From the NCBI RefSeq assembly GCF_030499535.1, contig NZ_JASTLB010000001.1, positions 124,001-188,000 of the forward strand: 64,000 bases of DNA, read 5' to 3'. The stretch comes from Streptomyces sp. TG1A-8. Lineage in GTDB: Bacteria; Actinomycetota; Actinomycetes; Streptomycetales; Streptomycetaceae. The notes below the pieces were generated by a model. It did not search any database. It saw nothing but the letters and a program-made list of their open reading frames with translations, and was not told the origin of the DNA. Below, in pieces: positions 1 through 64,000 of this stretch. A program made the position numbers and the translations under genes. Each line of letters starts with the position of its first letter. Position 1 is the stretch's first letter.

Positions 1-662
1 GCGCGCAGGGCGTGGGCCGCCAGGTGCAGCGCGACCAGTGAAGACGAACAGGCGGTGTCCACGCTGACCGCGGGGCCCTCGAAGCCGAAGACGTACGAGA
101 TGCGGCCGGAGGCGACACTGTCGGAGTTGCCTCCGGCCAGGAAGCCCTCGACCTCCTCGGGCACGTGGCGCAGGCGGGAGCCGTAGTCCTGGTACTGGAT
201 ACCAGCGAAGACGCCGACCTGCGCGCCGCGCTGGGCCTGCGGGTCGATGCCGGCCCGCTCGAACGCCTCCCAGGTGGTCTCCAGCAGCAGCCGTTGCTGC
301 GGGTCCATCGCGAGCGCCTCGTGCGGCGAGATACCGAAGAACTGCGGCTCGAAGCCCGCGATCGAGTCGAGGAAGCCGCCCTCACGGGCGTAGCTGCTGT
401 CCGCCCGGACGCCTTCCGGGTCGTACAGGCGCTCCAGGTCCCAGCCGCGGTCCGACGGGAACGGTGTGATGGCGTCCGTGCCCGAGGCGACCATGCGCCA
501 CAGGTCCTCGGGGCTGTTCACGCCGCCCGGGTAGCGGCAGGCCATGCCCACGATGGCGATGGGCTCGGTGTCCCTGGCCTCGAGCTTGGCCAGCCGCTGA
601 CGCGTGCGGTGCAGATCGCTCGTGACCCGCTTCAGGTAGGTGCGGAGCTTGTCGTCGTTCAC
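1..662 (-). CDS. Type I modular PKS, module 7 start (partial, runs off left edge)
   Basis: Only the first 220 or so residues are present. They are an N-terminal docking helix of about 30 residues followed by the N-terminal half of a ketosynthase, up to the active-site Cys motif DTACSSSL at the window edge. The Cys is present, so this KS is a normal condensing domain. I chose the GTG at 662 because an AGGGA-type ribosome binding site lies just upstream and the protein then begins [10 protein letters not shown], a typical class 1 docking start. The gene follows the previous PKS after 26 nt on the same strand, so the genes are probably co-transcribed and this protein takes the chain from module 6. 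Its extender and reductive domains cannot be seen here. Confidence 0.93.
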
Positions 663-688
663 TGCTGTCCCTCTACCTTGGTGGGCGG

Positions 689-3600
689 TCACGACATGCC
701 CAGTTCGTTGTCGATGAAGTCGAAGATCTCGTCGTCGTCGGCCGAGTCGAGGAGTTGGTCCACGCGGTCGACCTCGCTCGCCGAGCCCGCCTTGGCCAAC
801 AGATCCCGCAACCGGCCGGCTAGCTCGTCGCGGTAGCGCTCGTCGTCCAGGAGGACGGTGAGCCGCTCCAGCTCGGCGACGCCCGGCAGTCGCCCGTCCG
901 CCGGCTCCAGAACAAGTTCGGCTGCGAGGTAGCCGGCGATGGCCCGGCACGACGGGTAGTCGAAGAGCAGGGTGGCGGGAAGCCGCAGTCCGGTGACCGC
1001 GCCCAGCCGGTTGCGCAGTTCGACCGCGGTCAGCGAGTCAAAGCCCACCTCGAGAAGGCCACGGTCGACATCGACGGAGCCGGCCTCGGTGAATCCCAGC
1101 ACGGTGGCGGTGTGGTCACGGACCAGGTCGATCAGGGCCCGGTCGCGTTGTGTGTCCGTCATGCCGGACAGCCGCTGAGCCAGGCCCGCCGCCTCTGCGG
1201 CGCCGGTGGTGGCGTCGGCGGCGCTGCGCCGTACGGTCGAGCGCACCAGTCCCCGCAGCACCGCGGGCACCTCGCCCTGCGCCTGGACCGCCTTGGTGTC
1301 CAGGCGCAGCGGCAGCAGGACCGGCTGGTCCTCGCTGAGCGCTGTGTCGAACAGCTCCAGGCCCTCCGCGGGCGGGAAGGCGATGATGCCGCCCCGGGCG
1401 ATGCGCTTGAAGTCGTTCTCATCGAGGTGGCCGCTCATGCCGGCGTCGTTGGCCCACAGGCCCCAGGCCAGCGAGGCGGCCGGCAGTCCCTGGGCCCTGC
1501 GGTGGTGGGACAGGGCGTCCAGGAAGGCGTTGCCCGCCGCGTAGTTGGCCTGCCCCATGCCGCCGAAGACGCCGGCCACGGAGGAGAAGACCACGAAGGC
1601 CGACAGGTCCAGGTCCGCGGTGAGTTCCTGGAGGTTGAGGACCGCGTCGACCTTGGGCCGTAGGACCACGTCCAGTTGCTCGTCGGTGATGGCTGCCACG
1701 ATGCCGTCCCGCACCACACCGGCGGTGTGGACGACGGCCGTGACCGGGAACGCGGACGGGACCGCGGCAAGCAGGGCGGCGAGCGCGTCGCGGTCGGCGA
1801 CGTCACAGGCCGCCACCTCGACTTCGGCGCCCAGCGCCGTGAGCTCCTCCTGCAGCCGCGCGGCGCCTTCGCCGGCGGGGCCGCTGCGGCTGGTCAACAG
1901 AAGTCGTCCGACCCCGTGTTCGGTGACCAGGTGCCGGGACACGTGGGCACCGATCGCGCCGGTGCCGCCGGTCACCAGGACGGTGCCGCCGCGCTCCCAC
2001 TGCGGTGTGGTGGGAGCTGCGCCCACCGGAACGCGCGCGATGCGGTAGGCGTACGCCCGGCCGTCGCGCACCGCCAGTTGCGGCTCGCCGCCGGCCACGG
2101 CGCGCGCGAGTGCCGTGTCGTCGTCGTGGTCGACCAGCACGAACCGGTCCGGGTGCTCGGTCTGTGCGGAGCGGACCAAACCCCAGACGGCGGCACCGGC
2201 GAGATCGGTCACATCGTCCTCCGCGGTCAGGGGCACCGCGCCGCTGGTGGCGAAGACGAGCTTGGCCCCCTCCCCGTCCTGGGCGAGCCAGTCGCGGATG
2301 TCGGCGAGTGCCTGCCGGGTGGCGCGGCGCACGGCGTCGGCGTCCTGTCCCGGCTCGTAGCTGCGCACCTCGAACGCGGTGGCGCCCCCGGCGGCGGGCA
2401 GCGGTACCTCGATGAACTCCGGGCGGTACAGGGTCTGGTGGATCCGCCCGCCACCGGTCGCGGACCTGGCGGGTGCGGCCGGCCGCAGGGCGAGCGACTC
2501 GGCCGTGGCGACCGGTGTGCCCGTGGCGTCGGCGAGGGTGACGGACATCGAGCTGTCGCCGGTGGGCACCATGCGCAGCCGGACGGCGGCCGCGCCGCCG
2601 GCGTGCAGGGTGACGCCGCTCCAGGAGAACGGCAACCAGGCCTGGCCGCTGCCACTCAGCACACCGAAGGCCAGCGAGTGCAGCACGCTGTCCAGGAGAG
2701 CCGGGTGAAGTCCGAAGCGGCTGGCCTCGGACCGCACGGACGCGGGCAGGGCGGCCTCGGCGAACACCTCCTCGCCGCGGCGCCACACCGCCGTGAGCCC
2801 CTGGAAGACCGGACCGTAGGCAAAGCCGCTTTCGGTGAACCGGTCGTACAGGCCGGTGACGTCGATCCGCTCGGCGCCCGGTGGCGGCCACTCGACGAGC
2901 GACTGGGCAGCGGGTGTGGCGGCCGACGACAGCACACCGTCCGCGTGCCGGGTCCACGCTTCCTCGGCGGGCGCGTCCTGCGGCCGGGAGAAGACCTCCA
3001 GCGAGCGGGTCCCGTCTGCCGCCCGCGGGCCGACCCGCATCTGCAGGACCACGGCGCCCTGCGCCGGCAGCACCAGCGGTGCCGCCAGGGACAGTTCGTC
3101 GACCCGGCCGCAGCCGACCTCGTCGGCCGCCCGGACCGCCAGTTCGAGGAAGGCCGTCGCCGGGAACAACGCCTCGTCGAACACCCCGTGGTCGGCCAGC
3201 CACGGTGTGCTGTACAGCGACAGCCTGCTGGTGAACACGTATTGGTCCGACTCGGCCAGTTCGACGGCGGCGCCCAACAGCGGATGCCCGGTGGCGACCA
3301 GACCCGCCGACGTCACGTCGCCGGCGTCGGCTGGGGCATCGAGCCAGTAGCGCTCGCGCTGGAACGCGTAGGTGGGCAGCGGCACGCGCCGCACGTCGCG
3401 GTCCTCGAAGAACCGCTCCCAGTCGGGGGTGCGCACCTGGGTGTGCAACCGGCCCAGGGCGGCGGTCACCGAGTGGACCTCGTCGCGGTCCCGGTGCAGC
3501 AGCGGGATCAGCTCGGCTCGGCCCTCCAGGCAGTCCTGGGCGAGCGCGGTGAGGGAGCCGTCGGGGCCGATCTCGAGGAACGCGGTCACCCCGGCCCGTT

Positions 3601-6600
3601 CGAGGGTCCGAACACCGTCGAGGAACCGCACCGCCTGGCGGACGTGGTCCACCCAGTAGTCCGGTGTGCACAGCTGGTCGGCGTCGGCGAGGGCCCCGGT
3701 GACGTTGGAGACGATGGGGATACGCGGCGGGTGGAACTCGAGCTGTGCCGCGACCTCACGGAACTCCTTCAGCATGCCGTCCATGTGCGGGGAGTGGAAG
3801 GCGTGGCTGACTCGCAGCCGCTTGGTCTTGTAGCCGTCCGCGGCGAGTCGGCCGGCGACGTCCAGCACGGCCTCCTCGTCCCCGGCGATGACGGTGGCCG
3901 TCGTGCTGTTGAGCGCGGCCACGGCGACCGTGTCTCCACGGTCCGCGAGGAAGGGCAGGACCACGTCCTCGGGGGCCATCACGGACACCATGGCTCCGTC
4001 ACCGGGCATGGACTGCATGAGCCGGGCCCGCTGCGCCACCAGGCGGGCGGCGTCCGGCAGCGACAGCACCCCGGCGACGTGGGCGGCCGCCAGCTCGCCG
4101 ACCGAGTGGCCGATGAGGTAGTCGGGCCGCACGCCCCAGTGCTCGACGAGCCGGAAGAGCGCGACCTCGACGGCGAAGAGGGCCGGCTGGGTGAAGGCCG
4201 TCCGGTTGAGCAGGTCCGCGTCCGCCGAGTCGGCGGCGGAGCCGATGACGGCGCGCAGGGGCTGGTCCAGAAGCGGGTCGAGGGCTGCGCACACGGTGTC
4301 GAACGCCTCGGTGAACACCGGGAACTCGCGGTGCAGCCGCAGCCCCATACCCAGCCGCTGGCTGCCCTGTCCGGAGAAGAGGAACGCCAGGCGCCGCTCC
4401 GCGGGGAGAAGGGTGCCGGTCACCGACCGCAGGGCGGCACGGATCGCACCGTGGTCCTCGCCCTGCACGACGGCCCGGTGTTCGAGGTGCGCGCGGGCGG
4501 TGGCCAGGGTGTGGCCGACGTCGGCGAGCCGTACCTCCGGGTGCTCCGCCAGGTGCCTGTCGAGCCGGGCCGCCTGCTCGCGCAGCGCTTCGGCGCTGCG
4601 GGCGGACAGCACCAGCGGCACCGGCAGCGGCTCCCGTACGTCGTCGGTGGTCGCCGCGTCGTCGGGGGCCTGCTCCAGGATGGTGTGCGCGTTGGTGCCG
4701 CTGACACCGAAGGAGGACACGGCTGCCCGGCGGGGGTGGCCGGTGACGGGCCACGGGGTGTTCCCGGTGACCAGCTCGATGCTGCCCGCGGTCCAGTCGA
4801 TGAGCGGCGACGGCTCGTCCACGTGGAGGGTGCCGGGCACTGTGCCGTGCTGCATGGCCAGCACCATCTTGATGACGCCCGCGATGCCTGCCGCGGCTTG
4901 GGCGTGGCCGATGTTGGACTTGACCGAGCCGAGGAGCAGTGGCCGCGTGCGGTCCTGGCCGTAGGTCGCCAGCAGCGCCTGGGCCTCGATCGGGTCGCCC
5001 AGCCTGGTGCCGGTGCCGTGCGCCTCGACCACGTCGAGCTCGGTGGGCGCCAGCCGGGCACTGGCCAGGGCGTCGCGGATCACCCGCTGCTGGGAGGGAC
5101 CGTTGGGAGCGGTCAACCCGTTGGACGCGCCGTCCTGGTTGACCGCGCTGCCCCGCACGACGGCCAACACCGGGTGTCCGTTGCGCCGCGCGTCCGACAA
5201 CCTCTCCAGCAGCACGACGCCGACGCCCTCGGCCCAGGCGGTGCCGTCGGCGGCAGCCGCGAAGGGCTTGCAGCGGCCGTTGGCGGCGAGGCCGCGCTGC
5301 CGGCTGAACTCGATGAACGACACCGGGGTGGCCATCGCGGCGGCACCGCCGGCCAGCGCCATGGTGCACTCCCCGGCGCGCAGGGACTGCGCGGCGAGGT
5401 GGATGGCGACCAGCGAGGACGAGCAGGCGGTGTCCACGCTGACGGCCGGCCCCTCCAGGCCGAAGGTGTAGGAGATACGCCCGGAGGCGACGCTGCCCGC
5501 GCTGCCGATGCCGAGGTAGCCCTCCACTTCCTTCGGCGCGTTGCGCACCCGCAGACCGTAGTCGTGGTAGCTGGAGCCGACGAACACGCCGGCGCGGCTG
5601 CCCTTGACCGACTGCGGGTCGATGCCGGCCCGCTCGAATGCCTCCCAGCCGGTCTCGAGCAGCAGTCGCTGCTGCGGGTCGATGGTCGTCGCCTCCCGCG
5701 GGGAGATGCCGAAGAAGGCGGGGTCGAAGTCGGCCAGGTCGTGCAGGAAGCCGCCTTCGCGCGCGTAGGTGGTTCCGTGGTGGTCCGGGTCCGGGTCGTA
5801 CAGGGCGTCCAGGTCCCAGCCACGGTCTGTGGGGAACGGAGTGATGGCGTCACCGCCCTCGCTGATCAGCCGCCAGAAGTCCTCCGGGGAGTGGACGCCA
5901 CCGGGGAAGCGGCAGGCAAGGGACACGATGGCGATCTCGTCATCAGTGACCGCGGCGCCGGCCGCCGGGACCGCGACGTCCCGGGTCCGCGCCTCCGGCC
6001 CGCCGAGTTCCGCCACCAGGTGGTCGACGACAGCGGACGGGGTCGGGTGGTCGAAGACGAGGGTGACCGGCAGTCGCAGCCCAGTCGCTGCGGAGAGGCG
6101 GTTGCGGAGTTCGACCGCGGTCAGCGAGTCGCAGCCGAGGTCCTTGAAGACCCGGTCGCGGCCGATTGCGTCGGAATCGGGGTAGCCGAGGGCCTCGGCG
6201 GCCGCCGTTCGCACCAGCTCCAGCAGCGCGGCCCGGTCCAGCGCGGACGGCTGCTCGGGCCCGGCCGGCCGTTCGGCGAGCGCGGCAACCTCCGGCAGGT
6301 CGGCGATGAGGGGGCTGGGCCGCAGGGCGGTGAAGGCGGGGACGAACCGGTCCCACGCGAAGTCGGAGACAATCACGTGCGGTTCGCGTCGGCCGACAGC
6401 GTCCCGCAGGGCGGCGACGGCGCGCTCGGGGTCCATGGCGGGCATGCCGTCGCGGATCAGGCGGGCGGCCACTGCCTCGTCGGTCAGGCTCTTGCCGGCC
6501 CACAGCCCCCAGGAGACCGAGGTGGCGGGCAGACCTAGGTCGCGGCGGTGCAGGGCCAGCGCGTCGAGGTAGGCGTTGGCCGCGGCGTAACTGCCCTGTC

Positions 6601-9600
6601 CGGTGCCGGCGACGGTGGACGCCAGTGAGGAGAACAGCACGAACGCCGACAGGTCCAGGTCGCGGGTCAGTTCGTGCAGCAGCATCGCGGCGTCGGCCTT
6701 CGGCCGGAACACGCCGGCCGCGCGCTCGCCGGTGATGGAGTCGACCACGCCGTCGTCGAGGACACCCGCGGCGTGCACCACGGCGGTCAGCGGAGTCTCG
6801 GCCGGAATGCCGGCCAGGAGTTCCACGACGGCGTCCCGGTCGGCCACGTCGCAGGCGGCGACGGTGACCCGGGCGCCCAGTGCGCCGAGTTCGGCGACCA
6901 GTTCAGCCGCGCCGGGGGTGTCCGGGCCGCGCCGTCCGGTCAGCACCAGGTGTTCGGCGCCGGCCGTAGCCAGCCAACGGGCCACATGTCCGCCGAGGGC
7001 GCCCAGACCACCGGTGACCAGCACCGTTCCGGTGGGCTGCCACGGGTCGCCGGTGGCGGGGCCGGACAGCCGGTCGGCGTGCTCCACCCGGCGGCCGTAG
7101 ACGCCGGACGGGCGGACGGCCACCTGGTCCTCTCCGGTCTCCCCGGTGAGCACCGCCAGCAGTTGTTCCGCGGCCCGGTCGTCGAAGGCGGCGGGCAGGT
7201 CGACCAGGCCGGCCCATCGTGCCGGGTACTCGACGCCAGCCACGCCACCGAGGCCCCACAGGGCCGCCTGCGCGGGACTGTCCAGGGGATCGCCGGGGCT
7301 GACGGACACGGCGCCGCGGGTGGCGGTCCACAGCGGCGCGTCGATGCCCGCGTCCCCCAGGGCCTGGAGCAAGGACACGGTCAGCGGGAGCCCGGCAGGC
7401 AGCACCGACCCGGCCGACCATGGCCGGTCGGCGAGACCCAGCAGGGAGAGCACGCCTGTGGGTTCGCCGCCGGACGATGCCGTGCGCAGCAGTTCGGCGC
7501 GGGCGTTCCGGTCGGCGGTCTCCTCCCACGGGACCACGAGGATGTGGGCGCCGTGCCGGCGCAGTGCGTCGAGGTACCCGTCGACGTCCGTGCCGGCGGG
7601 AGTCACGACCAGCCAGTCACCGGCGGCCGGGCGGGCCGGGCCGCCGGTCAGGACACGCCAGGTGACCCGGTAGTGCCACGCGTCGCTGTCGCCCGCCGTG
7701 GGCAGGGCCTGGGGCTCGCCAGGGGGCGGAACGAGCCAGTAGTGCTGCCTCTGGAAGGCGTAGGTGGGCAGGGCGACACGGCGGCCGCCCGTGTGCGCGG
7801 CGGCCCAGTCCACCGTGGCGCCGCGCGCGTGCAGTTCGCCGAGGGAGGTCAGGAAGCGGTCCAGGCCGCCCTCCTCCCGGTGCAGGGTGCCGACAACGGC
7901 TCCGCCGTCGCCGGCCTCCAGTGCCTGCTGCACCCAGATCGTCAGCACGGGGTGCGGGCTGACTTCGACGAACGTGTCGTAGCCCGCGGTGATGAGCTGG
8001 TGGACGGCCTGGTCGAACTCCACGGGCCGGCGCAGGTTGCGGTACCAGTACCCGGCGTCCAGGGCGGAACCCTCCAGCCACGCGCTGTCGGCGGTGGACC
8101 AGAACCCGACCGCGGCCGGACGTGGACGCACACCGTCCAGCAGGCCGGAGAGTTCGTCGCGGATGCGCTCCACCTGGCGCGAGTGCGCGGCGAAGTCGAC
8201 ACCCGGGATCGGCCAGCGCAGGACGTCCTCGTCCGACAGCGCCGCGCTCAGTTCCTCCAGTGCCCCGGGGTCGCCGGAAAGCGTCACCGAAGCGGGACCG
8301 TTGACGGCGGCCACGCTGATACGGCCGTCCCAGTCGGCGATGCGTTCGCGCAGCGGTCCGGCCGCCATGGCCACGAACATCATCGCGCCCTGCCCGGCGA
8401 GCGCGGTGAGGGCCTTGCTGCGCAGGGCGACGATCATCGCCGCGTCCTCCAGCGTCAGCGCCCCGGCCACACACGCGGCGGCGATCTCGCCCTGGCTGTG
8501 ACCGACCACCGCGTCCGGTTCGACGCCGTAGGACCGCCACAGCGCGGCCAGGGAGACCATCACGGCGAACAGCACCGGCTGCACACGGTCCACCTGCTCG
8601 TAGTCACCGGATCGCAGGACCTCGGCCAGCGACCAGTCCACATGCGGAGCCAGGGCACGCTCACACTCGGCGAGGCGCTCGGCGAACACCGGCGACGACT
8701 CCAGCAGCTCCACCGCCATCCCCGCCCACTGCGACCCCTGACCCGGAAACACGAACACGGTCCGGCGGCCGGCGTCGGCGGTGTGTACGGGTGCCCTGCC
8801 GTCGAGCACCGCACGGAGGCCGGCGGCGAGTTCCTCGCGGTCGGCTCCCACGACCACGGCCCGCCGCTCGAACGCGGTCCTGGTGGTCGCCAGCGAGTAG
8901 CCGACATCCAGCGGGTCGGCGTCCGGCCAGTCCAGCAGGGCGCGTGCCTGGTCACGCACCGCGTCCTCGGTGCGGCCCGACAGGGTCCAGGCCACGACCG
9001 GTTCGGCGGCGGTCTCCGCGGTCGGCGCGGTCTCCTGAACAGGGGCGGGCTCGGCCTGTTCGATGATGACGTGCGCGTTGGTGCCGCTCATGCCGAACGA
9101 CGACACGCCGGCACGCCGCGGGCCGTCCCAGGCCCGCTCCTCGGTCAGCAGCTCGATGTTCCCCGCGGACCAGTCGATGAACGGCGAGGGGACGTCCGCG
9201 TGCAGCGTCCTGGGCAGCACGCCGTGCTCCATGGCCTGGAGCATCTTGATGATGCCGGCCACGCCGGAGGCGGCCTGGGTGTGGCCGATGTTGGACTTGA
9301 GCGAGCCCAGCCACAGCGGCCGGTCGCGGCCCTGGCCGTAGGTGGCGAGCAGGGCCTGGGCCTCGATCGGGTCGCCCAGCCTGGTGCCGGTGCCGTGCGC
9401 CTCGACCACGTGCACGTCGGAGGGTTCGAGTCCGGCGTTCGCCAGGGCCTGTTGGATGACGCGCTGCTGCGAGAGTCCGTTCGGCGCAGTCAGGCCGTTC
9501 GAGGCGCCGTCCTGGTTGACGGCGCTGCCGCGCACGACGGCCAACACCGGGTGCCCGTTGCGCCGGGCATCGGACATGCGTTCCAGGACGAGCATGCCGA

Positions 9601-12600
9601 CACCCTCGGCTATGCCGAATCCGTCGGCGTCGACGCCGAACGGTTTGCAGCGGCCGTCGGCCGCCAGGCCACGCTGCCGGCTGAAGCCGGTGAAGGACAG
9701 GGGGGATCCCAGAATGGTGGCGCCGGCGGCCAGGGCCAGCGAGCACTCGCCGGACCGCAGCGCCTGGGCCGCGAGGTGCACGGCTATGAGTGAGGACGAG
9801 CAGGCGGTGTCGATCGTCAGCGCCGGTCCTTCCAGGCCGAGCGAGTAGGAGATACGACCGGACAGCACACTGCTGGAGATGCCGGCGATGAGATGGCCCT
9901 CGGCCTCCTCGGGCACCCGCTCGCCGTCCCCACCGTACCCCTGGTACCCGGCGCCGACGAACACGCCGGTGTGGGTACCGCTCAGCGAGGTCGGATCGAT
10001 ACCGGCCCGCTCCAGCGCCTCCCAGGACGTCTCCAGCAGCAGCCGCTGCTGCGGGTCCATGGCGAGGGCCTCACGCGGGCTGATGCCGAAGAACGCCGGG
10101 TCGAACAGGCCGGCGTCGTAGACGAAGCCGCCCGCCCGGGAGTAGGTCGTGCCGGGCCGGTCGAAATCGGTGTCGAAGAGGTCCCCGAGGTTCCAGCCGC
10201 GGTCGCCGGGGAGTTCGGATATCGCGTCGCGCCCCTCCGCGAGCAGCCGCCACAGGTCCTCAGGGGTGCGCACGCCGCCCGGGTAGCGGCAGGCGGCGGA
10301 GACGATGACGACGGGGTCGCCGTCGGCGGGTACGGTCACCGGCACCGGGGCGGCCTGCGTCGTCGCCGTGCCGAGCAATTGGTCGCGCAGGTGGTCGGCG
10401 AGGGTGGTGGCCGTGGAGTAGTCGAAGACGACGGTGACCGGCAACCGCAGGCCCGTCGAGGCGTTCAGCCGGCCGCGCAGGTCGACGGCGGTCAGCGAGT
10501 CGAAGCCCAGCTCCCGGAAGGCACGCCCCGGATCGATGTCGGCCGCGGACTCGTGATCGAGGACGGCCGCGGCCTGGGTCCGGACGAGGTCGGCAAGCGC
10601 TTCGCGCTGCTCGGCTTCGGGGAGGACACGGAGCCGATCCAGCAAGGGCGAGGAGCTCTCGTCCTGACGGGCGGCGTCTGCCGCCTGATCGGACAGCGCG
10701 TCGCGGGCGTCGGGCAGGTCGGAGATGAGGGCGCTGGGCCGGGCGGATGTGAACACGGGGGCGAAGCGGTCCCAGTCGACGGCGGCCACGACGATGACCG
10801 TCTCGTCCCGGTCCAGTACCTGCTGGAAGCCCTCGATGGCGAGCGAGGGGCGCATGAAGGGGATGCCCCGTCCGCGCAATTGCTGCTCGGCGAGGTTGGC
10901 GGCCATCCCCTTGCCGTCCTGCGGGGCCCAGATGCCCCAGACCACCGAGGTGGCTGCCAGCCCGCGGGCGCGCCGGCGCTCCGCGAGGCCGTCCAGATAG
11001 GCGTTGGCGGCGGCGTAAGCGCCGTGGTCCGCGCTGCCCCAGACCGCGGAGATGGACGAGAACAGGACGAACGCGTCCACCTCGCCGATCAGCTCGTCCA
11101 GGTGGGCCGCGCCGAGTACCTTGGCGTGCAGGGTGTCGCCGAACTCGGCGAGGTCGGTGTCCGGTAGCGGCACGAGGCGGCCCGCGCCCGCTGTGTGCAT
11201 GACGGAGCGGATCCGGTCGCCCTGGGCCTCCAGGCCGGCGATGAGGGCGGCCAGTTGCTCGCGGTCGGTCACGTCGCAGGCGGCGGTGGTGACGCGGGCG
11301 CCCATGGACCGGAGTTCCGCGGTCAGCTCCGCGGCGCCGGGTGCGTCGCCGCCCCGCCGGCTGAGGAGCACCAGGTGTTCCGCTCCGTTGCGTGCCAGCC
11401 AGGCGGCGATCTGCCCGCCGACGGCGCCCGTGCCGCCGGTGATGAGGACGGTGCCGCGGGGGCGCCATGGCTCGGGCGCTGCCCCGGAGGGCAAGGGGGC
11501 TCGGGCGAGGCGGCGTCCGTACGCGCCGCCGGGCCGCAGGGCCACCTGGTCCTCCTCTCCGTCACCGGCCAGCACGGAGGTCAGGGCGGCGGGGTCGAAG
11601 CCCTCGGCCAAGTCGCAGAGTCCGCCCCAGCGCCGCGGGTACTCCAGGGCGGCAACGCGGCCCAGGCCCCACACCAGGTTCTGGGCGACGCCGGTCACCG
11701 GGTCGTCGTGGTCTGTGGAGACCGCGCCGCTGGTCAGGCACCACAGCGGGGCGTCGATGCCCGTGTCGTCGAGCGCCTGGGCGAGAGCGAGGGTGAGGGC
11801 CACGCCGACCGGCACGACGGCGTGGTCCGGGTGCGGCCGTTCGTCCAGGCTGAGGAGCGACACCACCCGGTGCAACGGACGGGGCAGGCCGGCCAGTCGC
11901 CGCGCGAGCGTCCGCCGGTCGCTGTCGGCGGCGGTCAGTTCCGCCTGCGTCACCGTTGCGCCGGCGGCCTCCAGCGCCCGGCGTACGTCGACGGCGAGCG
12001 GGTGGCCGGTCTCCGGGACGAGCAGCAAGCAGTGGCCGGAGATGTCCCCGGGTGCACGGGCGGGCAGCGCCTTCCAGGTGATGCGGTACCGCCAGGAGTC
12101 AACTGTGGCGCAGCTGTCGCGGCGGTTGCGCCAGTCGGACAGCGTGGGCAGCAGGGCGCTGAGCGGCGTCTGCGGGTCCACGCCGAGCAGCTCTCCCAGG
12201 CTGCCGTCCTCGACCGTCTGCCAGAAGTGGTTTTGCTCCGCCTCGCCGATGCCGACACTGTCCTCCAGCCAGTACCGCTTGCGCTGGAAGGGGTAGGTCG
12301 GCAGATCCCGGTAGGCCGGCGTGCCGGCGAAGAACGGTGACCAGTCCACCTCCACACCACGGACGAACAACTCCGCCACCGACGTCAGGAAGCGGCGCAT
12401 GCCGCCCTCGTCACGCCGCAACGTCCCCGACACGACGGCCCCGTCACCCAGCGCCTCGTCCACCCCCATCGTCAGGACGGGATGGGCACTGACCTCGACG
12501 AAGACGTCGTGCCCGGCAGCCGCGAGATCCCGTACGGCGGTTTCGAACCGCACCGTCTGACGCAGATTGCGGAACCAGTACCCGGCACCGAGTTCCTCCC

Positions 12601-14971
12601 CGGTGAGCCATTGGGTGTCCACCGTGGAGTAGAACGGCACCACGGCCGGTCGAGGAGAGATCTGCTTCAGCACCCGCAGGACCTCCTCGCGGATCTCCTC
12701 CACCTGCGCCGAGTGCGAGGCGTAGTCCACGGGGATGCGCCGGGCCCGCTCGACCCGGCCCAGGATCTCCTCCAGACCGGCCGGGTCACCGGCGACAACC
12801 ACGGACGAGGGGCCGTTCACGGCCGCCACCGACACACCCTCGGGCAACAGGCCGCCCACCTGCTCCACCGGAAGGGGAACCGAGACCATGCCACCCCGGC
12901 CCGCCAGCGCGGTGATCGCCCTCGAACGCAGTGCCACAACCCGCGCGCCGTCCTCCAACGACAGCGCGCCCGAGACCACGGCGGCCGCAATCTCGCCCTG
13001 AGAATGGCCCACCACGGCAGCCGGCCGCACCCCGACCGACTCCCACAATGCCGCCAGCGACACCATCACCGCCCACAGCACCGGCTGCACCACATCCACC
13101 CGGCCGAACTCACCGGAGGCCACAACCTCCGGCAACGACCAGTCCACATACGGCGCCAACGCCCGGCCGCACTCCTCAAAACGCGCGGCGAACACCGGCG
13201 AGCAGTCCAGCAGCTCCACCGCCATCCCCGCCCACTGCGAACCCTGACCGGGAAAGACGAACACCGTCTTGCCCACAGCGGAAGCGACACCCGTCACCGT
13301 GCCGGCCAACGACTCGCCCGCCACGACCGCTCCCAAAGCGGCCTCGAGCTCCACCCCGGACCCGCCGACGACCACCGCACGGTGCTCGAACACCGACCGG
13401 CCCGCCAGAGCCGCACCCACCGCGGCGCGATCCGCACCCGCCAACGACACCAACCGACCCGCCTGCGCACGCAACGCGTCCACCGAACGACCCGACACCA
13501 CCCACGGCACCACGCACGACACCACAGACGACGACACCGAACCCTCAGCGTCGCCACCGACCGCCCCGGACACCCCCTCCTCCAGCGGAGCGTCCACCGG
13601 GGCCTGCTCCAGGATCAGGTGGGCGTTCGTACCACTGACGCCGAAGGCGGAGACGCCCGCGCGGCGCGGACCGTCCTCGTCGGCCCACGGCCGTTCCTCC
13701 GTCAGCAGCCGCACGTTGCCCGCCGACCAGTCGACGGCCCGGCTCGGGGCGTCCACGTGCAGCGTCTTGGGGAGCGTCCCATGCCGCATCGCCATCACCA
13801 TCTTGATGACGCCGCCGACGCCTGCGGCCGCCGAGGTATGACCGATATTCGACTTCAGGGAGCCCAGCCACACAGGGCGCTCCGGGTTGCGGCCGTAGGT
13901 GGCCAGCACCGCCTGCGCCTCGATCGGGTCACCCAGCTTGGTGCCGGTGCCGTGCGCCTCCACCACGTCGATGTCGCCCGTGGAGAGTTGCGCGTTGGCG
14001 AGCGCTTCCTTGATTACGCGCTGCTGGGACGGACCATTGGGCGCGGACAGTCCGTTGGAGGCGCCGTCCTGGTTGACGGCGCTGCCCCGGATCACGGCGA
14101 GGACCCGGTGGCCGTTGCGCCGCGCGTCCGACAGCCGCTCCAGGACCAGCACACCGGCGCCCTCGGACCAGGCAGTGCCGTCGGCGGCGTCGGCGAACGC
14201 CTTGCAGCGTCCGTCGGGTGCCAGACCGCGCTGACGGCTGAAGGCGATGAACGCGTCCTGTGTGGCCATCACCGTGACGCCGCCGGCCAGCGCCAGGGTG
14301 GCCTCGCCGGTGCGCAGCGCCTGGACCGCCAGGTGGATCGCGACCAGCGAGGATGAGCAGGCGGTGTTGACGCTGACCGCGGGGCCTTCGAGGCCGAGGA
14401 CGTAGGAGACACGGCCGGACACGACGCTGCCGGCGGTGCCTGTGTCCAGCAGTCCCTGGAGTTCGGGGACGTCCTTGGAACGGTCGCCGTAGCCGTTGCC
14501 TATGGCACCGATGTACACGCCCGTCCTGGTGCCGCGCAGCGCGTGCGGGTCGAGGCCGGCGCGTTCGACGGCTGTCCAGGCGGTCTCCAGCATCAGCCGC
14601 TGCTGCGGGTCCATCGCCAGCGCCTCACGCGGCGAGATGCCGAAGAAGCCCGCGTCGAACAGACCTGCCTCGTGCAGGAAGCCTCCGTTGCGGGTGTAGG
14701 AGGTGCCGGCCTTGTCGGGATCCGGGTCGTAGCGGCCTTCCAGGTCCCAGCCCCGGTTGATGGGCCACTCGGTGATGGCGTCGGTGCCGTCGGCGACCAG
14801 TTGCCACAGGTCCTCGGGGGACTCGACGCCACCGGGGTAGCGGCAGTCCATCCCGACGATGGCGATCGGCTCGTGCATCGCCTGGCGGGCTTCGCGCAGC
14901 GCCGCCTTGGTCTGGCCGAGCTCCGCCGTGGCGCGCCTGAGGTAGTCCAGAAGCTTCTTGTCGTCCGTCAT
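689..14971 (-). CDS. Type I modular PKS, modules 4-6
   Basis: Cytoplasmic megasynthase of 4760 residues with three extension modules. Module 4 has KS (about 34-460), AT (from 569; GHSQGE and YASH, so methylmalonyl-CoA), KR (from 1172) and ACP (about 1490). Module 5 has KS (1550-1975), AT (from 2070), KR (from 2646) and ACP (2948). Module 6 has KS (3008-3430), AT (from 3527; GHSVGE and HAFH, so malonyl-CoA), DH (from 3894), KR (from 4330) and ACP (4644). All KS active-site Cys and HGTGT/NIGH motifs are present. KR4 has the Trp and the His three residues before the catalytic Tyr (A2 pattern). KR5 has LDD (B1 pattern). KR6 has a VRD variant of LDD. The module 5 AT has FAAH at 2260-2263 instead of YASH or HAFH, pointing to an unusual extender. 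A docking tail ends in [10 protein letters not shown]. The ATG follows the stop of the upstream PKS by 15 nt, with GAGGGGA overlapping that stop. Confidence 0.97.
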
Positions 14972-14986
14972 GGTGTGGCGGTCCCC

Positions 14987-17900
14987 TCAGGCGGTGCCGA
15001 AGTCGTTGTCGAGAAGGTCGAAGAGTTCGTCGGCACTCGCCGAACTGAGTTCACCGGCGTCGGCCGGGGCGCTGCGCTCGTTCCAGCGGCGCAGCAAGGT
15101 GTGCAATCGGGTGCTGATCTCATCCACCACCGGCAGCTGGCCCAGGGCCCGCTCCAGACGGTCGAGTTCGGCCAGCATGGGGGCGACGGGATCGGGCCCG
15201 GCGAGCAGTTCGCCGTGCAGGTGGTCCGCGAGAACGACCGGTGTCGGGTGGTCGAAGACCACCGTCGGGGAGATGGCCAGTCCGGTGGCCGTGCACAGAC
15301 GATTGCGGAACTGGACGGCGAGCAAGGAGTCGAAGCCGATGTCGGCGAAGGGCGAGTCGGGCCGGACGGCGCCGGGTGTGTCGTGGCCGAGCGTGGCGCC
15401 GACCTGCTCGATGACCAGGTCGAGCAGAGCCCGGCGCTGGTCTGCCTCGGAGAGTGCGGACAATCGCTCCACGAGGTCGTCGCTGCGTTCCTCCACGGCG
15501 GCGTCGGGCAGTTCCGAGACCAGGTTGAGCTGGCGCGGGGTGGAGACCCCCGAGGTGATCAGCTCCCAGTCGACGTCGGCGACGATCAGGGCGGCCTCGT
15601 CGCGTTCGACGGCCCTGCGGACCGCCCTCATGACCGCGTCGACCGGCACCGGCCTCTCGGCGGGTGCGTGCGTTTCCCAGCCGCCGACGGCGACCGTGAC
15701 AGCGCGTACGCCGCGGTTCCGTAGTCCGGTGACGAGCGCGGCCAGGCCGGCGTACCGGGCGGTGGCGGCACTCTGCCGTGCCGCCCCCCAGACCCCGCTG
15801 AGCGGGTGCAGCAGGACGAAGGTGTCCCCGGCGCCGGTGAGTTCGGCAGGTACGGTCACGACGGTCTCGGCGACCGGGCCGGCCGGCGGTTCGGCGGCCG
15901 CGATCTGTATCACTGTGCGCTCGCCGGCTTCGGGCGGCGCGGTGGGGTCGGCGCAGACCCGGACGCCCTCGGCGCCGTGCCGCTCCAGCCAGTCGGTGAG
16001 CTCCGCCCCCAGGGGCCCGTCGGCTCCCCGGACGAGGACGTGTCCGGGGGCCCACCGTTCGGCGGGTGGCGCGACCTGCGGGACGCGGACCAGACGCCGG
16101 GCGTACGTGCCGTCGGCGCGCACCCGGACCTGGCTCTCGGCGCCTGCCAGAGCGGTGCGCAGGCGGTGGATCACCTCGTCGTCGAGATCGGCGGGCAGGT
16201 CGACGAGGCCGCCCCAGCGCTCCGGCTGCTCCAGGCCGATGACCTGGCCGAGTCCCCACACCGCGGCCTGGTCCGCGGTTCGTTCGGCCTCAGTGGTCAC
16301 ACACCACAGGGGTGCCTGGATGCCCGCGGTGTCCAGGGCGCGTACCAGGGCCGGGGTGTCGGTGGGCGGTAGCAGACAGAGCACGCCGGCGACGGGTCCG
16401 GTGACGCCCCTGAGGCCGGCGTCGGTCGTCACGGCCCCCGGCAGGGCGGCGGCGACCGGGTGGCCGCCGTCGGGCACGACGACCGCCCAGTCGTCCAGCG
16501 GTACAGGCACGCCCTGCTCTGGCAGTGCCCGCCACTCGGTGCGGTAGAGCAGCTCCGGCGCCTGCTGCCGCGGGGGTCCGGTCCGGCCGGGCGTGGGCAG
16601 CCAGTAGTGCTCGCGCTGGAACGGGTAGGTCGGCAGCTCGACGTGGTGGCCGGGGCCGGTGAGGGCGGTCCGGTCGACATCGGCCCCGGCGGTCCACGCC
16701 TCGGCGAGGGCGGCGCGCATCCGGTCCGGGCCGCCCTGGCCCCTCAGCAGGGTGCCGACGGTGGTGACCGCGAGGCCGGCGTCCGCGGCAGTGCCCTCAA
16801 TGCCGGAGACCAGCACGGGATGCGGGCCGACCTCGATGAACAGAGTGTGACCGGTGCGCAGCAGACGTTCGGTGGCGGCGTGCAGGGCCACCGGTTCGCG
16901 CAGGTTCCGATACCAGTACTCGGCGCCCAGGGCGGTGCCGTCGATGAAGTCCCCGACCACGGTCGACAGCAGGGGGGTCTCGCCCATGGTGGGCCGGACG
17001 TCGGCCAGGGCGGCGAGGAGTTCCTCCCGCACCTGCTCCACATGGGCGGAATGCGAGGCGTAGTCGACGGGGACCCGCCGGGCACGGACGCCCCGCGCTT
17101 CGCAGTCAGCGACGAGGACGTCCAGTGCCTCCGGGGCGCCGGAGACGACGATCGCGTCGGGGCCGTTGAGCGCGGCGATGCCGATCCGCCCCTCCTGACC
17201 GCCCAGCAGGGCCCGGACAGTCTTCTCGTCCGCCGCCACGGAGACCATGCCGCCCTTGCCGGCCAGGGACCGGCGGATGGCCTGGCTGCGGAGCGCGACG
17301 GCCTTCGCGCCGTCGTCGAGGCCGAGCACGCCGGCCACCACGGCAGCGGCGATCTCGCCCTGCGAGTGCCCCATGACGGCGTCCGGCCCGACGCCGTAGG
17401 AACGCCACAGTTCGGCGAGCGAGACCATGACCGCGAAGAGGGCGGGCTGGACGACGTCGACCCGTCGCAGGGCCGCCTCGTCCGCGAGGACCTCGCGCAG
17501 AGACCAGTCGACGTGCGGCGCCAGGGCTTCGGCACAGGCGTCCAACCAGGAGCCGAACACCGGTTCCGCTTCGGCCAGTTCCAGGGCCATGCCGGTCCAC
17601 TGCGTGCCCTGGCCCGGGAAGACGAAGACGGTACGGCCGGAGCCGGCCTGGCCCGTGACGACGTTCGGTGCGGTGCCGGGCGCGGCGAGCCCGGACAGGA
17701 GGGCGGCCCGGTCGGTGCCCAGGACCGCCATGCGCCGCTCGAAGCAGGACTTGCCGGCCAATGTCCAGGCCACATCGGCCGTGCGGACGCCGGTGGCACT
17801 CAGCAACCGGTGCAGGTCGGCGGCATGCTCGCGCAGTGCTCCGGCGGTACGGGCGGACAGCAGCAGGGGCGCCGCGCGGTCCGGGGAGGCAGGCACGGCC

Positions 17901-20900
17901 ACCTCGGCCGGTTCCGCCTGCTCCAGGACGACGTGGGCGTTGGTACCGCTCATGCCGAACGCGGACACGCCGGCCCGGCGCGGCCCCGCCCAGGGACGGG
18001 TCTCGGTGAGCAGCCGGACGTTCCCAGCCGCCCAGTCGATCCTGGTGCTGGGTTCCTCGGCGTACAGGGTCCGGGGCAGCGTGCCGTGCCGCATAGCCAT
18101 GACCGTCTTGATGACAGCGGCGACGCCTGCTGCGGCCTGGGTGTGCCCGATGTTCGACTTCAGCGAGCCGAGCCACAGGGGCTCCTCGCGGTTCTGGCCG
18201 TAGGTGGCCAGCAGCGCCTGCGCCTCGATCGGGTCGCCGAGGGCGGTGCCCGTGCCGTGCGCCTCGACCAGCTGCACGTCCGCGGGTGCGAGCCGGGCGT
18301 TGGCCAGTGCCTGGCGGATGACCCGCTGTTGCGCGAGGCCGTTGGGGGCGGTGAGACCGTTGGACGAGCCGTCCTGGTTCACGGCGCTGCCGCGGATCAC
18401 GGCGAGCACCGGGTGGCCGTTGCGGCGCGCGTCCGACAGACGCTCTATGACGAGCACACCGACGCCCTCGGACCAGCCGGTGCCGTCGGCCCCCTCTGCG
18501 AAAGAGCGGCACCGGCCGTCGGGGGACAGCCCTCGCTGCCGGCTGAACTCGACGAAGACGTCCGGGGACGCCATCACCGCGGCGCCGCCGACCAGGGCGT
18601 AGGCGCACTCGCCGGAGCGCAGGGACTGGCCAGCCAGATGCAGTGCCACCAGAGAGGAGGAACAGGCCGTCTCCACGGTGACCGCGGGGCCTTCGGTGCC
18701 CAAGGTGTAGGCGATGCGGCCGGAGGCCACGCTGGTGACGGTGCCGCTGAGCAGGTGTCCCTCCACGCCTTCGGCGGGCCCGCTGCCGTAGCCCTGCGCG
18801 GCGACACCCATGAAGACCCCGCCCTGGGTGCCACGCAGCGACGCCGGGTCGATGCCCGCCCGTTCCAGCGCCTCCCAGGAGGTCTCCAGCAACAGCCGCT
18901 GCTGCGGGTCCATCGCCAGCGCCTCACGGGGGGAGATCCCGAAGAACGCCGCGTCGAAGTCACCCGCGCCGTCGAGGAAGCCGCCTCCCCTGGCGTAAAA
19001 GGTGCCTTCGTGGTCCGGGTCGGGGTGATACAGGCGTTCCAGGTCCCAGCCGCGTCCCGTCGGCAGGGGGCCGATGGCGTCCTCGCCGTCGGCGACCAGT
19101 CGCCACAAGTCCTCCGGGGAGGCGACGCCGCCGGGGAGTCGACAGGCCATCGAGACGATCGCCAGTGGCTCGTCGGCGGCTGCCCGGACCGCGTCCGTGG
19201 CGGCCGGGCGGGTGTCCGGGCCGGACGCGGCCCCCGCCAGTTCGGCGTGGAGCCGGTCGGCCAGGTCGGCGACGGTGGGGTGATCGAACACTTCGGTGAC
19301 GGGCAGCCGCACGCCGGTGGCCTCCACCAGCCGGTCGCGCAGCTCCACGGCGGTCAGTGAGTCGAAGCCGAGGTCCCGGAAGACCCGGTCAACCGCAACG
19401 CCTTCGGCCGAATCGTGGCCGAGGACGGCCGCGACGTGGTCGCGGACCAGGTCCCGCACAGCCTCCGCGCGGCGCGCCGACGGCAGGCCCGCGAGCCGTG
19501 CGGCGAGCGCGGACGCGGGCGGCGCGGGCTCCTCCTCCCGGTCGTCCAGGAATGACCGCACCTCGGGCAGGTCCTGGATGAGCGCGCGTGGGCGCGCAGC
19601 GGTGTACGCGGGGACGAAGTCCTCCCAGCGGACGTCGGCGATGACGACCGCGGCGTCCCTCCCCGTCGGCAGGGCGGCCAGGGCGGTGACGGCGGCGGCC
19701 GGCGCCATGGCGGCGAGCCCGCGGCGGCGCAGCCGTTCGAGAGCCGCCTCGTCGGCCATGCCGCCGCCGCCCCAGGGGCCCCAGGCGACCGATACGGCGG
19801 TGAGCCCCCGGGCCCTGCGCCGTGCGGCCAACGCGTCCAGACAGGCGTTGGCGGCGGCGTAGGCGCCCTGGCCGCCGCTGCCCCAGACGCCGGCGACGGA
19901 GGAGAACAGCACGAAGGCGTCCAGCGGGGTGTCGCCGAGCAGTTCGTCGAGATGGCGGGCGCCCAGCGCCTTGGCGGCGGCGGCCTCCTCGAGCACGGCC
20001 GCGGTGTCGTCGGCGACGGAGCCGAGGACGAGCGCGCCCGCGGTGTGGACGACGGCGGTCGGCGGGTACTTCGCCAGGAGGGCGGCGACCGCGTCGCGGT
20101 CGGTCACGTCGCACGCCTCGATGGTGACGCGGACTCCGTGGGCGGCGAGTTCGTCGCGGAACGCGGCGGCGCCGGGGGCGGCCGGACCGTGACGGCTGGT
20201 GAGCACCAGGTGCTCGGCGCCGTCGTGAGCGAGGCGCAGGGCGACATGGCGGCCCAGCACGCCGGTGCCGCCGGTGATGAGGACGGTGCCGCGCGGCTGC
20301 CAGGCCGGGCCGGCCGCCGGTGCGGGGACGCGTTCCAGACGACGGCCGTGGACGCCTCCGGCCCGAACGGCGAGCTGGTCCTCGTCGTCGCCCCCACCGG
20401 TGACGGCGGCGCCCAGGCGGGCGAGAGCGGACTCGTCCGGGTCGGCGGGCAGGTCCACCAGGCCGCCCCACAGCTCGGGCTGTTCCAGCCCGAGGACCTG
20501 GCCGAGGCCCCAGGTCTGTGCCTGCTCGGGCCGCGCCGTGTCCTGCTCCGGGTCCACGGTTACCGCGCTCTGCGTCACCACCCACAGCGGAGCTCCGAGC
20601 TTCGCGTCGGTCAGCGCCTGGGCGGCGGTCAGCGTGCCGGCCAGTCCGGTCGGTATCGCGGGATGGTCCGGGTGCGGCCGTTCGTCGAGCGCGAGCAGTG
20701 AAAGCACGCCCGACACCGGGCCCCTCACCGCCGCGTCCCGCAGCCGTTCGGCGAGCGTGTCCCGGCCCGTACCGGCGGCGACGAGGACGATGGGGGTGCC
20801 GAGCCGCTCGAGCCAGGCGCGGCAGGCGGCCAGCGCCTGGGTGCCGTCCTCGGTGTCGGGCGCCAGGGCGAGCCAGGTGCCGTCGGGCCCGCCGGCTCCG

Positions 20901-23900
20901 GCGGGTTCCCTCAGGGCCGTCAGCTCCGTCCAGCCGATCCGGTAGTGCCACTGGTGGGCGGGCGCCCCGGCGGCGGTTCCGGCCGGAACACGCGGCCAGA
21001 ACCGTTTGTGCTGGAACGGGTAGGTCGGCAGTGGGCGCCGGCGGGCGCCCGCCCCGGCGAACAGCGCCTCCCAGTCCGGAGTGACGCCCGCGGTGTGCAG
21101 GCGGGCTACGGCGGACAGCAGCGTCTGCTCCTCCGGCCGGCCGTCGCGGAGCAGGGAAACCGCCAGCGGGCTCTCCTCCGGCAGGCAGTCCGGCACCATG
21201 CCCGAGAGTACGCCGTCGGGGCCGATCTCCACGAAGATGGTCGCGCCGACGGCCCGGAGGGTGCGTACGGCGTCGGCGAACCGGACCGTTTCCCGGACCT
21301 GCCGCGCCCAGTAGGCGGGTGAGCACGCCTCCTCGGTTGTGAGGTCCGCGCCCGTCACGGTGGAGACGACGGGTATGCGCGGCGGGGAGTAGTCGAGGGT
21401 GGCCGCGATCCGCTCGTACTCGGCGAGCATGCCGTCCAGGTGCGAGGAGTGGAAGGCGTGCGAGGTCCGCAGCAGCTTGGTCCTGCGGCCCCGCTCCCGC
21501 CAGTGCCCTTCGAGGGCGGCCACCGCGTCGGAGTCGCCGGAGAGCACGACGGACCCCGGGGCGTTGACGGCCGCGACGGCGACCCGGCTGCCGTGCTCGG
21601 CGAGCGAGTCGGCCACCTCGTCGGCGGACGCCTGGACGGCGAGCATCGCGCCGTCGGAACGCTGGGCCTGCATCAGCCGCCCCCGCGCGGTCACCAGGAC
21701 GGCGGCGTCGGAGAGGGTGAGGACCCCGGCGGCGTGCGCGGCGGCCAGTTCGCCGACGGAGTGGCCAACGAGCCGGAGCGGCCGGACGCCCCAGTCCCGC
21801 AACACCCGGAAGAGTGCCACTTCGACGGCGAACAGCGCGGGCTGGGCGTACTCGGTCCGCTCCAGGGCCTCCGCGTCCTCGTCGACGATCTGGCGCAGTG
21901 GCCGGTCCAGGTGGCGGTCGAGCTCGGTGCAGACCTCGTCGAAGGCGGCGGCGAACGCGGGGAGCCGCGCGGACAGTTCCGCTCCCATGCCGACACGCTG
22001 GCTGCCCTGGCCGGTGAACAGGAAGGCCACCGTGTCGGCGGCGTCGTCCCGGGCGGTGCCCCGGAAGACGCCGGCCGAGGGCCGGCCGGCGGCGAGGCCG
22101 CCGAGCGCGCGCACCAGGTCGTCGCGGTCCTCTGCGAGCACGACGGCGCGGTCGGGCAGTGCGGCGCGGGTGGTGGCCAGTGAGTACGCCACGTCCGTCA
22201 GTCCGTCCTCGGTCACGGACTCGGCTTCCAGGAGCGCCAGCAGGCTCGCCGCCTGCTCGCGCAGGGCAGCGTGCCCCTTGGCGGCGAGCGGGAACAAGCG
22301 GGCTCCGGAGGCCGCTCGGTCGGCGGCCGGAGCCCCGGCGGGCTCCGTGGACTCCTGCGGCGGCTGCTCGAGGATGACGTGCGCGTTGGTGCCGCTGATG
22401 CCGAACGCGGAGACGCCGAACCGGCGCGGAGACCCGGTCCTGGGCCCCCAGGGCCGTGCCTCGGCTAGTGGCCGTACGGCTCCTGCGGTCCAGTCGACGA
22501 CATCGGACGGTGCGTCCAGGTGTAGGGATTCGGGGAGGACGCCATGCCGCATCGCCATGATCATTTTGATGAGCCCGGCGACGCCCGCGGCGGCCTGGGT
22601 GTGGCCGATGTTCGACTTCACCGAGCCCAGCCAGAGCGGCCGTTCCTCGGCGCGGCCCTGCCCGTACGTGGCCATCAGAGCCTGTGTCTCGATGGGGTCG
22701 CCGAGCCGGGTGCCTGTGCCGTGGCCCTCGACCGCGTCGACGTCCTCGGCCCGCAGGCCGGCGGCGGCCAGCGCAGCCGTGATGACCCGCTGCTGCGACG
22801 GACCGTTCGGAGCGGCCAGGCCGTTGCTGGCGCCGTCCTGGTTGACCGCACTGCCGCGCACGAGGGCGAGCACGGGATGCCCGTGCCGACGGGCGTCCGA
22901 CAGCCGCTCCAGGAGCACCACGCCGACACCTTCACCCCAGGCGGTGCCGTCCGCTGCGGCGGCGTACGCCTTGGCGCGCCCGTCCGGGGCCAGCCCCTGC
23001 TGCCGGCTGAACGACACGAACAGCCCAGGGGTGGACATCACGGTGACACCGCCGGCCAGGGCCAGTTCGCACTCGCCCTGGCGCAGCGACTGACATGCGA
23101 GGTGCAGCGCCACCAATGCGGAGGAGCAGGCCGTGTCGATCGTGACGGCCGGGCCCTCCAGGCCGAGGGCGTAGGAGACGCGACCGGAGACGACGCTGGC
23201 GGCGGCGCCGGTACTGCCGTAGCCCTCGCTGTCGGCGTACCCCGCGGGCGCGGCGGCGAGCAGCGTGGGGTAGTCCTGGCCGTTGGTGCCCGCGAAGACC
23301 GCCGTGCGGCTGCCGCGCAGCGTGGTGGGGTCGATCCCGGCGCGCTCCAGCACCTCCCAGGACGTCTCCAGCAGCACACGCTGCTGTGGGTCCATGGCCA
23401 GCGCCTCGCGCGGCGAGATCCCGAAGAAGTCCGCGTCGAAGTCGGCGGCGTCGTGGAGGAAGGCGCCCTCGCGTACATAGGTGGTGCCGGGGTGCGCCGG
23501 GTCCGGGTGGTACAGGGCGTCCAGGTTCCAGCCACGGTCGGCGGGGAACGCGCCGACCGCGTCGACACCCTCGCTGACGAGGCGCCAGAGATCGTCGGGG
23601 GTCCTTACGCCACCGGGAAAACGGCAGCTCATGGCGACGACGGCGATCGGGTCCTCTTCGGCCGCGGACGGTGCGGGCAGGAGCGGTTCCGGTGCGGCGC
23701 CGACCGCCCCGCCCGCCAGTTCGCCACGCAGGTAGCGGACCAGGGCAGCGGGGGTCGGGTGGTCGTACACCACGGTGGCCGGCAGCCGCAGTCCGGTTGC
23801 GGCTCCCAGCCGGTTGCGGACCTCGACGCCGGTCAGTGAGTCGAAACCGAGCTCCTTGAACGAACGTTCGGCCGGGACCGTCGCGGCACCGGTGTGGCCG

Positions 23901-26900
23901 AGCACGGCGGCGACGTGGTCGCGCACCAGGTCGAGCAGGATACGGCCGCGCTCCTCCTCACTCGCGCCCGCGAGCCGTCGGGCGAGCGTGGACATGGCCG
24001 CGCCGGGCTCCTCGGCAGCGGTGACGGCCGAGCGGATGCGCCGCACCTCGGGCACGTCGTGCAGGAGCGGCCGGGCCCGGGAGGCGGTGAAGGCCAGGAA
24101 GAAACGGTCCCAGTCGATGTCCACCACGGTCAGGCAGGTCTCGTCGTCGTCCACCGCCTGCTGCATCACCGCCACGGCGTCCGCGGGGGACATCGCGTGC
24201 AAACCGTGCCGGGCCAGCAGGTCGCCGACGCCCGCGCGGCCGGCCATGCCCGCACCCGCCCAGGGGCCGAAGGCTACTGAGGTCGCCACGAGTCCCTCGG
24301 CGCGGCGTTGCTCGGCCAGGGCGTCCATGAACGCGTTGCCCGGGGCGTAGTTGCCCTGTCCGGGTATGCCGAAGGTACCGGCCACGGAGGAGAACATGAC
24401 GAAAGCGTCGAGGTCCAGGTCCCGGGTCAGCTCGTGCAGGTGGAGCGCACCGGCCATCTTCGGACGCAGGACCCGCTCGATCTGCTCCGGCCGCAGCGCC
24501 GCCAGCGTGTCGTCATCCAGGACGGCGGCGGAGTGCACGACCGCGGTGAGCGGGTGCTCGCGCGGCACCGTGCCCAGCAGCGTCGCCAGGGCGTCGCGGT
24601 CGGCCACGTCGCAGGCGGTGACCGTCACGCGGGAGCCGAGCTCCTCCAGCTCCCGGCGGAGTTCTTCGGCGCCGGGCGCCTGTGGACCGGCGCGGCCGAC
24701 GAGAAGCAGGTGCTCGGCGCCGTGTCCGGCGAGCCAGCGGGCAACGTGCGCGCCCAGGGCGCCGGTGCCGCCCGTGATGAGCGTGGTTCCGCCGGGCCGC
24801 CAAGCGCGGGCACCGGGACGGGCACTTCGTACGGCTCGCGTGAGACGGCGTACGGACACGCCGGTGGTCCGCACGGCCACCTGGTCCTCCGTGCCGTGGG
24901 CCGGGTCCGCCGAGCCGTCCGTGGGCAGGCCTGCGAGGACGGCGGCCAGCCGGGCCCGGGTGCGTTCGTCCCAGCCGTCCGGCAGGTCGACGAGGCCGCC
25001 CCAGCGGTCGGAGTGTTCGAGACCGGCCACCCGGCCGAGCCCCCACACCAGGGACTGTGCGGCAGCGGTGAGCCGCTCGGTGGAGTCCACGGCGACCGCG
25101 CCCCGGGTGGCCAGCCAGAGCGGCGCGGGGATTCCGGTGTCGCCGAGTGCCTGGAGGAGCGCCACGGTGGACACCAGTCCGCCGGGCGCCGCCGGGTGCC
25201 CGGGGCACGGCAACTCGTCAAGGGCGAGCAGCGACAGCACGCCCGCGACGGACTCGTCCGTGGCCGCGGACCGCAGCCGCGCGGCGAGGACCGCCCGGTC
25301 GTCGGCACCCGTCACGGGAAAGCTACGGACGTCCGCGCCGTACGCGGCCAGCAGCGCCGTGACGTCGCCGATGTACGTGTCGCCGGTGAGTGCTTCGGGC
25401 ACCGCCACCAGCCAGCGGCCGGACAGAGCGTCCGGGGCCGGCGCCCGGTCGGCGTCGGGACGCGGGGTCCAGGTGACGCGGTAACGCCAGGCCTGCGGTC
25501 CGGGCCGCGCGGACGCGGTGGCGCGCATGGTGTCGAGCCAGTACCGCCGGCGCTCGAAGGGGTAGGTCGGCAGCTCCGTCCGTCGGGCGCCGCTGCCCTC
25601 GTACAACGCCGCCCAGTCCACCGGCGCGCCGTGCACGTAGGCCTCGGCCAGGGAGGTGAGGAACCGCTCGCGGCCGCCGTCGCCCCGGCGCAGCGTGCAC
25701 AGCACCGCCGCCGGGCGGTCGGGGGCGCGGTCCAGGGACTCCGAGATGCCCTGCACGAGCACCGGGTGCGGGCTCACCTCGATGAAGAGCGCGGAGTGGC
25801 GGGCGAGCACGTCCGCCACAGCAGGACCGAATCGGACCGTGCCGCGGAGGTTCCGGTACCAGTACTCGGCGTCGAGTTCAGTGCCGTCCAGCACCGCGCC
25901 GGTGACCGTGGAGAGGAAGGGCACCGTGGCGCGGCGCGGCTCTATGCCGGCCAATGCCCCGATCACCGCTTCGCGGATCTCCTCGACGTGCGCCGAATGA
26001 GAGGCGTAGTCGACCGGGATCCGGCGGGCGCGGCAGCCCTCCGCCTCGCACGCCGTGAGGAGTTCGTCCAAGGCTTCCGGATCGCCGGAAACCACCACAG
26101 CGCCGGGTCCGTTGACGGCGGCGATCGCCAGCCGGCCTCCCCAGCGGGCGACGCGGCGTACGGCCGCCTCCTCCGGCTCGGCGACCGAGACCATGCCGCC
26201 GCGTCCGGCGAGGGCGCGCAGCGCCCGGCTGCGCAGGGCGACGACGCGGGCGCCGTCCTCCAGCGTCAGCGCACCGGCCACCACAGCAGCGGCGATCTCG
26301 CCCTGCGAGTGGCCGACGACCAGGTCCGGCCGCACACCGTGCGAGCGCCAGAGGGCCGCGAGGGAGACCATGACGGCGAACAGCGCGGGCTGTACGACGT
26401 CCACGCGCAGCAGGGCGGGTGCTCCGGGCTCGGCCAGGACCTGGGACAGGGACCAGTCGACGTAGGGCGCGAGAGCGTCCTCGCAGGCCCGCAACTGCTC
26501 GGCGAAGACCGGTGCGGACCGGGCGAGGTCGAGCGCCATACCGGCCCATTGCGAACCCTGGCCGGGGAACACGAAGACCGTTCTGGCATCGGGCACCACA
26601 CTGCCGTGCACCACGCCCGGCAGCGACAGTGCCTCGTCGGGCGCCGCCTGGGCGAGCAACGGCAGCGCGTCCGGCCCGCCCAGAAGAACGGCGCGGTCCT
26701 CGAACGCGGTGCGCCCGATCACCAGCGAGTAGCCGACGTCCAGCGGACGCGGCCGCGGTACGGCGGTGGTGAGGTGATCGGCCAGCCCAGCGGCCTGTCG
26801 GCGCAGAGCCTGGGCGTCACGGGCGGAGAGGACCCACGGCAGGGAGGTCGGTGCGTCCGGGCGATCGTCCGCGGCCGCCGGTGCAACCGGCGGGGCCTCT

Positions 26901-29900
26901 TCGACTACGACGTGGGCGTTGGTGCCGCTGACGCCGAAGGAGGAGACGCCGGCGCGGCGGGGACGGCCCGCGGTCCGCCACGGCAGTTGTTCCGTGAGGA
27001 GCCGGGCTGCGCCGGCCGACCAGTCCACTCGGGACGACGGCGTACGGACGTGCAGGGTCTTGGGCAGCGTCGCGTGCCGCATCGCCTCTACCATCTTGAT
27101 GACGCCGGCGATGCCCGCCGCGGCCTGGGTGTGGCCGATGTTGGACTTCAGCGAGCCGAGCCACACGGGCCCTTCACGATCCTGCCCGTAGGTGGCGATC
27201 AGGGCTTCGGCCTCGATCGGGTCGCCCAGCCGGGTACCTGTACCGTGCGCCTCGACGGCGTCGACCTCGGCGGCCGTCAGCCGGGCGCTCGCCAGGGCCT
27301 CGCGGATGACATTCTCCTGCGACGGACCGTGCGGTGCGGTCAGTCCGTTGGACGCACCGTCCTGGTTGACGGCGCTGCCGCGCACCAGCGCGAGCACCGG
27401 ATGCCCGTTGCGCCGGGCGTCCGACAACCGCTCCAGCACCAGCACGGCGACGCCTTCGCTCCAGCCGGTGCCTGCAGCATCGTCGCTGAAGGAGCGGCAC
27501 CGCCCGTCCGTGGCGAGGCCGTTCTGCCGGCTGAACTCCATCAGCATGCCGGGGCCCGCCATCACCGTGGCCCCGGCGGCCAGGGCCAGCGAGCACTCGC
27601 CCGCCCGCAGCGAGCGGGTCGCCATGTGCAGCGCCACCAGCGACGACGAACAGGCCGTGTCGATGGTCACGGCCGGACCGTGCAGACCGAATGTGTAGGA
27701 AAGGCGGCCCGAGGCGACGCTGCCGGCGCCGCCGACCAGACCGTACCCCTCCGCCTCGACGGGTAGCTCGTGCAGCCGGGGCAGGTAATCCTGGCCCATG
27801 GCGCCGACGAACACACCGGTGGCACTGCCACGCAGCGAGGACGGGACGATGCCGGCCCGCTCGAACGCCTCCCAGCTCGTCTCGAGCAGCAGCCGCTGCT
27901 GGGGGTCCATGGCGGCCGCCTCACGTGGCGAGATGCCGAAGAAGGCGGCGTCGAACTCGCCCACTCCCTGCAGGAATCCACCGAAGCCGCTGTGGGACGT
28001 GCCGTTGCTGCCCCCGCCGAGCAGGGCTTCCAGGTCCCAGCCGCGGTCCTCGGGAAGGGGGCCGACGGCGTCGGTCGCGCTCTCCACGATCCGCCACAGG
28101 TCCGCGGGAGAACGCACCCCGCCGGGCAGTCGGCAGCTCATGGCGACGATCGCCACGGGCTCGTCCTGGGGCCCGGCGGCCGGGCCGGCGGCCGCGCCGG
28201 TGCCGTCCGCACCGGTCAGAGCGCGGTGCAGGAAGGCCGCGACGTCCTCGACGGTCGGGTGGTTGTAGACCAGGGCGGCCGGCAGCCGCAGCCCCGTCGC
28301 GGCGGCCAGTCGGCCACGCAGCTCCAGTGACGAGGTCGAGTCGAATCCCAGAACCTTGAAGCTCAGGCGGACATCGACCTCCTCCGCGTCCGAGTAGCCG
28401 AGGACTACGGCGGCGTGCGACCTGACCAGGTCTGTCAGGGCGGGTAGGCCGGTGTCCGCCACCGCGGTCGCGGCCGGGGCGGGCTCGGCGGCCCGGCCGA
28501 GCCAGTACGACTGGCGCTGGAACGAGTAGGTGGGCAGCGCCACTCGGGCGGCGCCCGCGAGCAGGGGCGACCAGTCGACCTCGACTCCCTGTACGAAGAG
28601 TTCGGCCGCCGCACGCTTCAGCCGGTCCCATCCTCCGTCGTCCCGGCGCAACGTCCCGGCCGTGATCACGTCACCGACGCTCTCCGCCACCGCCGAGGTC
28701 AGCACTGGATGGGCGCTGACTTCGACGAACACGCCGTAACCCGATTCCGAGAGGTGCCGTACGGCCGCCTCGAACTCGACGGTACGGCGCAGGTTGCTGT
28801 ACCAGTACCCGGCGTCGAGGGCTGTGCCGTCCACCCAGTCCACGTCCACGGTGGAGAACATCGGAACGCCGCACTCACGGGGCGTCACTTCGCGAAGGAC
28901 GTACAGCAGCCTCTCCCTGATCTCCTCGATCTGGGAGGAGTGAGAGGCGTAATCGACGGGGAGCCGGCGCGCGCGGACGTCCCGCGCCTCGGCCAGGGCT
29001 TCCAGTTCGGCCAGAGCCGCAGGGGGGCCCGCCACGACAACCGACGACGGACCGTTGACCGTGGCGATCGAGAGTTCCGGCCCCAGCAGCGCCCGGACGT
29101 CCGGGGCCGACAGCGCCAGCGCGGTCATACCGCCGCGTCCGGTCAGCTCCCGAAGGGCCTTGCTCCGCAGGGCCACGACCCGGGCGCCGTCCTCCAGCGA
29201 CAGGGCTCCCGCTACCACGGCGGCCGCGACCTCGCCCTGGGAGTGGCCGAGCACCGCGTCCGGGACAACGCCCAGTGACTGCCACACGGCCGCGAGCGAC
29301 ACCATGATCGCCCACAGGACGGGCTGGACAACCTCCGTGCGCTGCAGCGCGTCCGCGTCGTGCAGCACGTCGGAGAGGCGCCAGTCCGTGAATGGTGACA
29401 GGGCCTGTTCGCACTCGGCCATGCGGGCGCGGAACACCGGTGAACCGGCCAGGAGTTCACGCCCCATGCCCACCCACTGTGGGCCCTGCCCGGGGAAGAC
29501 GAACACCGTCTTGCCCACGGGTGCCGCGACGGAGCCGGTGACCACGTCCCCACCCGCCTGACCGGCGGCCAGCGTGCGCAGTCCGGCGGCGCCCAGGGAA
29601 ACCGCTCGGTGGTCGAAAAGCGTACGGGACGACAGCAGGGAACCGCCGAGATCGACGTGGCCCGTTCCGGGGTGGTCGTCGATCCAGTCGGCCAGCCGCG
29701 CGGCCTGCGCGCGCAGCGCGGCCGGGGTCCGCCCGGACACCACGAGGGGCACGGCGCCGGGTACTGCGTGCCGCTCGGGGGCGGTCGGCGCCACGGTTGC
29801 GGGCGGATCGTAGGACGCCACCACGACGTGGCAGTTGGCACCGCCCAGGCCGAGGGAGGTGACGCCGGCGATCCGGCGATCCACGCGCCAGGGGGCGCGC

Positions 29901-31159
29901 TCGGTGAGTACCTTGAGGTTCAGCTCGTCGAGGGGAATGCCGGGCGGCGGCGTATCGAAGTTGAGGCTCGCCGGGATCTCGCCGTGCCGCACCGCCAGGA
30001 CGGCCTTGAGCAGGCCGACGACGCCTGCGGCGCTTTCCAGATGACCGATGTTGGTTTTGGCCGAGCCGACCAGCAGGGGCGAGCCGGCCGACCGTGCGGA
30101 GCCGGTAGATGCTCCCAGCGCAGCAGCCTCGACCGGGTCGCCGACCTTGGTGCCCGTACCGTGCAGCTCCACGTAGTCGACGTCAGCGGGTGAGATGCCG
30201 GCGGCCCGCTGGGCCAGCGTGACCAGTTCGCGTTGGGCTTCGACGTCGGGCACGGTCAGCGAGCTTCCATCGCCGTCGTGGTTGACGGCGCTGCCGAGGA
30301 GCACGCCGTGGATGGTGTCACCGTCGGCGATGGCCCGGTCGAGCAGCTTCAGCAGCACCAGCGCGCCCCCCTCGCCGCGCACGTAACCGTCGGCCCGCGC
30401 GTCGAAGGTGCGGCACCGCCCCTCCGGGGAGAGGGCACCGACGCCTGCGACGACCAGCGCGGTGTCGAGTGCCAGGTTGAGGTTGACGCCGCCGGCCAGC
30501 GCGGTGGTGGACTCGCCGGAGCGCAGGCTCTGGCAGGCCAGGTGCACGGCGACCAGTGACGAGGACTGGCCGGTGTCGACGAGTTGACTCGGGCCGCGCA
30601 CGCCCAGGGTGTGTGAGAGCCGGTTGGCGATGAGGGCGCGCTGTGTGCCGACGAGCGTGTGGTGGGTGATGTCGCCGTCCGACTCGCGCCGCAGCGTGGC
30701 GTAATCGTCCCAGCCCGCGGCGACGAACACGCCCGTGCGGGTGCCGGCAAGTGCGGCGGGCAGCAGGCCCCCGTGTTCGACGGCCTCCCAGCCCAGTTCC
30801 AATACGAGCCGCTGCTGCGGGTCCATGGCGGCGGCCTCGCGGGGCGAGACACCGAAGAAGGGTGCGTCGAACGCGTCGGGATGTTCGATGAACCCGCCCC
30901 AGCGCGCGCTGGCCGCGTGCGGGGTCTTCGCGGCGTCGAGCTGGCCGACCGTCCACCTATCGGCCGGGGCCTCGGTGATGGCGTGCCGCTTGTCGAGCAT
31001 CAGCCGCCAGAAGGCGTCGGGATCGGGCGCGCCCGGCAGCCGGCACGAGTAGCCGATGACCGCGATGGCAGCCTGCGACGGGTCCCTCCTGGTCAACGCT
31101 TGCTCCTCAAAATACTGCAGGTTTTTGGACCGGGTTTCGGACATGGATGTTCGGGTCAC
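14987..31159 (-). CDS. Type I modular PKS, KSQ loading module and modules 1-3
   Basis: Starts the polyketide chain. The loading module is KSQ (DTGQSSS, Gln198 replacing the catalytic Cys), AT (from about 552; GHSQGE/YASH, methylmalonyl) and ACP (939). It should decarboxylate methylmalonyl to a propionyl starter. Module 1 has KS (997), AT (1528, YASH), KR (2122; LDD with Pro two residues after the Tyr, B2 pattern) and ACP (2439). Module 2 has KS (2500), AT (3044; HAFH, malonyl), KR (3624; Trp motif without LDD, A1 pattern) and ACP (3934). Module 3 has KS (3997), AT (4510, YASH), a degenerate KR (5040; no nucleotide-binding glycine motif, catalytic Ser and Tyr lost) and ACP (5277), then a docking tail. 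Start: the GTG at 31159 has GAGG eight bases upstream. An ATG at 31144 (MSETRSKN) is the alternative. The frame is open up to 31243, but that part has no ribosome binding site. Confidence 0.95.
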   Translation of the reverse strand: MTRTSMSETRSKNLQYFEEQALTRRDPSQAAIAVIGYSCRLPGAPDPDAFWRLMLDKRHAITEAPADRWTVGQLDAAKTPHAASARWGGFIEHPDAFDAPFFGVSPREAAAMDPQQRLVLELGWEAVEHGGLLPAALAGTRTGVFVAAGWDDYATLRRESDGDITHHTLVGTQRALIANRLSHTLGVRGPSQLVDTGQSSSLVAVHLACQSLRSGESTTALAGGVNLNLALDTALVVAGVGALSPEGRCRTFDARADGYVRGEGGALVLLKLLDRAIADGDTIHGVLLGSAVNHDGDGSSLTVPDVEAQRELVTLAQRAAGISPADVDYVELHGTGTKVGDPVEAAALGASTGSARSAGSPLLVGSAKTNIGHLESAAGVVGLLKAVLAVRHGEIPASLNFDTPPPGIPLDELNLKVLTERAPWRVDRRIAGVTSLGLGGANCHVVVASYDPPATVAPTAPERHAVPGAVPLVVSGRTPAALRAQAARLADWIDDHPGTGHVDLGGSLLSSRTLFDHRAVSLGAAGLRTLAAGQAGGDVVTGSVAAPVGKTVFVFPGQGPQWVGMGRELLAGSPVFRARMAECEQALSPFTDWRLSDVLHDADALQRTEVVQPVLWAIMVSLAAVWQSLGVVPDAVLGHSQGEVAAAVVAGALSLEDGARVVALRSKALRELTGRGGMTALALSAPDVRALLGPELSIATVNGPSSVVVAGPPAALAELEALAEARDVRARRLPVDYASHSSQIEEIRERLLYVLREVTPRECGVPMFSTVDVDWVDGTALDAGYWYSNLRRTVEFEAAVRHLSESGYGVFVEVSAHPVLTSAVAESVGDVITAGTLRRDDGGWDRLKRAAAELFVQGVEVDWSPLLAGAARVALPTYSFQRQSYWLGRAAEPAPAATAVADTGLPALTDLVRSHAAVVLGYSDAEEVDVRLSFKVLGFDSTSSLELRGRLAAATGLRLPAALVYNHPTVEDVAAFLHRALTGADGTGAAAGPAAGPQDEPVAIVAMSCRLPGGVRSPADLWRIVESATDAVGPLPEDRGWDLEALLGGGSNGTSHSGFGGFLQGVGEFDAAFFGISPREAAAMDPQQRLLLETSWEAFERAGIVPSSLRGSATGVFVGAMGQDYLPRLHELPVEAEGYGLVGGAGSVASGRLSYTFGLHGPAVTIDTACSSSLVALHMATRSLRAGECSLALAAGATVMAGPGMLMEFSRQNGLATDGRCRSFSDDAAGTGWSEGVAVLVLERLSDARRNGHPVLALVRGSAVNQDGASNGLTAPHGPSQENVIREALASARLTAAEVDAVEAHGTGTRLGDPIEAEALIATYGQDREGPVWLGSLKSNIGHTQAAAGIAGVIKMVEAMRHATLPKTLHVRTPSSRVDWSAGAARLLTEQLPWRTAGRPRRAGVSSFGVSGTNAHVVVEEAPPVAPAAADDRPDAPTSLPWVLSARDAQALRRQAAGLADHLTTAVPRPRPLDVGYSLVIGRTAFEDRAVLLGGPDALPLLAQAAPDEALSLPGVVHGSVVPDARTVFVFPGQGSQWAGMALDLARSAPVFAEQLRACEDALAPYVDWSLSQVLAEPGAPALLRVDVVQPALFAVMVSLAALWRSHGVRPDLVVGHSQGEIAAAVVAGALTLEDGARVVALRSRALRALAGRGGMVSVAEPEEAAVRRVARWGGRLAIAAVNGPGAVVVSGDPEALDELLTACEAEGCRARRIPVDYASHSAHVEEIREAVIGALAGIEPRRATVPFLSTVTGAVLDGTELDAEYWYRNLRGTVRFGPAVADVLARHSALFIEVSPHPVLVQGISESLDRAPDRPAAVLCTLRRGDGGRERFLTSLAEAYVHGAPVDWAALYEGSGARRTELPTYPFERRRYWLDTMRATASARPGPQAWRYRVTWTPRPDADRAPAPDALSGRWLVAVPEALTGDTYIGDVTALLAAYGADVRSFPVTGADDRAVLAARLRSAATDESVAGVLSLLALDELPCPGHPAAPGGLVSTVALLQALGDTGIPAPLWLATRGAVAVDSTERLTAAAQSLVWGLGRVAGLEHSDRWGGLVDLPDGWDERTRARLAAVLAGLPTDGSADPAHGTEDQVAVRTTGVSVRRLTRAVRSARPGARAWRPGGTTLITGGTGALGAHVARWLAGHGAEHLLLVGRAGPQAPGAEELRRELEELGSRVTVTACDVADRDALATLLGTVPREHPLTAVVHSAAVLDDDTLAALRPEQIERVLRPKMAGALHLHELTRDLDLDAFVMFSSVAGTFGIPGQGNYAPGNAFMDALAEQRRAEGLVATSVAFGPWAGAGMAGRAGVGDLLARHGLHAMSPADAVAVMQQAVDDDETCLTVVDIDWDRFFLAFTASRARPLLHDVPEVRRIRSAVTAAEEPGAAMSTLARRLAGASEEERGRILLDLVRDHVAAVLGHTGAATVPAERSFKELGFDSLTGVEVRNRLGAATGLRLPATVVYDHPTPAALVRYLRGELAGGAVGAAPEPLLPAPSAAEEDPIAVVAMSCRFPGGVRTPDDLWRLVSEGVDAVGAFPADRGWNLDALYHPDPAHPGTTYVREGAFLHDAADFDADFFGISPREALAMDPQQRVLLETSWEVLERAGIDPTTLRGSRTAVFAGTNGQDYPTLLAAAPAGYADSEGYGSTGAAASVVSGRVSYALGLEGPAVTIDTACSSALVALHLACQSLRQGECELALAGGVTVMSTPGLFVSFSRQQGLAPDGRAKAYAAAADGTAWGEGVGVVLLERLSDARRHGHPVLALVRGSAVNQDGASNGLAAPNGPSQQRVITAALAAAGLRAEDVDAVEGHGTGTRLGDPIETQALMATYGQGRAEERPLWLGSVKSNIGHTQAAAGVAGLIKMIMAMRHGVLPESLHLDAPSDVVDWTAGAVRPLAEARPWGPRTGSPRRFGVSAFGISGTNAHVILEQPPQESTEPAGAPAADRAASGARLFPLAAKGHAALREQAASLLALLEAESVTEDGLTDVAYSLATTRAALPDRAVVLAEDRDDLVRALGGLAAGRPSAGVFRGTARDDAADTVAFLFTGQGSQRVGMGAELSARLPAFAAAFDEVCTELDRHLDRPLRQIVDEDAEALERTEYAQPALFAVEVALFRVLRDWGVRPLRLVGHSVGELAAAHAAGVLTLSDAAVLVTARGRLMQAQRSDGAMLAVQASADEVADSLAEHGSRVAVAAVNAPGSVVLSGDSDAVAALEGHWRERGRRTKLLRTSHAFHSSHLDGMLAEYERIAATLDYSPPRIPVVSTVTGADLTTEEACSPAYWARQVRETVRFADAVRTLRAVGATIFVEIGPDGVLSGMVPDCLPEESPLAVSLLRDGRPEEQTLLSAVARLHTAGVTPDWEALFAGAGARRRPLPTYPFQHKRFWPRVPAGTAAGAPAHQWHYRIGWTELTALREPAGAGGPDGTWLALAPDTEDGTQALAACRAWLERLGTPIVLVAAGTGRDTLAERLRDAAVRGPVSGVLSLLALDERPHPDHPAIPTGLAGTLTAAQALTDAKLGAPLWVVTQSAVTVDPEQDTARPEQAQTWGLGQVLGLEQPELWGGLVDLPADPDESALARLGAAVTGGGDDEDQLAVRAGGVHGRRLERVPAPAAGPAWQPRGTVLITGGTGVLGRHVALRLAHDGAEHLVLTSRHGPAAPGAAAFRDELAAHGVRVTIEACDVTDRDAVAALLAKYPPTAVVHTAGALVLGSVADDTAAVLEEAAAAKALGARHLDELLGDTPLDAFVLFSSVAGVWGSGGQGAYAAANACLDALAARRRARGLTAVSVAWGPWGGGGMADEAALERLRRRGLAAMAPAAAVTALAALPTGRDAAVVIADVRWEDFVPAYTAARPRALIQDLPEVRSFLDDREEEPAPPASALAARLAGLPSARRAEAVRDLVRDHVAAVLGHDSAEGVAVDRVFRDLGFDSLTAVELRDRLVEATGVRLPVTEVFDHPTVADLADRLHAELAGAASGPDTRPAATDAVRAAADEPLAIVSMACRLPGGVASPEDLWRLVADGEDAIGPLPTGRGWDLERLYHPDPDHEGTFYARGGGFLDGAGDFDAAFFGISPREALAMDPQQRLLLETSWEALERAGIDPASLRGTQGGVFMGVAAQGYGSGPAEGVEGHLLSGTVTSVASGRIAYTLGTEGPAVTVETACSSSLVALHLAGQSLRSGECAYALVGGAAVMASPDVFVEFSRQRGLSPDGRCRSFAEGADGTGWSEGVGVLVIERLSDARRNGHPVLAVIRGSAVNQDGSSNGLTAPNGLAQQRVIRQALANARLAPADVQLVEAHGTGTALGDPIEAQALLATYGQNREEPLWLGSLKSNIGHTQAAAGVAAVIKTVMAMRHGTLPRTLYAEEPSTRIDWAAGNVRLLTETRPWAGPRRAGVSAFGMSGTNAHVVLEQAEPAEVAVPASPDRAAPLLLSARTAGALREHAADLHRLLSATGVRTADVAWTLAGKSCFERRMAVLGTDRAALLSGLAAPGTAPNVVTGQAGSGRTVFVFPGQGTQWTGMALELAEAEPVFGSWLDACAEALAPHVDWSLREVLADEAALRRVDVVQPALFAVMVSLAELWRSYGVGPDAVMGHSQGEIAAAVVAGVLGLDDGAKAVALRSQAIRRSLAGKGGMVSVAADEKTVRALLGGQEGRIGIAALNGPDAIVVSGAPEALDVLVADCEARGVRARRVPVDYASHSAHVEQVREELLAALADVRPTMGETPLLSTVVGDFIDGTALGAEYWYRNLREPVALHAATERLLRTGHTLFIEVGPHPVLVSGIEGTAADAGLAVTTVGTLLRGQGGPDRMRAALAEAWTAGADVDRTALTGPGHHVELPTYPFQREHYWLPTPGRTGPPRQQAPELLYRTEWRALPEQGVPVPLDDWAVVVPDGGHPVAAALPGAVTTDAGLRGVTGPVAGVLCLLPPTDTPALVRALDTAGIQAPLWCVTTEAERTADQAAVWGLGQVIGLEQPERWGGLVDLPADLDDEVIHRLRTALAGAESQVRVRADGTYARRLVRVPQVAPPAERWAPGHVLVRGADGPLGAELTDWLERHGAEGVRVCADPTAPPEAGERTVIQIAAAEPPAGPVAETVVTVPAELTGAGDTFVLLHPLSGVWGAARQSAATARYAGLAALVTGLRNRGVRAVTVAVGGWETHAPAERPVPVDAVMRAVRRAVERDEAALIVADVDWELITSGVSTPRQLNLVSELPDAAVEERSDDLVERLSALSEADQRRALLDLVIEQVGATLGHDTPGAVRPDSPFADIGFDSLLAVQFRNRLCTATGLAISPTVVFDHPTPVVLADHLHGELLAGPDPVAPMLAELDRLERALGQLPVVDEISTRLHTLLRRWNERSAPADAGELSSASADELFDLLDNDFGTA

Positions 31160-31846
31160 GCGGAACGCCTCGAGCGCCATGTGCCGACACGTGTCGTGGC
31201 AACACTCGCCCTGCGCTGTGTGTGGAGGATCGGTGGGTGGCATGCCGTTCGCTCACACCCCGCCAACCCACTGTCAGCGAGCGGCACGCCGACTCGACCT
31301 GCCGTGAGGTCCGTGGCGCGACGGCAAGAAGTACACACGATCCTCACCGTCGCGGTGCCGTCCGGTCACTGTGCCGTCCGGCCGTTGCCACCGACGACGG
31401 CTCCGGGGCGCCACGGTCGAGGCCGACGGCTGATCCGGTGGATCTCCAGTGGCGCGACTGATCGAGCGCCACGCGGCGTGGGTGGCTCCGGCACAGCCCG
31501 GGTAGCGACAACCCGCGCAGGACCGTAGTCAACTCGTTGTTCCTCGCCTCAGGTTGACGCGCATGCCGCACAGTCCGGCACGAATCCGCCGTCGCCCGCT
31601 TCACGTGTTCCCGTAACTCCTCGCCGCTCACCACACCGACCACCGCCCTGTTTCGACACCCCGCCCCGGTACTCCGGGTCTTGGCGTGGGTGGTGTTGAC
31701 GTCAGGTGTCGCGCCCGGCCTGCACGCCCAGTCTCTCAGGGGCGCATATCGTCTCGATGACGCGCGGTGGAACAGTCTCCGCATCCCGGGTCCGCACGAC
31801 TGTCACAGCGGGGCCGTGGGGAGCCCGGGGACGCGACCGCGTGCGC
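31160..31846. other. Intergenic region upstream of the PKS genes
   Basis: About 690 bases with no convincing gene. Short open frames occur on both strands, but none resembles a known family or has a good ribosome binding site. The promoter of the PKS operon must lie here or further upstream. I could not pick out clear -10/-35 boxes. No pathway-specific regulator is encoded on this side of the PKS genes in this window. Confidence 0.5.
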
Positions 31847-31911
31847 CGCTCGCCGGCGAAGGCGATCCGGCCGCCGACGTAGTGCGGCCGGATCGCCTTC
31901 GCCGGCGAGCG
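31847..31911. repeat. Perfect inverted repeat (27-bp arms, 11-nt loop)
   Basis: Bases 31847-31873 are exactly the reverse complement of 31885-31911, with loop 31874-31884. No T run follows. It could be a strong factor-independent terminator, the end of a lost mobile element or a recombination scar. It lies between the PKS cluster and a set of transposase fragments. Confidence 0.85.
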
Positions 31912-31930
31912 GGCCGCCGACGTAGTGCGG
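31869..31930. repeat. 19-bp direct repeat overlapping the palindrome
   Basis: The sequence GGCCGCCGACGTAGTGCGG occurs at 31869-31887 and again at 31912-31930. The first copy spans the loop of the palindrome and the second follows directly after its right arm. The layout looks like a partial tandem duplication or a multi-site binding or recombination target. Confidence 0.85.
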
Positions 31931-32113
31931 TTCACGCCAGGGGTGATCGGGCCCTCCTCAAGGCCGGTTGGTACTCCAGTCCGGTTTTGCGATGTTGCGG
32001 CGGACCCGGCTGGGAACGGGTGTGGCCACCGCGTGATCATCGGTTGGTGTATGGACAGACGAAGATCGTGCGGTGGCCGCGGGCCATAGCGAGGCCCTGC
32101 CCGTTGGCGGGCT

Positions 32114-32510
32114 ATGTTCGACCAGGTCACGGCCCGGATCGCGGAACGTTTCGGCCGAGTTGAGCCTCGGGTCGTGGCCCGCGCCTGTGCGCTCGGGCTG
32201 CTGTCGGGTGTCGAGCGGAAGAACTGCTGGCAGCTGGCCGAGCAGGCCGGGCACGTCCGCCCCGGACCGATGCAGCGCCTGCTGCGCTACGCCCGCTGGG
32301 ACGCCGATGCCGTCCGTGACGACCTGCGCGCTTACGGTGCCGACCACCTCGGCACCGACGGCGGTGTGCTCATCGTGGATGAGACCGGCTTGGTGAAGAA
32401 GGGCCGGTCCTCGGCGGGGGTGCAGCGGCAGTGCACCGGGACCGCAGGACGCATCGAGAACTCCCAGGTCGGCGTGTTCCTCGCCCTGGCCACCAGCCGG
32501 GGGGTGCCTC
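32114..32510 (+). pseudogene. IS701-type DDE transposase, 5' fragment
   Basis: The first 130 or so residues resemble the N-terminal part of IS701/IS4-like DDE transposases. They include VDETGLVKKG, which carries the first catalytic Asp, and a GTAGRIENSQVGVF stretch. Similarity stops near 32500, where sequence belonging to an IS110-type element begins. The C-terminal two thirds, with the other catalytic residues, are absent, so it cannot be active. Confidence 0.8.
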
Positions 32511-32536
32511 TATGTCCTTCGTCAAGCCTGAGCTGG

Positions 32537-33100
32537 TCATGCGACGGCTGCTTCGGGGAGGCGGGGTTCGTAGAAGGTGCCGTCGCGGAGCATGGCGAAC
32601 AGGACGCTGATGCGGTGGCGGGCGAGGCGGAGCAGGGCCTGGGTGTGGGTCTTTCCCCGGGAGCGGCATTCGTCGTAGTAGGTGCGGGAGGTGGGATCGT
32701 GCAGGGCGGCGAACGCGGACAGGAACATCGCGCGTTTGAGCTGTCGGTTTCCGCCGCGTGGTGCGTGTTCGCCGTGGATCGAGGTTTTCGAGGACTTCGT
32801 CGTCGGGGCGAGGCCGGCGTAGGAGGCCAGGTGGGCGGCGGTGGGGAAGCCGGTGCCGTCACCGACGGTGACCAGCAAGGTGGCGGCGGTCCTGACCGCG
32901 ACCCCCGGAATCGAGGTCAGGACCTTGGAAAGAGGGGGATCCTCCAGCAGGGCTTTGATCTGGGTTTCCAGGGCCCGGCGTTGTTCGTGGACCGCCGCGA
33001 GCGATCGGGCTAGGGAGGGCACGACCGTGTCGAGGGTGCCGGTGCCGGGAACGACCACGGTCTGTTCGTCCAGGGCTTCGAAAGCGCCCGCCAGTTGCAC
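32537..33100 (-). pseudogene. IS110-type transposase, 3' fragment
   Basis: Encodes the C-terminal half of an IS110/IS1111-type transposase. It has a coiled helical part around EQRRALETQIKALL, then the Transposase_20 domain (SIPGV, TAAHLASYAGLAP) and the Ser-type region with RGGNRQLKRAMF. The N-terminal DEDD (RuvC-like) domain is missing, replaced near 33100 by a mycoredoxin remnant. The frame stays open further upstream to 33202, but that part does not resemble the family. It interrupts an IS701-type gene on one side and a mycoredoxin gene on the other. Confidence 0.8.
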
Positions 33101-33253
33101 TGGGTCAACATCTGGCGCGACCCGGCAGGAGCCGCAGCGGTGAGAGCAGCCAACGACGGCAACGAGACCGTGCCGACCGTCGTCGTGGCGGGCCGGCCAC
33201 ACACCAACCCCGATCCCGAACGGGTGCGCGAACAGCTCTCCCCTTCCACATGA
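33099..33253 (+). pseudogene. Mycoredoxin/glutaredoxin-like gene, 3' remnant
   Basis: The last 51 codons read WVNIWRDPAGAAAVR, then NDGNETVPTVVV and a closing PHTNPDPERVR, ending in TGA at 33251-33253. This is the second half of actinobacterial mycoredoxins, including the TVP cis-proline motif. The N-terminal half with the redox CxxC is absent and the IS110-type fragment abuts it. Confidence 0.7.
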
Positions 33254-33593
33254 TCAGAAACCGCTCCCTACCGAGAGGCACCCACGGACACAAGCACACA
33301 GAGGTTAAAAGACAAGCTCAGACGGCGATGTCCAACTGGCACTGTCCCGCAGACCAGCGACCGTGTGCTGGAGGACTGCCCCGAACGCCTTCGGCGGCCG
33401 CCTCTCAGCGGCCCGCCAGTAGCCCCAGCGCCTCGGTCGCACCGCTCGTTCGACCCGACTCCCGCGGTTCGGCGGCGGGCACGCCCCGAACCTCCTGCAG
33501 CCTGTGGCGCCGGCCGAGGCCATCACCGAATCCGCCTCTCCGCTCACCCGTGGGCGGACCGTCTCGCCGTCGTGAGCGCGGGACGACGAGGCG
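33254..33593. other. Intergenic region without recognisable gene
   Basis: About 340 bases between the mycoredoxin remnant and the terminator of the esterase gene. Short frames exist but show no family resemblance. Confidence 0.5.
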
Positions 33594-33627
33594 GGCAGGG
33601 GCTAGTGCCCGGGCACCAGCCCCTGCC
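33594..33627 (-). terminator. Hairpin downstream of the SGNH hydrolase gene
   Basis: Arms 33594-33610 and 33611-33627 pair at 16 of 17 positions, centred on CCCGGG. The hairpin lies 14 bases past the stop of the last gene of the minus-strand sugar operon, where a terminator is expected. Confidence 0.7.
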
Positions 33628-33640
33628 GTGAATCGGGTGT

Positions 33641-34858
33641 TCAGCCCGTGCGCAGTGTGCGGTTGCAGTCGAGGCGGTCGAGGTCGACCGCGTCGGCCAT
33701 CGCCTGCATGCCCTTGTCGTTGGGGTGCAGGTGGTCACCGCCGTCGAAGACGGGCAGGATCCGTTCCGGGTCGTAGGGGCTGCGCAGGATCCGGTCGAAG
33801 TCGGCCACCGCGTCGAAGTCGCCGCGGGTTCTGATGAAGGTGTTCACCTCCTGGCGCACGGCTTCGGCGGCCGGGTCCCACTCGGACCAGCCCTTGAACG
33901 GTGTGACGGTGGCTCCGACGATGCACTTGCCCGCCTTGTGCGCCCGGTCGGCGATCCGCCGGTACGCGGCTACCAGGTCCTGCGCGGTGACACCGGTGTG
34001 GGCCTTGATGTCGTTGATGCCCTCGAAGAGGAAAACGGTGCGCACACCCGGGTGGGAGAGGACGTCCCGGTCCAGACGGTTGAGGGCGCTCTGTCCGGCG
34101 CCGTCGGCGAGGACCTTGTTGCCGGAGATCCCCTCGTTGGCGACGCCCTTGAGCGGCGTGTCCGTCTTCCGGAGACGGCGGGCGAGGTAGTCGGGCCAGC
34201 GGCGGTCGAGGTCGGTCGTGGACTGCCAGCCGTCCGTGATCGAGTCGCCCAGCGCCACCACGGCTTCGGTACCGGTCCGCGGGCGGACCGACACCGCGTC
34301 GAGGTAGAACCACGAACCGATCGTGTCGGTCCAGGGTTCGGCGCTCGCTTCTGCCGTGTGGTCGCCCCTGGCGGCGTACGAGGTCTGCATCGCCATGCCG
34401 TGGCCGGTGGCCGGGCCCGCGGCGTCGGGTGTGTGGATGCTGATGACGAGATCGCTCCCGGCGGGCAGCTTGCCGGGCAGGGGGTCGCTGAGCGCGGTCT
34501 CGCCGGCCGGGACGGTGACGGAGCGGGTTCCGTCGAAGGTCAGCCGCCGGTTGCTGCCCCGCACGAGCGCGGCCCCCTCCTCCCGCAGGCCGGCATAGAC
34601 GCTGTCGAATGTCACCGGGCGGTTTCCGAACGCGTTGGACAGCCGGATGCGCAGATCGGTGCCGCCCACACTGGTACGCACGATGAGGCGGTAGCTCCGG
34701 TCGGCGGCGGCCTCGCCCATGCGGTCCGCGCTCGCCGCCCAGGTGACCACGTCATGCCGTTGAGTCGCGGCTTGCGCGGGGGCCGGTGAGGGCTGCAGGG
34801 CTGCGGCCGCCAGCGCCGCCGCCGCCAGTCCGCCGGCGCGTGCGAAGCGGCGGGTCAT
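33641..34858 (-). CDS. Secreted SGNH/GDSL hydrolase (esterase)
   Basis: 405 residues. The N-terminus is a signal peptide (Arg-rich start, Ala-rich core, PAQA near residue 30), so the enzyme is exported. An N-terminal beta domain (about 35-190) precedes the catalytic SGNH domain. That domain has block I GDSITDG (nucleophile Ser206), the block III-like GIND and the C-terminal block V DHLHPND with the catalytic Asp/His. The family removes acyl, often acetyl, groups. As last gene of the glycosidase operon, overlapping the GH95 gene by four bases (ATGA), it probably deacylates decorated oligosaccharides so that the glycosidases can act. That substrate is inferred from context. Confidence 0.9.
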   Translation of the reverse strand: MTRRFARAGGLAAAALAAAALQPSPAPAQAATQRHDVVTWAASADRMGEAAADRSYRLIVRTSVGGTDLRIRLSNAFGNRPVTFDSVYAGLREEGAALVRGSNRRLTFDGTRSVTVPAGETALSDPLPGKLPAGSDLVISIHTPDAAGPATGHGMAMQTSYAARGDHTAEASAEPWTDTIGSWFYLDAVSVRPRTGTEAVVALGDSITDGWQSTTDLDRRWPDYLARRLRKTDTPLKGVANEGISGNKVLADGAGQSALNRLDRDVLSHPGVRTVFLFEGINDIKAHTGVTAQDLVAAYRRIADRAHKAGKCIVGATVTPFKGWSEWDPAAEAVRQEVNTFIRTRGDFDAVADFDRILRSPYDPERILPVFDGGDHLHPNDKGMQAMADAVDLDRLDCNRTLRTG

Positions 34859-37224
34859 CGGGTGAAGTCCTTCAGCGTGACGGAGTCACCGGGCTCCAGT
34901 GAGACCGTGCGGGATCTCCCCTTGTACGCGACCGTTGTGGTCCGGCCTCCGACGCTGCGGACGCGCACCTCGGTGGGCTTGCCCTGCTTCCACTCCAGGT
35001 CGACCACGAAGCCGCCGCGGGCGCCGGCCCCGGTGAGGGAACCGGACTGCGACCAGGCCTCCGGCAGGGCGGGCAGGAGCTCCACGTGGCCCGGACGGGA
35101 GTACACCAGCATTTCGATCATCACCGCCGGGGTGCCGAAGTTGGCGTCGATCTGGAAGATGCCCCGGCCCTTCTCCACCTCGTAGATGTCGAAGAGGTTG
35201 AAGGCGGTGCCGTTGCTCCCGCCGGTCGAGGGGCGCAGGTTGTTCACCACCAGCCGGTAGGCCGTCTCGGCGTCCTTCAGACGGGCCCAGCACAGGCCGC
35301 GCCAGGCATTGGCCCAGCCGAAGCTCTCCATGCCGCGCGCGGTGAGCAGGGCAGTGGCACCCTTGACGATGCCGGACGGGGTGGAGCCGTCGGGGCGGAT
35401 GCGGTCGCCGGGGAAGAGGCCGACGAGCGGGGACAGGTGGCGGTGGGTCGTCTCACCGAGGTTGTCGGGGGACATCCACTCCTCCAGCCAGCCGGTCCTC
35501 GGGCTCACCTTCGGCAGGTACAGCTTCCGGCGCAGGGCGCTGACGATGTCGGCGTAGCCGCCGTCCCTGCGCAGCTCAGCCGCTGCCGCGCAGTAGTTGC
35601 CGAACAGGGTCCATACGAGTTCCTGGGCGTAGGTGATGCCCTTGGCGTCGAGGGGGCCGTGTTCGGGGGACCAGTCGCTGTCGGCGATCAGCACCTCCTT
35701 CGGGCTGCCCGGCAGGGTCGTGGTGAGCAGTCGCGTCTCCCAGAACTCGCAGGCGCCCTTGAGCAGGGGGTAGATGCGCTCCAGGTGTGTGCGGGATGCG
35801 GTGAACTCGTAGTGCTCGTAGAGGGAGTTGCACAGCCAGGCGTTGCCCGCCGGGTGCCACCACCAGCCGTTGCCGCCGTGCGGGTTGGTGGAGACGGCGA
35901 CGGTCCAGCCGGCGATCCTGCCGGTGGTGTTGTGGTAGCGGTTGCGCGGGTCGTTGAAGTGCTTGCGGGTGAGGTCGGTCCAGGCAGGGAGCTGGGCGAG
36001 GCAGTAGTCGGTGAACGCGTCGAAGCAGTCGGACAGGCCCGCCCGGTCGGCCAGCCAGTAGTTCATCTGGATGTTGATGTCGGTGTGGTAGTCGCCCATC
36101 CAGTCCGGGTCGTTGCCGTCCAGCCACAGCCCCTGAAGGTTCAGTGGCAGACTGCCCCGGGAGCCGGAGATCATCAGGTAGCGGCCGAATTGCAGGAAGG
36201 CCGCCTCCAGTTCGGGGTCGGGCTGTCCGTCCCGGGCCCGTGCCCGCAGCCGCTCCCAGGTGTCCAGGGAGCGCTGCTCGGCGGTGGAGGTGCCCAGGGA
36301 GACGTCCATGCTGCCGTACAGGGTGCGGTAGTCGGCGATGTGGGTGCGCAGCAGGGTGGCGGTGGTGTGCGCGGCGGCGGTACGGACCTTGGTGCGGGCC
36401 AGACGCCCGGGGTCGAGGGACGGGTCGCGGTAGTGGGTGGCCGCGTCGGGCTTGTAGTTGGTGCCGCCGCTCACCACCACCGTGAGCTCCTTGCAGCCGT
36501 CGAAGTGGATCCGCTCGCCGTCGGCCGCCACCCGGCCGCCCCTGCCGTGGGCGGTGACCGCGGCGCCGTAGCGCAGTCCGTTGGGGAAGGCGGCGCCGAA
36601 CGAGGTCGCGGCGTCCTCGCCGTGCGTCCCGACCAGTGTGACGCTGCCGGTGTAGTGGCCGCCGCCGCTCTGGATGAAGTGCAGCACGATCACGTCGTCC
36701 GGGCGACTGGCGAAGATCTCCCGCCGGTAGGTCGCGCCGGAACGTTCGTAGGAGGTCGTGACGACAGCCCGGTCGAGGTCGAGGGTGCGGCGGTAGCCGG
36801 AGACGGCGGACAGGTCGTGGTCGGGCAGGTCCACGGTGAGCTGGGCCAGCAGGGTGAAGGAGCCGAAGTCGTCGCGGCCGTAGGGGAACTGGCCGTCCCC
36901 GTCGAGAGTGTCGTTGAGACCGCCGGTCCACATCGTGGCATCGGTTATCAGGAGGAGTTCGCGGCCGGGGTCGTTGCTCGCGAGGGCGCCGAGGCGGCCG
37001 TTGCCGACCGGAAAACCCTGTTCGATCATCGAGTGGTCGTCGGCGGGGGCCCGCCACCACAGCCGGCCGGCCGGGAACGTGGGCGGGGACGGCGCGTTCG
37101 TGGGGCGTTGGGGCGCGGCGGAGGCGGTGAAGGCGGGCAGTGCGCCGAGTGCTCCGGCGAGGCCGGCCGTGGCGGTGAGCGAGAGCAGGGTTCTTCTGCT
37201 GGGGTGTGACGGGCGGAGGTTCAT
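34855..37224 (-). CDS. Secreted GH95-family glycosidase (alpha-L-fucosidase or alpha-L-galactosidase)
   Basis: 789 residues with a Tat-like leader (RRTLLSLTATAG) and cleavage near residue 33. The mature protein starts with the GH95 N-terminal beta domain (LWWRAPADDHSMIEQGFPVGNG). The (alpha/alpha)6 core follows, with NIQMNYW near residue 385, and then C-terminal beta domains. Length and domain order match inverting 1,2-alpha-L-fucosidases. Some members act on alpha-L-galactosides, and sequence alone does not decide. It is translationally coupled to the downstream SGNH esterase and follows the GH27 gene, so it is probably induced with galactoside uptake. Confidence 0.9.
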   Translation of the reverse strand: MNLRPSHPSRRTLLSLTATAGLAGALGALPAFTASAAPQRPTNAPSPPTFPAGRLWWRAPADDHSMIEQGFPVGNGRLGALASNDPGRELLLITDATMWTGGLNDTLDGDGQFPYGRDDFGSFTLLAQLTVDLPDHDLSAVSGYRRTLDLDRAVVTTSYERSGATYRREIFASRPDDVIVLHFIQSGGGHYTGSVTLVGTHGEDAATSFGAAFPNGLRYGAAVTAHGRGGRVAADGERIHFDGCKELTVVVSGGTNYKPDAATHYRDPSLDPGRLARTKVRTAAAHTTATLLRTHIADYRTLYGSMDVSLGTSTAEQRSLDTWERLRARARDGQPDPELEAAFLQFGRYLMISGSRGSLPLNLQGLWLDGNDPDWMGDYHTDINIQMNYWLADRAGLSDCFDAFTDYCLAQLPAWTDLTRKHFNDPRNRYHNTTGRIAGWTVAVSTNPHGGNGWWWHPAGNAWLCNSLYEHYEFTASRTHLERIYPLLKGACEFWETRLLTTTLPGSPKEVLIADSDWSPEHGPLDAKGITYAQELVWTLFGNYCAAAAELRRDGGYADIVSALRRKLYLPKVSPRTGWLEEWMSPDNLGETTHRHLSPLVGLFPGDRIRPDGSTPSGIVKGATALLTARGMESFGWANAWRGLCWARLKDAETAYRLVVNNLRPSTGGSNGTAFNLFDIYEVEKGRGIFQIDANFGTPAVMIEMLVYSRPGHVELLPALPEAWSQSGSLTGAGARGGFVVDLEWKQGKPTEVRVRSVGGRTTTVAYKGRSRTVSLEPGDSVTLKDFTR

Positions 37225-37250
37225 GGGGCGGCTCCGGGGACGTCGGGGTG

Positions 37251-37272
37251 GGGCCCGCCGGCGGCCGGGCCC
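37251..37272 (-). terminator. Short GC hairpin between the GH27 and GH95 genes
   Basis: GGGCCCG at 37251-37257 can pair with CGGGCCC at 37266-37272. The hairpin sits just after the GH27 stop and may be a partial terminator or an mRNA-stabilising structure inside the operon. Confidence 0.4.
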
Positions 37273-37280
37273 CGGGGGTG

Positions 37281-39098
37281 TCAGAGCGTCTTCGGTACGT
37301 CGATCCGGTCGATGTCCGGGGCGTAGCCGTTACCGCTGTCGATCGTGATGGTGTTGCTGCCCGCCTTGAGGGTCACGGGGACGCTGACCGTCGCGACGGT
37401 CCCCCAGTCGCCGGTGGAGGGGAACTTGTGGCTGGTTTCGCCGCCGCTGTCGGCGGAGACCTGTGCGGAGCGGGCGTCACCGCTGATGTAGGCGATCTTG
37501 ACCTGATAGGTGCCGGTCTCGGCCACGACGATGTCGTTGAAGGTCAGCTTGCCTCCCTGGTAGAGGTTGCCGATCTTCTTGCCGTCGGAGCAGGCCGGGC
37601 AGTCGGCGACCGAGGCGTTGCCGGCGAGCGTGTTGGCGGACCGCTCCGCCTCGTAGGCCGTGGTGGTCAGGGCCCCGCCCTTGGGGTCGACGGTGAACAG
37701 GCGGGAACCGTGGGCGGGCAGGGCCTCGGTGACCTTGTTCCTATGGGTGCCGAGATTCTCGCGGTTCCACAGGTCGCGGACCGCGGCCTTGCCGGTGAAG
37801 CCGAGAGCGGCCCAGTCGGCGGTCACCGACGCGGGCTTGTCGGCGAGGTTGAACAGGGCGACCGTGTAGGTGCCGTCGGGGTTCTTCGACGCCCACACCT
37901 GCTGCGGGTCGGAGGGGGTCACCGGGCGTGCGGGCGGGTTGGGGCCCTGGTCGAGGGCGATGACCTCGCGGTTGGTCAGCAGGGACAAGCCGTAGGGGTC
38001 CAGGCGGGTGAGGTCGTCCCCCGTGTACAGGGGTGACTTGGCGATGGCCCACAGGGTGGCGTAGCTCTGCCGCTCGGCCTTGGTCAGGCCGTCCATCTCA
38101 CCGTTGCCGACGTCCAGGGAGTCGAGGTCGTTCCAGCCGCCGGGACCTGCGTGCCGGGTCCACGCCGGAGCGTCGTCCCAACGGTCGTCGACCGAGTTCT
38201 CCCAGCTGACGAGGGTATTGCAGTAGCACTCGACATCGGTGTCGATGCGCCAGCCCTGGGAGTACTTCTTCCAGTCGGCGGCGTGTCCGATGTCCAGGGA
38301 CCAGGACAGTTCCAGATGGATGGGACGCCCCGTGGCGGCGATCGCCTTGTGCCAGGCGGCCACGTCGGCAACGTTGTCGTACTGCTCGCCGCTCCTGCCC
38401 GAACCAGGTCCGACGCCGTCGAGCTTGAGGAAGTCATAGCCCCAGTCGGCGAACATCTGGGCCTGTGAGTCTATGTACTTCTGGGTACAGGGGCGGGAGA
38501 AGTCGAGTTTGTAGGAGCTGTCCCAGCCGTTGGTGGTGCGCAGGTCGTTGTAGACGATGTCGGCGGTGGTGCAGTCGTCCGTGTTCCAGATCGGCGACCT
38601 GCCGTCGTTGTACGCCTCCTTCTCCAGACCGGCCGGCAGGTAGATGCCCGCCTTGAGGCCCCTGGCGTGGATGTGGTCGGCGACGGCCTTCATGCCGCGC
38701 GGGAAGCGGACCGGGTCGGCCTTCTGCCGGGCGTAGCGGTCGAACCCGGGCTTCCACGTCTTGTCCCGCCACCAGCCGGCGTCGATGTTGACGTACTCGT
38801 AGCCGTACTTCTTCAGTTTGGCGGCCAGGGCGTCGGCCTGCTTCAGGACGTTGGCCTCGGTGAGGTAGCTGTAGTCGCCGTCGGGGTTGAGACCCGGGTA
38901 CTTGGACGACTGCATGCTCCAACTCGACCAGCCCATGTAGGGCTTGGCGGCCGGGTCGGCAGAGGCCGCGGTGGAGGCCGTTGCGGCTTCGGCGTGGACG
39001 GCGGGGGCGACGGCGGTGGTGGCGCCCGCGGTGAGGGCGAGGACCACCAGGGCTCTGAGGGTGCGTGCGGGCAGGACGGTGTACGAGGATGACCGCAT
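37281..39098 (-). CDS. Secreted GH27-family enzyme with C-terminal CBM35-like domain
   Basis: 605 residues. A signal peptide (about 1-35) precedes the GH27 (beta/alpha)8 barrel, which starts PYMGWSSWS. The nucleophile is Asp227 in LKLDGVG, and a conserved DTDVECYCNTL stretch lies in the acid/base region. After a beta-sandwich, a CBM35-like module covers roughly 470-605 (YEAERSANTLAG to YAPDIDRIDVP). GH27 enzymes are retaining alpha-galactosidases or, less often, beta-L-arabinopyranosidases or isomalto-dextranases. The usual IDDGW motif that binds the galactose hydroxyls reads IDAGW here (Asp106-Ala107), so exact specificity is uncertain. The gene lies 49 nt after the permease gene, in the same operon. 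Confidence 0.9.
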   Translation of the reverse strand: MRSSSYTVLPARTLRALVVLALTAGATTAVAPAVHAEAATASTAASADPAAKPYMGWSSWSMQSSKYPGLNPDGDYSYLTEANVLKQADALAAKLKKYGYEYVNIDAGWWRDKTWKPGFDRYARQKADPVRFPRGMKAVADHIHARGLKAGIYLPAGLEKEAYNDGRSPIWNTDDCTTADIVYNDLRTTNGWDSSYKLDFSRPCTQKYIDSQAQMFADWGYDFLKLDGVGPGSGRSGEQYDNVADVAAWHKAIAATGRPIHLELSWSLDIGHAADWKKYSQGWRIDTDVECYCNTLVSWENSVDDRWDDAPAWTRHAGPGGWNDLDSLDVGNGEMDGLTKAERQSYATLWAIAKSPLYTGDDLTRLDPYGLSLLTNREVIALDQGPNPPARPVTPSDPQQVWASKNPDGTYTVALFNLADKPASVTADWAALGFTGKAAVRDLWNRENLGTHRNKVTEALPAHGSRLFTVDPKGGALTTTAYEAERSANTLAGNASVADCPACSDGKKIGNLYQGGKLTFNDIVVAETGTYQVKIAYISGDARSAQVSADSGGETSHKFPSTGDWGTVATVSVPVTLKAGSNTITIDSGNGYAPDIDRIDVPKTL

Positions 39099-39147
39099 GG
39101 TTCGTGCCTCCTGTGGGTTCGGTGTTCAATCGGGGGAACGGGGCGGC

Positions 39148-40074
39148 TCAGCCCTTGCCCGAGCCGATGGTGAGACCGCTGATGAACTGGCGCTGGAGCG
39201 CGAAGTACACCAGCAGGGTGGGGATCGCGGTCATCAGGGCACCGGCCGCGATCAGATTGGGGTTGGTGAAGTACTGGCCCTGGAGGTTGGCCAGCGCGGA
39301 GGTGATGGGCCGCTTGTCGCCCGTGTCGATCAGGATGAGGGGCCAGAAGAAGTCGTTGTAGATCCAGATCGATTCCAGGGTGGCCAGTGCGGCGAAGGCG
39401 GGGCGGCACAGGGGCAGCACGATCTGGAAGAACTGGCGCCAGGCCTGGGCACCGTCGACGACGGCGGCTTCGAAGATCTCCTTGGGGACCGTCTTCATGT
39501 AGTTGCTGAGGACGAAGGTGCAGAAGCCGCACTGGTAGGCGATGTGGATGGCGATGATGCCCCAGGCCGAGTCGTACAGCAGCAGGGAGTCGCTCATCCA
39601 CGGCGGGAGCGGGATCTGCAGGTACAGCCGGTACAGCGGGGTGATCAGGACCTGCGGGGGCAGCAGGTTGCCCGCGGTGAAGAGCATCAGCAGGGCGATG
39701 TTGAAGCGGAAGTCGAAGCGGGCGACGAAGAAGGCGACGGCCGCGGAGAACAGCAGTGTGCCGAGGACGGCGGGGACGGTGATGAGGACGGAGTTCCAGA
39801 AGAAGTGCGGCATCCCGGACTCGTTCCAGGCGTCGCTGTAGTTCTCCAGGCCGAAGCTGTGCGGCAGGGAGAAGTACCCGTGCTCGGAGGTGTCGCTGTA
39901 GGACCGCAGGGAGGTGTAGACGGCCCACAGCAGCGGGACCAGCCACAGCACGGAGATGCCGCCGAGCAGGAGATGGCGGCCCAGGTTGCGGGGCGGGCGG
40001 GAGGGGCCGTCGTGCGGCTCCGGCCGGCGTGCCGGCCGTGACCGCCGCTCCGGCCGGGTGGCGGTCGTGGTCAC
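39148..40074 (-). CDS. Sugar ABC transporter permease (MalG/CUT1 type)
   Basis: 308-residue inner-membrane permease with six predicted transmembrane segments after a basic N-terminus. It carries the EAA loop (EAAVVDGAQAWRQFFQIVLP) that contacts the ATPase. The GTG start at 40074 overlaps the stop of the upstream permease by four bases, so the two are translationally coupled. A longer frame upstream lies inside that permease and is not real coding. With its partner and the binding lipoprotein it would import oligosaccharides or monosaccharides released by the secreted glycosidases. No ATPase is encoded nearby. A shared MsiK-type ATPase is the usual solution in Streptomyces. Confidence 0.92.
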   Translation of the reverse strand: MTTTATRPERRSRPARRPEPHDGPSRPPRNLGRHLLLGGISVLWLVPLLWAVYTSLRSYSDTSEHGYFSLPHSFGLENYSDAWNESGMPHFFWNSVLITVPAVLGTLLFSAAVAFFVARFDFRFNIALLMLFTAGNLLPPQVLITPLYRLYLQIPLPPWMSDSLLLYDSAWGIIAIHIAYQCGFCTFVLSNYMKTVPKEIFEAAVVDGAQAWRQFFQIVLPLCRPAFAALATLESIWIYNDFFWPLILIDTGDKRPITSALANLQGQYFTNPNLIAAGALMTAIPTLLVYFALQRQFISGLTIGSGKG

Positions 40075-40982
40075 CGGTCCTCCTTGCGGAACGTCTGGAA
40101 GAGGAACGTCCCGATGGCGGCCAGGGAGACCAGGAGCAGGACGACCGCGAGGGCGGAGCCGTAACCGATGCGGCTCGACTCGCCGATGATGTTGTCGGTG
40201 ATCAGCAGGGACAGCAGTTCCATGCCGGGTTTGCTGCCGATGCCGCCACCCAGGACGTAGACGATGTCGAAGGCCCGCAGGGATTCCATGACGGTGACGA
40301 CGAGGATGATGATGTTGACCGGTTTCAGCGCGGGGAAGACCACGCGCAGGAACGTCTGGCGGCCGTTCGCGCCGTCGAGCGAGGCCGCCTCCCTCAGGGC
40401 CGGGTCGAAGCTCTTCAGACCGGCCAGGTAGAGGATCATGACGTAACCGGTGTGCCGCCAGCCGGACGCCACCAGGACGGCCCACAGGTTCAGGTCGGGG
40501 TTGCCCAGCCAGTCGATGTGGTGGGCCGAACCGGCCGCCCCCAGAACGCTGTTGAGCAGACCGGTGTCCGGGTTGTAGATGATCTCCCAGACGAACCCGA
40601 CGACGGCGAGGGACAGCACCATGGGCAGGAAGATCGCCGTCTGGTAGAAACGCGTGAAGCGGATCTTCTTGTCCAGTTGATAGGCCAGGAAGATTCCGAA
40701 CGGGGTGGGCAGCAGCGCCGTGAACAGCAGCCAGACGACGTTGTGTCGCACGGCGGGCCAGAAGGGCGGGTAGTTGGTGAGGATCTGCCGGTAGTTCTCC
40801 GGGCCCGTCCAGTGGATGTCGCCGAGGTGGATGCCGTCCCACGTGGTGAAGGACAGCCCGACCGAGGCGAGGGCGGGGAGCCAGACGAAGACCAGCAGGG
40901 CGAGGACGGGCAGGCCGACGGCGGCGGTCAGGAAGAGACGGTCGCCCTTGCTCAGCCGGGAGGGGGATGTCGCGGAGGACAC
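40071..40982 (-). CDS. Sugar ABC transporter permease (MalF/CUT1 type)
   Basis: 303 residues with six transmembrane segments and the EAA loop REAASLDGANGRQTFLRVVF. The short cytoplasmic N-terminus and the WTGPENY periplasmic loop are typical of the first permease of CUT1 importers. It lies 22 nt after the binding-protein gene and overlaps the next permease by four bases. It forms the membrane heterodimer with that gene's product. Confidence 0.93.
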   Translation of the reverse strand: MSSATSPSRLSKGDRLFLTAAVGLPVLALLVFVWLPALASVGLSFTTWDGIHLGDIHWTGPENYRQILTNYPPFWPAVRHNVVWLLFTALLPTPFGIFLAYQLDKKIRFTRFYQTAIFLPMVLSLAVVGFVWEIIYNPDTGLLNSVLGAAGSAHHIDWLGNPDLNLWAVLVASGWRHTGYVMILYLAGLKSFDPALREAASLDGANGRQTFLRVVFPALKPVNIIILVVTVMESLRAFDIVYVLGGGIGSKPGMELLSLLITDNIIGESSRIGYGSALAVVLLLVSLAAIGTFLFQTFRKEDR

Positions 40983-41004
40983 GGGAAGGCCTTTCCGGTC
41001 CTGG

Positions 41005-42318
41005 TCAGGCGGAGAAGAAACGCGAACGCTGGGATTCGATCTTCTTCAGCGTCGACGCTCCGTCGTCGGGGTGGCCGAGCCATTCGGTGAGGCCGGGCAG
41101 GACGACGGTGGAGATGAAGCCGGGATCGCTGTCGCGGTCGGCGAACTGGCTGATGTGCTTGGCGGAGGCGATGAGTTCGGCGGACTTCTTCTGCAGGGCG
41201 TTGTAAGGGGTCGTGGACGCCCGCTTGTTGACGGCGAGGTTGGACGGGTCGACCCCCGTGTAGAGTTCTTCGGCCCGCGCGCCGCCCAGGAATTCCAGGA
41301 ACTTCCTCGCGCCGCTTTCGTTCCTGGGCTTGCGGCTGAGCATGAACCCGTCGGTGGGTGCCTCGACGGCGTCCTGGCCGTGGCCGGCATCGATCTCCGG
41401 GAAGGGGAAGAAGTCGATGTCGGCGCGCGTCTCCTCGTCGGTGACCTGCTGGCCGAGGAAGAGCCCGATGACGGCCATGCCGGACTTCCCGTCGATCAGC
41501 GACTGTGCGGCGTCCTGCCAGGAGCGCCCGCCGGCACCTCTCTGGTAGTACGGGGTCACCTCACGCCACAGGTCGAGGACGCGGGCGGCCCGCTTGTCCG
41601 TCCAGGAGACCTCGCCGCGCATGAGCTGCATGTGGAAGTCGTAGCCGTTGGCCCGCAGGTCCAGGTAGTCGAAGGCGCCAAGGATGGACCAGCTGTCGCC
41701 GCCGCCGTAGCCGGAGGCGATGGGCGCCAGGCCGTCCTTCCCCATCTGCTTGGCCAGCGCGGTGAACTCCTCCCACTTGCGCGGGACCTGGTAGCCACGT
41801 TCCTTGAAGACGCTCTTGCGGTAGAAGACGGCCCACGGGTAGTTGTACAGCGGAACGAAGTAGTACTTGCCGTCCTCACCGCGCGAGAGCTGCTTGGCGG
41901 CTTCGCTGAAACCGCCGCCGATCGTGTCCCAGACGTCGTCGACGGGGGCGCACAGGCCCTTCCTGGCGAAGTACTGCATGCGGTAGCCGGCGAACCAGGT
42001 GAAGACGTCGTCCGGGGTGCCCTGCAGGTAGCTGGTGATGCTCTTCTGGAAGGTGTCGTGGTCGACGGTGTTCGTCGCGACCTTCAGGTTCGACTCCCGG
42101 GTGAACGCCTTCGTCACGGCCGCGTAGGCCGACTTCGGCGTGGCGTCCGCTCCGTTGGAGCCGAAGGTGACCGTCTTGGGGTCGGCTCCCGCTCCCCCGC
42201 CGCAGGCGGCGAGCAGCGGGGCGGACAGGACCGCGGTCCCGAGACCGAACAGCCCGCCCACGACTCTGCGACGGCCGGGGCCCCGCGCAGCCAGGGGAAT
42301 GCGGCTCTGCTGCGTCAT
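41005..42318 (-). CDS. Sugar-binding lipoprotein of the ABC importer
   Basis: 437 residues of the extracellular solute-binding protein family 1. The leader has twin arginines (GRRRVVGGLFG) and a lipobox (SAPLLAAC) near residue 39, so it is exported, perhaps by Tat, and lipid-anchored. The mature part is a two-lobe sugar-binding fold with typical TWFAGYRMQYFARKGL and NESGARKFLEFL stretches. It follows the ROK gene by 18 nt and precedes the permeases by 22 nt. The ligand is inferred from the operon to be an alpha-galactoside or related oligosaccharide. Confidence 0.92.
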   Translation of the reverse strand: MTQQSRIPLAARGPGRRRVVGGLFGLGTAVLSAPLLAACGGGAGADPKTVTFGSNGADATPKSAYAAVTKAFTRESNLKVATNTVDHDTFQKSITSYLQGTPDDVFTWFAGYRMQYFARKGLCAPVDDVWDTIGGGFSEAAKQLSRGEDGKYYFVPLYNYPWAVFYRKSVFKERGYQVPRKWEEFTALAKQMGKDGLAPIASGYGGGDSWSILGAFDYLDLRANGYDFHMQLMRGEVSWTDKRAARVLDLWREVTPYYQRGAGGRSWQDAAQSLIDGKSGMAVIGLFLGQQVTDEETRADIDFFPFPEIDAGHGQDAVEAPTDGFMLSRKPRNESGARKFLEFLGGARAEELYTGVDPSNLAVNKRASTTPYNALQKKSAELIASAKHISQFADRDSDPGFISTVVLPGLTEWLGHPDDGASTLKKIESQRSRFFSA

Positions 42319-42336
42319 CGTTGCTCCTCGTACGTG

Positions 42337-43512
42337 TTAGTTCGTGTCTGATCTGATGAAGGACTGGATCGCGGTGGCCGCGGCCCCGCGCGCCCACTCC
42401 TCGAAGGGCAGCGGGCGGATCCGGACGTCGCACCGGGCGGCGGACCCGAAGGCGGACGCGGTGAAGGCGTCGCGGATCTGCTCGGCGAACAGGTCGTAGG
42501 CGGCCAGCCCCTCACCGGAGATGATCACGCGCTCGGGGCCGAGCAGGTTGGCGACCGTGGCGATGCCACGGCCGATCGCGTCACCCGCGGCCGCGTACAC
42601 CTCCCGGGCCCCGGCCACATTCCGCCGGGCGAGTTCGACAGCCTGGATCGGATCGGCGACCTCGATCCCCGTCGCCTCCTGGATCCGACCGATGATCGCG
42701 GCGTCCGACGCGATCGCCTCCACGCAGCCGCGGTTGCCGCAGTGGCAGGGCGGCCCGACCGGGTCGACGGTCACATGGCCGATCTCTCCGGCCACTCCGT
42801 GCGCACCGGCGACGACCCGGCCGTGCACGACGAGTCCGCAGCCGATGCCCGCGCCGACCGTCACCACCGCGAAGTCGGACAGGCCCACTCCGGCACCGAA
42901 CCACTGCTCGGCGACGGTCAGCGCGCGGACGTCGTTGTCGACCGTGACCGGCAGACCGGTGATCGTGGCGGCCAGTTCGGCCAGCGGAACGTCGTGCCAT
43001 TCCAGGAACGGTGAATAGCGGACTGTGCCCTCGCCCCGGTCGACGTCGCCGGACACGGCGACACCGAGACCCAGGACCCCGACGCCGAGGCCGTCGGCCT
43101 CCGTGAGCAGCTCCTGCACCAGTTCGGCGGCCGAGGCCAGGACCGATCCGGGGTCCCGGGCCGTCAGCGGCATGTGACGGCCCACGAGGATCCGGCAGCG
43201 CAGGTCGGTGAGGACGCCGATGATCTCGTCGCCGGTCACCTTGAGGCCGGCGAACAACGCCCGCCCGCCGTCGACCCGCACCAGGTTCGCCGGCCGCCCG
43301 AGCGCCGGACGGGCGTCCTCGTCGGCGTCCTCCACCAGGTAGCCCGCCTCGATCAGGGGACGGACCGCCTTGGTGACGGCGGCGGGCGACAGTCCAGCCC
43401 GGCGGGCCACCTCAAGTCGTGTGAGGGGGCCGTGGCACAGGACGGTGGTGAAGATCTGGGAGGCGGCCGGGGTGTTCGCCGGGAACGTCTCGGGACGGAG
43501 GGTGGGACGCAT
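42337..43512 (-). CDS. ROK-family transcriptional repressor
   Basis: 391 residues. An N-terminal winged helix-turn-helix (about 20-75; LTRLEVARRAGLSPAAVTKAV) is joined to a ROK sugar-sensing domain. The ROK signature and zinc site are visible (GAHGVAGEIGHVTVD, then CHCGNRGCVE). Such proteins are XylR/NagC-like repressors that release DNA on binding a sugar. It is the first gene of the minus-strand sugar operon and faces the GH36 gene across 177 bases that hold an AT-rich inverted-repeat operator candidate. It probably controls both directions and itself. Confidence 0.93.
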   Translation of the reverse strand: MRPTLRPETFPANTPAASQIFTTVLCHGPLTRLEVARRAGLSPAAVTKAVRPLIEAGYLVEDADEDARPALGRPANLVRVDGGRALFAGLKVTGDEIIGVLTDLRCRILVGRHMPLTARDPGSVLASAAELVQELLTEADGLGVGVLGLGVAVSGDVDRGEGTVRYSPFLEWHDVPLAELAATITGLPVTVDNDVRALTVAEQWFGAGVGLSDFAVVTVGAGIGCGLVVHGRVVAGAHGVAGEIGHVTVDPVGPPCHCGNRGCVEAIASDAAIIGRIQEATGIEVADPIQAVELARRNVAGAREVYAAAGDAIGRGIATVANLLGPERVIISGEGLAAYDLFAEQIRDAFTASAFGSAARCDVRIRPLPFEEWARGAAATAIQSFIRSDTN

Positions 43513-43525
43513 GGCCGGAACCTAT

Positions 43526-43563
43526 GTTTCTTATTTTCTGCTGTCAATGAAAGAAGCGAAAAT
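43526..43563. promoter_or_regulatory. Candidate ROK operator in the divergent promoter region
   Basis: An AT-rich island in GC-rich DNA with paired half-sites: TTTC at 27-30 and 35-38 (of 435xx) face GAAA at 49-52 and 58-61. The outer part is an exact ATTTTC (43533-43538) to GAAAAT (43558-43563) inverted repeat. ROK repressors bind A/T-rich sites of this kind. It is placed to control the ROK operon and the GH36 gene together. Confidence 0.55.
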
Positions 43564-43689
43564 TGCTCGATGCTAAAGACCGGAGCGTCCGAACCTTGCG
43601 AATCTTCTACAGGAGCGAAGGGTTGACACATGATCCAAGGCCACGGTTGTCTCTGCGGAATACCCCCCGAAGCCCGGACGTGAGGCCCC

Positions 43690-45867
43690 ATGCCGTTGAT
43701 CTCCCACTCCCCCGATACCGGGACCTGGCTGCTGAACACCCGGGGCACGTCGTACGCGCTGCGGATCGACGAGACCGGCGCGCCCTGCCACGTGGCCTGG
43801 GGCCCGCGGCTGACCCTGCGCGAGACGGAGGAGCTCGGCAGCCCGTCCGGGCCGCCGGCCAGCAGCTTCGAGGGCCGGCCGCCGGTGGGTGAGGAACTTC
43901 CCGTGGACAGCGGCACCCGGTACGGTCCGCCCTCGCTTCAGGTCCGCTACGCGGACGGCTCCCGCGCCTTCGAGTGGCAGCCGACCCGGCACGAGGTTCT
44001 GGCGCCCTCCCCCGGCACCGCCGAACTGGTCCTCGAGTTCCGCGACCGGCTGTACCCGCTGGAGGTGGCCCTGCACTACCACGTGCGCGAGGACAGCGAC
44101 GTCATCGAGCGCCGCACCGTGCTGCGCAACGCCGGGGACCAGCACCTGACCCTGCTGCGCGCCGACTCCGCCGCGTGGACCCTGCCCCCGCTGCCCGACT
44201 ACCGGCTCAGCCACGTCACCGGACAGTGGTCGGCCGAGAGCCAGTTGCACCGCGACCGGCTGCCGCACGGCGAGACCGTGCTGACCAGCAGGCGAGGTCT
44301 CACCAGTCACCACGTCAACCCCTGGGTCATGCTCGACTCGGGCGAGGCCACCGAGCACCACGGACGGGTGTGGAGCACTGCCCTGGCGTGGAGCGGCAGT
44401 TGGCGCATCACCGTGCAGCGCACCCCCGACGGCCGGTCGAGCGTCACGGGGGGCGCCGGCCACGAGGGGGTCCCCGTACCCCTCGCTCCGGGCGAGGAGT
44501 TCACCACTCCGGTCTTCGCCGGGCTGTGCACGGACGGCGGCTTCGGCGCGGCCGGCCGGGCCTGGCACTCCTACATCCGCGCTCACGTGATGCCGCGTGC
44601 CCGCGAGATCGCGCCGGTGCTGTACAACTCCTGGGAGGCCACCGGCTTCGACGTGGACCAGGCCGGCCAGAAGGCCCTCGCCGAACGGGCCGCCGCACTG
44701 GGAGTGGAGCTCTTCGTCGTCGATGACGGATGGTTCGGCGGCCGCCGCAGCGACACAGCCGGCCTGGGCGACTGGGTTCCCGCGCCCGACCGCTTCCCCG
44801 AAGGGCTCGGCCCCCTGGCCCGAGCCGTCCACGAACTCGGGATGCGCTTCGGTGTGTGGGTCGAGCCGGAGATGGTCAACCCCGACAGCGACCTGTACCG
44901 CGCCCATCCCGACTGGGTCCTGCACGTCCCCGGACGGCAGCGCACCGAGCTGCGCAACCAGCTCGTCCTCAATTTCGCCCGCCAGGACGTCGCCGACTGG
45001 GCCCACGGCTGGCTCACCCGCCTCGTGGCGAACCACGGGATCGACTTCCTCAAGTGGGACATGAACCGGTCCTTCGGAGAGGCCGGCTGGCCAGGACAGC
45101 CCGACGGCGCCGACCGGCTGTGGACCCGGTATGTGACCAACCTCTACGACGTCATCGACCGGCTGCGTGCCGACCACCCGGACCTGCGGATCGAGACGTG
45201 CAGCGGCGGTGGCGGCCGGATCGACCTCGGTATCCTCACCCGCACCGACCAGGCATGGGTGTCGGACAACACCGACGCCGTCGACCGCCTGTCCATCCAC
45301 CACGGCTTCACCCAGCTCTATCCGGCGCGCGCGATGTCCGCCTGGGTGACCGATGTGCCCAATCAGATGACCGGCCGCTCGGTACCGCTGCGCTTTCGTT
45401 TCCATGTCGCGATGTCGGGGCTGCTGGGCATCGGCGGGGATCTCGCGCAGTGGTCCGAGGAGGAACTCGCCGAGGGCGCCGCGCTGGTCGCCGAGTACAA
45501 GAAGGTGCGGCACCTCGTGCAGCACGGTTCGCTGTACCGGCTGTCCGCACCACCCCCGGGCGACGCCCCCACCGTCGTGCAGTACGCGGCCGACGATGCC
45601 GACGAGGTGCTGATCCTCGCCTGGCAACGCGGGCCGCGCCACGGCTGCCCCCGGCTGCCGGTACGGCTGGCCGCTCTGCCGCCCGGCGCCCGTTACCGCG
45701 ACTCCCGTACCGGCGTCGTCCACCACTCCACAGTGCTCACCGAGTACGGGTTGCGCCTCGACCTGCCGGCCGGGGACTGGGCCAGCACAGCCGTGCACCT
45801 GACCCGCGTGCCCGAGGACCTGCCCCGCCGACAACACTCCCGGCACGGCGAGCACGGCGATCTGTGA
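43690..45867 (+). CDS. GH36 alpha-galactosidase
   Basis: 725 residues with no signal peptide, so cytoplasmic. An N-terminal beta-supersandwich (about 1-300) precedes the (beta/alpha)8 barrel with VDDGWFGGRR, GVWVEPEMVNP, KWDMNR (nucleophile Asp457), ETCSGGGGR and SDNTDAVDR (acid/base Asp526). A C-terminal beta domain completes the usual size of this family. The retaining enzyme would cleave imported alpha-galactosides. The start is supported by GAGG just upstream. It is divergent from the ROK operon and likely co-regulated. Confidence 0.95.
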   Translation: MPLISHSPDTGTWLLNTRGTSYALRIDETGAPCHVAWGPRLTLRETEELGSPSGPPASSFEGRPPVGEELPVDSGTRYGPPSLQVRYADGSRAFEWQPTRHEVLAPSPGTAELVLEFRDRLYPLEVALHYHVREDSDVIERRTVLRNAGDQHLTLLRADSAAWTLPPLPDYRLSHVTGQWSAESQLHRDRLPHGETVLTSRRGLTSHHVNPWVMLDSGEATEHHGRVWSTALAWSGSWRITVQRTPDGRSSVTGGAGHEGVPVPLAPGEEFTTPVFAGLCTDGGFGAAGRAWHSYIRAHVMPRAREIAPVLYNSWEATGFDVDQAGQKALAERAAALGVELFVVDDGWFGGRRSDTAGLGDWVPAPDRFPEGLGPLARAVHELGMRFGVWVEPEMVNPDSDLYRAHPDWVLHVPGRQRTELRNQLVLNFARQDVADWAHGWLTRLVANHGIDFLKWDMNRSFGEAGWPGQPDGADRLWTRYVTNLYDVIDRLRADHPDLRIETCSGGGGRIDLGILTRTDQAWVSDNTDAVDRLSIHHGFTQLYPARAMSAWVTDVPNQMTGRSVPLRFRFHVAMSGLLGIGGDLAQWSEEELAEGAALVAEYKKVRHLVQHGSLYRLSAPPPGDAPTVVQYAADDADEVLILAWQRGPRHGCPRLPVRLAALPPGARYRDSRTGVVHHSTVLTEYGLRLDLPAGDWASTAVHLTRVPEDLPRRQHSRHGEHGDL

Positions 45868-47785
45868 GCGGGACCGCCCCGGAGCCGGACTCCCGGGGGC
45901 ACGGCGCCACTCCCCCACCCCGGATGAGGAGCTGACGTGCGCAACTCACGACGCTCGACCGCACAGCCCGCGGAACCGGGCGGCCGCACCGACGCGCACG
46001 GCGGTCGCGGCGGACGCGGTGGTGCGCACCCGCTCTCCGGCGTCCTCGGCGTGACGCCACTGGCGGCCACCCCGCCCGCCTCAGCACACGCAAGCGTCCT
46101 GCAACTCCTGGCCAGAACGCCAGTGGCCTGGAGCGGCCCCTCTCCCCCGCCCACGACTACGACACCGACGGCTGTTGCGCGACAGCCGCCACCGGCTCCG
46201 ACGGCACCATCGACCCCGGTCCGGAGTACGGCGGTGACGTCAACGGCAGGTGCCACGACTGCGCCAAGCCGGCGAACGCCAACACCCGGCCCACCCGTTC
46301 CCCGACGGGCGGGAGCCGGAGCACCCGCCCAAGGCAGCCCTCGCCCTGGTGCGCGAAGCGGTCTGGGAACGTGGTCCCGACATCAACCGCGAGGCACCCG
46401 GCCTACGACGTCTTCCCTGTGCTCCGACGACCGCGGTCAACACCGATGAGGTTCCTTGGGCATCGCGTCGCTCCGTGACGGCGCGCCACTCGTCCTCCTC
46501 CCGGCCGGGACGGCGCGGCTCCCCCGGCCCGACGCGCTGTGCGAGCGCCTCACCACTGGCGGGCGCCGTGCGGTGCGCCACGACCTGCGCGGCAGCGGGG
46601 AGCCGACGATGGCGGATCCCGAGGTGCCCACCCACACCCTGCGCGGCCACGAGGCCGAGGCGCGCTCCTGTGGGAGGTGGGTCAGGCGCACTCGCCGGCA
46701 GGTGAGGTCGGTCAGCGGGCGGCCGGGGATGCCGGACACGCCGTGGTCCTCGTGGAGGAAGGGCAGGATGCGGTTGGCGACGCGGCAGGCCGTGTCGGTG
46801 TGGATCTCCAGGTGGTCGGATGGGGAGGGGGCAGATGGCGTTCAGGTAGCCGTTGAGGCCGGCCATCGCGCTCTTTCGCGGCCGTTCCACGGGGTGCGGG
46901 TGCGCATGGCCGCTCATCGGGCACTATCAGGCACTCGAAGAAGAGGAGGGCTTGGAAGGCGAGTCGTCCGCGGTCTGTGGGGGCCGGGGTGGGGCGGCCG
47001 CCCTTCGGCTGGAGTCGTCCCAGGTACAGGAGGCGCGCGAGTTCCTTGCTGATCCGCTTGCCGGTCGTGTGCGGCACGGGGTTCCTGCTCCGGCTGCCCC
47101 GTTGTCCTCTTCGCGGTCCGGCAAGAGGGTCGCTGGCCTCCGGGCCCGGCATGGCCGTTGCCCCCTGTCGAGTCGATGGCCCGGGGGTGCAACCGGCCCG
47201 AGGGGTGCCGTTCGAGCCGGGCGCCGACGATCACCACGCGCCGGCGCGGCCACCATCGTGCCGTCTGCCCGTCCGGCACCCACCAGCGGGCACGCCGCGT
47301 CGGCAACCCGGTGCCGTCGGTGTGCTTCACCCCCCGCCGGACAGGGAAGGGCATGTGGGTGGGAGCGGCGGGCGCGGTCGGCGCGGGAGCGACGGTCAGG
47401 GCGGCCAGGGCCGCGGTGGTGACCGCCGGGGCGGGGTCGGCCGCACGAGAGCCTTCGGGTGGCCCGGAAGGCAGCCGCCGGGCGGCGCCCCAGCGGCGCT
47501 GGGACGTCTGCCGGGGTCACCGGCCGGTTGCGTATGGGTGCGACGGTGGGGCCCGGGATGTGCCGGGGGCCGACCGGCCGGTCGACTGGTCAGGGCAGGC
47601 GGGTAGGAGCGCGATCCGACGGTTGGTGGAGCGCGCGCCGTGCCGTGCCGGTCGCTCCGGCGCGCCCCGCCCGTCGCCTGCGCAGGACGTGCCGTTCACC
47701 GCGTGGCCCCCTCGCCCGTGTCACGGTTACGTCGTCGGCACAGCGCGCCGGTGGAGATGCCGCCGGGAACGGAGGCGGTAGGGGT
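45868..47785. other. 1.9-kb region of decayed sequence
   Basis: No intact gene. In-frame remnants change frame repeatedly. Around 46130-46440 one frame gives HDYDTDGCCATAATGSDGT and then a Cys-containing stretch, continuing after a shift as a PPKAALALVREAVWERGP-like piece of unknown identity. The alpha/beta-hydrolase remnant at 46456-46660 is listed separately. On the minus strand between 46700 and 46900, MAGLNGYLNAICPLP shifts frame into HEDHGVSGIPGRPLTDL, again unidentified. Long overlapping open frames here are composition effects of very high GC. Confidence 0.55.
46456..46660 (+). pseudogene. Alpha/beta-hydrolase N-terminal remnant
   Basis: The frame reads LVLLPAGTARLPRPDALCERL, then GRRAVRHDLRGSGEPT and HTLRGHEAEA. 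This follows the start of alpha/beta hydrolases of the type LLIMGLG...WPDEFCERLA...VIRYDHRDTGRST...YTLRDLADD. The nucleophile elbow and the rest are missing, and the sequence changes after 46660. Confidence 0.5.
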
Positions 47786-48556
47786 ATGGAGCTGCGGAGG
47801 ACCATGGAGGCGGGGGATCTGCGGACGGACGAGGACGCCTACCTGGACGCCCTGGGCAGGTTCTTCGCGGGGACCGACGAGAAGACCGTCACCCACGCCT
47901 ATCTCGAGAGCATCGTCGAGCGGCTGCCCGCCCGGCGGGTGCTGCTGGACGTGGGTGCCGCCGACGGCACAACGACGCGGTGGCTCCTGCCGTACTTCGA
48001 ACGCACCGTGTGCATCGAGCCGAGCGCGCCGATGCGGCGTGTCCTGGCGCGGACGTGCCCGCAGGCCGAGGTGGTGGCCGACCCGGTGCTTGAGGCGCGG
48101 ATGGATGTGCGGGCCGATCTGGCGCTGTTGTCTCACGTGCTGTACTACATTCCGCGTGCGCAGTGGGCGGCGGCGGTGGCCCGGATCATGCAGTGGATGG
48201 TGCCGGGCGGTGTCCTGCTGGTCCTGCTGCAGGACTCCGACAATCCCTGCATGCGCATGGTGCGGCACTTCACCGGCCAGCGCTTCGACCTGAAGGAACT
48301 CGCCGGTGAACTCGGCACGCTCCCGCCCGGCCTGGTCGGCGAGATCGGGCTGGACACCATGCCCGCCCGCTACCGCAGCCGGGACCTGCAGGAGACTGTC
48401 ACGGTCGCCGGTTTCCACCTCAGCGTCCCCGGCGGCGCCCCGCCCCCGACCCGCGACGCGGTCGCGGCCTACGTCCGGCGGCACTTCAGTGACAGCGGCG
48501 GCTACACCCTCCGTCACGACCAGCAGGTCCTGCGCATCGAGCGCCCGATGCCGTGA
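47786..48556 (+). CDS. SAM-dependent class I methyltransferase
   Basis: 256 residues, cytoplasmic. Rossmann motif I is RVLLDVGAADGTTT (about 51-65), followed by an acidic strand end VCIEPS and post-motif HVLYYIPRAQWAAAVARI, typical of class I methyltransferases. The ATG at 47786 has GGAGG and AGGGG a few bases upstream. The frame is open further upstream, but only through decayed DNA. No substrate can be named. The methyltransferase stands alone between decayed DNA and the sigma-factor set. Confidence 0.8.
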   Translation: MELRRTMEAGDLRTDEDAYLDALGRFFAGTDEKTVTHAYLESIVERLPARRVLLDVGAADGTTTRWLLPYFERTVCIEPSAPMRRVLARTCPQAEVVADPVLEARMDVRADLALLSHVLYYIPRAQWAAAVARIMQWMVPGGVLLVLLQDSDNPCMRMVRHFTGQRFDLKELAGELGTLPPGLVGEIGLDTMPARYRSRDLQETVTVAGFHLSVPGGAPPPTRDAVAAYVRRHFSDSGGYTLRHDQQVLRIERPMP

Positions 48557-48999
48557 AGCTCCGCCCCTCCAAGGAGCTGGCTCAGTGCACGCACGGCCTG
48601 CGCCACCGCCGGCCGCGGCGGGAGCGGATCGGCGGTACGCCCTGCACCGGCGGGATCGATGCCCGGCTGTCGTGGACGTCGGCACCGGAGATGCCGACCG
48701 GGCGCGCTGTGGCTCCAACCGGCTCACGCCAATGGTTCAAGCCGTCCCCACCCCGGAGCAGCACCGCTGAAGAAGCCCAGCAGATTAAAATATCCTCGCG
48801 CGGACAGTGCTGCGAGCCGTTCCGGTCACTGTACCGGGCCACGCGACCATGACGTAGATCACATCCATCGCGTTCAACATCCAGCGCCCCGCGTGCGAAT
48901 CCCTCTGCGACACGTACGACGGACAACACGCACAGTGCGGGACGAGAGGAGCCGGCCGGTGGGAATGCACGGCGGCGGTAGACCGGTCGGCGGGTCGGC
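48557..48999. other. Intergenic region before the ECF sigma gene
   Basis: About 440 bases with no supported gene. An AT-rich patch around 48782-48794 (AGATTAAAATATC) is the only promoter-like feature and could serve the sigma operon. Confidence 0.45.
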
Positions 49000-49059
49000 G
49001 TGAGGGCGGGACGCGTGCGGTGGCCCCGCCGCAGGGCCGTCGCCGGCGGCGAGCCCGCC

Positions 49060-49593
49060 GTGACGTCTCTGCGCAGCGAGCAGGACGTGCGGGCGGCCTA
49101 CCGGCGGTACGGCTCGGAGCTGTTCGGGTTCGCCTGCAACGCGCTTGACGACCGGCAGCTGGCCGAGGAGGTCGTCCAGGAGACGTTCCTGCGGGCCTGG
49201 CGCTCGGCGCCGTCCTACGACGAGCACCGGTCGGGAGTGCGGACCTGGCTGTATGCCATCGCGCGCAACGTGGTGGCGGACGCCAGGCGGCGCAGGTCGG
49301 CACGGCCGCCGCTCGCCGGGCACGAACCGGAGCGGGACGGGCGGCCGGGCCCGGGGGACGGGTCCGGTGACCCGTTCGACAAGCTGCTGCTGCGCATCGA
49401 ACTCGACGAGGCGCTGCAACGGCTGAGCCCGGACCAGCGGCAGGTGATCACGGACGTCTACCTGCTCGGCCGTTCCTGCGCCGATCTGGCCGCCGAACTC
49501 GGCATCCCGGCCGCCACGGTGCGCAGCAGGCTGTACTACGGTGTCCGCGCCCTGCGTGGGATTCTGGAGGAGAACGGATGGCTGGCCCCGTGA
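49060..49593 (+). CDS. ECF-type RNA polymerase sigma factor
   Basis: 177 residues from the GTG at 49060. A GTG at 49000 gives a 197-residue form with an Arg-rich extension that the family does not need. Sigma region 2 (about 8-75) includes DDRQLAEEVVQETFLRAWR and VRTWLYAIARNVVAD. Region 4 (about 115-165) includes LSPDQRQVITDVYLLGRSCADLAAELGIPAATVRSRLYYG. It would direct RNA polymerase to a small regulon. The gene overlaps the anti-sigma gene by 16 bases, so synthesis of the pair is coupled. Confidence 0.93.
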   Translation: MTSLRSEQDVRAAYRRYGSELFGFACNALDDRQLAEEVVQETFLRAWRSAPSYDEHRSGVRTWLYAIARNVVADARRRRSARPPLAGHEPERDGRPGPGDGSGDPFDKLLLRIELDEALQRLSPDQRQVITDVYLLGRSCADLAAELGIPAATVRSRLYYGVRALRGILEENGWLAP

Positions 49594-50243
49594 ACACGAC
49601 ATGCCACGCGGTCCGGATGGAACTCACCGAACTGCTGATGCTGGAGCGGCCGCTGCCCACGCCGCTCGCCCGCCACCTCGCCGGTTGCGACGCGTGCGCC
49701 GACGAGGCCGAGGGGGTCCGCCGGGTGATCCGGACGTTCGAGCGGGCGGAGTCACCGCTGACCATCCGCGACGACGCGCACCCGGCCCGGCTCGCACGGA
49801 CGCCGCTCGGCAGGGCCGTCCGGACCAAGCCGTCGTACGCACGGGGCCGCCGCCGCGCGGCGCTCGTGACGGCTGCCGTGGCGTTGGCCTGTTGTGTGGC
49901 GGTGACGGTGACGGCGGACGGCGACCGCAGCGCTCCCGCCGCCACGCGGGTGACCCTGTCCCGGGAGGGGCGGATGGTCGAGCGCGGTTGGGGGACCGAG
50001 GTGCCGGTGTCCCTGTCCGGGCTGCGCCCCGGGCAGACCTACCGGCTGATGACCGCCGACGCGGACGGCCGGCGGATGCCCGCTGGCAGTCTGCGTGCCG
50101 ACGAGGGCGGTTCCTCCCTGCACACCCGCATGATGACGGCCATGCCCCGGCGGCGGATCAGTGTTCTGCTCGTGCAGGACGAGCACGGTCGCCTGGTCGC
50201 CAGCGTCAAGGTGACCCCTCCGCCCGCCACCGGAGAGGCGTAG
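49578..50243 (+). CDS. Zinc-finger membrane anti-sigma factor
   Basis: 221 residues. The N-terminal cytoplasmic ZAS-type domain has the HxxxCxxC motif (His33, Cys37, Cys40) that holds the sigma factor. One transmembrane segment covers about 94-112. The outer domain (about 120-221) contains LSGLRPGQTYRLMTADADG and ends in a beta-rich part. That outer domain resembles RskA-type sensor domains and also the C-terminal domain of the adjacent secreted propeller protein. The role is to sequester the ECF factor until an envelope signal arrives. The gene overlaps the sigma gene. Confidence 0.85.
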   Translation: MAGPVNTTCHAVRMELTELLMLERPLPTPLARHLAGCDACADEAEGVRRVIRTFERAESPLTIRDDAHPARLARTPLGRAVRTKPSYARGRRRAALVTAAVALACCVAVTVTADGDRSAPAATRVTLSREGRMVERGWGTEVPVSLSGLRPGQTYRLMTADADGRRMPAGSLRADEGGSSLHTRMMTAMPRRRISVLLVQDEHGRLVASVKVTPPPATGEA

Positions 50244-50460
50244 CCGGCCGGGCGGCAGGCGCTACCGGCCACCTGCCCCTTCCTGTTCGCCCCCGTCCTG
50301 TTCCCACCCCGCTCCCACTCCGTCCCCGCGCGGTCCACGCGATCCGCTTCCGCCGCGTGCCCCCGGACTTTCTCCCCCGCCGGGCACGGCTCTTGCCGTC
50401 CCGCATGCCCATGCCTGATGACCCCCGACCATCGGGCGCCCCTTTTACGGAGGTTCATTC

Positions 50461-52047
50461 ATGTTTTCCGTACGACGTATCTCCGGTACCGCCGCAGTGC
50501 TCGCCGGTCTCGGTGTCACCGCGTCAGGTGCCGTGGCCATCGCCCAGGACAAGCCGGCCCGGCCCGCCGCGTCCCGTGCCGCGTCCGCCCGGCCGGCGGA
50601 CGACGCCACGTCGTCGTCGGCATCGGCATCGATCTCTGGACGCGACCGGGTCTACACCGCCGACCAGACGTCCAACACCGTCACCGTGATCGACCCGTCC
50701 ACCGACCGCACCCTGGGCACCATCGCGCTGGGCGCGCAGCGGCTGGGCGCCACCCTGAGCCCTCAGTACACCGACAACGTCGGCGTCCACGGGCTGGCCT
50801 TCTCCCCCGACCACACCCGCCTCGCGGTGGTCAGTGTCACCAGCAACACCGTCGACATCATCGACACCACCACCAACAAGGTGCTCAGCCAGACCGACGT
50901 CGGCCGCGCCGCGCACGAGGGCACCTTCACCGCCGACGGCAGGAAGTTCTGGGTCGCCGACCGCGGACGCGACACCGTCACCGTGGTCGACGCCGTGCAC
51001 GGCGGCGTCCTGGGTACCGTGCGGGTGGGCGCCGGACCGTCGAAGGTGGTGCTCAGCCCGGACGGGAAGTACGCCTACGTCAACCACATCAGTGAGCCGG
51101 AGATTACGGTCGTCGACGTCGCCTCGCGCAGGGTCGTGGACCACATCACCGGGCTCGGCGACACCTTCTCCTCCGACGAGGCCATCTCCCCGGACGGCAC
51201 CGAACTGTGGGCCGCGCACAAGCGCGTCGGCAGGACCAGCGTCATCGACCTGGTGCACCGCAAGGTCACCACGGTGCTGGACACCGGCCCGGACACCAAC
51301 CACCCCAACTTCGCCACCACGAAGGCGGGTTCCTTCGCCTACCTCACCGTCGGCGGTCTGGACGAGACCCTGGTCTACAAGCGCACCGCCGACGGCATCC
51401 CGAAGCTGGTGACCCGGATCCACGACCACGGACACGCCCCGCACGGCATCTGGCCGAGCGGCGACGGCAGCCGGCTGTACGTCGGGCTGGAGAAGTCCGA
51501 CAAGGTCGACGTCATCGACACCGCCACCAACGAGGTCGTCGACACCATCGGCGTCGGGCAGGAGCCGCAGGCCCTGGTCTACGTCTCCGACGCGGCCCCG
51601 GCCGGCTCCGCCGCCGGCCTCGGGCAGCAGGGACTGGGCGGCTCGCCCCGCAACGTGCCCACCGCCCTGCCCGACGGCACCGCCGGCGAGACGATGCGCC
51701 GGGGGAACAAGGGCCGCTCCCTGGAAGCCACCATCCGTCCGGTCAGCGGCCTGGACATGATCCAGCTCCAGGCGCGGGACCTCCAGCCGACCACCACCTA
51801 CCAGGCCTACTCGGTGGACGCCGAGGGCAACCGGATCCCGGTGGTGTCCTTCACCACCGACTCCAGCGGCAACGCCGCCCAGGTGCTGGCCTTCGCCGAC
51901 TTCACCGGCCGGAGCATCGCCCTGGAGTCCAAGGGCAAGGCCACCCAGCAGACCCTGGCGAACGCGGCGGCGGCCGCCGCGGCCATGCACCCCGGATCCG
52001 ACAGCAGCGTGCAGGCGGCCGACCTGCTGTACTGCGACTGCTGCTGA
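50461..52047 (+). CDS. Secreted YncE-like seven-bladed beta-propeller with C-terminal CDCC tail
   Basis: 528 residues. The signal peptide (about 1-28, TASGAVAIA) is followed by an Ala/Ser-rich linker. Seven YVTN-type blades (about 60-385) each carry a strand like TVTVIDPSTDRTLGTI. A second domain (about 410-505) contains DLQPTTTYQAYSVDAEGNRIP and resembles the anti-sigma outer domain. The last residues are YCDCC, three cysteines in the final four positions and a possible metal or disulfide site. The ATG has a strong ACGGAGG nine bases upstream. It lies 217 bases after the anti-sigma gene and 174 bases before a YcnI-type copper protein. The function is unknown. A surface metal-handling role is inferred from the neighbours. 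Confidence 0.85.
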   Translation: MFSVRRISGTAAVLAGLGVTASGAVAIAQDKPARPAASRAASARPADDATSSSASASISGRDRVYTADQTSNTVTVIDPSTDRTLGTIALGAQRLGATLSPQYTDNVGVHGLAFSPDHTRLAVVSVTSNTVDIIDTTTNKVLSQTDVGRAAHEGTFTADGRKFWVADRGRDTVTVVDAVHGGVLGTVRVGAGPSKVVLSPDGKYAYVNHISEPEITVVDVASRRVVDHITGLGDTFSSDEAISPDGTELWAAHKRVGRTSVIDLVHRKVTTVLDTGPDTNHPNFATTKAGSFAYLTVGGLDETLVYKRTADGIPKLVTRIHDHGHAPHGIWPSGDGSRLYVGLEKSDKVDVIDTATNEVVDTIGVGQEPQALVYVSDAAPAGSAAGLGQQGLGGSPRNVPTALPDGTAGETMRRGNKGRSLEATIRPVSGLDMIQLQARDLQPTTTYQAYSVDAEGNRIPVVSFTTDSSGNAAQVLAFADFTGRSIALESKGKATQQTLANAAAAAAAMHPGSDSSVQAADLLYCDCC

Positions 52048-52221
52048 CCTGATCAAGGCGCCTGTGACGGCTCCCCGCCGCGTCGCGGCGCCCGGCACGC
52101 GCCCTCGCTGCACCGCATGCCGAGCACACGCACCGCACGCCGCTCCCCCTTCCCGGAGATCCGCCACAGGCGCCCCGGCGCCGGGACGACGATTCCCTCC
52201 TCCTCCGAAAGGCCCGCCACG

Positions 52222-52977
52222 ATGGCACACCGCCTCCCCCGTCCGCGCTGCGTCCGCCGAGCGGCCGTGGCCGTCCTCGGCTCTTGTGCCGGATCCGTGC
52301 TGCTCCTGGCGGGTCCCGCCTCGGCCCACGTCAGGGTCTTCTCCGACGGAGCGAGCGAAGGGCACGCGGCGACCCTGCGGTTCCGAGTGCCCGCCGAGAA
52401 ACCCTCGGTGACCACCGTACGGATCGAGGTGACCCTGCCGGCCGGCGTGCGACCGGTGTCCTATCCGGCCGTACCGGGGTGGACCCACACCCAGAGGTCC
52501 GTCGGCACCACGACACACGTGGTGTGGACGGCCACCGCCGGACACGAGATCAAGCCGGACGACCACCGGTACTTCCCGGTCCGGGTCGGACCGCTGCCGC
52601 ACCGGCCCAGCCTGGGGTTCGACACCGTCCAGACCTACTCCGACGGGTCCGTGGTCGACTGGAACCAGCCCACGACCGGTGACGGGGAACCCGATTTCCC
52701 CAGCCCTCAGTTGGTCTTGGACGCGGCGGTGGTGAGGGCGCAGCAGGGCAAGGCACGGGAGGAGGCCGCCCCCACGCCGTCGTCCCCGGCCCCGAGCGTG
52801 TCCGCCACCGCCGCCACCTCGGCCGCCGGGTCCGCGACGGCGGAGGGCGGCACCTCCTGGGTGCCGTGGGCCGTGGTCGGCGCGGCCGTCGTCGCGACCG
52901 GCGCGGTGGTCGGCAACCGCCGGCGCGGACCCGGCGGCCGAGGTGGCGGCAGGAGGAGCGGCGCCGCGGACCGTTGA
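52222..52977 (+). CDS. YcnI-type (DUF1775) copper-binding membrane protein
   Basis: 251 residues. The signal peptide ends ASA before His36, so the mature protein begins with His. YcnI proteins bind copper with this N-terminal His and conserved Trp/acidic residues. The DUF1775 domain runs about 36-160 (ATLRFRVPAEKPS, VPGWTHT, YFPVRVGPLP). A Ser/Thr/Pro/Ala linker and a C-terminal transmembrane helix (about 210-230) with a basic tail anchor it outside the cell. The ATG at 52222 has GAAAGG upstream. Longer frames to 52117 lack a leader at their start. YcnI genes usually sit with copC/copD. Here the partner is a propeller protein and an ECF pair. Confidence 0.88.
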   Translation: MAHRLPRPRCVRRAAVAVLGSCAGSVLLLAGPASAHVRVFSDGASEGHAATLRFRVPAEKPSVTTVRIEVTLPAGVRPVSYPAVPGWTHTQRSVGTTTHVVWTATAGHEIKPDDHRYFPVRVGPLPHRPSLGFDTVQTYSDGSVVDWNQPTTGDGEPDFPSPQLVLDAAVVRAQQGKAREEAAPTPSSPAPSVSATAATSAAGSATAEGGTSWVPWAVVGAAVVATGAVVGNRRRGPGGRGGGRRSGAADR

Positions 52978-52991
52978 CGTCCCGGACGGCG

Positions 52992-53039
52992 GACGGCGAC
53001 GGCATCCGCGGCGGAACAGCCGCGGATGCCGTCGCCGTC
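52992..53039 (+). terminator. Perfect hairpin terminator after the YcnI gene
   Basis: Arms 52992-53012 and 53019-53039 are exact reverse complements (21 bp) with a 6-nt loop. It starts 14 bases after the stop codon and closes the sigma/propeller/YcnI block. Confidence 0.8.
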
Positions 53040-53136
53040 ACGCGCCCGCCCCCGCGGGTGACCGCGCGTCCTGCGGGCGGCGCGTACAGCGCGCGGCGGT
53101 GCGCCGGTGTCCCGGCGCACGGCGGGGCGGCGGAGG

Positions 53137-53775
53137 TCACGCCGTGGTGAGGGCGGCGTTCATCTCCCGCAGCAGCACCTCGGCGCCGTCCGGGCCGCCG
53201 TGAGGCGCTGGTCCTCCGCCCCGGAGGCGCGCCACGGCGTTCCCGGTCCGCAGCGCTCCCGCCTCCTCCGGGTCGGCGCTGCCGCAGGCGGCGAAGAGAT
53301 CGAGGGGGGTGTCCGCGACGGCGAGGGTCTGCGTGGGCCGGATGCGGGCGATGCACGGCGCCGCGTGCTTGTGCCGGATGCCGATGACTCGCCGGTCGGG
53401 GTGCCGGGGCATGCCGGACGCCAGGGTGGTCCGGCCGCCGCGGGCAAGTTCGTCGTCGAGGTCGAACTGCTCGCAACCGGGCCGGATGCCGGCCTCGTCG
53501 GGGCGGCCCACATTTCCACGAAGCGGACGAGCTGTTCGTGGGCGAGTTCGCCGGTGGGGTTCGGGGCCGTTCCTCTCGCTGTGCAGGATGCCGATGCCGG
53601 CGCTCGCCCGCTGGGCCGGGCCCGGGTGGATCACGCCGTCGCGCCCCTCGGAGTCCCGGCGCACCAGGGCTCCGACGAGGACCCGGGTGACGATCTCCAT
53701 GTCCTGGTGGGAGTGGACGTCGAGGGCCGGGGTCATGGCGGGATCCTTCTGCCCGCCCGGTGTGCGCGGTTGCAC
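53137..53775 (-). pseudogene. Pirin-family gene, truncated and frameshifted
   Basis: The frame starts at HSHQDMEIVTRVLVGAL, the metal-binding His motif of pirins. It continues through PGPAQRASAGIGILHSERN, and later CEQFDLDDELARGG to AEVLLREMNAAL at the end. The usual 40-60 N-terminal residues are absent. Between about 53505 and 53565 the family-like sequence (TGELAHEQLVRFVEMWAAP) lies in another frame, so two compensating indels scramble some 20 residues, including the conserved EMW strand. The product is probably non-functional. Confidence 0.65.
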
Positions 53776-53777
53776 AT

Positions 53778-53810
53778 CGCCATTGAAATTGAATATTAAA
53801 CAATACGGAT
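53778..53810 (-). promoter_or_regulatory. AT-rich promoter/operator upstream of the pirin remnant
   Basis: A run of about 30 bases is mostly A/T inside very GC-rich DNA, with TTG and CAA half-sites nine bases apart around AATATT. It is oriented to drive the minus-strand pirin gene and may be a leftover promoter with a regulator site. Confidence 0.35.
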
Positions 53811-53845
53811 GAGGGGATTCCCGTCCGGCCCGGTGACCGCGACGA

Positions 53846-53901
53846 CGCGCCGGCCGAGCCTCCGCACGGACCCGGGTCCGTGCGGAGGCTCGGCCGGCGC
53901 G
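53846..53901 (-). terminator. Perfect 56-bp palindrome, terminator of the transporter gene
   Basis: Bases 53846-53873 are the exact reverse complement of 53874-53901, centred on CCCGGG with no loop excluded. It lies 15 bases beyond the stop of the minus-strand transporter gene. Confidence 0.8.
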
Positions 53902-53916
53902 GGCGCCGGACCGGTT

Positions 53917-55080
53917 TCACGCCGCGGGCGCTGCCGGCAGGAAGAGGGTGCCGCGGGCGCTACCCGCCAGGGTGCGTACGGCCACAGTGGCCCAGGCGAC
54001 GACGAGCAGCGCGTACAGGGCGACCGCAGCGGCGGTGAAGGCGGCGGCGTGCGTGCGGGACGCCAGTGCGCTGGTGCCGGTGACGCAGGTGCCGACGGGG
54101 AAGGTGAAGCTCCACCAGGTGAGGGAGAACGGCAGGCGGACGCGGGCGGTGCGCAGGGTGAGGGCCGCGGCCAGGGCCAGCCACATCATTGCAAACCCCC
54201 AGGTGGGCACGGAGTAGAGAAGGCCGAAGGCCTCCGCCCCGGTCGAGTAGGGCCGCGGCAGGGCTAGGTGGGCGGCCGAGCCGAGCAGGTTCGCGGCGGT
54301 GACCGACTGGCCCAGCGGGCCGAGCACGATCCACAGCGTGGGCACCATGGCCGCCGGGCCGACCTTGTGGTGCACGAGGCGGCTCCACACCTGAACGAGG
54401 ATCACGAAGCTGCTGAACAGGCTGATGCCGAACAGGGCGTAGCAGGCCAGCAGGAAGGTGAGACGTTCCTGTCCGGGGGAGACGTACGGGACCAGCGCGG
54501 CACCGGTCGCCGCGGAGACCATGGGCGGGACGACCGGCATCAGCCAGCCGCCGAAGGCGGAATCCGCGGCGACCTTGTGCCCGGTCATCGCGCGGTACGG
54601 GATCCACACGCTGGTGGCCACGCCCAGCACGGTGCCCGCCGTCCACAGCACCGCGTCCACGCGCACCGCTGTGTGCAGGCCGATCCAGTCCTGGCCCAGC
54701 GCGAACGTGCCGGCGCCCACGGTCATCAGCGCCATCGGAGGGGCGCCCCAGAAGTGCGCCGTCACGGGGTGGTACGCGTGGCCGCGGGCGATTCGGGGAT
54801 GGCGGACCCAGTGCACGGCCCACGCGCAGGACAGCGCCACCAAAAGGAGGGCCGCCAGCGCCCACACCACGGTGGCGGCCGTCCGCAGGCCGGTGATGTG
54901 CGGTGGCAGGCTCGCCGCCGCGTTCGCCACGATCCCGGTTCCCATCACGGATGCGAACCAGTTCGGGCCGAGATGGCGGAACACGTGCGACGGACGGTCC
55001 AGGTCGCGCAGGAGTCCGGCGGGCAGCCGGGGGCCGGGGTGTGCGACGGAGCGCTGCGGCGGTGCGGTGAGCGAGGTCAT
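53917..55080 (-). CDS. TDT-family membrane transporter (TehA/Mae1/SLAC1 type)
   Basis: 387 residues, almost entirely hydrophobic, with about ten transmembrane helices. It opens with HLGPNWFASVMGTGIVANA, the hallmark of the tellurite-resistance/dicarboxylate transporter family. Members move C4-dicarboxylates, sulfite or anions. I chose the ATG at 55080 because GGTGGGGG precedes it and the Pro/Ser-rich N-terminus fits. A frame to 55173 has no ribosome binding site. It is divergent from a LysR gene 70 bases away, a common regulator/target pairing. The substrate cannot be told from sequence; sulfite export is one possibility. Confidence 0.88.
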   Translation of the reverse strand: MTSLTAPPQRSVAHPGPRLPAGLLRDLDRPSHVFRHLGPNWFASVMGTGIVANAAASLPPHITGLRTAATVVWALAALLLVALSCAWAVHWVRHPRIARGHAYHPVTAHFWGAPPMALMTVGAGTFALGQDWIGLHTAVRVDAVLWTAGTVLGVATSVWIPYRAMTGHKVAADSAFGGWLMPVVPPMVSAATGAALVPYVSPGQERLTFLLACYALFGISLFSSFVILVQVWSRLVHHKVGPAAMVPTLWIVLGPLGQSVTAANLLGSAAHLALPRPYSTGAEAFGLLYSVPTWGFAMMWLALAAALTLRTARVRLPFSLTWWSFTFPVGTCVTGTSALASRTHAAAFTAAAVALYALLVVAWATVAVRTLAGSARGTLFLPAAPAA

Positions 55081-55136
55081 GCCCCCACCCTCGGTGCTGC
55101 GGCGCGCACCCAGTAGGGACCGGTTCGGCATAAGGC

Positions 55137-55153
55137 CATAGGCTGGTTCTATG
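55137..55153. promoter_or_regulatory. LysR-type box (CATAG-N7-CTATG)
   Basis: A 17-bp palindrome CATAGGCTGGTTCTATG with the T-N11-A core of LysR-regulator sites. It lies between the divergent transporter and LysR genes, and its right half includes the LysR start codon, so binding should repress the regulator's own gene. Confidence 0.6.
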
Positions 55154-56095
55154 CCCCTTGCCAGCAGAGTCACCGATCTCGGTCCTTTCGACCTGCTCCT
55201 GTCCGTCGCGAGACTCGGCAGCGTGGGGGCCGCCGCCCGCCATCACGGCATCAGCCAGCCAGCCGCCAGTTCCCGCATCCGGCACCTCGAACGGCGCCTG
55301 GGCCTGCAACTGCTGGCACGTTCCCCTCAGGGCTCACACCTGACCGAGCACGGGGCGCTCGTCGCCGACTGGGCCAAGACCGCCCTCGACGCCGCCGACG
55401 CCATGGAAGCCGGTATCGCCTCCCTGCACCACACCGCGGAGAGCAGACTGCCCGTCGCCGCGAGCCTCACCATCGCCGAATACCTTCTGCCGCACTGGTT
55501 GGTCCGCTTCCACCGCCGCGTACCGGGCACCACCGCGGCTCTGACCACGGGCAACTCCGATGAGGTGGCCGCCGCCGTGCTCGCCGACCGGGTCGGCATC
55601 GGATTCGTCGAAGGCCCCACACTGCCCCGCGGTCTGAGCGCGCAGACCGTCGGACACGACGAGCTGCTGGTGATCACGCATCCCCGGCACCCGTGGGCAC
55701 GCCGCCGGTCCGGCATCAGCGCCGCGGAGCTGGCGGCGACCCCTCTGGTGAGCCGTGAGCGCGGCTCCGGCACCCGCCTCTCCCTCGAACGCGCCCTGCG
55801 GGCCCACACCGACACCCCGCCGGCCCCGCCCCTGCTGGAGCTGTCGTCCACGACGGCCATCAAGACGGCCGTCGCCGAGGCCGTGGCGCCCGCGGTCCTC
55901 AGCAGCCTCGCCGTCTCCCGGGAACTCGACGCCGGGACGGTCGTCGCCGTTCCCGTGGCCGGCCTCGACCTCACCCGCCGGCTCCGCGTGATCCACCGCT
56001 CGCACGCGCAGATCGTCGGCGCGGCCCGGGAACTGGTCGCCATCGCCTGCACGCCGGAAAGACTGCGGGACGTTCCGAGGAGTAGAGGGCTCTGA
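55151..56095 (+). CDS. LysR-family transcriptional regulator
   Basis: 314 residues. The winged helix-turn-helix is at about 10-70 (SVARLGSVGAAARHHGISQPAASSRIRHLERR split by the turn). The effector-binding domain at about 95-300 resembles CysB/CbbR-like members (AEYLLPHWLVRFH, GNSDEVAAAVL, SSTTAIKTAVAEAVAPAVLS). It is divergent from the TDT transporter gene and most likely controls it in response to the transported anion. An IS3-type element has inserted 25 bases after its stop. Confidence 0.92.
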   Translation: MPLASRVTDLGPFDLLLSVARLGSVGAAARHHGISQPAASSRIRHLERRLGLQLLARSPQGSHLTEHGALVADWAKTALDAADAMEAGIASLHHTAESRLPVAASLTIAEYLLPHWLVRFHRRVPGTTAALTTGNSDEVAAAVLADRVGIGFVEGPTLPRGLSAQTVGHDELLVITHPRHPWARRRSGISAAELAATPLVSRERGSGTRLSLERALRAHTDTPPAPPLLELSSTTAIKTAVAEAVAPAVLSSLAVSRELDAGTVVAVPVAGLDLTRRLRVIHRSHAQIVGAARELVAIACTPERLRDVPRSRGL

Positions 56096-56120
56096 CCGGT
56101 GCCGGGGGGCGGGACCTCAC

Positions 56121-56145
56121 TGAGGCTGCCCCTTTGGAGTGGACA
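56121..56145 (+). repeat. Left inverted repeat of the IS3 element
   Basis: Begins TGAGGCTGCC and ends GTGGACA. It matches the reverse complement of 57410-57434 at most positions. Confidence 0.8.
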
Positions 56146-56504
56146 CTCTGACAATGGATCTCGATGGTCCAGGGAGGGATGTCCAGGTGGGACGGAAGTC
56201 TCCGTATCCGGATGAGTTCCGGAACGACGCTGTCGCGCTGTACCGCGCGTCGGACGGTAAGCGGACGTACGCGGCGGTGGCCGCGGATCTCGGGATCACC
56301 GGGGAGACGCTCCGCACGTGGGTCCGCAAGGACACCAGCCGGCCCGCGCCCGAGCCACCGGGCGGCACCGCGCTCAGCCCGGCCGAGGAGCTGGCCCGGC
56401 TGCGGGCCGAGAACCAGCGGCTGCTGAGGGCGGAGAAGGAATGGCAAGTGGAACGAGAGATCCTGCGCCGTGCAGCCGCCTATTTCGCTCGGGAGGTGAA
56501 GTGA
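56139..56504 (+). CDS. IS3 transposase OrfA (DNA-binding subunit)
   Basis: 121 residues. The helix-turn-helix of IS3 OrfA lies at about 20-65 (YPDEFRNDAVALYRA, AAVAADLGITGETLRTWVRKD). A C-terminal leucine-zipper-like helix follows (LARLRAENQRLL, EKEWQVEREILRRAAAYF). The stop at 56502-56504 overlaps the GTG of orfB at 56501, the usual geometry for a frameshifted OrfAB fusion. Confidence 0.9.
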   Translation: MDTLTMDLDGPGRDVQVGRKSPYPDEFRNDAVALYRASDGKRTYAAVAADLGITGETLRTWVRKDTSRPAPEPPGGTALSPAEELARLRAENQRLLRAEKEWQVEREILRRAAAYFAREVK

Positions 56505-57402
56505 GCCCCCACCGCTGGGACTTCATCTCCGACAACCGCGCCGCCTTCGGCGTGCAGCGGATCTGCCGGGTCCTGGACGTCTCCCGTTCCGGCTACTACC
56601 GGCATCAGGCCACCGCGCAGGCCCGCGCCGCGCGTCAGGCCGAGCAGGCTGCGGCAGTCGCTGAGGTCCGGCGGATCCACGCCGAGCACCACGGCGCCTA
56701 CGGCGCCCCGCGGATCCATGCCGAACTCCGGGCCCGTGGCCGCAAGGTCAACCACCGCAAGCGCGTCACCCGGCTGATGCGTGTCAACCACCTTGTCGGC
56801 GGTCATCTGCGCCGGAAGAAGCGGACCACGATCGCGGACAAGACGGCCCCGCCCGCACCGGACCTGGTAATGCGGGACTTCACGGCCACGGCGCTGAACA
56901 CCACGTGGTGCGGCGACATCACCTATATCGCTGTCGGCTCGACGTGGATGTTCCTGGCGACGGTCGTCGAGATCTGCTCGCGTCGCGTGATCGGCTGGTC
57001 CATCGCCGACCACATGCGCACCCAGCTCGTCACCGACGCACTCGAAACGGCAGCCGCCGCCCGCGGCGGCCGGGTCGACGGAGTCGTCTTTCACACGGAC
57101 AGGGGCGCCCAGTACGTCAGCCGGGCCTTCGCCGAGGTTCGCCGTCGGCACGGCATCCGCCGCAGCATGGGACGTATCGGATCGAGCTACGACAACGCCC
57201 TGGCCGAGTCGTCTTCCAGGGCATGAAACGCGAGTTGCTCCACGGGCGACGCTTCACCTCGAAGGCTCAGACACGCCTGGAGCTGTTCCCCTGGCTCGCC
57301 TACTACAACCGGCGCCGCCGCCACTCCGCCCTCGGCTACCTCACACCAGCCGAGTTCGAACGACAGCTGGTCTCGTCACATACGCTGTCACTTGTCGCAT
57401 GA
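56501..57402 (+). pseudogene. IS3 transposase OrfB, frameshifted near its end
   Basis: The integrase core (rve) has the DDE pattern: WCGDITYI, then HTDRGAQYVS, then the Glu in NALAESF. At about 57209 one T is missing where the family sequence needs TCG-TTC-TTC (Ser-Phe-Phe). The frame therefore ends prematurely at 57226, and the true tail (GMKRELLHGR, YYNRRRRHSALGYLTP) continues in another frame to 57402. The last catalytic Glu is retained, but the conserved C-terminal helix is lost. Confidence 0.85.
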
Positions 57403-57409
57403 AACCCGA

Positions 57410-57434
57410 TGTCCACTTCCGAGGTTGAGCCTCA
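57410..57434 (-). repeat. Right inverted repeat of the IS3 element
   Basis: Mirror of the left end. It also supplies an ATG (57409) that makes a chimeric open frame into the flanking transposase fragment. Confidence 0.8.
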
Positions 57435-57437
57435 CAC

Positions 57438-57702
57438 CCGGCGCGGCCGCCCACCCCGGCTCACCTTCAGCGACCAGGTCCTGGCCACTGTGCTCCACCT
57501 ACGCGTCAACCTGGCCGCAGAACCTCTTGCCGTGCTCTTCAACAGCAGCCGCACCGCCATGCACCGCACCCTGCAGAAGATCAGGCACCTGCTCGAAGCA
57601 CAGGGCATCACCATCGCGCCGGCCACCACCCCACCGGCCGCCCTGGCAGCCCTGCGAGCCCGAGTAGCCGCCCAGAGCAGCAGCCCCAACAGCAAGATCT
57701 AG
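57438..57702 (+). pseudogene. Transposase helix-turn-helix fragment
   Basis: After the IS3 end the frame reads RRGRPPRLTFSDQVLATVLH, then NSSRTAMHRTLQKIRHLLEA, and stops at 57702. This resembles the DNA-binding region of Streptomyces transposases that start RRGAPRKLTFADRLLATLLH, but no catalytic domain is present. It could be the tail of a larger interrupted gene. Family assignment is uncertain. Confidence 0.5.
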
Positions 57703-57799
57703 ACGACAGGTTAATGATCGGCGGACCCTTAGATCAACTTCCTAGCGTTGTTTTTCGCTGGAAGCAGGACGGAGCGATGCCCGGTGGAGACGACGCTCA

Positions 57800-58651
57800 T
57801 CATCCGAGCAGCCGCACTGCTTCGGCGAGCCGACGGGCCCCGGCCAGGCCGCTGGTGACCACTCGCTGCGCCGTCTGCGGGTGTGTGCCGGCATCGCTCA
57901 TCGCCGCAGCGAAGATCACCATGTCGAGCACGCAGACCTCGAACAGGTGGTCGACGGTGTCAGGCCGGACCATCGTGCCCAGCAGGTCCAGAGCGCGGCT
58001 CGCCGCGCTGCCGGACCGAAGCGCATCCACCAGCGCACCCGTGTCGGTGCCGGTGCCGCTCGCGAGGGTGAGGATGTCGGTGATGGCCTGCATGTTCATC
58101 AGCATCAGCGCGTTGTTGAACAGTTTCGCCCGCTGCCCGGCGCCGGCGGGACCCAGATGGATGACGCGGGCAGAGAAGGTCTCGAACACCGGTTTCGCCG
58201 CCTGGATGGCCGCTTCGTGTCCGCCTGCGAGGGTGGTCAGGCTGCGGGCCTCGGCGCCCGGGCGGCCGCCGCTGACCGGTGCGTCGATGACGCGGATGGC
58301 ATGCCGGGCGCCGAGCTCGGCCAGCGCCACGGCGTTGACCGGTGTCCCCGTACCATGGTTGACGAAGATCGATTCGGGGCGCATTGCCGGGATGATCGAG
58401 GCCGCCAGGTCGAGGACCGCCTCGTCTGTGCTGACGCAGAGCGCGACAAGGTCGACCGCGGCCGCGAGCTCGGTCACACTGGCGTGCCGTGTGAGGTCGC
58501 CGAGCCGCGGATCGTCGAGCGTCTGTGGGCGGCGCGCCCAGGTATGCACGGCGAACCCGGCTTCGGTGATCGCCTCGGTCATCGGCAGCCCTTGGTCGCC
58601 CAGGCCGATGAACCCGACGATCTGCCTGCGGTCCTCGCTGTGCGTAGTCAT
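57800..58651 (-). CDS. NAD(P)-dependent beta-hydroxyacid dehydrogenase-like oxidoreductase
   Basis: 283 residues of the 3-hydroxyisobutyrate/6-phosphogluconate dehydrogenase superfamily. The N-terminal Rossmann fold starts IVGFIGLGDQGLPM (GxGxxG). The substrate loop is APVSGGRPGAEA. The C-terminal helical domain carries the catalytic Lys region GQRAKLFNNALM. The ATG at 58651 has AGGA seven bases upstream. Frames further upstream lack this. The substrate is unknown. It is followed on the same strand, 155 bases upstream, by an SDR gene, so the two may be transcribed together. Confidence 0.88.
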   Translation of the reverse strand: MTTHSEDRRQIVGFIGLGDQGLPMTEAITEAGFAVHTWARRPQTLDDPRLGDLTRHASVTELAAAVDLVALCVSTDEAVLDLAASIIPAMRPESIFVNHGTGTPVNAVALAELGARHAIRVIDAPVSGGRPGAEARSLTTLAGGHEAAIQAAKPVFETFSARVIHLGPAGAGQRAKLFNNALMLMNMQAITDILTLASGTGTDTGALVDALRSGSAASRALDLLGTMVRPDTVDHLFEVCVLDMVIFAAAMSDAGTHPQTAQRVVTSGLAGARRLAEAVRLLG

Positions 58652-58806
58652 CTCAGGATCCTTTCGTGGAAAAAACGGGCCGCGGGGGGGCCGGCTCCCC
58701 GGCCCCCCGCACACGAGCACGGCGCACAACGCGACGGTTCTCGGCACCTTGGCGGGCTTGGCAGTAGCACGGAACGGCGCTTGGAGATGGCTGAGCGCGG
58801 CGCGGA

Positions 58807-59547
58807 TCAGCGCCCGGGAAGGTTGTTGAGCGGCTGGGAGCGGCGCTCGAGGAACTCGGCGTAGGTGCCGTCACGTTCGGCCCAGCGCAGCGGGAGTGCG
58901 GCCTTGACGACGATCTCGCGGGCCGTCGGCTCCGCCGCCAGCAGTTCCATGACCTCGTCGAGGTACTCATCTACCGGCAAAGCCGCCGGATTGAGCTTCG
59001 CCATCGCCGGGGTGGCGACAGCGGGCGGCACCAGCTCGGCCACTTCGACGCCCGTGCCCGCCAGGTGCGCACGCAGCGATTCCGTGTAGGAGTGCACGGC
59101 CGCCTTCGTGGCGCCGTAGGTGGCCATCAGCGGGAACGGAAGGAACGCGATTCCCGAACTGACCGTGATGATGGTTCCAAAGCCACGGGCGATCAGGTGG
59201 GGGGTGAAGGCGTCGACCACCCGGATCGTGCCCAGCAGGTTCGTGGCGATCGTGGTCTCGGCTGCGGCGATGTGCCCCGGGTCCCGCAGGTCCTCGGTGA
59301 GCAGGACGCCGGACATCGTGATGACGGCATCGAGATCGGGGTGCGCGGCCAGCACCTCGTCGCGCGCTCGCAGGACCGAATCCGGATCGGTGACATCCAT
59401 CCGGACACTCTCAAGCCCGGCCTGCGGCTCGGCACTGCGGCCCCCGACGATGACCGTGCTGCCGACGTCGGCGAACCGCTGCGCGAGCCCGCGCCCGATC
59501 CCCGACGTGCCGCCGACGATGAAGACTGTGCGGTTGGTGAGCTTCAC
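58807..59547 (-). CDS. Short-chain dehydrogenase/reductase (DltE-like SDR)
   Basis: 246 residues. The cofactor motif GGTSGIGRGLA (TGxxxGxG type) is near residue 11. NLLG and the catalytic Ser (SSGIAFLPF) and YxxxK (YGATKAAV) are present. The GTG at 59547 has GGAGG five bases upstream and gives the usual N-terminus KLTNRTVFIVGG. It resembles classical SDRs annotated as DltE-like. It is divergent from a broken MmyB-type regulator gene, which was probably its controller. Confidence 0.88.
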   Translation of the reverse strand: MKLTNRTVFIVGGTSGIGRGLAQRFADVGSTVIVGGRSAEPQAGLESVRMDVTDPDSVLRARDEVLAAHPDLDAVITMSGVLLTEDLRDPGHIAAAETTIATNLLGTIRVVDAFTPHLIARGFGTIITVSSGIAFLPFPLMATYGATKAAVHSYTESLRAHLAGTGVEVAELVPPAVATPAMAKLNPAALPVDEYLDEVMELLAAEPTAREIVVKAALPLRWAERDGTYAEFLERRSQPLNNLPGR

Positions 59548-59730
59548 GAGAGCCTCCGTGTAGATGCAGTCAGTTCCATAAAGATTTCCATTTAGCCCTT
59601 GGCGGCTATCGGATTTCCTGCCATCAGGTTCTCCCGCGTGCTGCAAAGCTGAAAGGTCCCTGCCGATCCAGGGTATGGCAGGGCCCCCTCTGAGACCGCC
59701 TGACGCGGTTATCATCGGGAATACGCTTTG

Positions 59731-60651
59731 ATGGAAGCGATGCGAACCGGCTGGGCGAGTATTCGCGCGCCCGCCGTGACCTGATTACGCCCGAGCAGGT
59801 CGGCATCCCGGTCGGCGTGAGGCGGCGGGTGCCCGGGCTGCGCCGGGAGGAGGTCGCGACGCTGGCCGGTATCAGCTCGGATTACTACCACCGGTTGGAA
59901 CGCGGCCGGGACCACAGTCCCTCGCCACAGGTGCTCGAGGCCATCGCCCGCCTGCTGCGCCTCGATGAGGTGGAGACCGAATACCTCCTCGGTCTGAACT
60001 CGCCGCGGTCACGAGCCCGCCGCAAACGCCATGCGCCACGGCTGCCCTCCCGGTTGGAGCACCTGCTCGCGGCCCTTGAAGTGCCCGCGTTCGTCGAAGA
60101 CCAGCACTTCTACGTGCTCGCCTCCAACCAGTTGGCGCGCGTCCTGTCCCCGCGGCTGCGGCCCGGCGAGAACCGGCTGCTCTCCCCTGCTGCTGGACCC
60201 CGAGGAACAAAGCTTCCAACGGGACCGGGAGGCGGCGGTCGTCGACGTCGTCGCGGCATTCCGCCGTTCGGCCGGCGACAGCGTCACCGACCAACGCACC
60301 GTCGGACTCGTCGGCGAACTCTCCCTGTCGAGCAGCCTCTTCCGCACCCTGTGGGCGCGCCACGACACCAAGATCCTCAAGGGCGGCCTCACGATCGACC
60401 ACCCCGTCGTCGGCGAACTTAACCTCAACCGCGAGAAGCTCCCCGTCGGTGAGGTGCTCCTCGTGCTCTACTACCCCGACCAGGACAGGGACGACGCCGA
60501 GAAACTCCGGCTGCTGGCTTCTTTGGCCCCGCCCATGAGGCCGCGCCTGCCGACGATCTTCCAGCGTGACAAACCACCCCGCCGGATCGGCGGTCGATCC
60601 GCGCGACGGCCGACCGGATCACCGCGGTCGTGCGCAGTGCGGGCCGAGTAG
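59731..60651 (+). pseudogene. MmyB-like XRE regulator, frameshifted
   Basis: The helix-turn-helix (PGLRREEVATLAGISSDYYHRLERGR) and the following LLRLDEVETEYLLGL are clear in one frame from about 59730. Near 60185 a run of four C appears to have gained one base: before it the frame reads LRPGENRL, after it LLLDPEEQSFQRD and LFRTLWARHDTKILKGG in another frame. No start codon lies in the first frame upstream (the ATG at 59731 is out of frame), suggesting a second indel. Intact members are about 280 residues long. Confidence 0.75.
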
Positions 60652-60669
60652 CAGGTCAACGAGGAGCTA

Positions 60670-60785
60670 ATGGAGCCTGATGCGCTGGATGAGCAACTGC
60701 TCGGCCAGCTGGATCAGGCACGCAAGGGATCGCGGTGTGAAGCTGGCCGGGGAGGGAGGACTGTTCCAAGCGCTGGGCAAGCGGC
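60670..60785 (+). pseudogene. IS256-type transposase, N-terminal scrap
   Basis: MEPDALDEQLLGQLDQARK is followed, after a one-base shift, by GVKLAGEGGLFQALGKR. Together they match the start of IS256/mutator-type transposases (LTGEGGLLQQLTKRVLE). Nothing of the catalytic part remains. Confidence 0.6.
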
Positions 60786-61160
60786 CGCTACGCCCGGCTG
60801 ATCGTCGTCTTCCGCCGGGCCGCCCGGCACAAGACCCAGCGACTGAACTCAGCCCTCGACGACCACCGCGGCCCGACCGCTGTTGCTCGCCGGGTTCTTC
60901 GCCGCCCTCGGCCTGACCGGCCCGCTCGTGGCCACCTGGGGCGAGCGCACCCGGCCCCGTCAGTGGGCGGTGGGGTTCCGCAGGATGAACATCCGCCGCT
61001 GGGACCGCATCGTCGCCGCCTGGGCCGCCGGCGACGACCAGGAAATCGACGACACATGGGTGGACCAGGTCGTCGACCTCGGCTCGCAGTGGGGCCAGTA
61101 CGAGTGCGTCACCAACTCGGCTTCGCGGCATGGCGGCGCCCTGTTTATAACCTGCGGCCC
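60786..61160 (+). pseudogene. Unidentified gene fragment
   Basis: Two frames carry protein-like sequence: ARLIVVFRRAARHKTQRLNS first, then LLAGFFAALGLTGPLVATWG and RMNIRRWDRIVAAWAAGDDQ ending near ECVTN. There is a hydrophobic segment and a charged, Trp-rich part. I do not recognise the family. The frame change and lack of a start suggest a broken gene. Confidence 0.35.
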
Positions 61161-61317
61161 AACACACAGGATGCGAACGTTCGTTCCATGGGTGGGGTGG
61201 CGGGAGCCGCGTCGCAGCCGGGTGGTTGGATGCCGGTGTCCGCTTGTGCGGCGCCTCGTCGGGCCGCTGCGGTACCGGTGGACAGGCTCGGTTCGAGGGG
61301 ATGGAGGGCCGACCGCG

Positions 61318-61665
61318 GCTGATCGCAGTTCGATCGAGTGGACCGAAGCGACGTGGCACCCGACCACGGGATGCCACCGCGTCTCACCAGGATGCGACAA
61401 CGGCTGTGCGCTGACGTTGTCCAAGCGGCTGAAAGCGATGGGATCACCGAAGTATCAGGCCGACGGTGACCCGCGGACGTCCGGGCCCGGCTTCGGGCTG
61501 ACGGTGCACCCCGATGCTCTGCGCGTGCCCTACGGGTGGAAGAGCCCGCGGACGGTGTTCGTGAACTCCATGAGCGACCTGTTCCACGCCCGCGTGCCGC
61601 TCGACTACGTGCGCCGCGTCTTCGAGGTCATCGCCGACACCCCGCAGCACGACCACGGCCGACCG
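61318..61665 (+). pseudogene. Phage Gp37/Gp68-like (DUF5131) gene, truncated
   Basis: The frame reads ADRSSIEWTEATWHPTTGC, then KRLKAMGSPKYQADGDPRTS and NSMSDLFHARVPLDYVRRVF, ending at IADTPQHD. It strongly resembles the N-terminal half of phage Gp37/Gp68-family proteins. The usual CDNCYA cysteine motif is altered to CDNGCA, and after about 61665 similarity ends abruptly. No Met/RBS start is apparent. Confidence 0.65.
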
Positions 61666-61717
61666 GATCAGCAAGCCTCCCTGTCGGCGATGGTGCTCTC
61701 GGCGGCCGGTTGTGGCG

Positions 61718-62569
61718 CTATCGCGGGTAGTGACTGGCCTCTGTTCCCAGAACGTTCAGCAGGGCCAGGGCCTCGGCGCCGGGCGATCCCGGCGGCGCGC
61801 TGAAAAGCACGAGGTACTGGTCGCGGTCGGTGAGGGCGAGGGTGTCGCAGTCGACGGTGACCTCGCCGACGGTCGGGTGGCGGAAGGTTTTCGTGAGCAT
61901 CGGCGCGGCCTGCACGTCGCGCCGTTCCCAGAGCCGGGCGAAGTCGGGGCTGGCATCGCGGAGTTCATCGACGAGGCCGCTCACCGCAGGATCGGTGGGG
62001 TAGCGGGCGAGGGCGGCGTGGAGCTGCATCACGACCCCCAGCCGGAAGTCGGCGGCGTCGGAGATCCCGTACAGTGCCGCATCGGCGGGCTGCGGCCCGG
62101 GGAAGGCCCGGCGCGCGAGGTTGCGGTCCTTGGGGGCGAGCGGGGCGAAGTCCTCCATGAGTGCGGCCGCGAGATCGTTCCAGGCGAGGACCTCGCATGC
62201 GGCGGACATCACGAAGCCGGCCGTCTGCGGCAGCCGCTCCAGGAGCGCGAGGATGCTCGGGCGGACGTCGCGCCGGTGCAGTCCGGTACGGTTCGGCGCG
62301 GTGCCCGCGAGGACGTGGAGGTGGTCGGACTCTGCGTCGGTGAGCCGCAGCGCTCCCGCGATGGCGGCCAGGACGTCGCCCGAGGGGCGTGGCGCTCGGC
62401 CCTGCTCGAGCCGGATGTAGTACTCCGTGGAGATGTACGCGAGGACCGCTGCTTCCTCGCGGCGAAGACCTGGTGTGCGGCGTCGCGGGCCGGAGGGGAG
62501 GCCGACGTCCTGCGGGCGGAGCCGCTCGCGGCGGCTGCGGAGGAACGCCCCGAGTTCCTGTTTGTCCAT
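61718..62569 (-). CDS. MmyB-like XRE-family transcriptional regulator
   Basis: 283 residues. An N-terminal XRE helix-turn-helix (about 5-75; GAFLRSRRERLRPQDVGLP, PGLRREEAAVLAYIS) is followed by the MmyB PAS-like ligand-binding domain (about 105-275; VMSAACEVLAWNDLAAALM, AAPMLTKTFRHPTVGEVTVD). The ATG at 62569 begins MDKQELGAFL. A longer open frame upstream overlaps the SDR gene and is not coding. It is divergent from an SDR gene, the standard arrangement in which this family controls an oxidoreductase. A palindromic operator candidate lies between them. Confidence 0.92.
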   Translation of the reverse strand: MDKQELGAFLRSRRERLRPQDVGLPSGPRRRTPGLRREEAAVLAYISTEYYIRLEQGRAPRPSGDVLAAIAGALRLTDAESDHLHVLAGTAPNRTGLHRRDVRPSILALLERLPQTAGFVMSAACEVLAWNDLAAALMEDFAPLAPKDRNLARRAFPGPQPADAALYGISDAADFRLGVVMQLHAALARYPTDPAVSGLVDELRDASPDFARLWERRDVQAAPMLTKTFRHPTVGEVTVDCDTLALTDRDQYLVLFSAPPGSPGAEALALLNVLGTEASHYPR

Positions 62570-62606
62570 ACGCCCAGTGTGCGCGCGGCGCGGTGGCGGG
62601 TCCTGG

Positions 62607-62623
62607 TACAGCCTGTGCCTGTA
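62607..62623. promoter_or_regulatory. Candidate MmyB-regulator operator (TACAG-N7-CTGTA)
   Basis: An exact 5-bp inverted repeat with 7-base spacing, midway in the 85-base gap between the divergent regulator and SDR genes. It is suited to control both promoters. Confidence 0.5.
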
Positions 62624-62654
62624 TCCGGCTGGCAGCCAGCCGGACGCTGTTGCC

Positions 62655-63446
62655 ATGACGAACAACACGAACACCACCGACAGCGCACCCATCAGCCTGC
62701 TCACCGGCAAGGTCATCTTCATCACCGGCGCCAGCCGCGGCATCGGGGCCGCCGCGGCCCGGCTCTTCGCCTCCGAGGGCGCCGCCGTCGTGCTCGCCGC
62801 CCGCAGCACCGGCGCCCTCGAGACCATCGTGAAGGAGATCCGCGCCGACGGCGGCGTCGCCGACGCCGTCACCCTGGACCTGGCCGACCGTGCGAGCATC
62901 CGCGCGGCGGTCGACCGCGTCGAGGAGCTGCACGGACGCCTGGACGGTGCCTTCAACAACGGCGCGGTGATCCAGCAGCCCGGCCCGGTCGACGCCACCA
63001 CCGATGAGGACATCGACGAGCAGTTCACCGTGAACTTCCGCGCACACTGGACCGCCATGAACGCCGAGGTCGCACTCATGCGGCAGGGCGGCGGCGGGGC
63101 CATCGTCAACACCTCCAGCATCGGCAGCCGCCGCGCCAATCCCGGCCTGCCCGCCTACGGGGCCATGAAGCGCGCGCTCAACAGCCTCACCGAGACCGCC
63201 GCGGTCGACCTGGCCCCCGCCAACATCCGGGTGAACGGCATCACCCCCGGCGGCACCGCTACCGAAATGATCGACGAATGGGAAGCGGCGACTCCCGGAC
63301 TCATCGAGGGAATGAGCGCAAGGATCCCGATGGGCCGGATGGGCGAGCCCCGGGAGATCGCCGAGGCAGCCGCCTGGCTGCTCAGCGACCGCGCCTCGTA
63401 CGTGACCGGTGCGATCGTCCCGGTCGACGGCGGCGCCGGCGCCTGA
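62655..63446 (+). CDS. Short-chain dehydrogenase/reductase (SDR)
   Basis: 263 residues, classical SDR with a FabG-like layout. It has TGASRGIGAAAA (cofactor site, about 24-35), a DLADR acidic motif, NNGAV, catalytic Ser in NTSSIGSRRA, Tyr/Lys in YGAMKRAL, and the C-terminal YVTGAIVPVDGGAGA. The ATG at 62655 is chosen because the frame further upstream runs through the regulator gene. NAD(P)-dependent oxidoreduction is certain by family, but the substrate is unknown. It is probably controlled by the divergent MmyB-type regulator. Confidence 0.93.
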   Translation: MTNNTNTTDSAPISLLTGKVIFITGASRGIGAAAARLFASEGAAVVLAARSTGALETIVKEIRADGGVADAVTLDLADRASIRAAVDRVEELHGRLDGAFNNGAVIQQPGPVDATTDEDIDEQFTVNFRAHWTAMNAEVALMRQGGGGAIVNTSSIGSRRANPGLPAYGAMKRALNSLTETAAVDLAPANIRVNGITPGGTATEMIDEWEAATPGLIEGMSARIPMGRMGEPREIAEAAAWLLSDRASYVTGAIVPVDGGAGA

Positions 63447-63447
63447 A

Positions 63448-63478
63448 AAGGAGCGGCCGAAGCTCCGGGCCGCTCCTT
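63448..63478 (+). terminator. Hairpin terminator after the SDR gene
   Basis: AAGGAGCGGCC (63448-63458) pairs exactly with GGCCGCTCCTT (63468-63478). The hairpin starts right after the stop codon. Confidence 0.8.
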
Positions 63479-63612
63479 CACGACTCTGTACAGGAACGGC
63501 GACAGCATTTCGATCACCGGCGACGCGCTCGGTATGGCATTGTCGGGTTGAGTGGTGGTCTTCCCGGGCGGCGTGATCATCCGTCTGGTCGGATCGCCGG
63601 GGGCTTTCCGTG

Positions 63613-64000
63613 GTGACGCCGTCGTGCCGGGGTTTCCGCTTCCCTCCGGAGGTCATCTCCCACTGCGTGTGGTTGTAGCACCGCTTCGACCTGAGTCCGC
63701 GCGACATCGAGGAGCTGGTGCTCGAGCGCGGCATCGAGCTCGGCCACGAGGCAGTCACAGTGGACGCGCCGGTTCGGCCCGGCTTGTGCCGCTGCTCGGC
63801 GCCGGCGCCGTCCGGGGCCTGGTGACAAGTGGCACCTGGACGGGGTGTTCGTCAAAACCAACGGTGTGCAGCGGTACCTGTGGCGGGCCGTGGACCAGCA
63901 CGGGAACGTGCTCGACATCCTGCCGCAAAACCGGCGGGACCAGGCCGCGGCCAGGCGCTTCTTCCGGAAGCTGATGAAGAAGACCCGGCTGGTGCCCCGG
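63613..64000 (+). pseudogene. IS6-family transposase, interrupted and cut by the window end
   Basis: GFRFPPEVISHCVWL is followed by TAG where the family has Tyr, then HRFDLSPRDIEELVLERGIE. Near 63760 a one-base shift moves the frame to WTRRFGPAC and GDKWHLDGVFVKTNGVQRYL, with the first catalytic Asp in the DDE motif, continuing RDQAAARRFFRKLMK to the edge. With one in-frame stop and one frameshift it is a pseudogene, unless sequencing errors explain both. Confidence 0.75.

Follow-up and report, generated by a model that had tools for sequence, protein, structure and literature searches.

A KSQ-loaded modular polyketide synthase of Streptomyces sp. TG1A-8, predicted to make a bafilomycin-type plecomacrolide, with an exact AT5/AT11 repeat

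Gene and module organization of the locus

Analysis of a 64,000-nucleotide stretch of Streptomyces sp. TG1A-8 DNA (hereafter the window), corresponding to bases 124001–188000 of a 7.1 Mb contig (C1) in a 7.66 Mb, four-contig genome, was undertaken. Modular PKS genes are found on its minus strand and extend beyond its left edge, and neighbouring stretches of the same genome were analysed too. ORF calls and Pfam scans, the latter covering all four PKS genes, revealed a line of a loading module, eleven extension modules and a TE spread over genes A to D with 4-3-4-1 modules (Table 1); the whole line contains 12 KS in cluster order. The window part, genes A and B, makes up about half of it. The named close relatives of the window's PKS proteins are all from Streptomyces.

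A preliminary description of the window had given the domain order from the starter through module 6, and this order was confirmed by ORFs, Pfam and motifs. It had also expected about five more modules and a TE to the left of the window; five modules (M7–M11) and a TE, rather than a single module, were found there. We add that the loading KS is a KSQ, that module 3 keeps a KR remnant and that bases 1–662 encode the start of module 7. Several relatives of gene A begin about 49 codons later, near 31096, and position 31159, the start given in the preliminary description, is a possible alternative.

Table 1. Features of the PKS locus. Coordinates refer to the window unless preceded by C1 (genome contig).
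Feature	Coordinates	Strand	Basis
PKS gene A, 5418 aa, loading module KSQ-AT-ACP and modules 1–3	14987..31243	-	ORF, Pfam, motifs
KSQ active site DTGQSSS of loading KS, Cys to Gln, predicted decarboxylase	30557..30577	-	motif
Loading AT, VDYASH (methylmalonyl type)	28634..29548, approximate	-	motif, AT tree
Module 1: KS-AT(YASH, methylmalonyl type)-KR(LDD, B type)-ACP	23723..28162, approximate	-	Pfam, motifs
Module 2: KS-AT(HAFH, malonyl type)-KR(W motif, A type)-ACP	19250..23653, approximate	-	Pfam, motifs
Module 3: KS-AT(YASH, methylmalonyl type)-[broken KR]-ACP	14987..19171, approximate, to gene end	-	Pfam, motifs
Degenerate KR remnant of module 3, without middle part and catalytic Tyr	15389..16558, approximate	-	KR profile
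PKS gene B, 4760 aa, modules 4–6	689..14971	-	ORF, Pfam
Module 4: KS-AT(YASH, methylmalonyl type)-KR(W motif, A type)-ACP	10388..14872, approximate	-	Pfam, motifs
GRINS-like segment over AT4	12902..13621	-	exact matches of 1291 nt to AT8 and 850 nt to AT10; GC skew and TA skew each >25%
Module 5: KS-AT(VDFAAH, methoxymalonyl clade)-KR(LDD, B type)-ACP	6017..10318, approximate	-	Pfam, motifs, AT tree
AT5 core, letter-for-letter identical to AT11 over 824 bp	7943..8766; AT11 C1:101539-102362	-	exact match; sequences differ outside block
Module 6: KS-AT(HAFH, malonyl type)-DH-KR-ACP	689..5941, approximate, to gene end	-	Pfam, motifs
PKS gene C start (modules 7–10): docking helix and first part of KS7	1..662	-	start deduced from docking helix
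PKS gene C, whole	C1:104065-about 124662	-	mostly left of window
Module 7: KS-AT-DH-KR-ACP, YASH	gene C	-	Pfam, motif
Module 8: KS-AT-DH-ER-KR-ACP, YASH	gene C	-	Pfam, motif
Module 9: KS-AT-KR-ACP, YASH	gene C	-	Pfam, motif
Module 10: KS-AT-DH-KR-ACP, YASH	gene C	-	Pfam, motif
PKS gene D (module 11 and TE)	C1:98080-104049	-	left of window
Module 11: KS-AT-DH-KR-ACP-TE, VDFAAH	gene D	-	Pfam, motif
320 aa and 362 aa gene pair left of TE gene	C1:96968-97930, C1:95886-96974	-	homology to pair in reference genome G066
Methoxymalonyl set: O-methyltransferase, 3-hydroxyacyl-CoA dehydrogenase, ACP, acyl-CoA dehydrogenase, FkbH	C1:90942-95093	+	Pfam
IS110-type transposase, 5' side of PKS	32537..33202	-	scan

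Across the whole line the HAFH motif is found in the ATs of modules 2 and 6, VDFAAH in those of modules 5 and 11, and YASH in the loader and the other seven modules. The DH of module 6 reads HxxxDxxxxP in place of the usual HxxxGxxxxP. The KR remnant of module 3 matched a profile built from five KRs of the same PKS (2.1e-50), with both ends matching and the middle unmatched, and is 75–93% identical in the three relatives compared. The broken KR is predicted to leave a ketone at C19.

The cluster was taken to end at the IS110-type transposase, because the genes scanned beyond it belong to sugar metabolism and unrelated functions. A sugar-use locus outside the PKS cluster, at window positions 33641–45867, includes a GDSL lipase, GH95, two alpha-galactosidases, ABC transport parts and a ROK regulator. 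With an IS240-type DDE fragment at C1:89481–89993, the cluster has transposase sequences on both flanks, as if it had been moved or trimmed. A 4'-phosphopantetheinyl transferase gene, identified by Pfam, lies at C1:87455–88543, near the methoxymalonyl genes. Elsewhere in the genome, a second FkbH gene (C4:40967–42031) is located near another type I PKS with 7 KS (C4:49863–82367), perhaps a second methoxymalonyl-using cluster, and a giant PKS region (C1:606305–710493) contains 19 KS matches and open frames of up to 8147 aa, with a TE at C1:635513. Among 392 genomes drawn evenly from the genus, a close relative of the TE of gene D was found only in the window's own genome (614.8 bits; next 277.4). 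A contig scan returned seven loci, three matching at 82–95% and the other four at 35–36%.

Relationship to bafilomycin-family synthases

The bafilomycin PKS is described as one starter and eleven extender modules encoded by five genes in a 4-3-2-2-1 arrangement (PMC3679948). As the sequence reference for this family we used genome G066, which has five PKS genes, also 4-3-2-2-1, and whose last PKS protein is P0241 (Streptomyces sp. NBC_01116). Among the matches listed, this protein shares 83% identity with its K. setae counterpart and 86–87% with the K. griseola and K. cheerisanensis proteins. An ALAS gene over the family cut-off (532.7 bits; cut-off 338.55) directly precedes the PKS. K. setae is named as a bafilomycin producer in PMC3679948, and K. 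griseola and K. cheerisanensis in PMC4384148 and PMC4064034. The reference was judged bafilomycin-like because its last PKS protein is near those of the three species and an ALAS gene stands beside the PKS.

Along the line, the extender pattern from M1 to M11 is Me, H, Me, Me, X, H, Me, Me, Me, Me, X, where X is an AT of the methoxymalonyl clade. Malonyl-type ATs are thus at M2 and M6, methoxymalonyl-type at M5 and M11, and methylmalonyl-type elsewhere, the plecomacrolide pattern. The states read from the domains are OH, OH, C=O, OH, OH, ene, ene, CH2, OH, ene, ene; as in plecomacrolides, M3 is unreduced, M6, M7, M10 and M11 have DH-KR, M8 has DH-ER-KR, and the other modules have KR only. In bafilomycin numbering M1–M11 set C22/C23, C20/C21, C18/C19, C16/C17, C14/C15, C12/C13, C10/C11, C8/C9, C6/C7, C4/C5 and C2/C3, respectively, and with this numbering extender choice and reduction in each of the 11 modules, read from AT motifs, the AT tree and Pfam, fit bafilomycin. 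KR motif flags (LDD or the A-type W) agree with the reference in nine of the ten KR modules; the tenth, M11, differs by one motif residue (LSD here, LDD in the reference), with the A-type W in neither. No counterpart of the M3 KR remnant was found in the reference.

KS phylogeny was analysed in a tree of 43 rows that included six KS from other PKSs of the same genome as controls; three 150FB pieces with mismatching counts were left out, and the row labelled 150FB_KS8 is KS9 by gene position. KS3, KS4, KS5 and KS7 each pair with the KS of equal number in the reference at a support of 100/99, and KS2 (99/60) and KS6 (85/97) pair weakly with theirs. In the same tree no pairing by position was found for KS1 and KS8–KS11. 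In the comparison of AT and KS phylogeny suggested in the preliminary description, KS3, KS4, KS5, KS7 and AT5 (see below) thus agree with the bafilomycin family, and KS1 and KS8–KS11 do not. Since four KS pair by number and KS1 and KS8–KS11 do not, the line appears to be in part orthologous by position to bafilomycin-family PKSs, and its front end (loader and KS1) may be of other origin.

The domain pattern exceeds chance: beyond the window's edge the remaining modules and the TE follow in bafilomycin order, and four KS (KS3, KS4, KS5 and KS7) pair by number with those of the reference. Judged by class and module logic as read from sequence, the window very probably holds the leading part of an entire cis-AT modular PKS for a bafilomycin-type 16-membered plecomacrolide. 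The bafilomycin/hygrolidin-type class named in the preliminary description is supported by M7–M11 and the TE. Its rival, an elaiophylin-type macrodiolide, shares a similar reductive pattern in the early modules, but elaiophylin-type lines have far fewer modules before the TE; the eleven extension modules found here rule it out, and the methoxymalonyl genes and the position of AT5 in the methoxymalonyl clade leave it practically no probability. A concanamycin-type product was rejected on module count as well, with 11 extension modules here and 14 modules given for concanamycin (PMC3679948).

The flanking genes were compared with the same reference. The methoxymalonyl set, expected in the preliminary description, is present beyond the TE. 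Its FkbH scored 376.2 bits (cut-off 146.65), and the set is 58–68% identical to that of the reference and 93–97% identical, in the same gene order, to that of S. olivaceoviridis; in 150FB, FkbH is on the other side of the cluster, upstream of the loader. The gene pair between this set and the TE gene gave no significant Pfam matches. Its 320 aa and 362 aa products are 55% and 67% identical, respectively, to those of two genes of the reference cluster and match in size BafCII (321) and BafCI (360) as given in PMC3679948. In S. lohii such a pair is described as adenylating fumarate and then transferring it to the C21 hydroxyl (PMC7827423). From size, order and homology we infer that the pair corresponds to the S. 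lohii fumarate-adenylating and fumaryl-transferring enzymes. A plus-strand ORF at C1:95715–97919 had been considered as a regulator and was rejected, codon-position GC pointing to two minus-strand genes, the fumaryl-pair homologues. No ALAS gene (C5N; BafZ), as expected of a bafilomycin B1 cluster, over the family cut-off was found in the TG1A-8 genome (best 310.6 vs 338.55 bits) or in 150FB; S. olivaceoviridis has one, on contig C33. Neither the AfsR and LuxR regulators nor the TEII known from the baf cluster turned up among the flank ORFs scanned.

The combination of a DTGQSSS KSQ and a YASH loading AT was found in all seven close relatives of protein A examined (78–91% identical over the loader, picked from at least 120 matches listed), and the 150FB loader likewise has a KSQ and a YASH loading AT. 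In the AT tree the loading AT is placed in the methylmalonyl part. A KSQ with a methylmalonyl AT gives a propionyl starter. Because the loading module combines a KSQ with a methylmalonyl-type AT and an ACP, in contrast to the AT-ACP without KS in the reference, we moderately favour propionate over isobutyrate as the predicted starter, with an ethyl rather than an isopropyl end at C23. A product of the same class with an isobutyryl starter, in which the KSQ loader takes dimethylmalonyl, or arrives at isobutyryl in some other way, and ordinary bafilomycin C1 is made, is unlikely but deserves consideration: bafilomycin uses this starter, and Hwang et al. assign its loading AT to the dimethylmalonyl type (PMC3679948). 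Against it stand the place of the YASH loading AT within the methylmalonyl part of the tree, the KSQ loader common to all seven relatives but without a loading KS equivalent in the reference, and the failure of the window's KS1 to group with KS1 of the reference.

The AT5/AT11 repeat and the substituent at C2

The block in which AT5 and AT11 are identical extends from just before FVFPGQGSQ to SPHPVL and thus comprises the AT core without linkers. In a tree of 74 ATs, one clade (100/99) contains the reference AT5, AT5 and AT11 of 150FB, AT11 of P0006, AT11 of NBC_00690, and AT5 and AT11 of the window. The odd AT5, which the preliminary description had placed at a methoxymalonyl site, thus sits with bafilomycin-family AT5, apart from methylmalonyl ATs. 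Within the clade, AT11 of the window groups with AT5 of 150FB and not with AT11 of 150FB, so the copy was most likely made from M5 to M11.

In S. olivaceoviridis, the contigs on the M5 side and on the M11 side begin with the same ~55 letters, ~60 bases inside the AT5/AT11 block, which suggests that this strain carries the same repeat. Assemblers can collapse or mis-copy exact 824 bp repeats; nevertheless, an assembly artefact in place of a copied domain is very improbable, as the two copies sit on a single 7.1 Mb contig, each with its own flanks, and contigs starting inside the block are what would be expected if the repeat exists in S. olivaceoviridis too.

Five close relatives of protein D were taken from at least 120 matches listed. 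Four of them (P0001–P0004) carry VDYASH at AT11, and the fifth (P0006) carries VDFAAH. The AT11s of P0001–P0004 fall among methylmalonyl ATs of the window's lineage; the S. profundus AT11 groups with AT7 of the same synthase. In a tree of the post-AT part of protein D, the window and S. olivaceoviridis are sister to P0001–P0004 (99/99 for the six, 91/92 for the four alone), and 150FB and P0006 fall outside; in the KS11 tree the place of the window is unsettled. A methoxymalonyl-type AT11 may have been either kept or regained in the window's lineage. S. speibonae (L016, L099–L101) was left out of the trees because of runs of N in its PKS contigs; one of its ATs, near L016:256, reads PVDYASH, in a module made uncertain by a gap.

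Bafilomycin carries a methoxy group at C2 and hygrolidin a methyl group, while C14 of hygrolidin is also methoxylated. The AT11 motif was inspected in 54 bafilomycin-type terminal proteins (P0241–P0291, P0293, P0316, P0326), which were among at least 120 matches listed and have ~2100 aa and at least 75% identity; one protein of 1757 aa is included and longer multi-module rows were dropped. YASH is present in 37, FASH in 16 and FAGH in one. In the AT tree, seven of eight bafilomycin-type AT11s, that of the reference included, lie in the methylmalonyl part, and only that of NBC_00690 (P0326) is in the methoxymalonyl clade. YASH at AT11 was accordingly rejected as proof of methylmalonyl use, being found, like FASH, in a set that makes up 53 of the 54 proteins and includes K. 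setae, K. griseola and K. cheerisanensis. A methylmalonyl-like AT11 is no proof of a C2 methyl group, in P0001–P0004 either, because bafilomycin-type AT11s are methylmalonyl-like in 53 of 54 proteins although C2 of bafilomycin is methoxylated.

For the window, a methoxy group at C2, as in bafilomycin, is predicted with good confidence over the methyl group of hygrolidin because AT11 is identical to AT5, not because of its motif. A hygrolidin-type product would require AT11 to use methylmalonyl despite being a copy of AT5. The methylmalonyl-type AT11 in four of the five close relatives, to which the window and S. olivaceoviridis are sister, speaks for it, as does the hygrolidin formula, C38H58O11, which equals a propionate start with C2 methyl, C14 methoxy and fumarate. 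We nevertheless regard it as quite improbable, since identical AT cores are expected to use the same unit, and the M5 carbon of bafilomycin, C14, carries a methoxy group (PMC3679948). Since four of the five close relatives carry a methylmalonyl-type AT11, this position may be a natural AT-swap site that switches C2 between methoxy (bafilomycin) and methyl (hygrolidin).

Other ATs of the line are repeated as well. AT4, AT8 and AT10 are near-identical, and AT9 is 91% identical at the protein level and shares a shorter stretch. GC and TA skew exceed 25% over 720, 720, 360 and 720 bp at AT4, AT8, AT9 and AT10, respectively. GRINS are defined by >90% identity within one PKS and GC and TA skew >25% (PMC10394414), a definition that AT4, AT8 and AT10, and over a shorter stretch AT9, fit. 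The skewed stretches are 360–720 bp here, compared with about 1 kb in GRINS, and the AT5/AT11 repeat, although exact, shows no strong skew.

Predicted product and related systems

In the pathway that we propose, KSQ would decarboxylate methylmalonyl-ACP to the propionyl starter, the chain would be extended 11 times, the unreduced C19 ketone would close the hemiketal, the TE would lactonise, and the flanking pair would put a fumaryl ester on C21. The product would be similar to bafilomycin C1, with ethyl for isopropyl and methoxy groups at C2 and C14. Its predicted formula, derived from that of bafilomycin A1, is C38H58O12 (C34H56O9 before fumarylation). Loading through KSQ and the AT11 copy of AT5 are two refinements of the bafilomycin-type reading in the preliminary description. 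The domain logic is already known; the KSQ-loader lineage and the exact AT5-to-AT11 copy are new. Only tentatively do we propose, as a combined reading, that the AT11 switch site was overwritten more than once in one lineage, by an AT5 copy (C2 methoxy) here and by methylmalonyl ATs (C2 methyl) in the sisters, and that the product of the window's synthase is an undescribed plecomacrolide with a propionate start, methoxy groups at C2 and C14 and a fumaryl ester.

Bafilomycins are in standard use as inhibitors of the V-ATPase, and this cluster would add a congener built on another starter. For hygrolidin-type compounds, the lineage with KSQ loaders is a candidate genetic source. The AT5-to-AT11 copy marks natural cut points, at the AT core without linkers, and so bears on AT-swap boundaries in PKS engineering; relatives that differ at AT11 would permit a test of extender choice.

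Compared with bafilomycin PKSs (bafSI–SV of S. griseus DSM 2608, bafAI–AV of S. lohii, and K. setae, all via the reference), the order of loading module, 11 modules and TE is common, and the methoxymalonyl gene set and the fumaryl adenylation/transfer pair are present in both. The loader is KSQ-AT(YASH)-ACP here and AT-ACP without KS in the reference. AT11 is a copy of AT5 here and a methylmalonyl-like sequence in bafilomycin clusters, and the TE shares only 44% identity with the reference TE. The line is divided among four genes (4-3-4-1), in contrast to the five (4-3-2-2-1) described for bafilomycin (PMC3679948). With a different loader, gene split and ALAS content, this is not the bafilomycin cluster proper.

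Neither a hygrolidin gene cluster nor a report on a propionate starter for hygrolidin was found in the openly licensed literature. By structure, the hygrolidin family has the same ring and hemiketal class and a fumaryl ester, and its formula fits a propionate starter; it differs in the C2 methyl group, set against a methoxymalonyl-type AT11 here.

The closest systems are those with KSQ loaders. S. olivaceoviridis JCM 4499, Streptomyces sp. 150FB, S. profundus, NBC_01401, DR7-3, NPDC093109 and S. speibonae belong to the same lineage as the window, with a KSQ loader in each strain whose first protein was read, a first protein of ~5370–5430 aa, a fused M7–M10 protein of ~6860 aa and an M11-TE protein 75–81% identical. 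AT11 in this lineage is a copy of AT5 in the window and probably in S. olivaceoviridis, a separate methoxymalonyl-type domain in 150FB and P0006, and of methylmalonyl type in DR7-3, S. profundus, NBC_01401 and NPDC093109.
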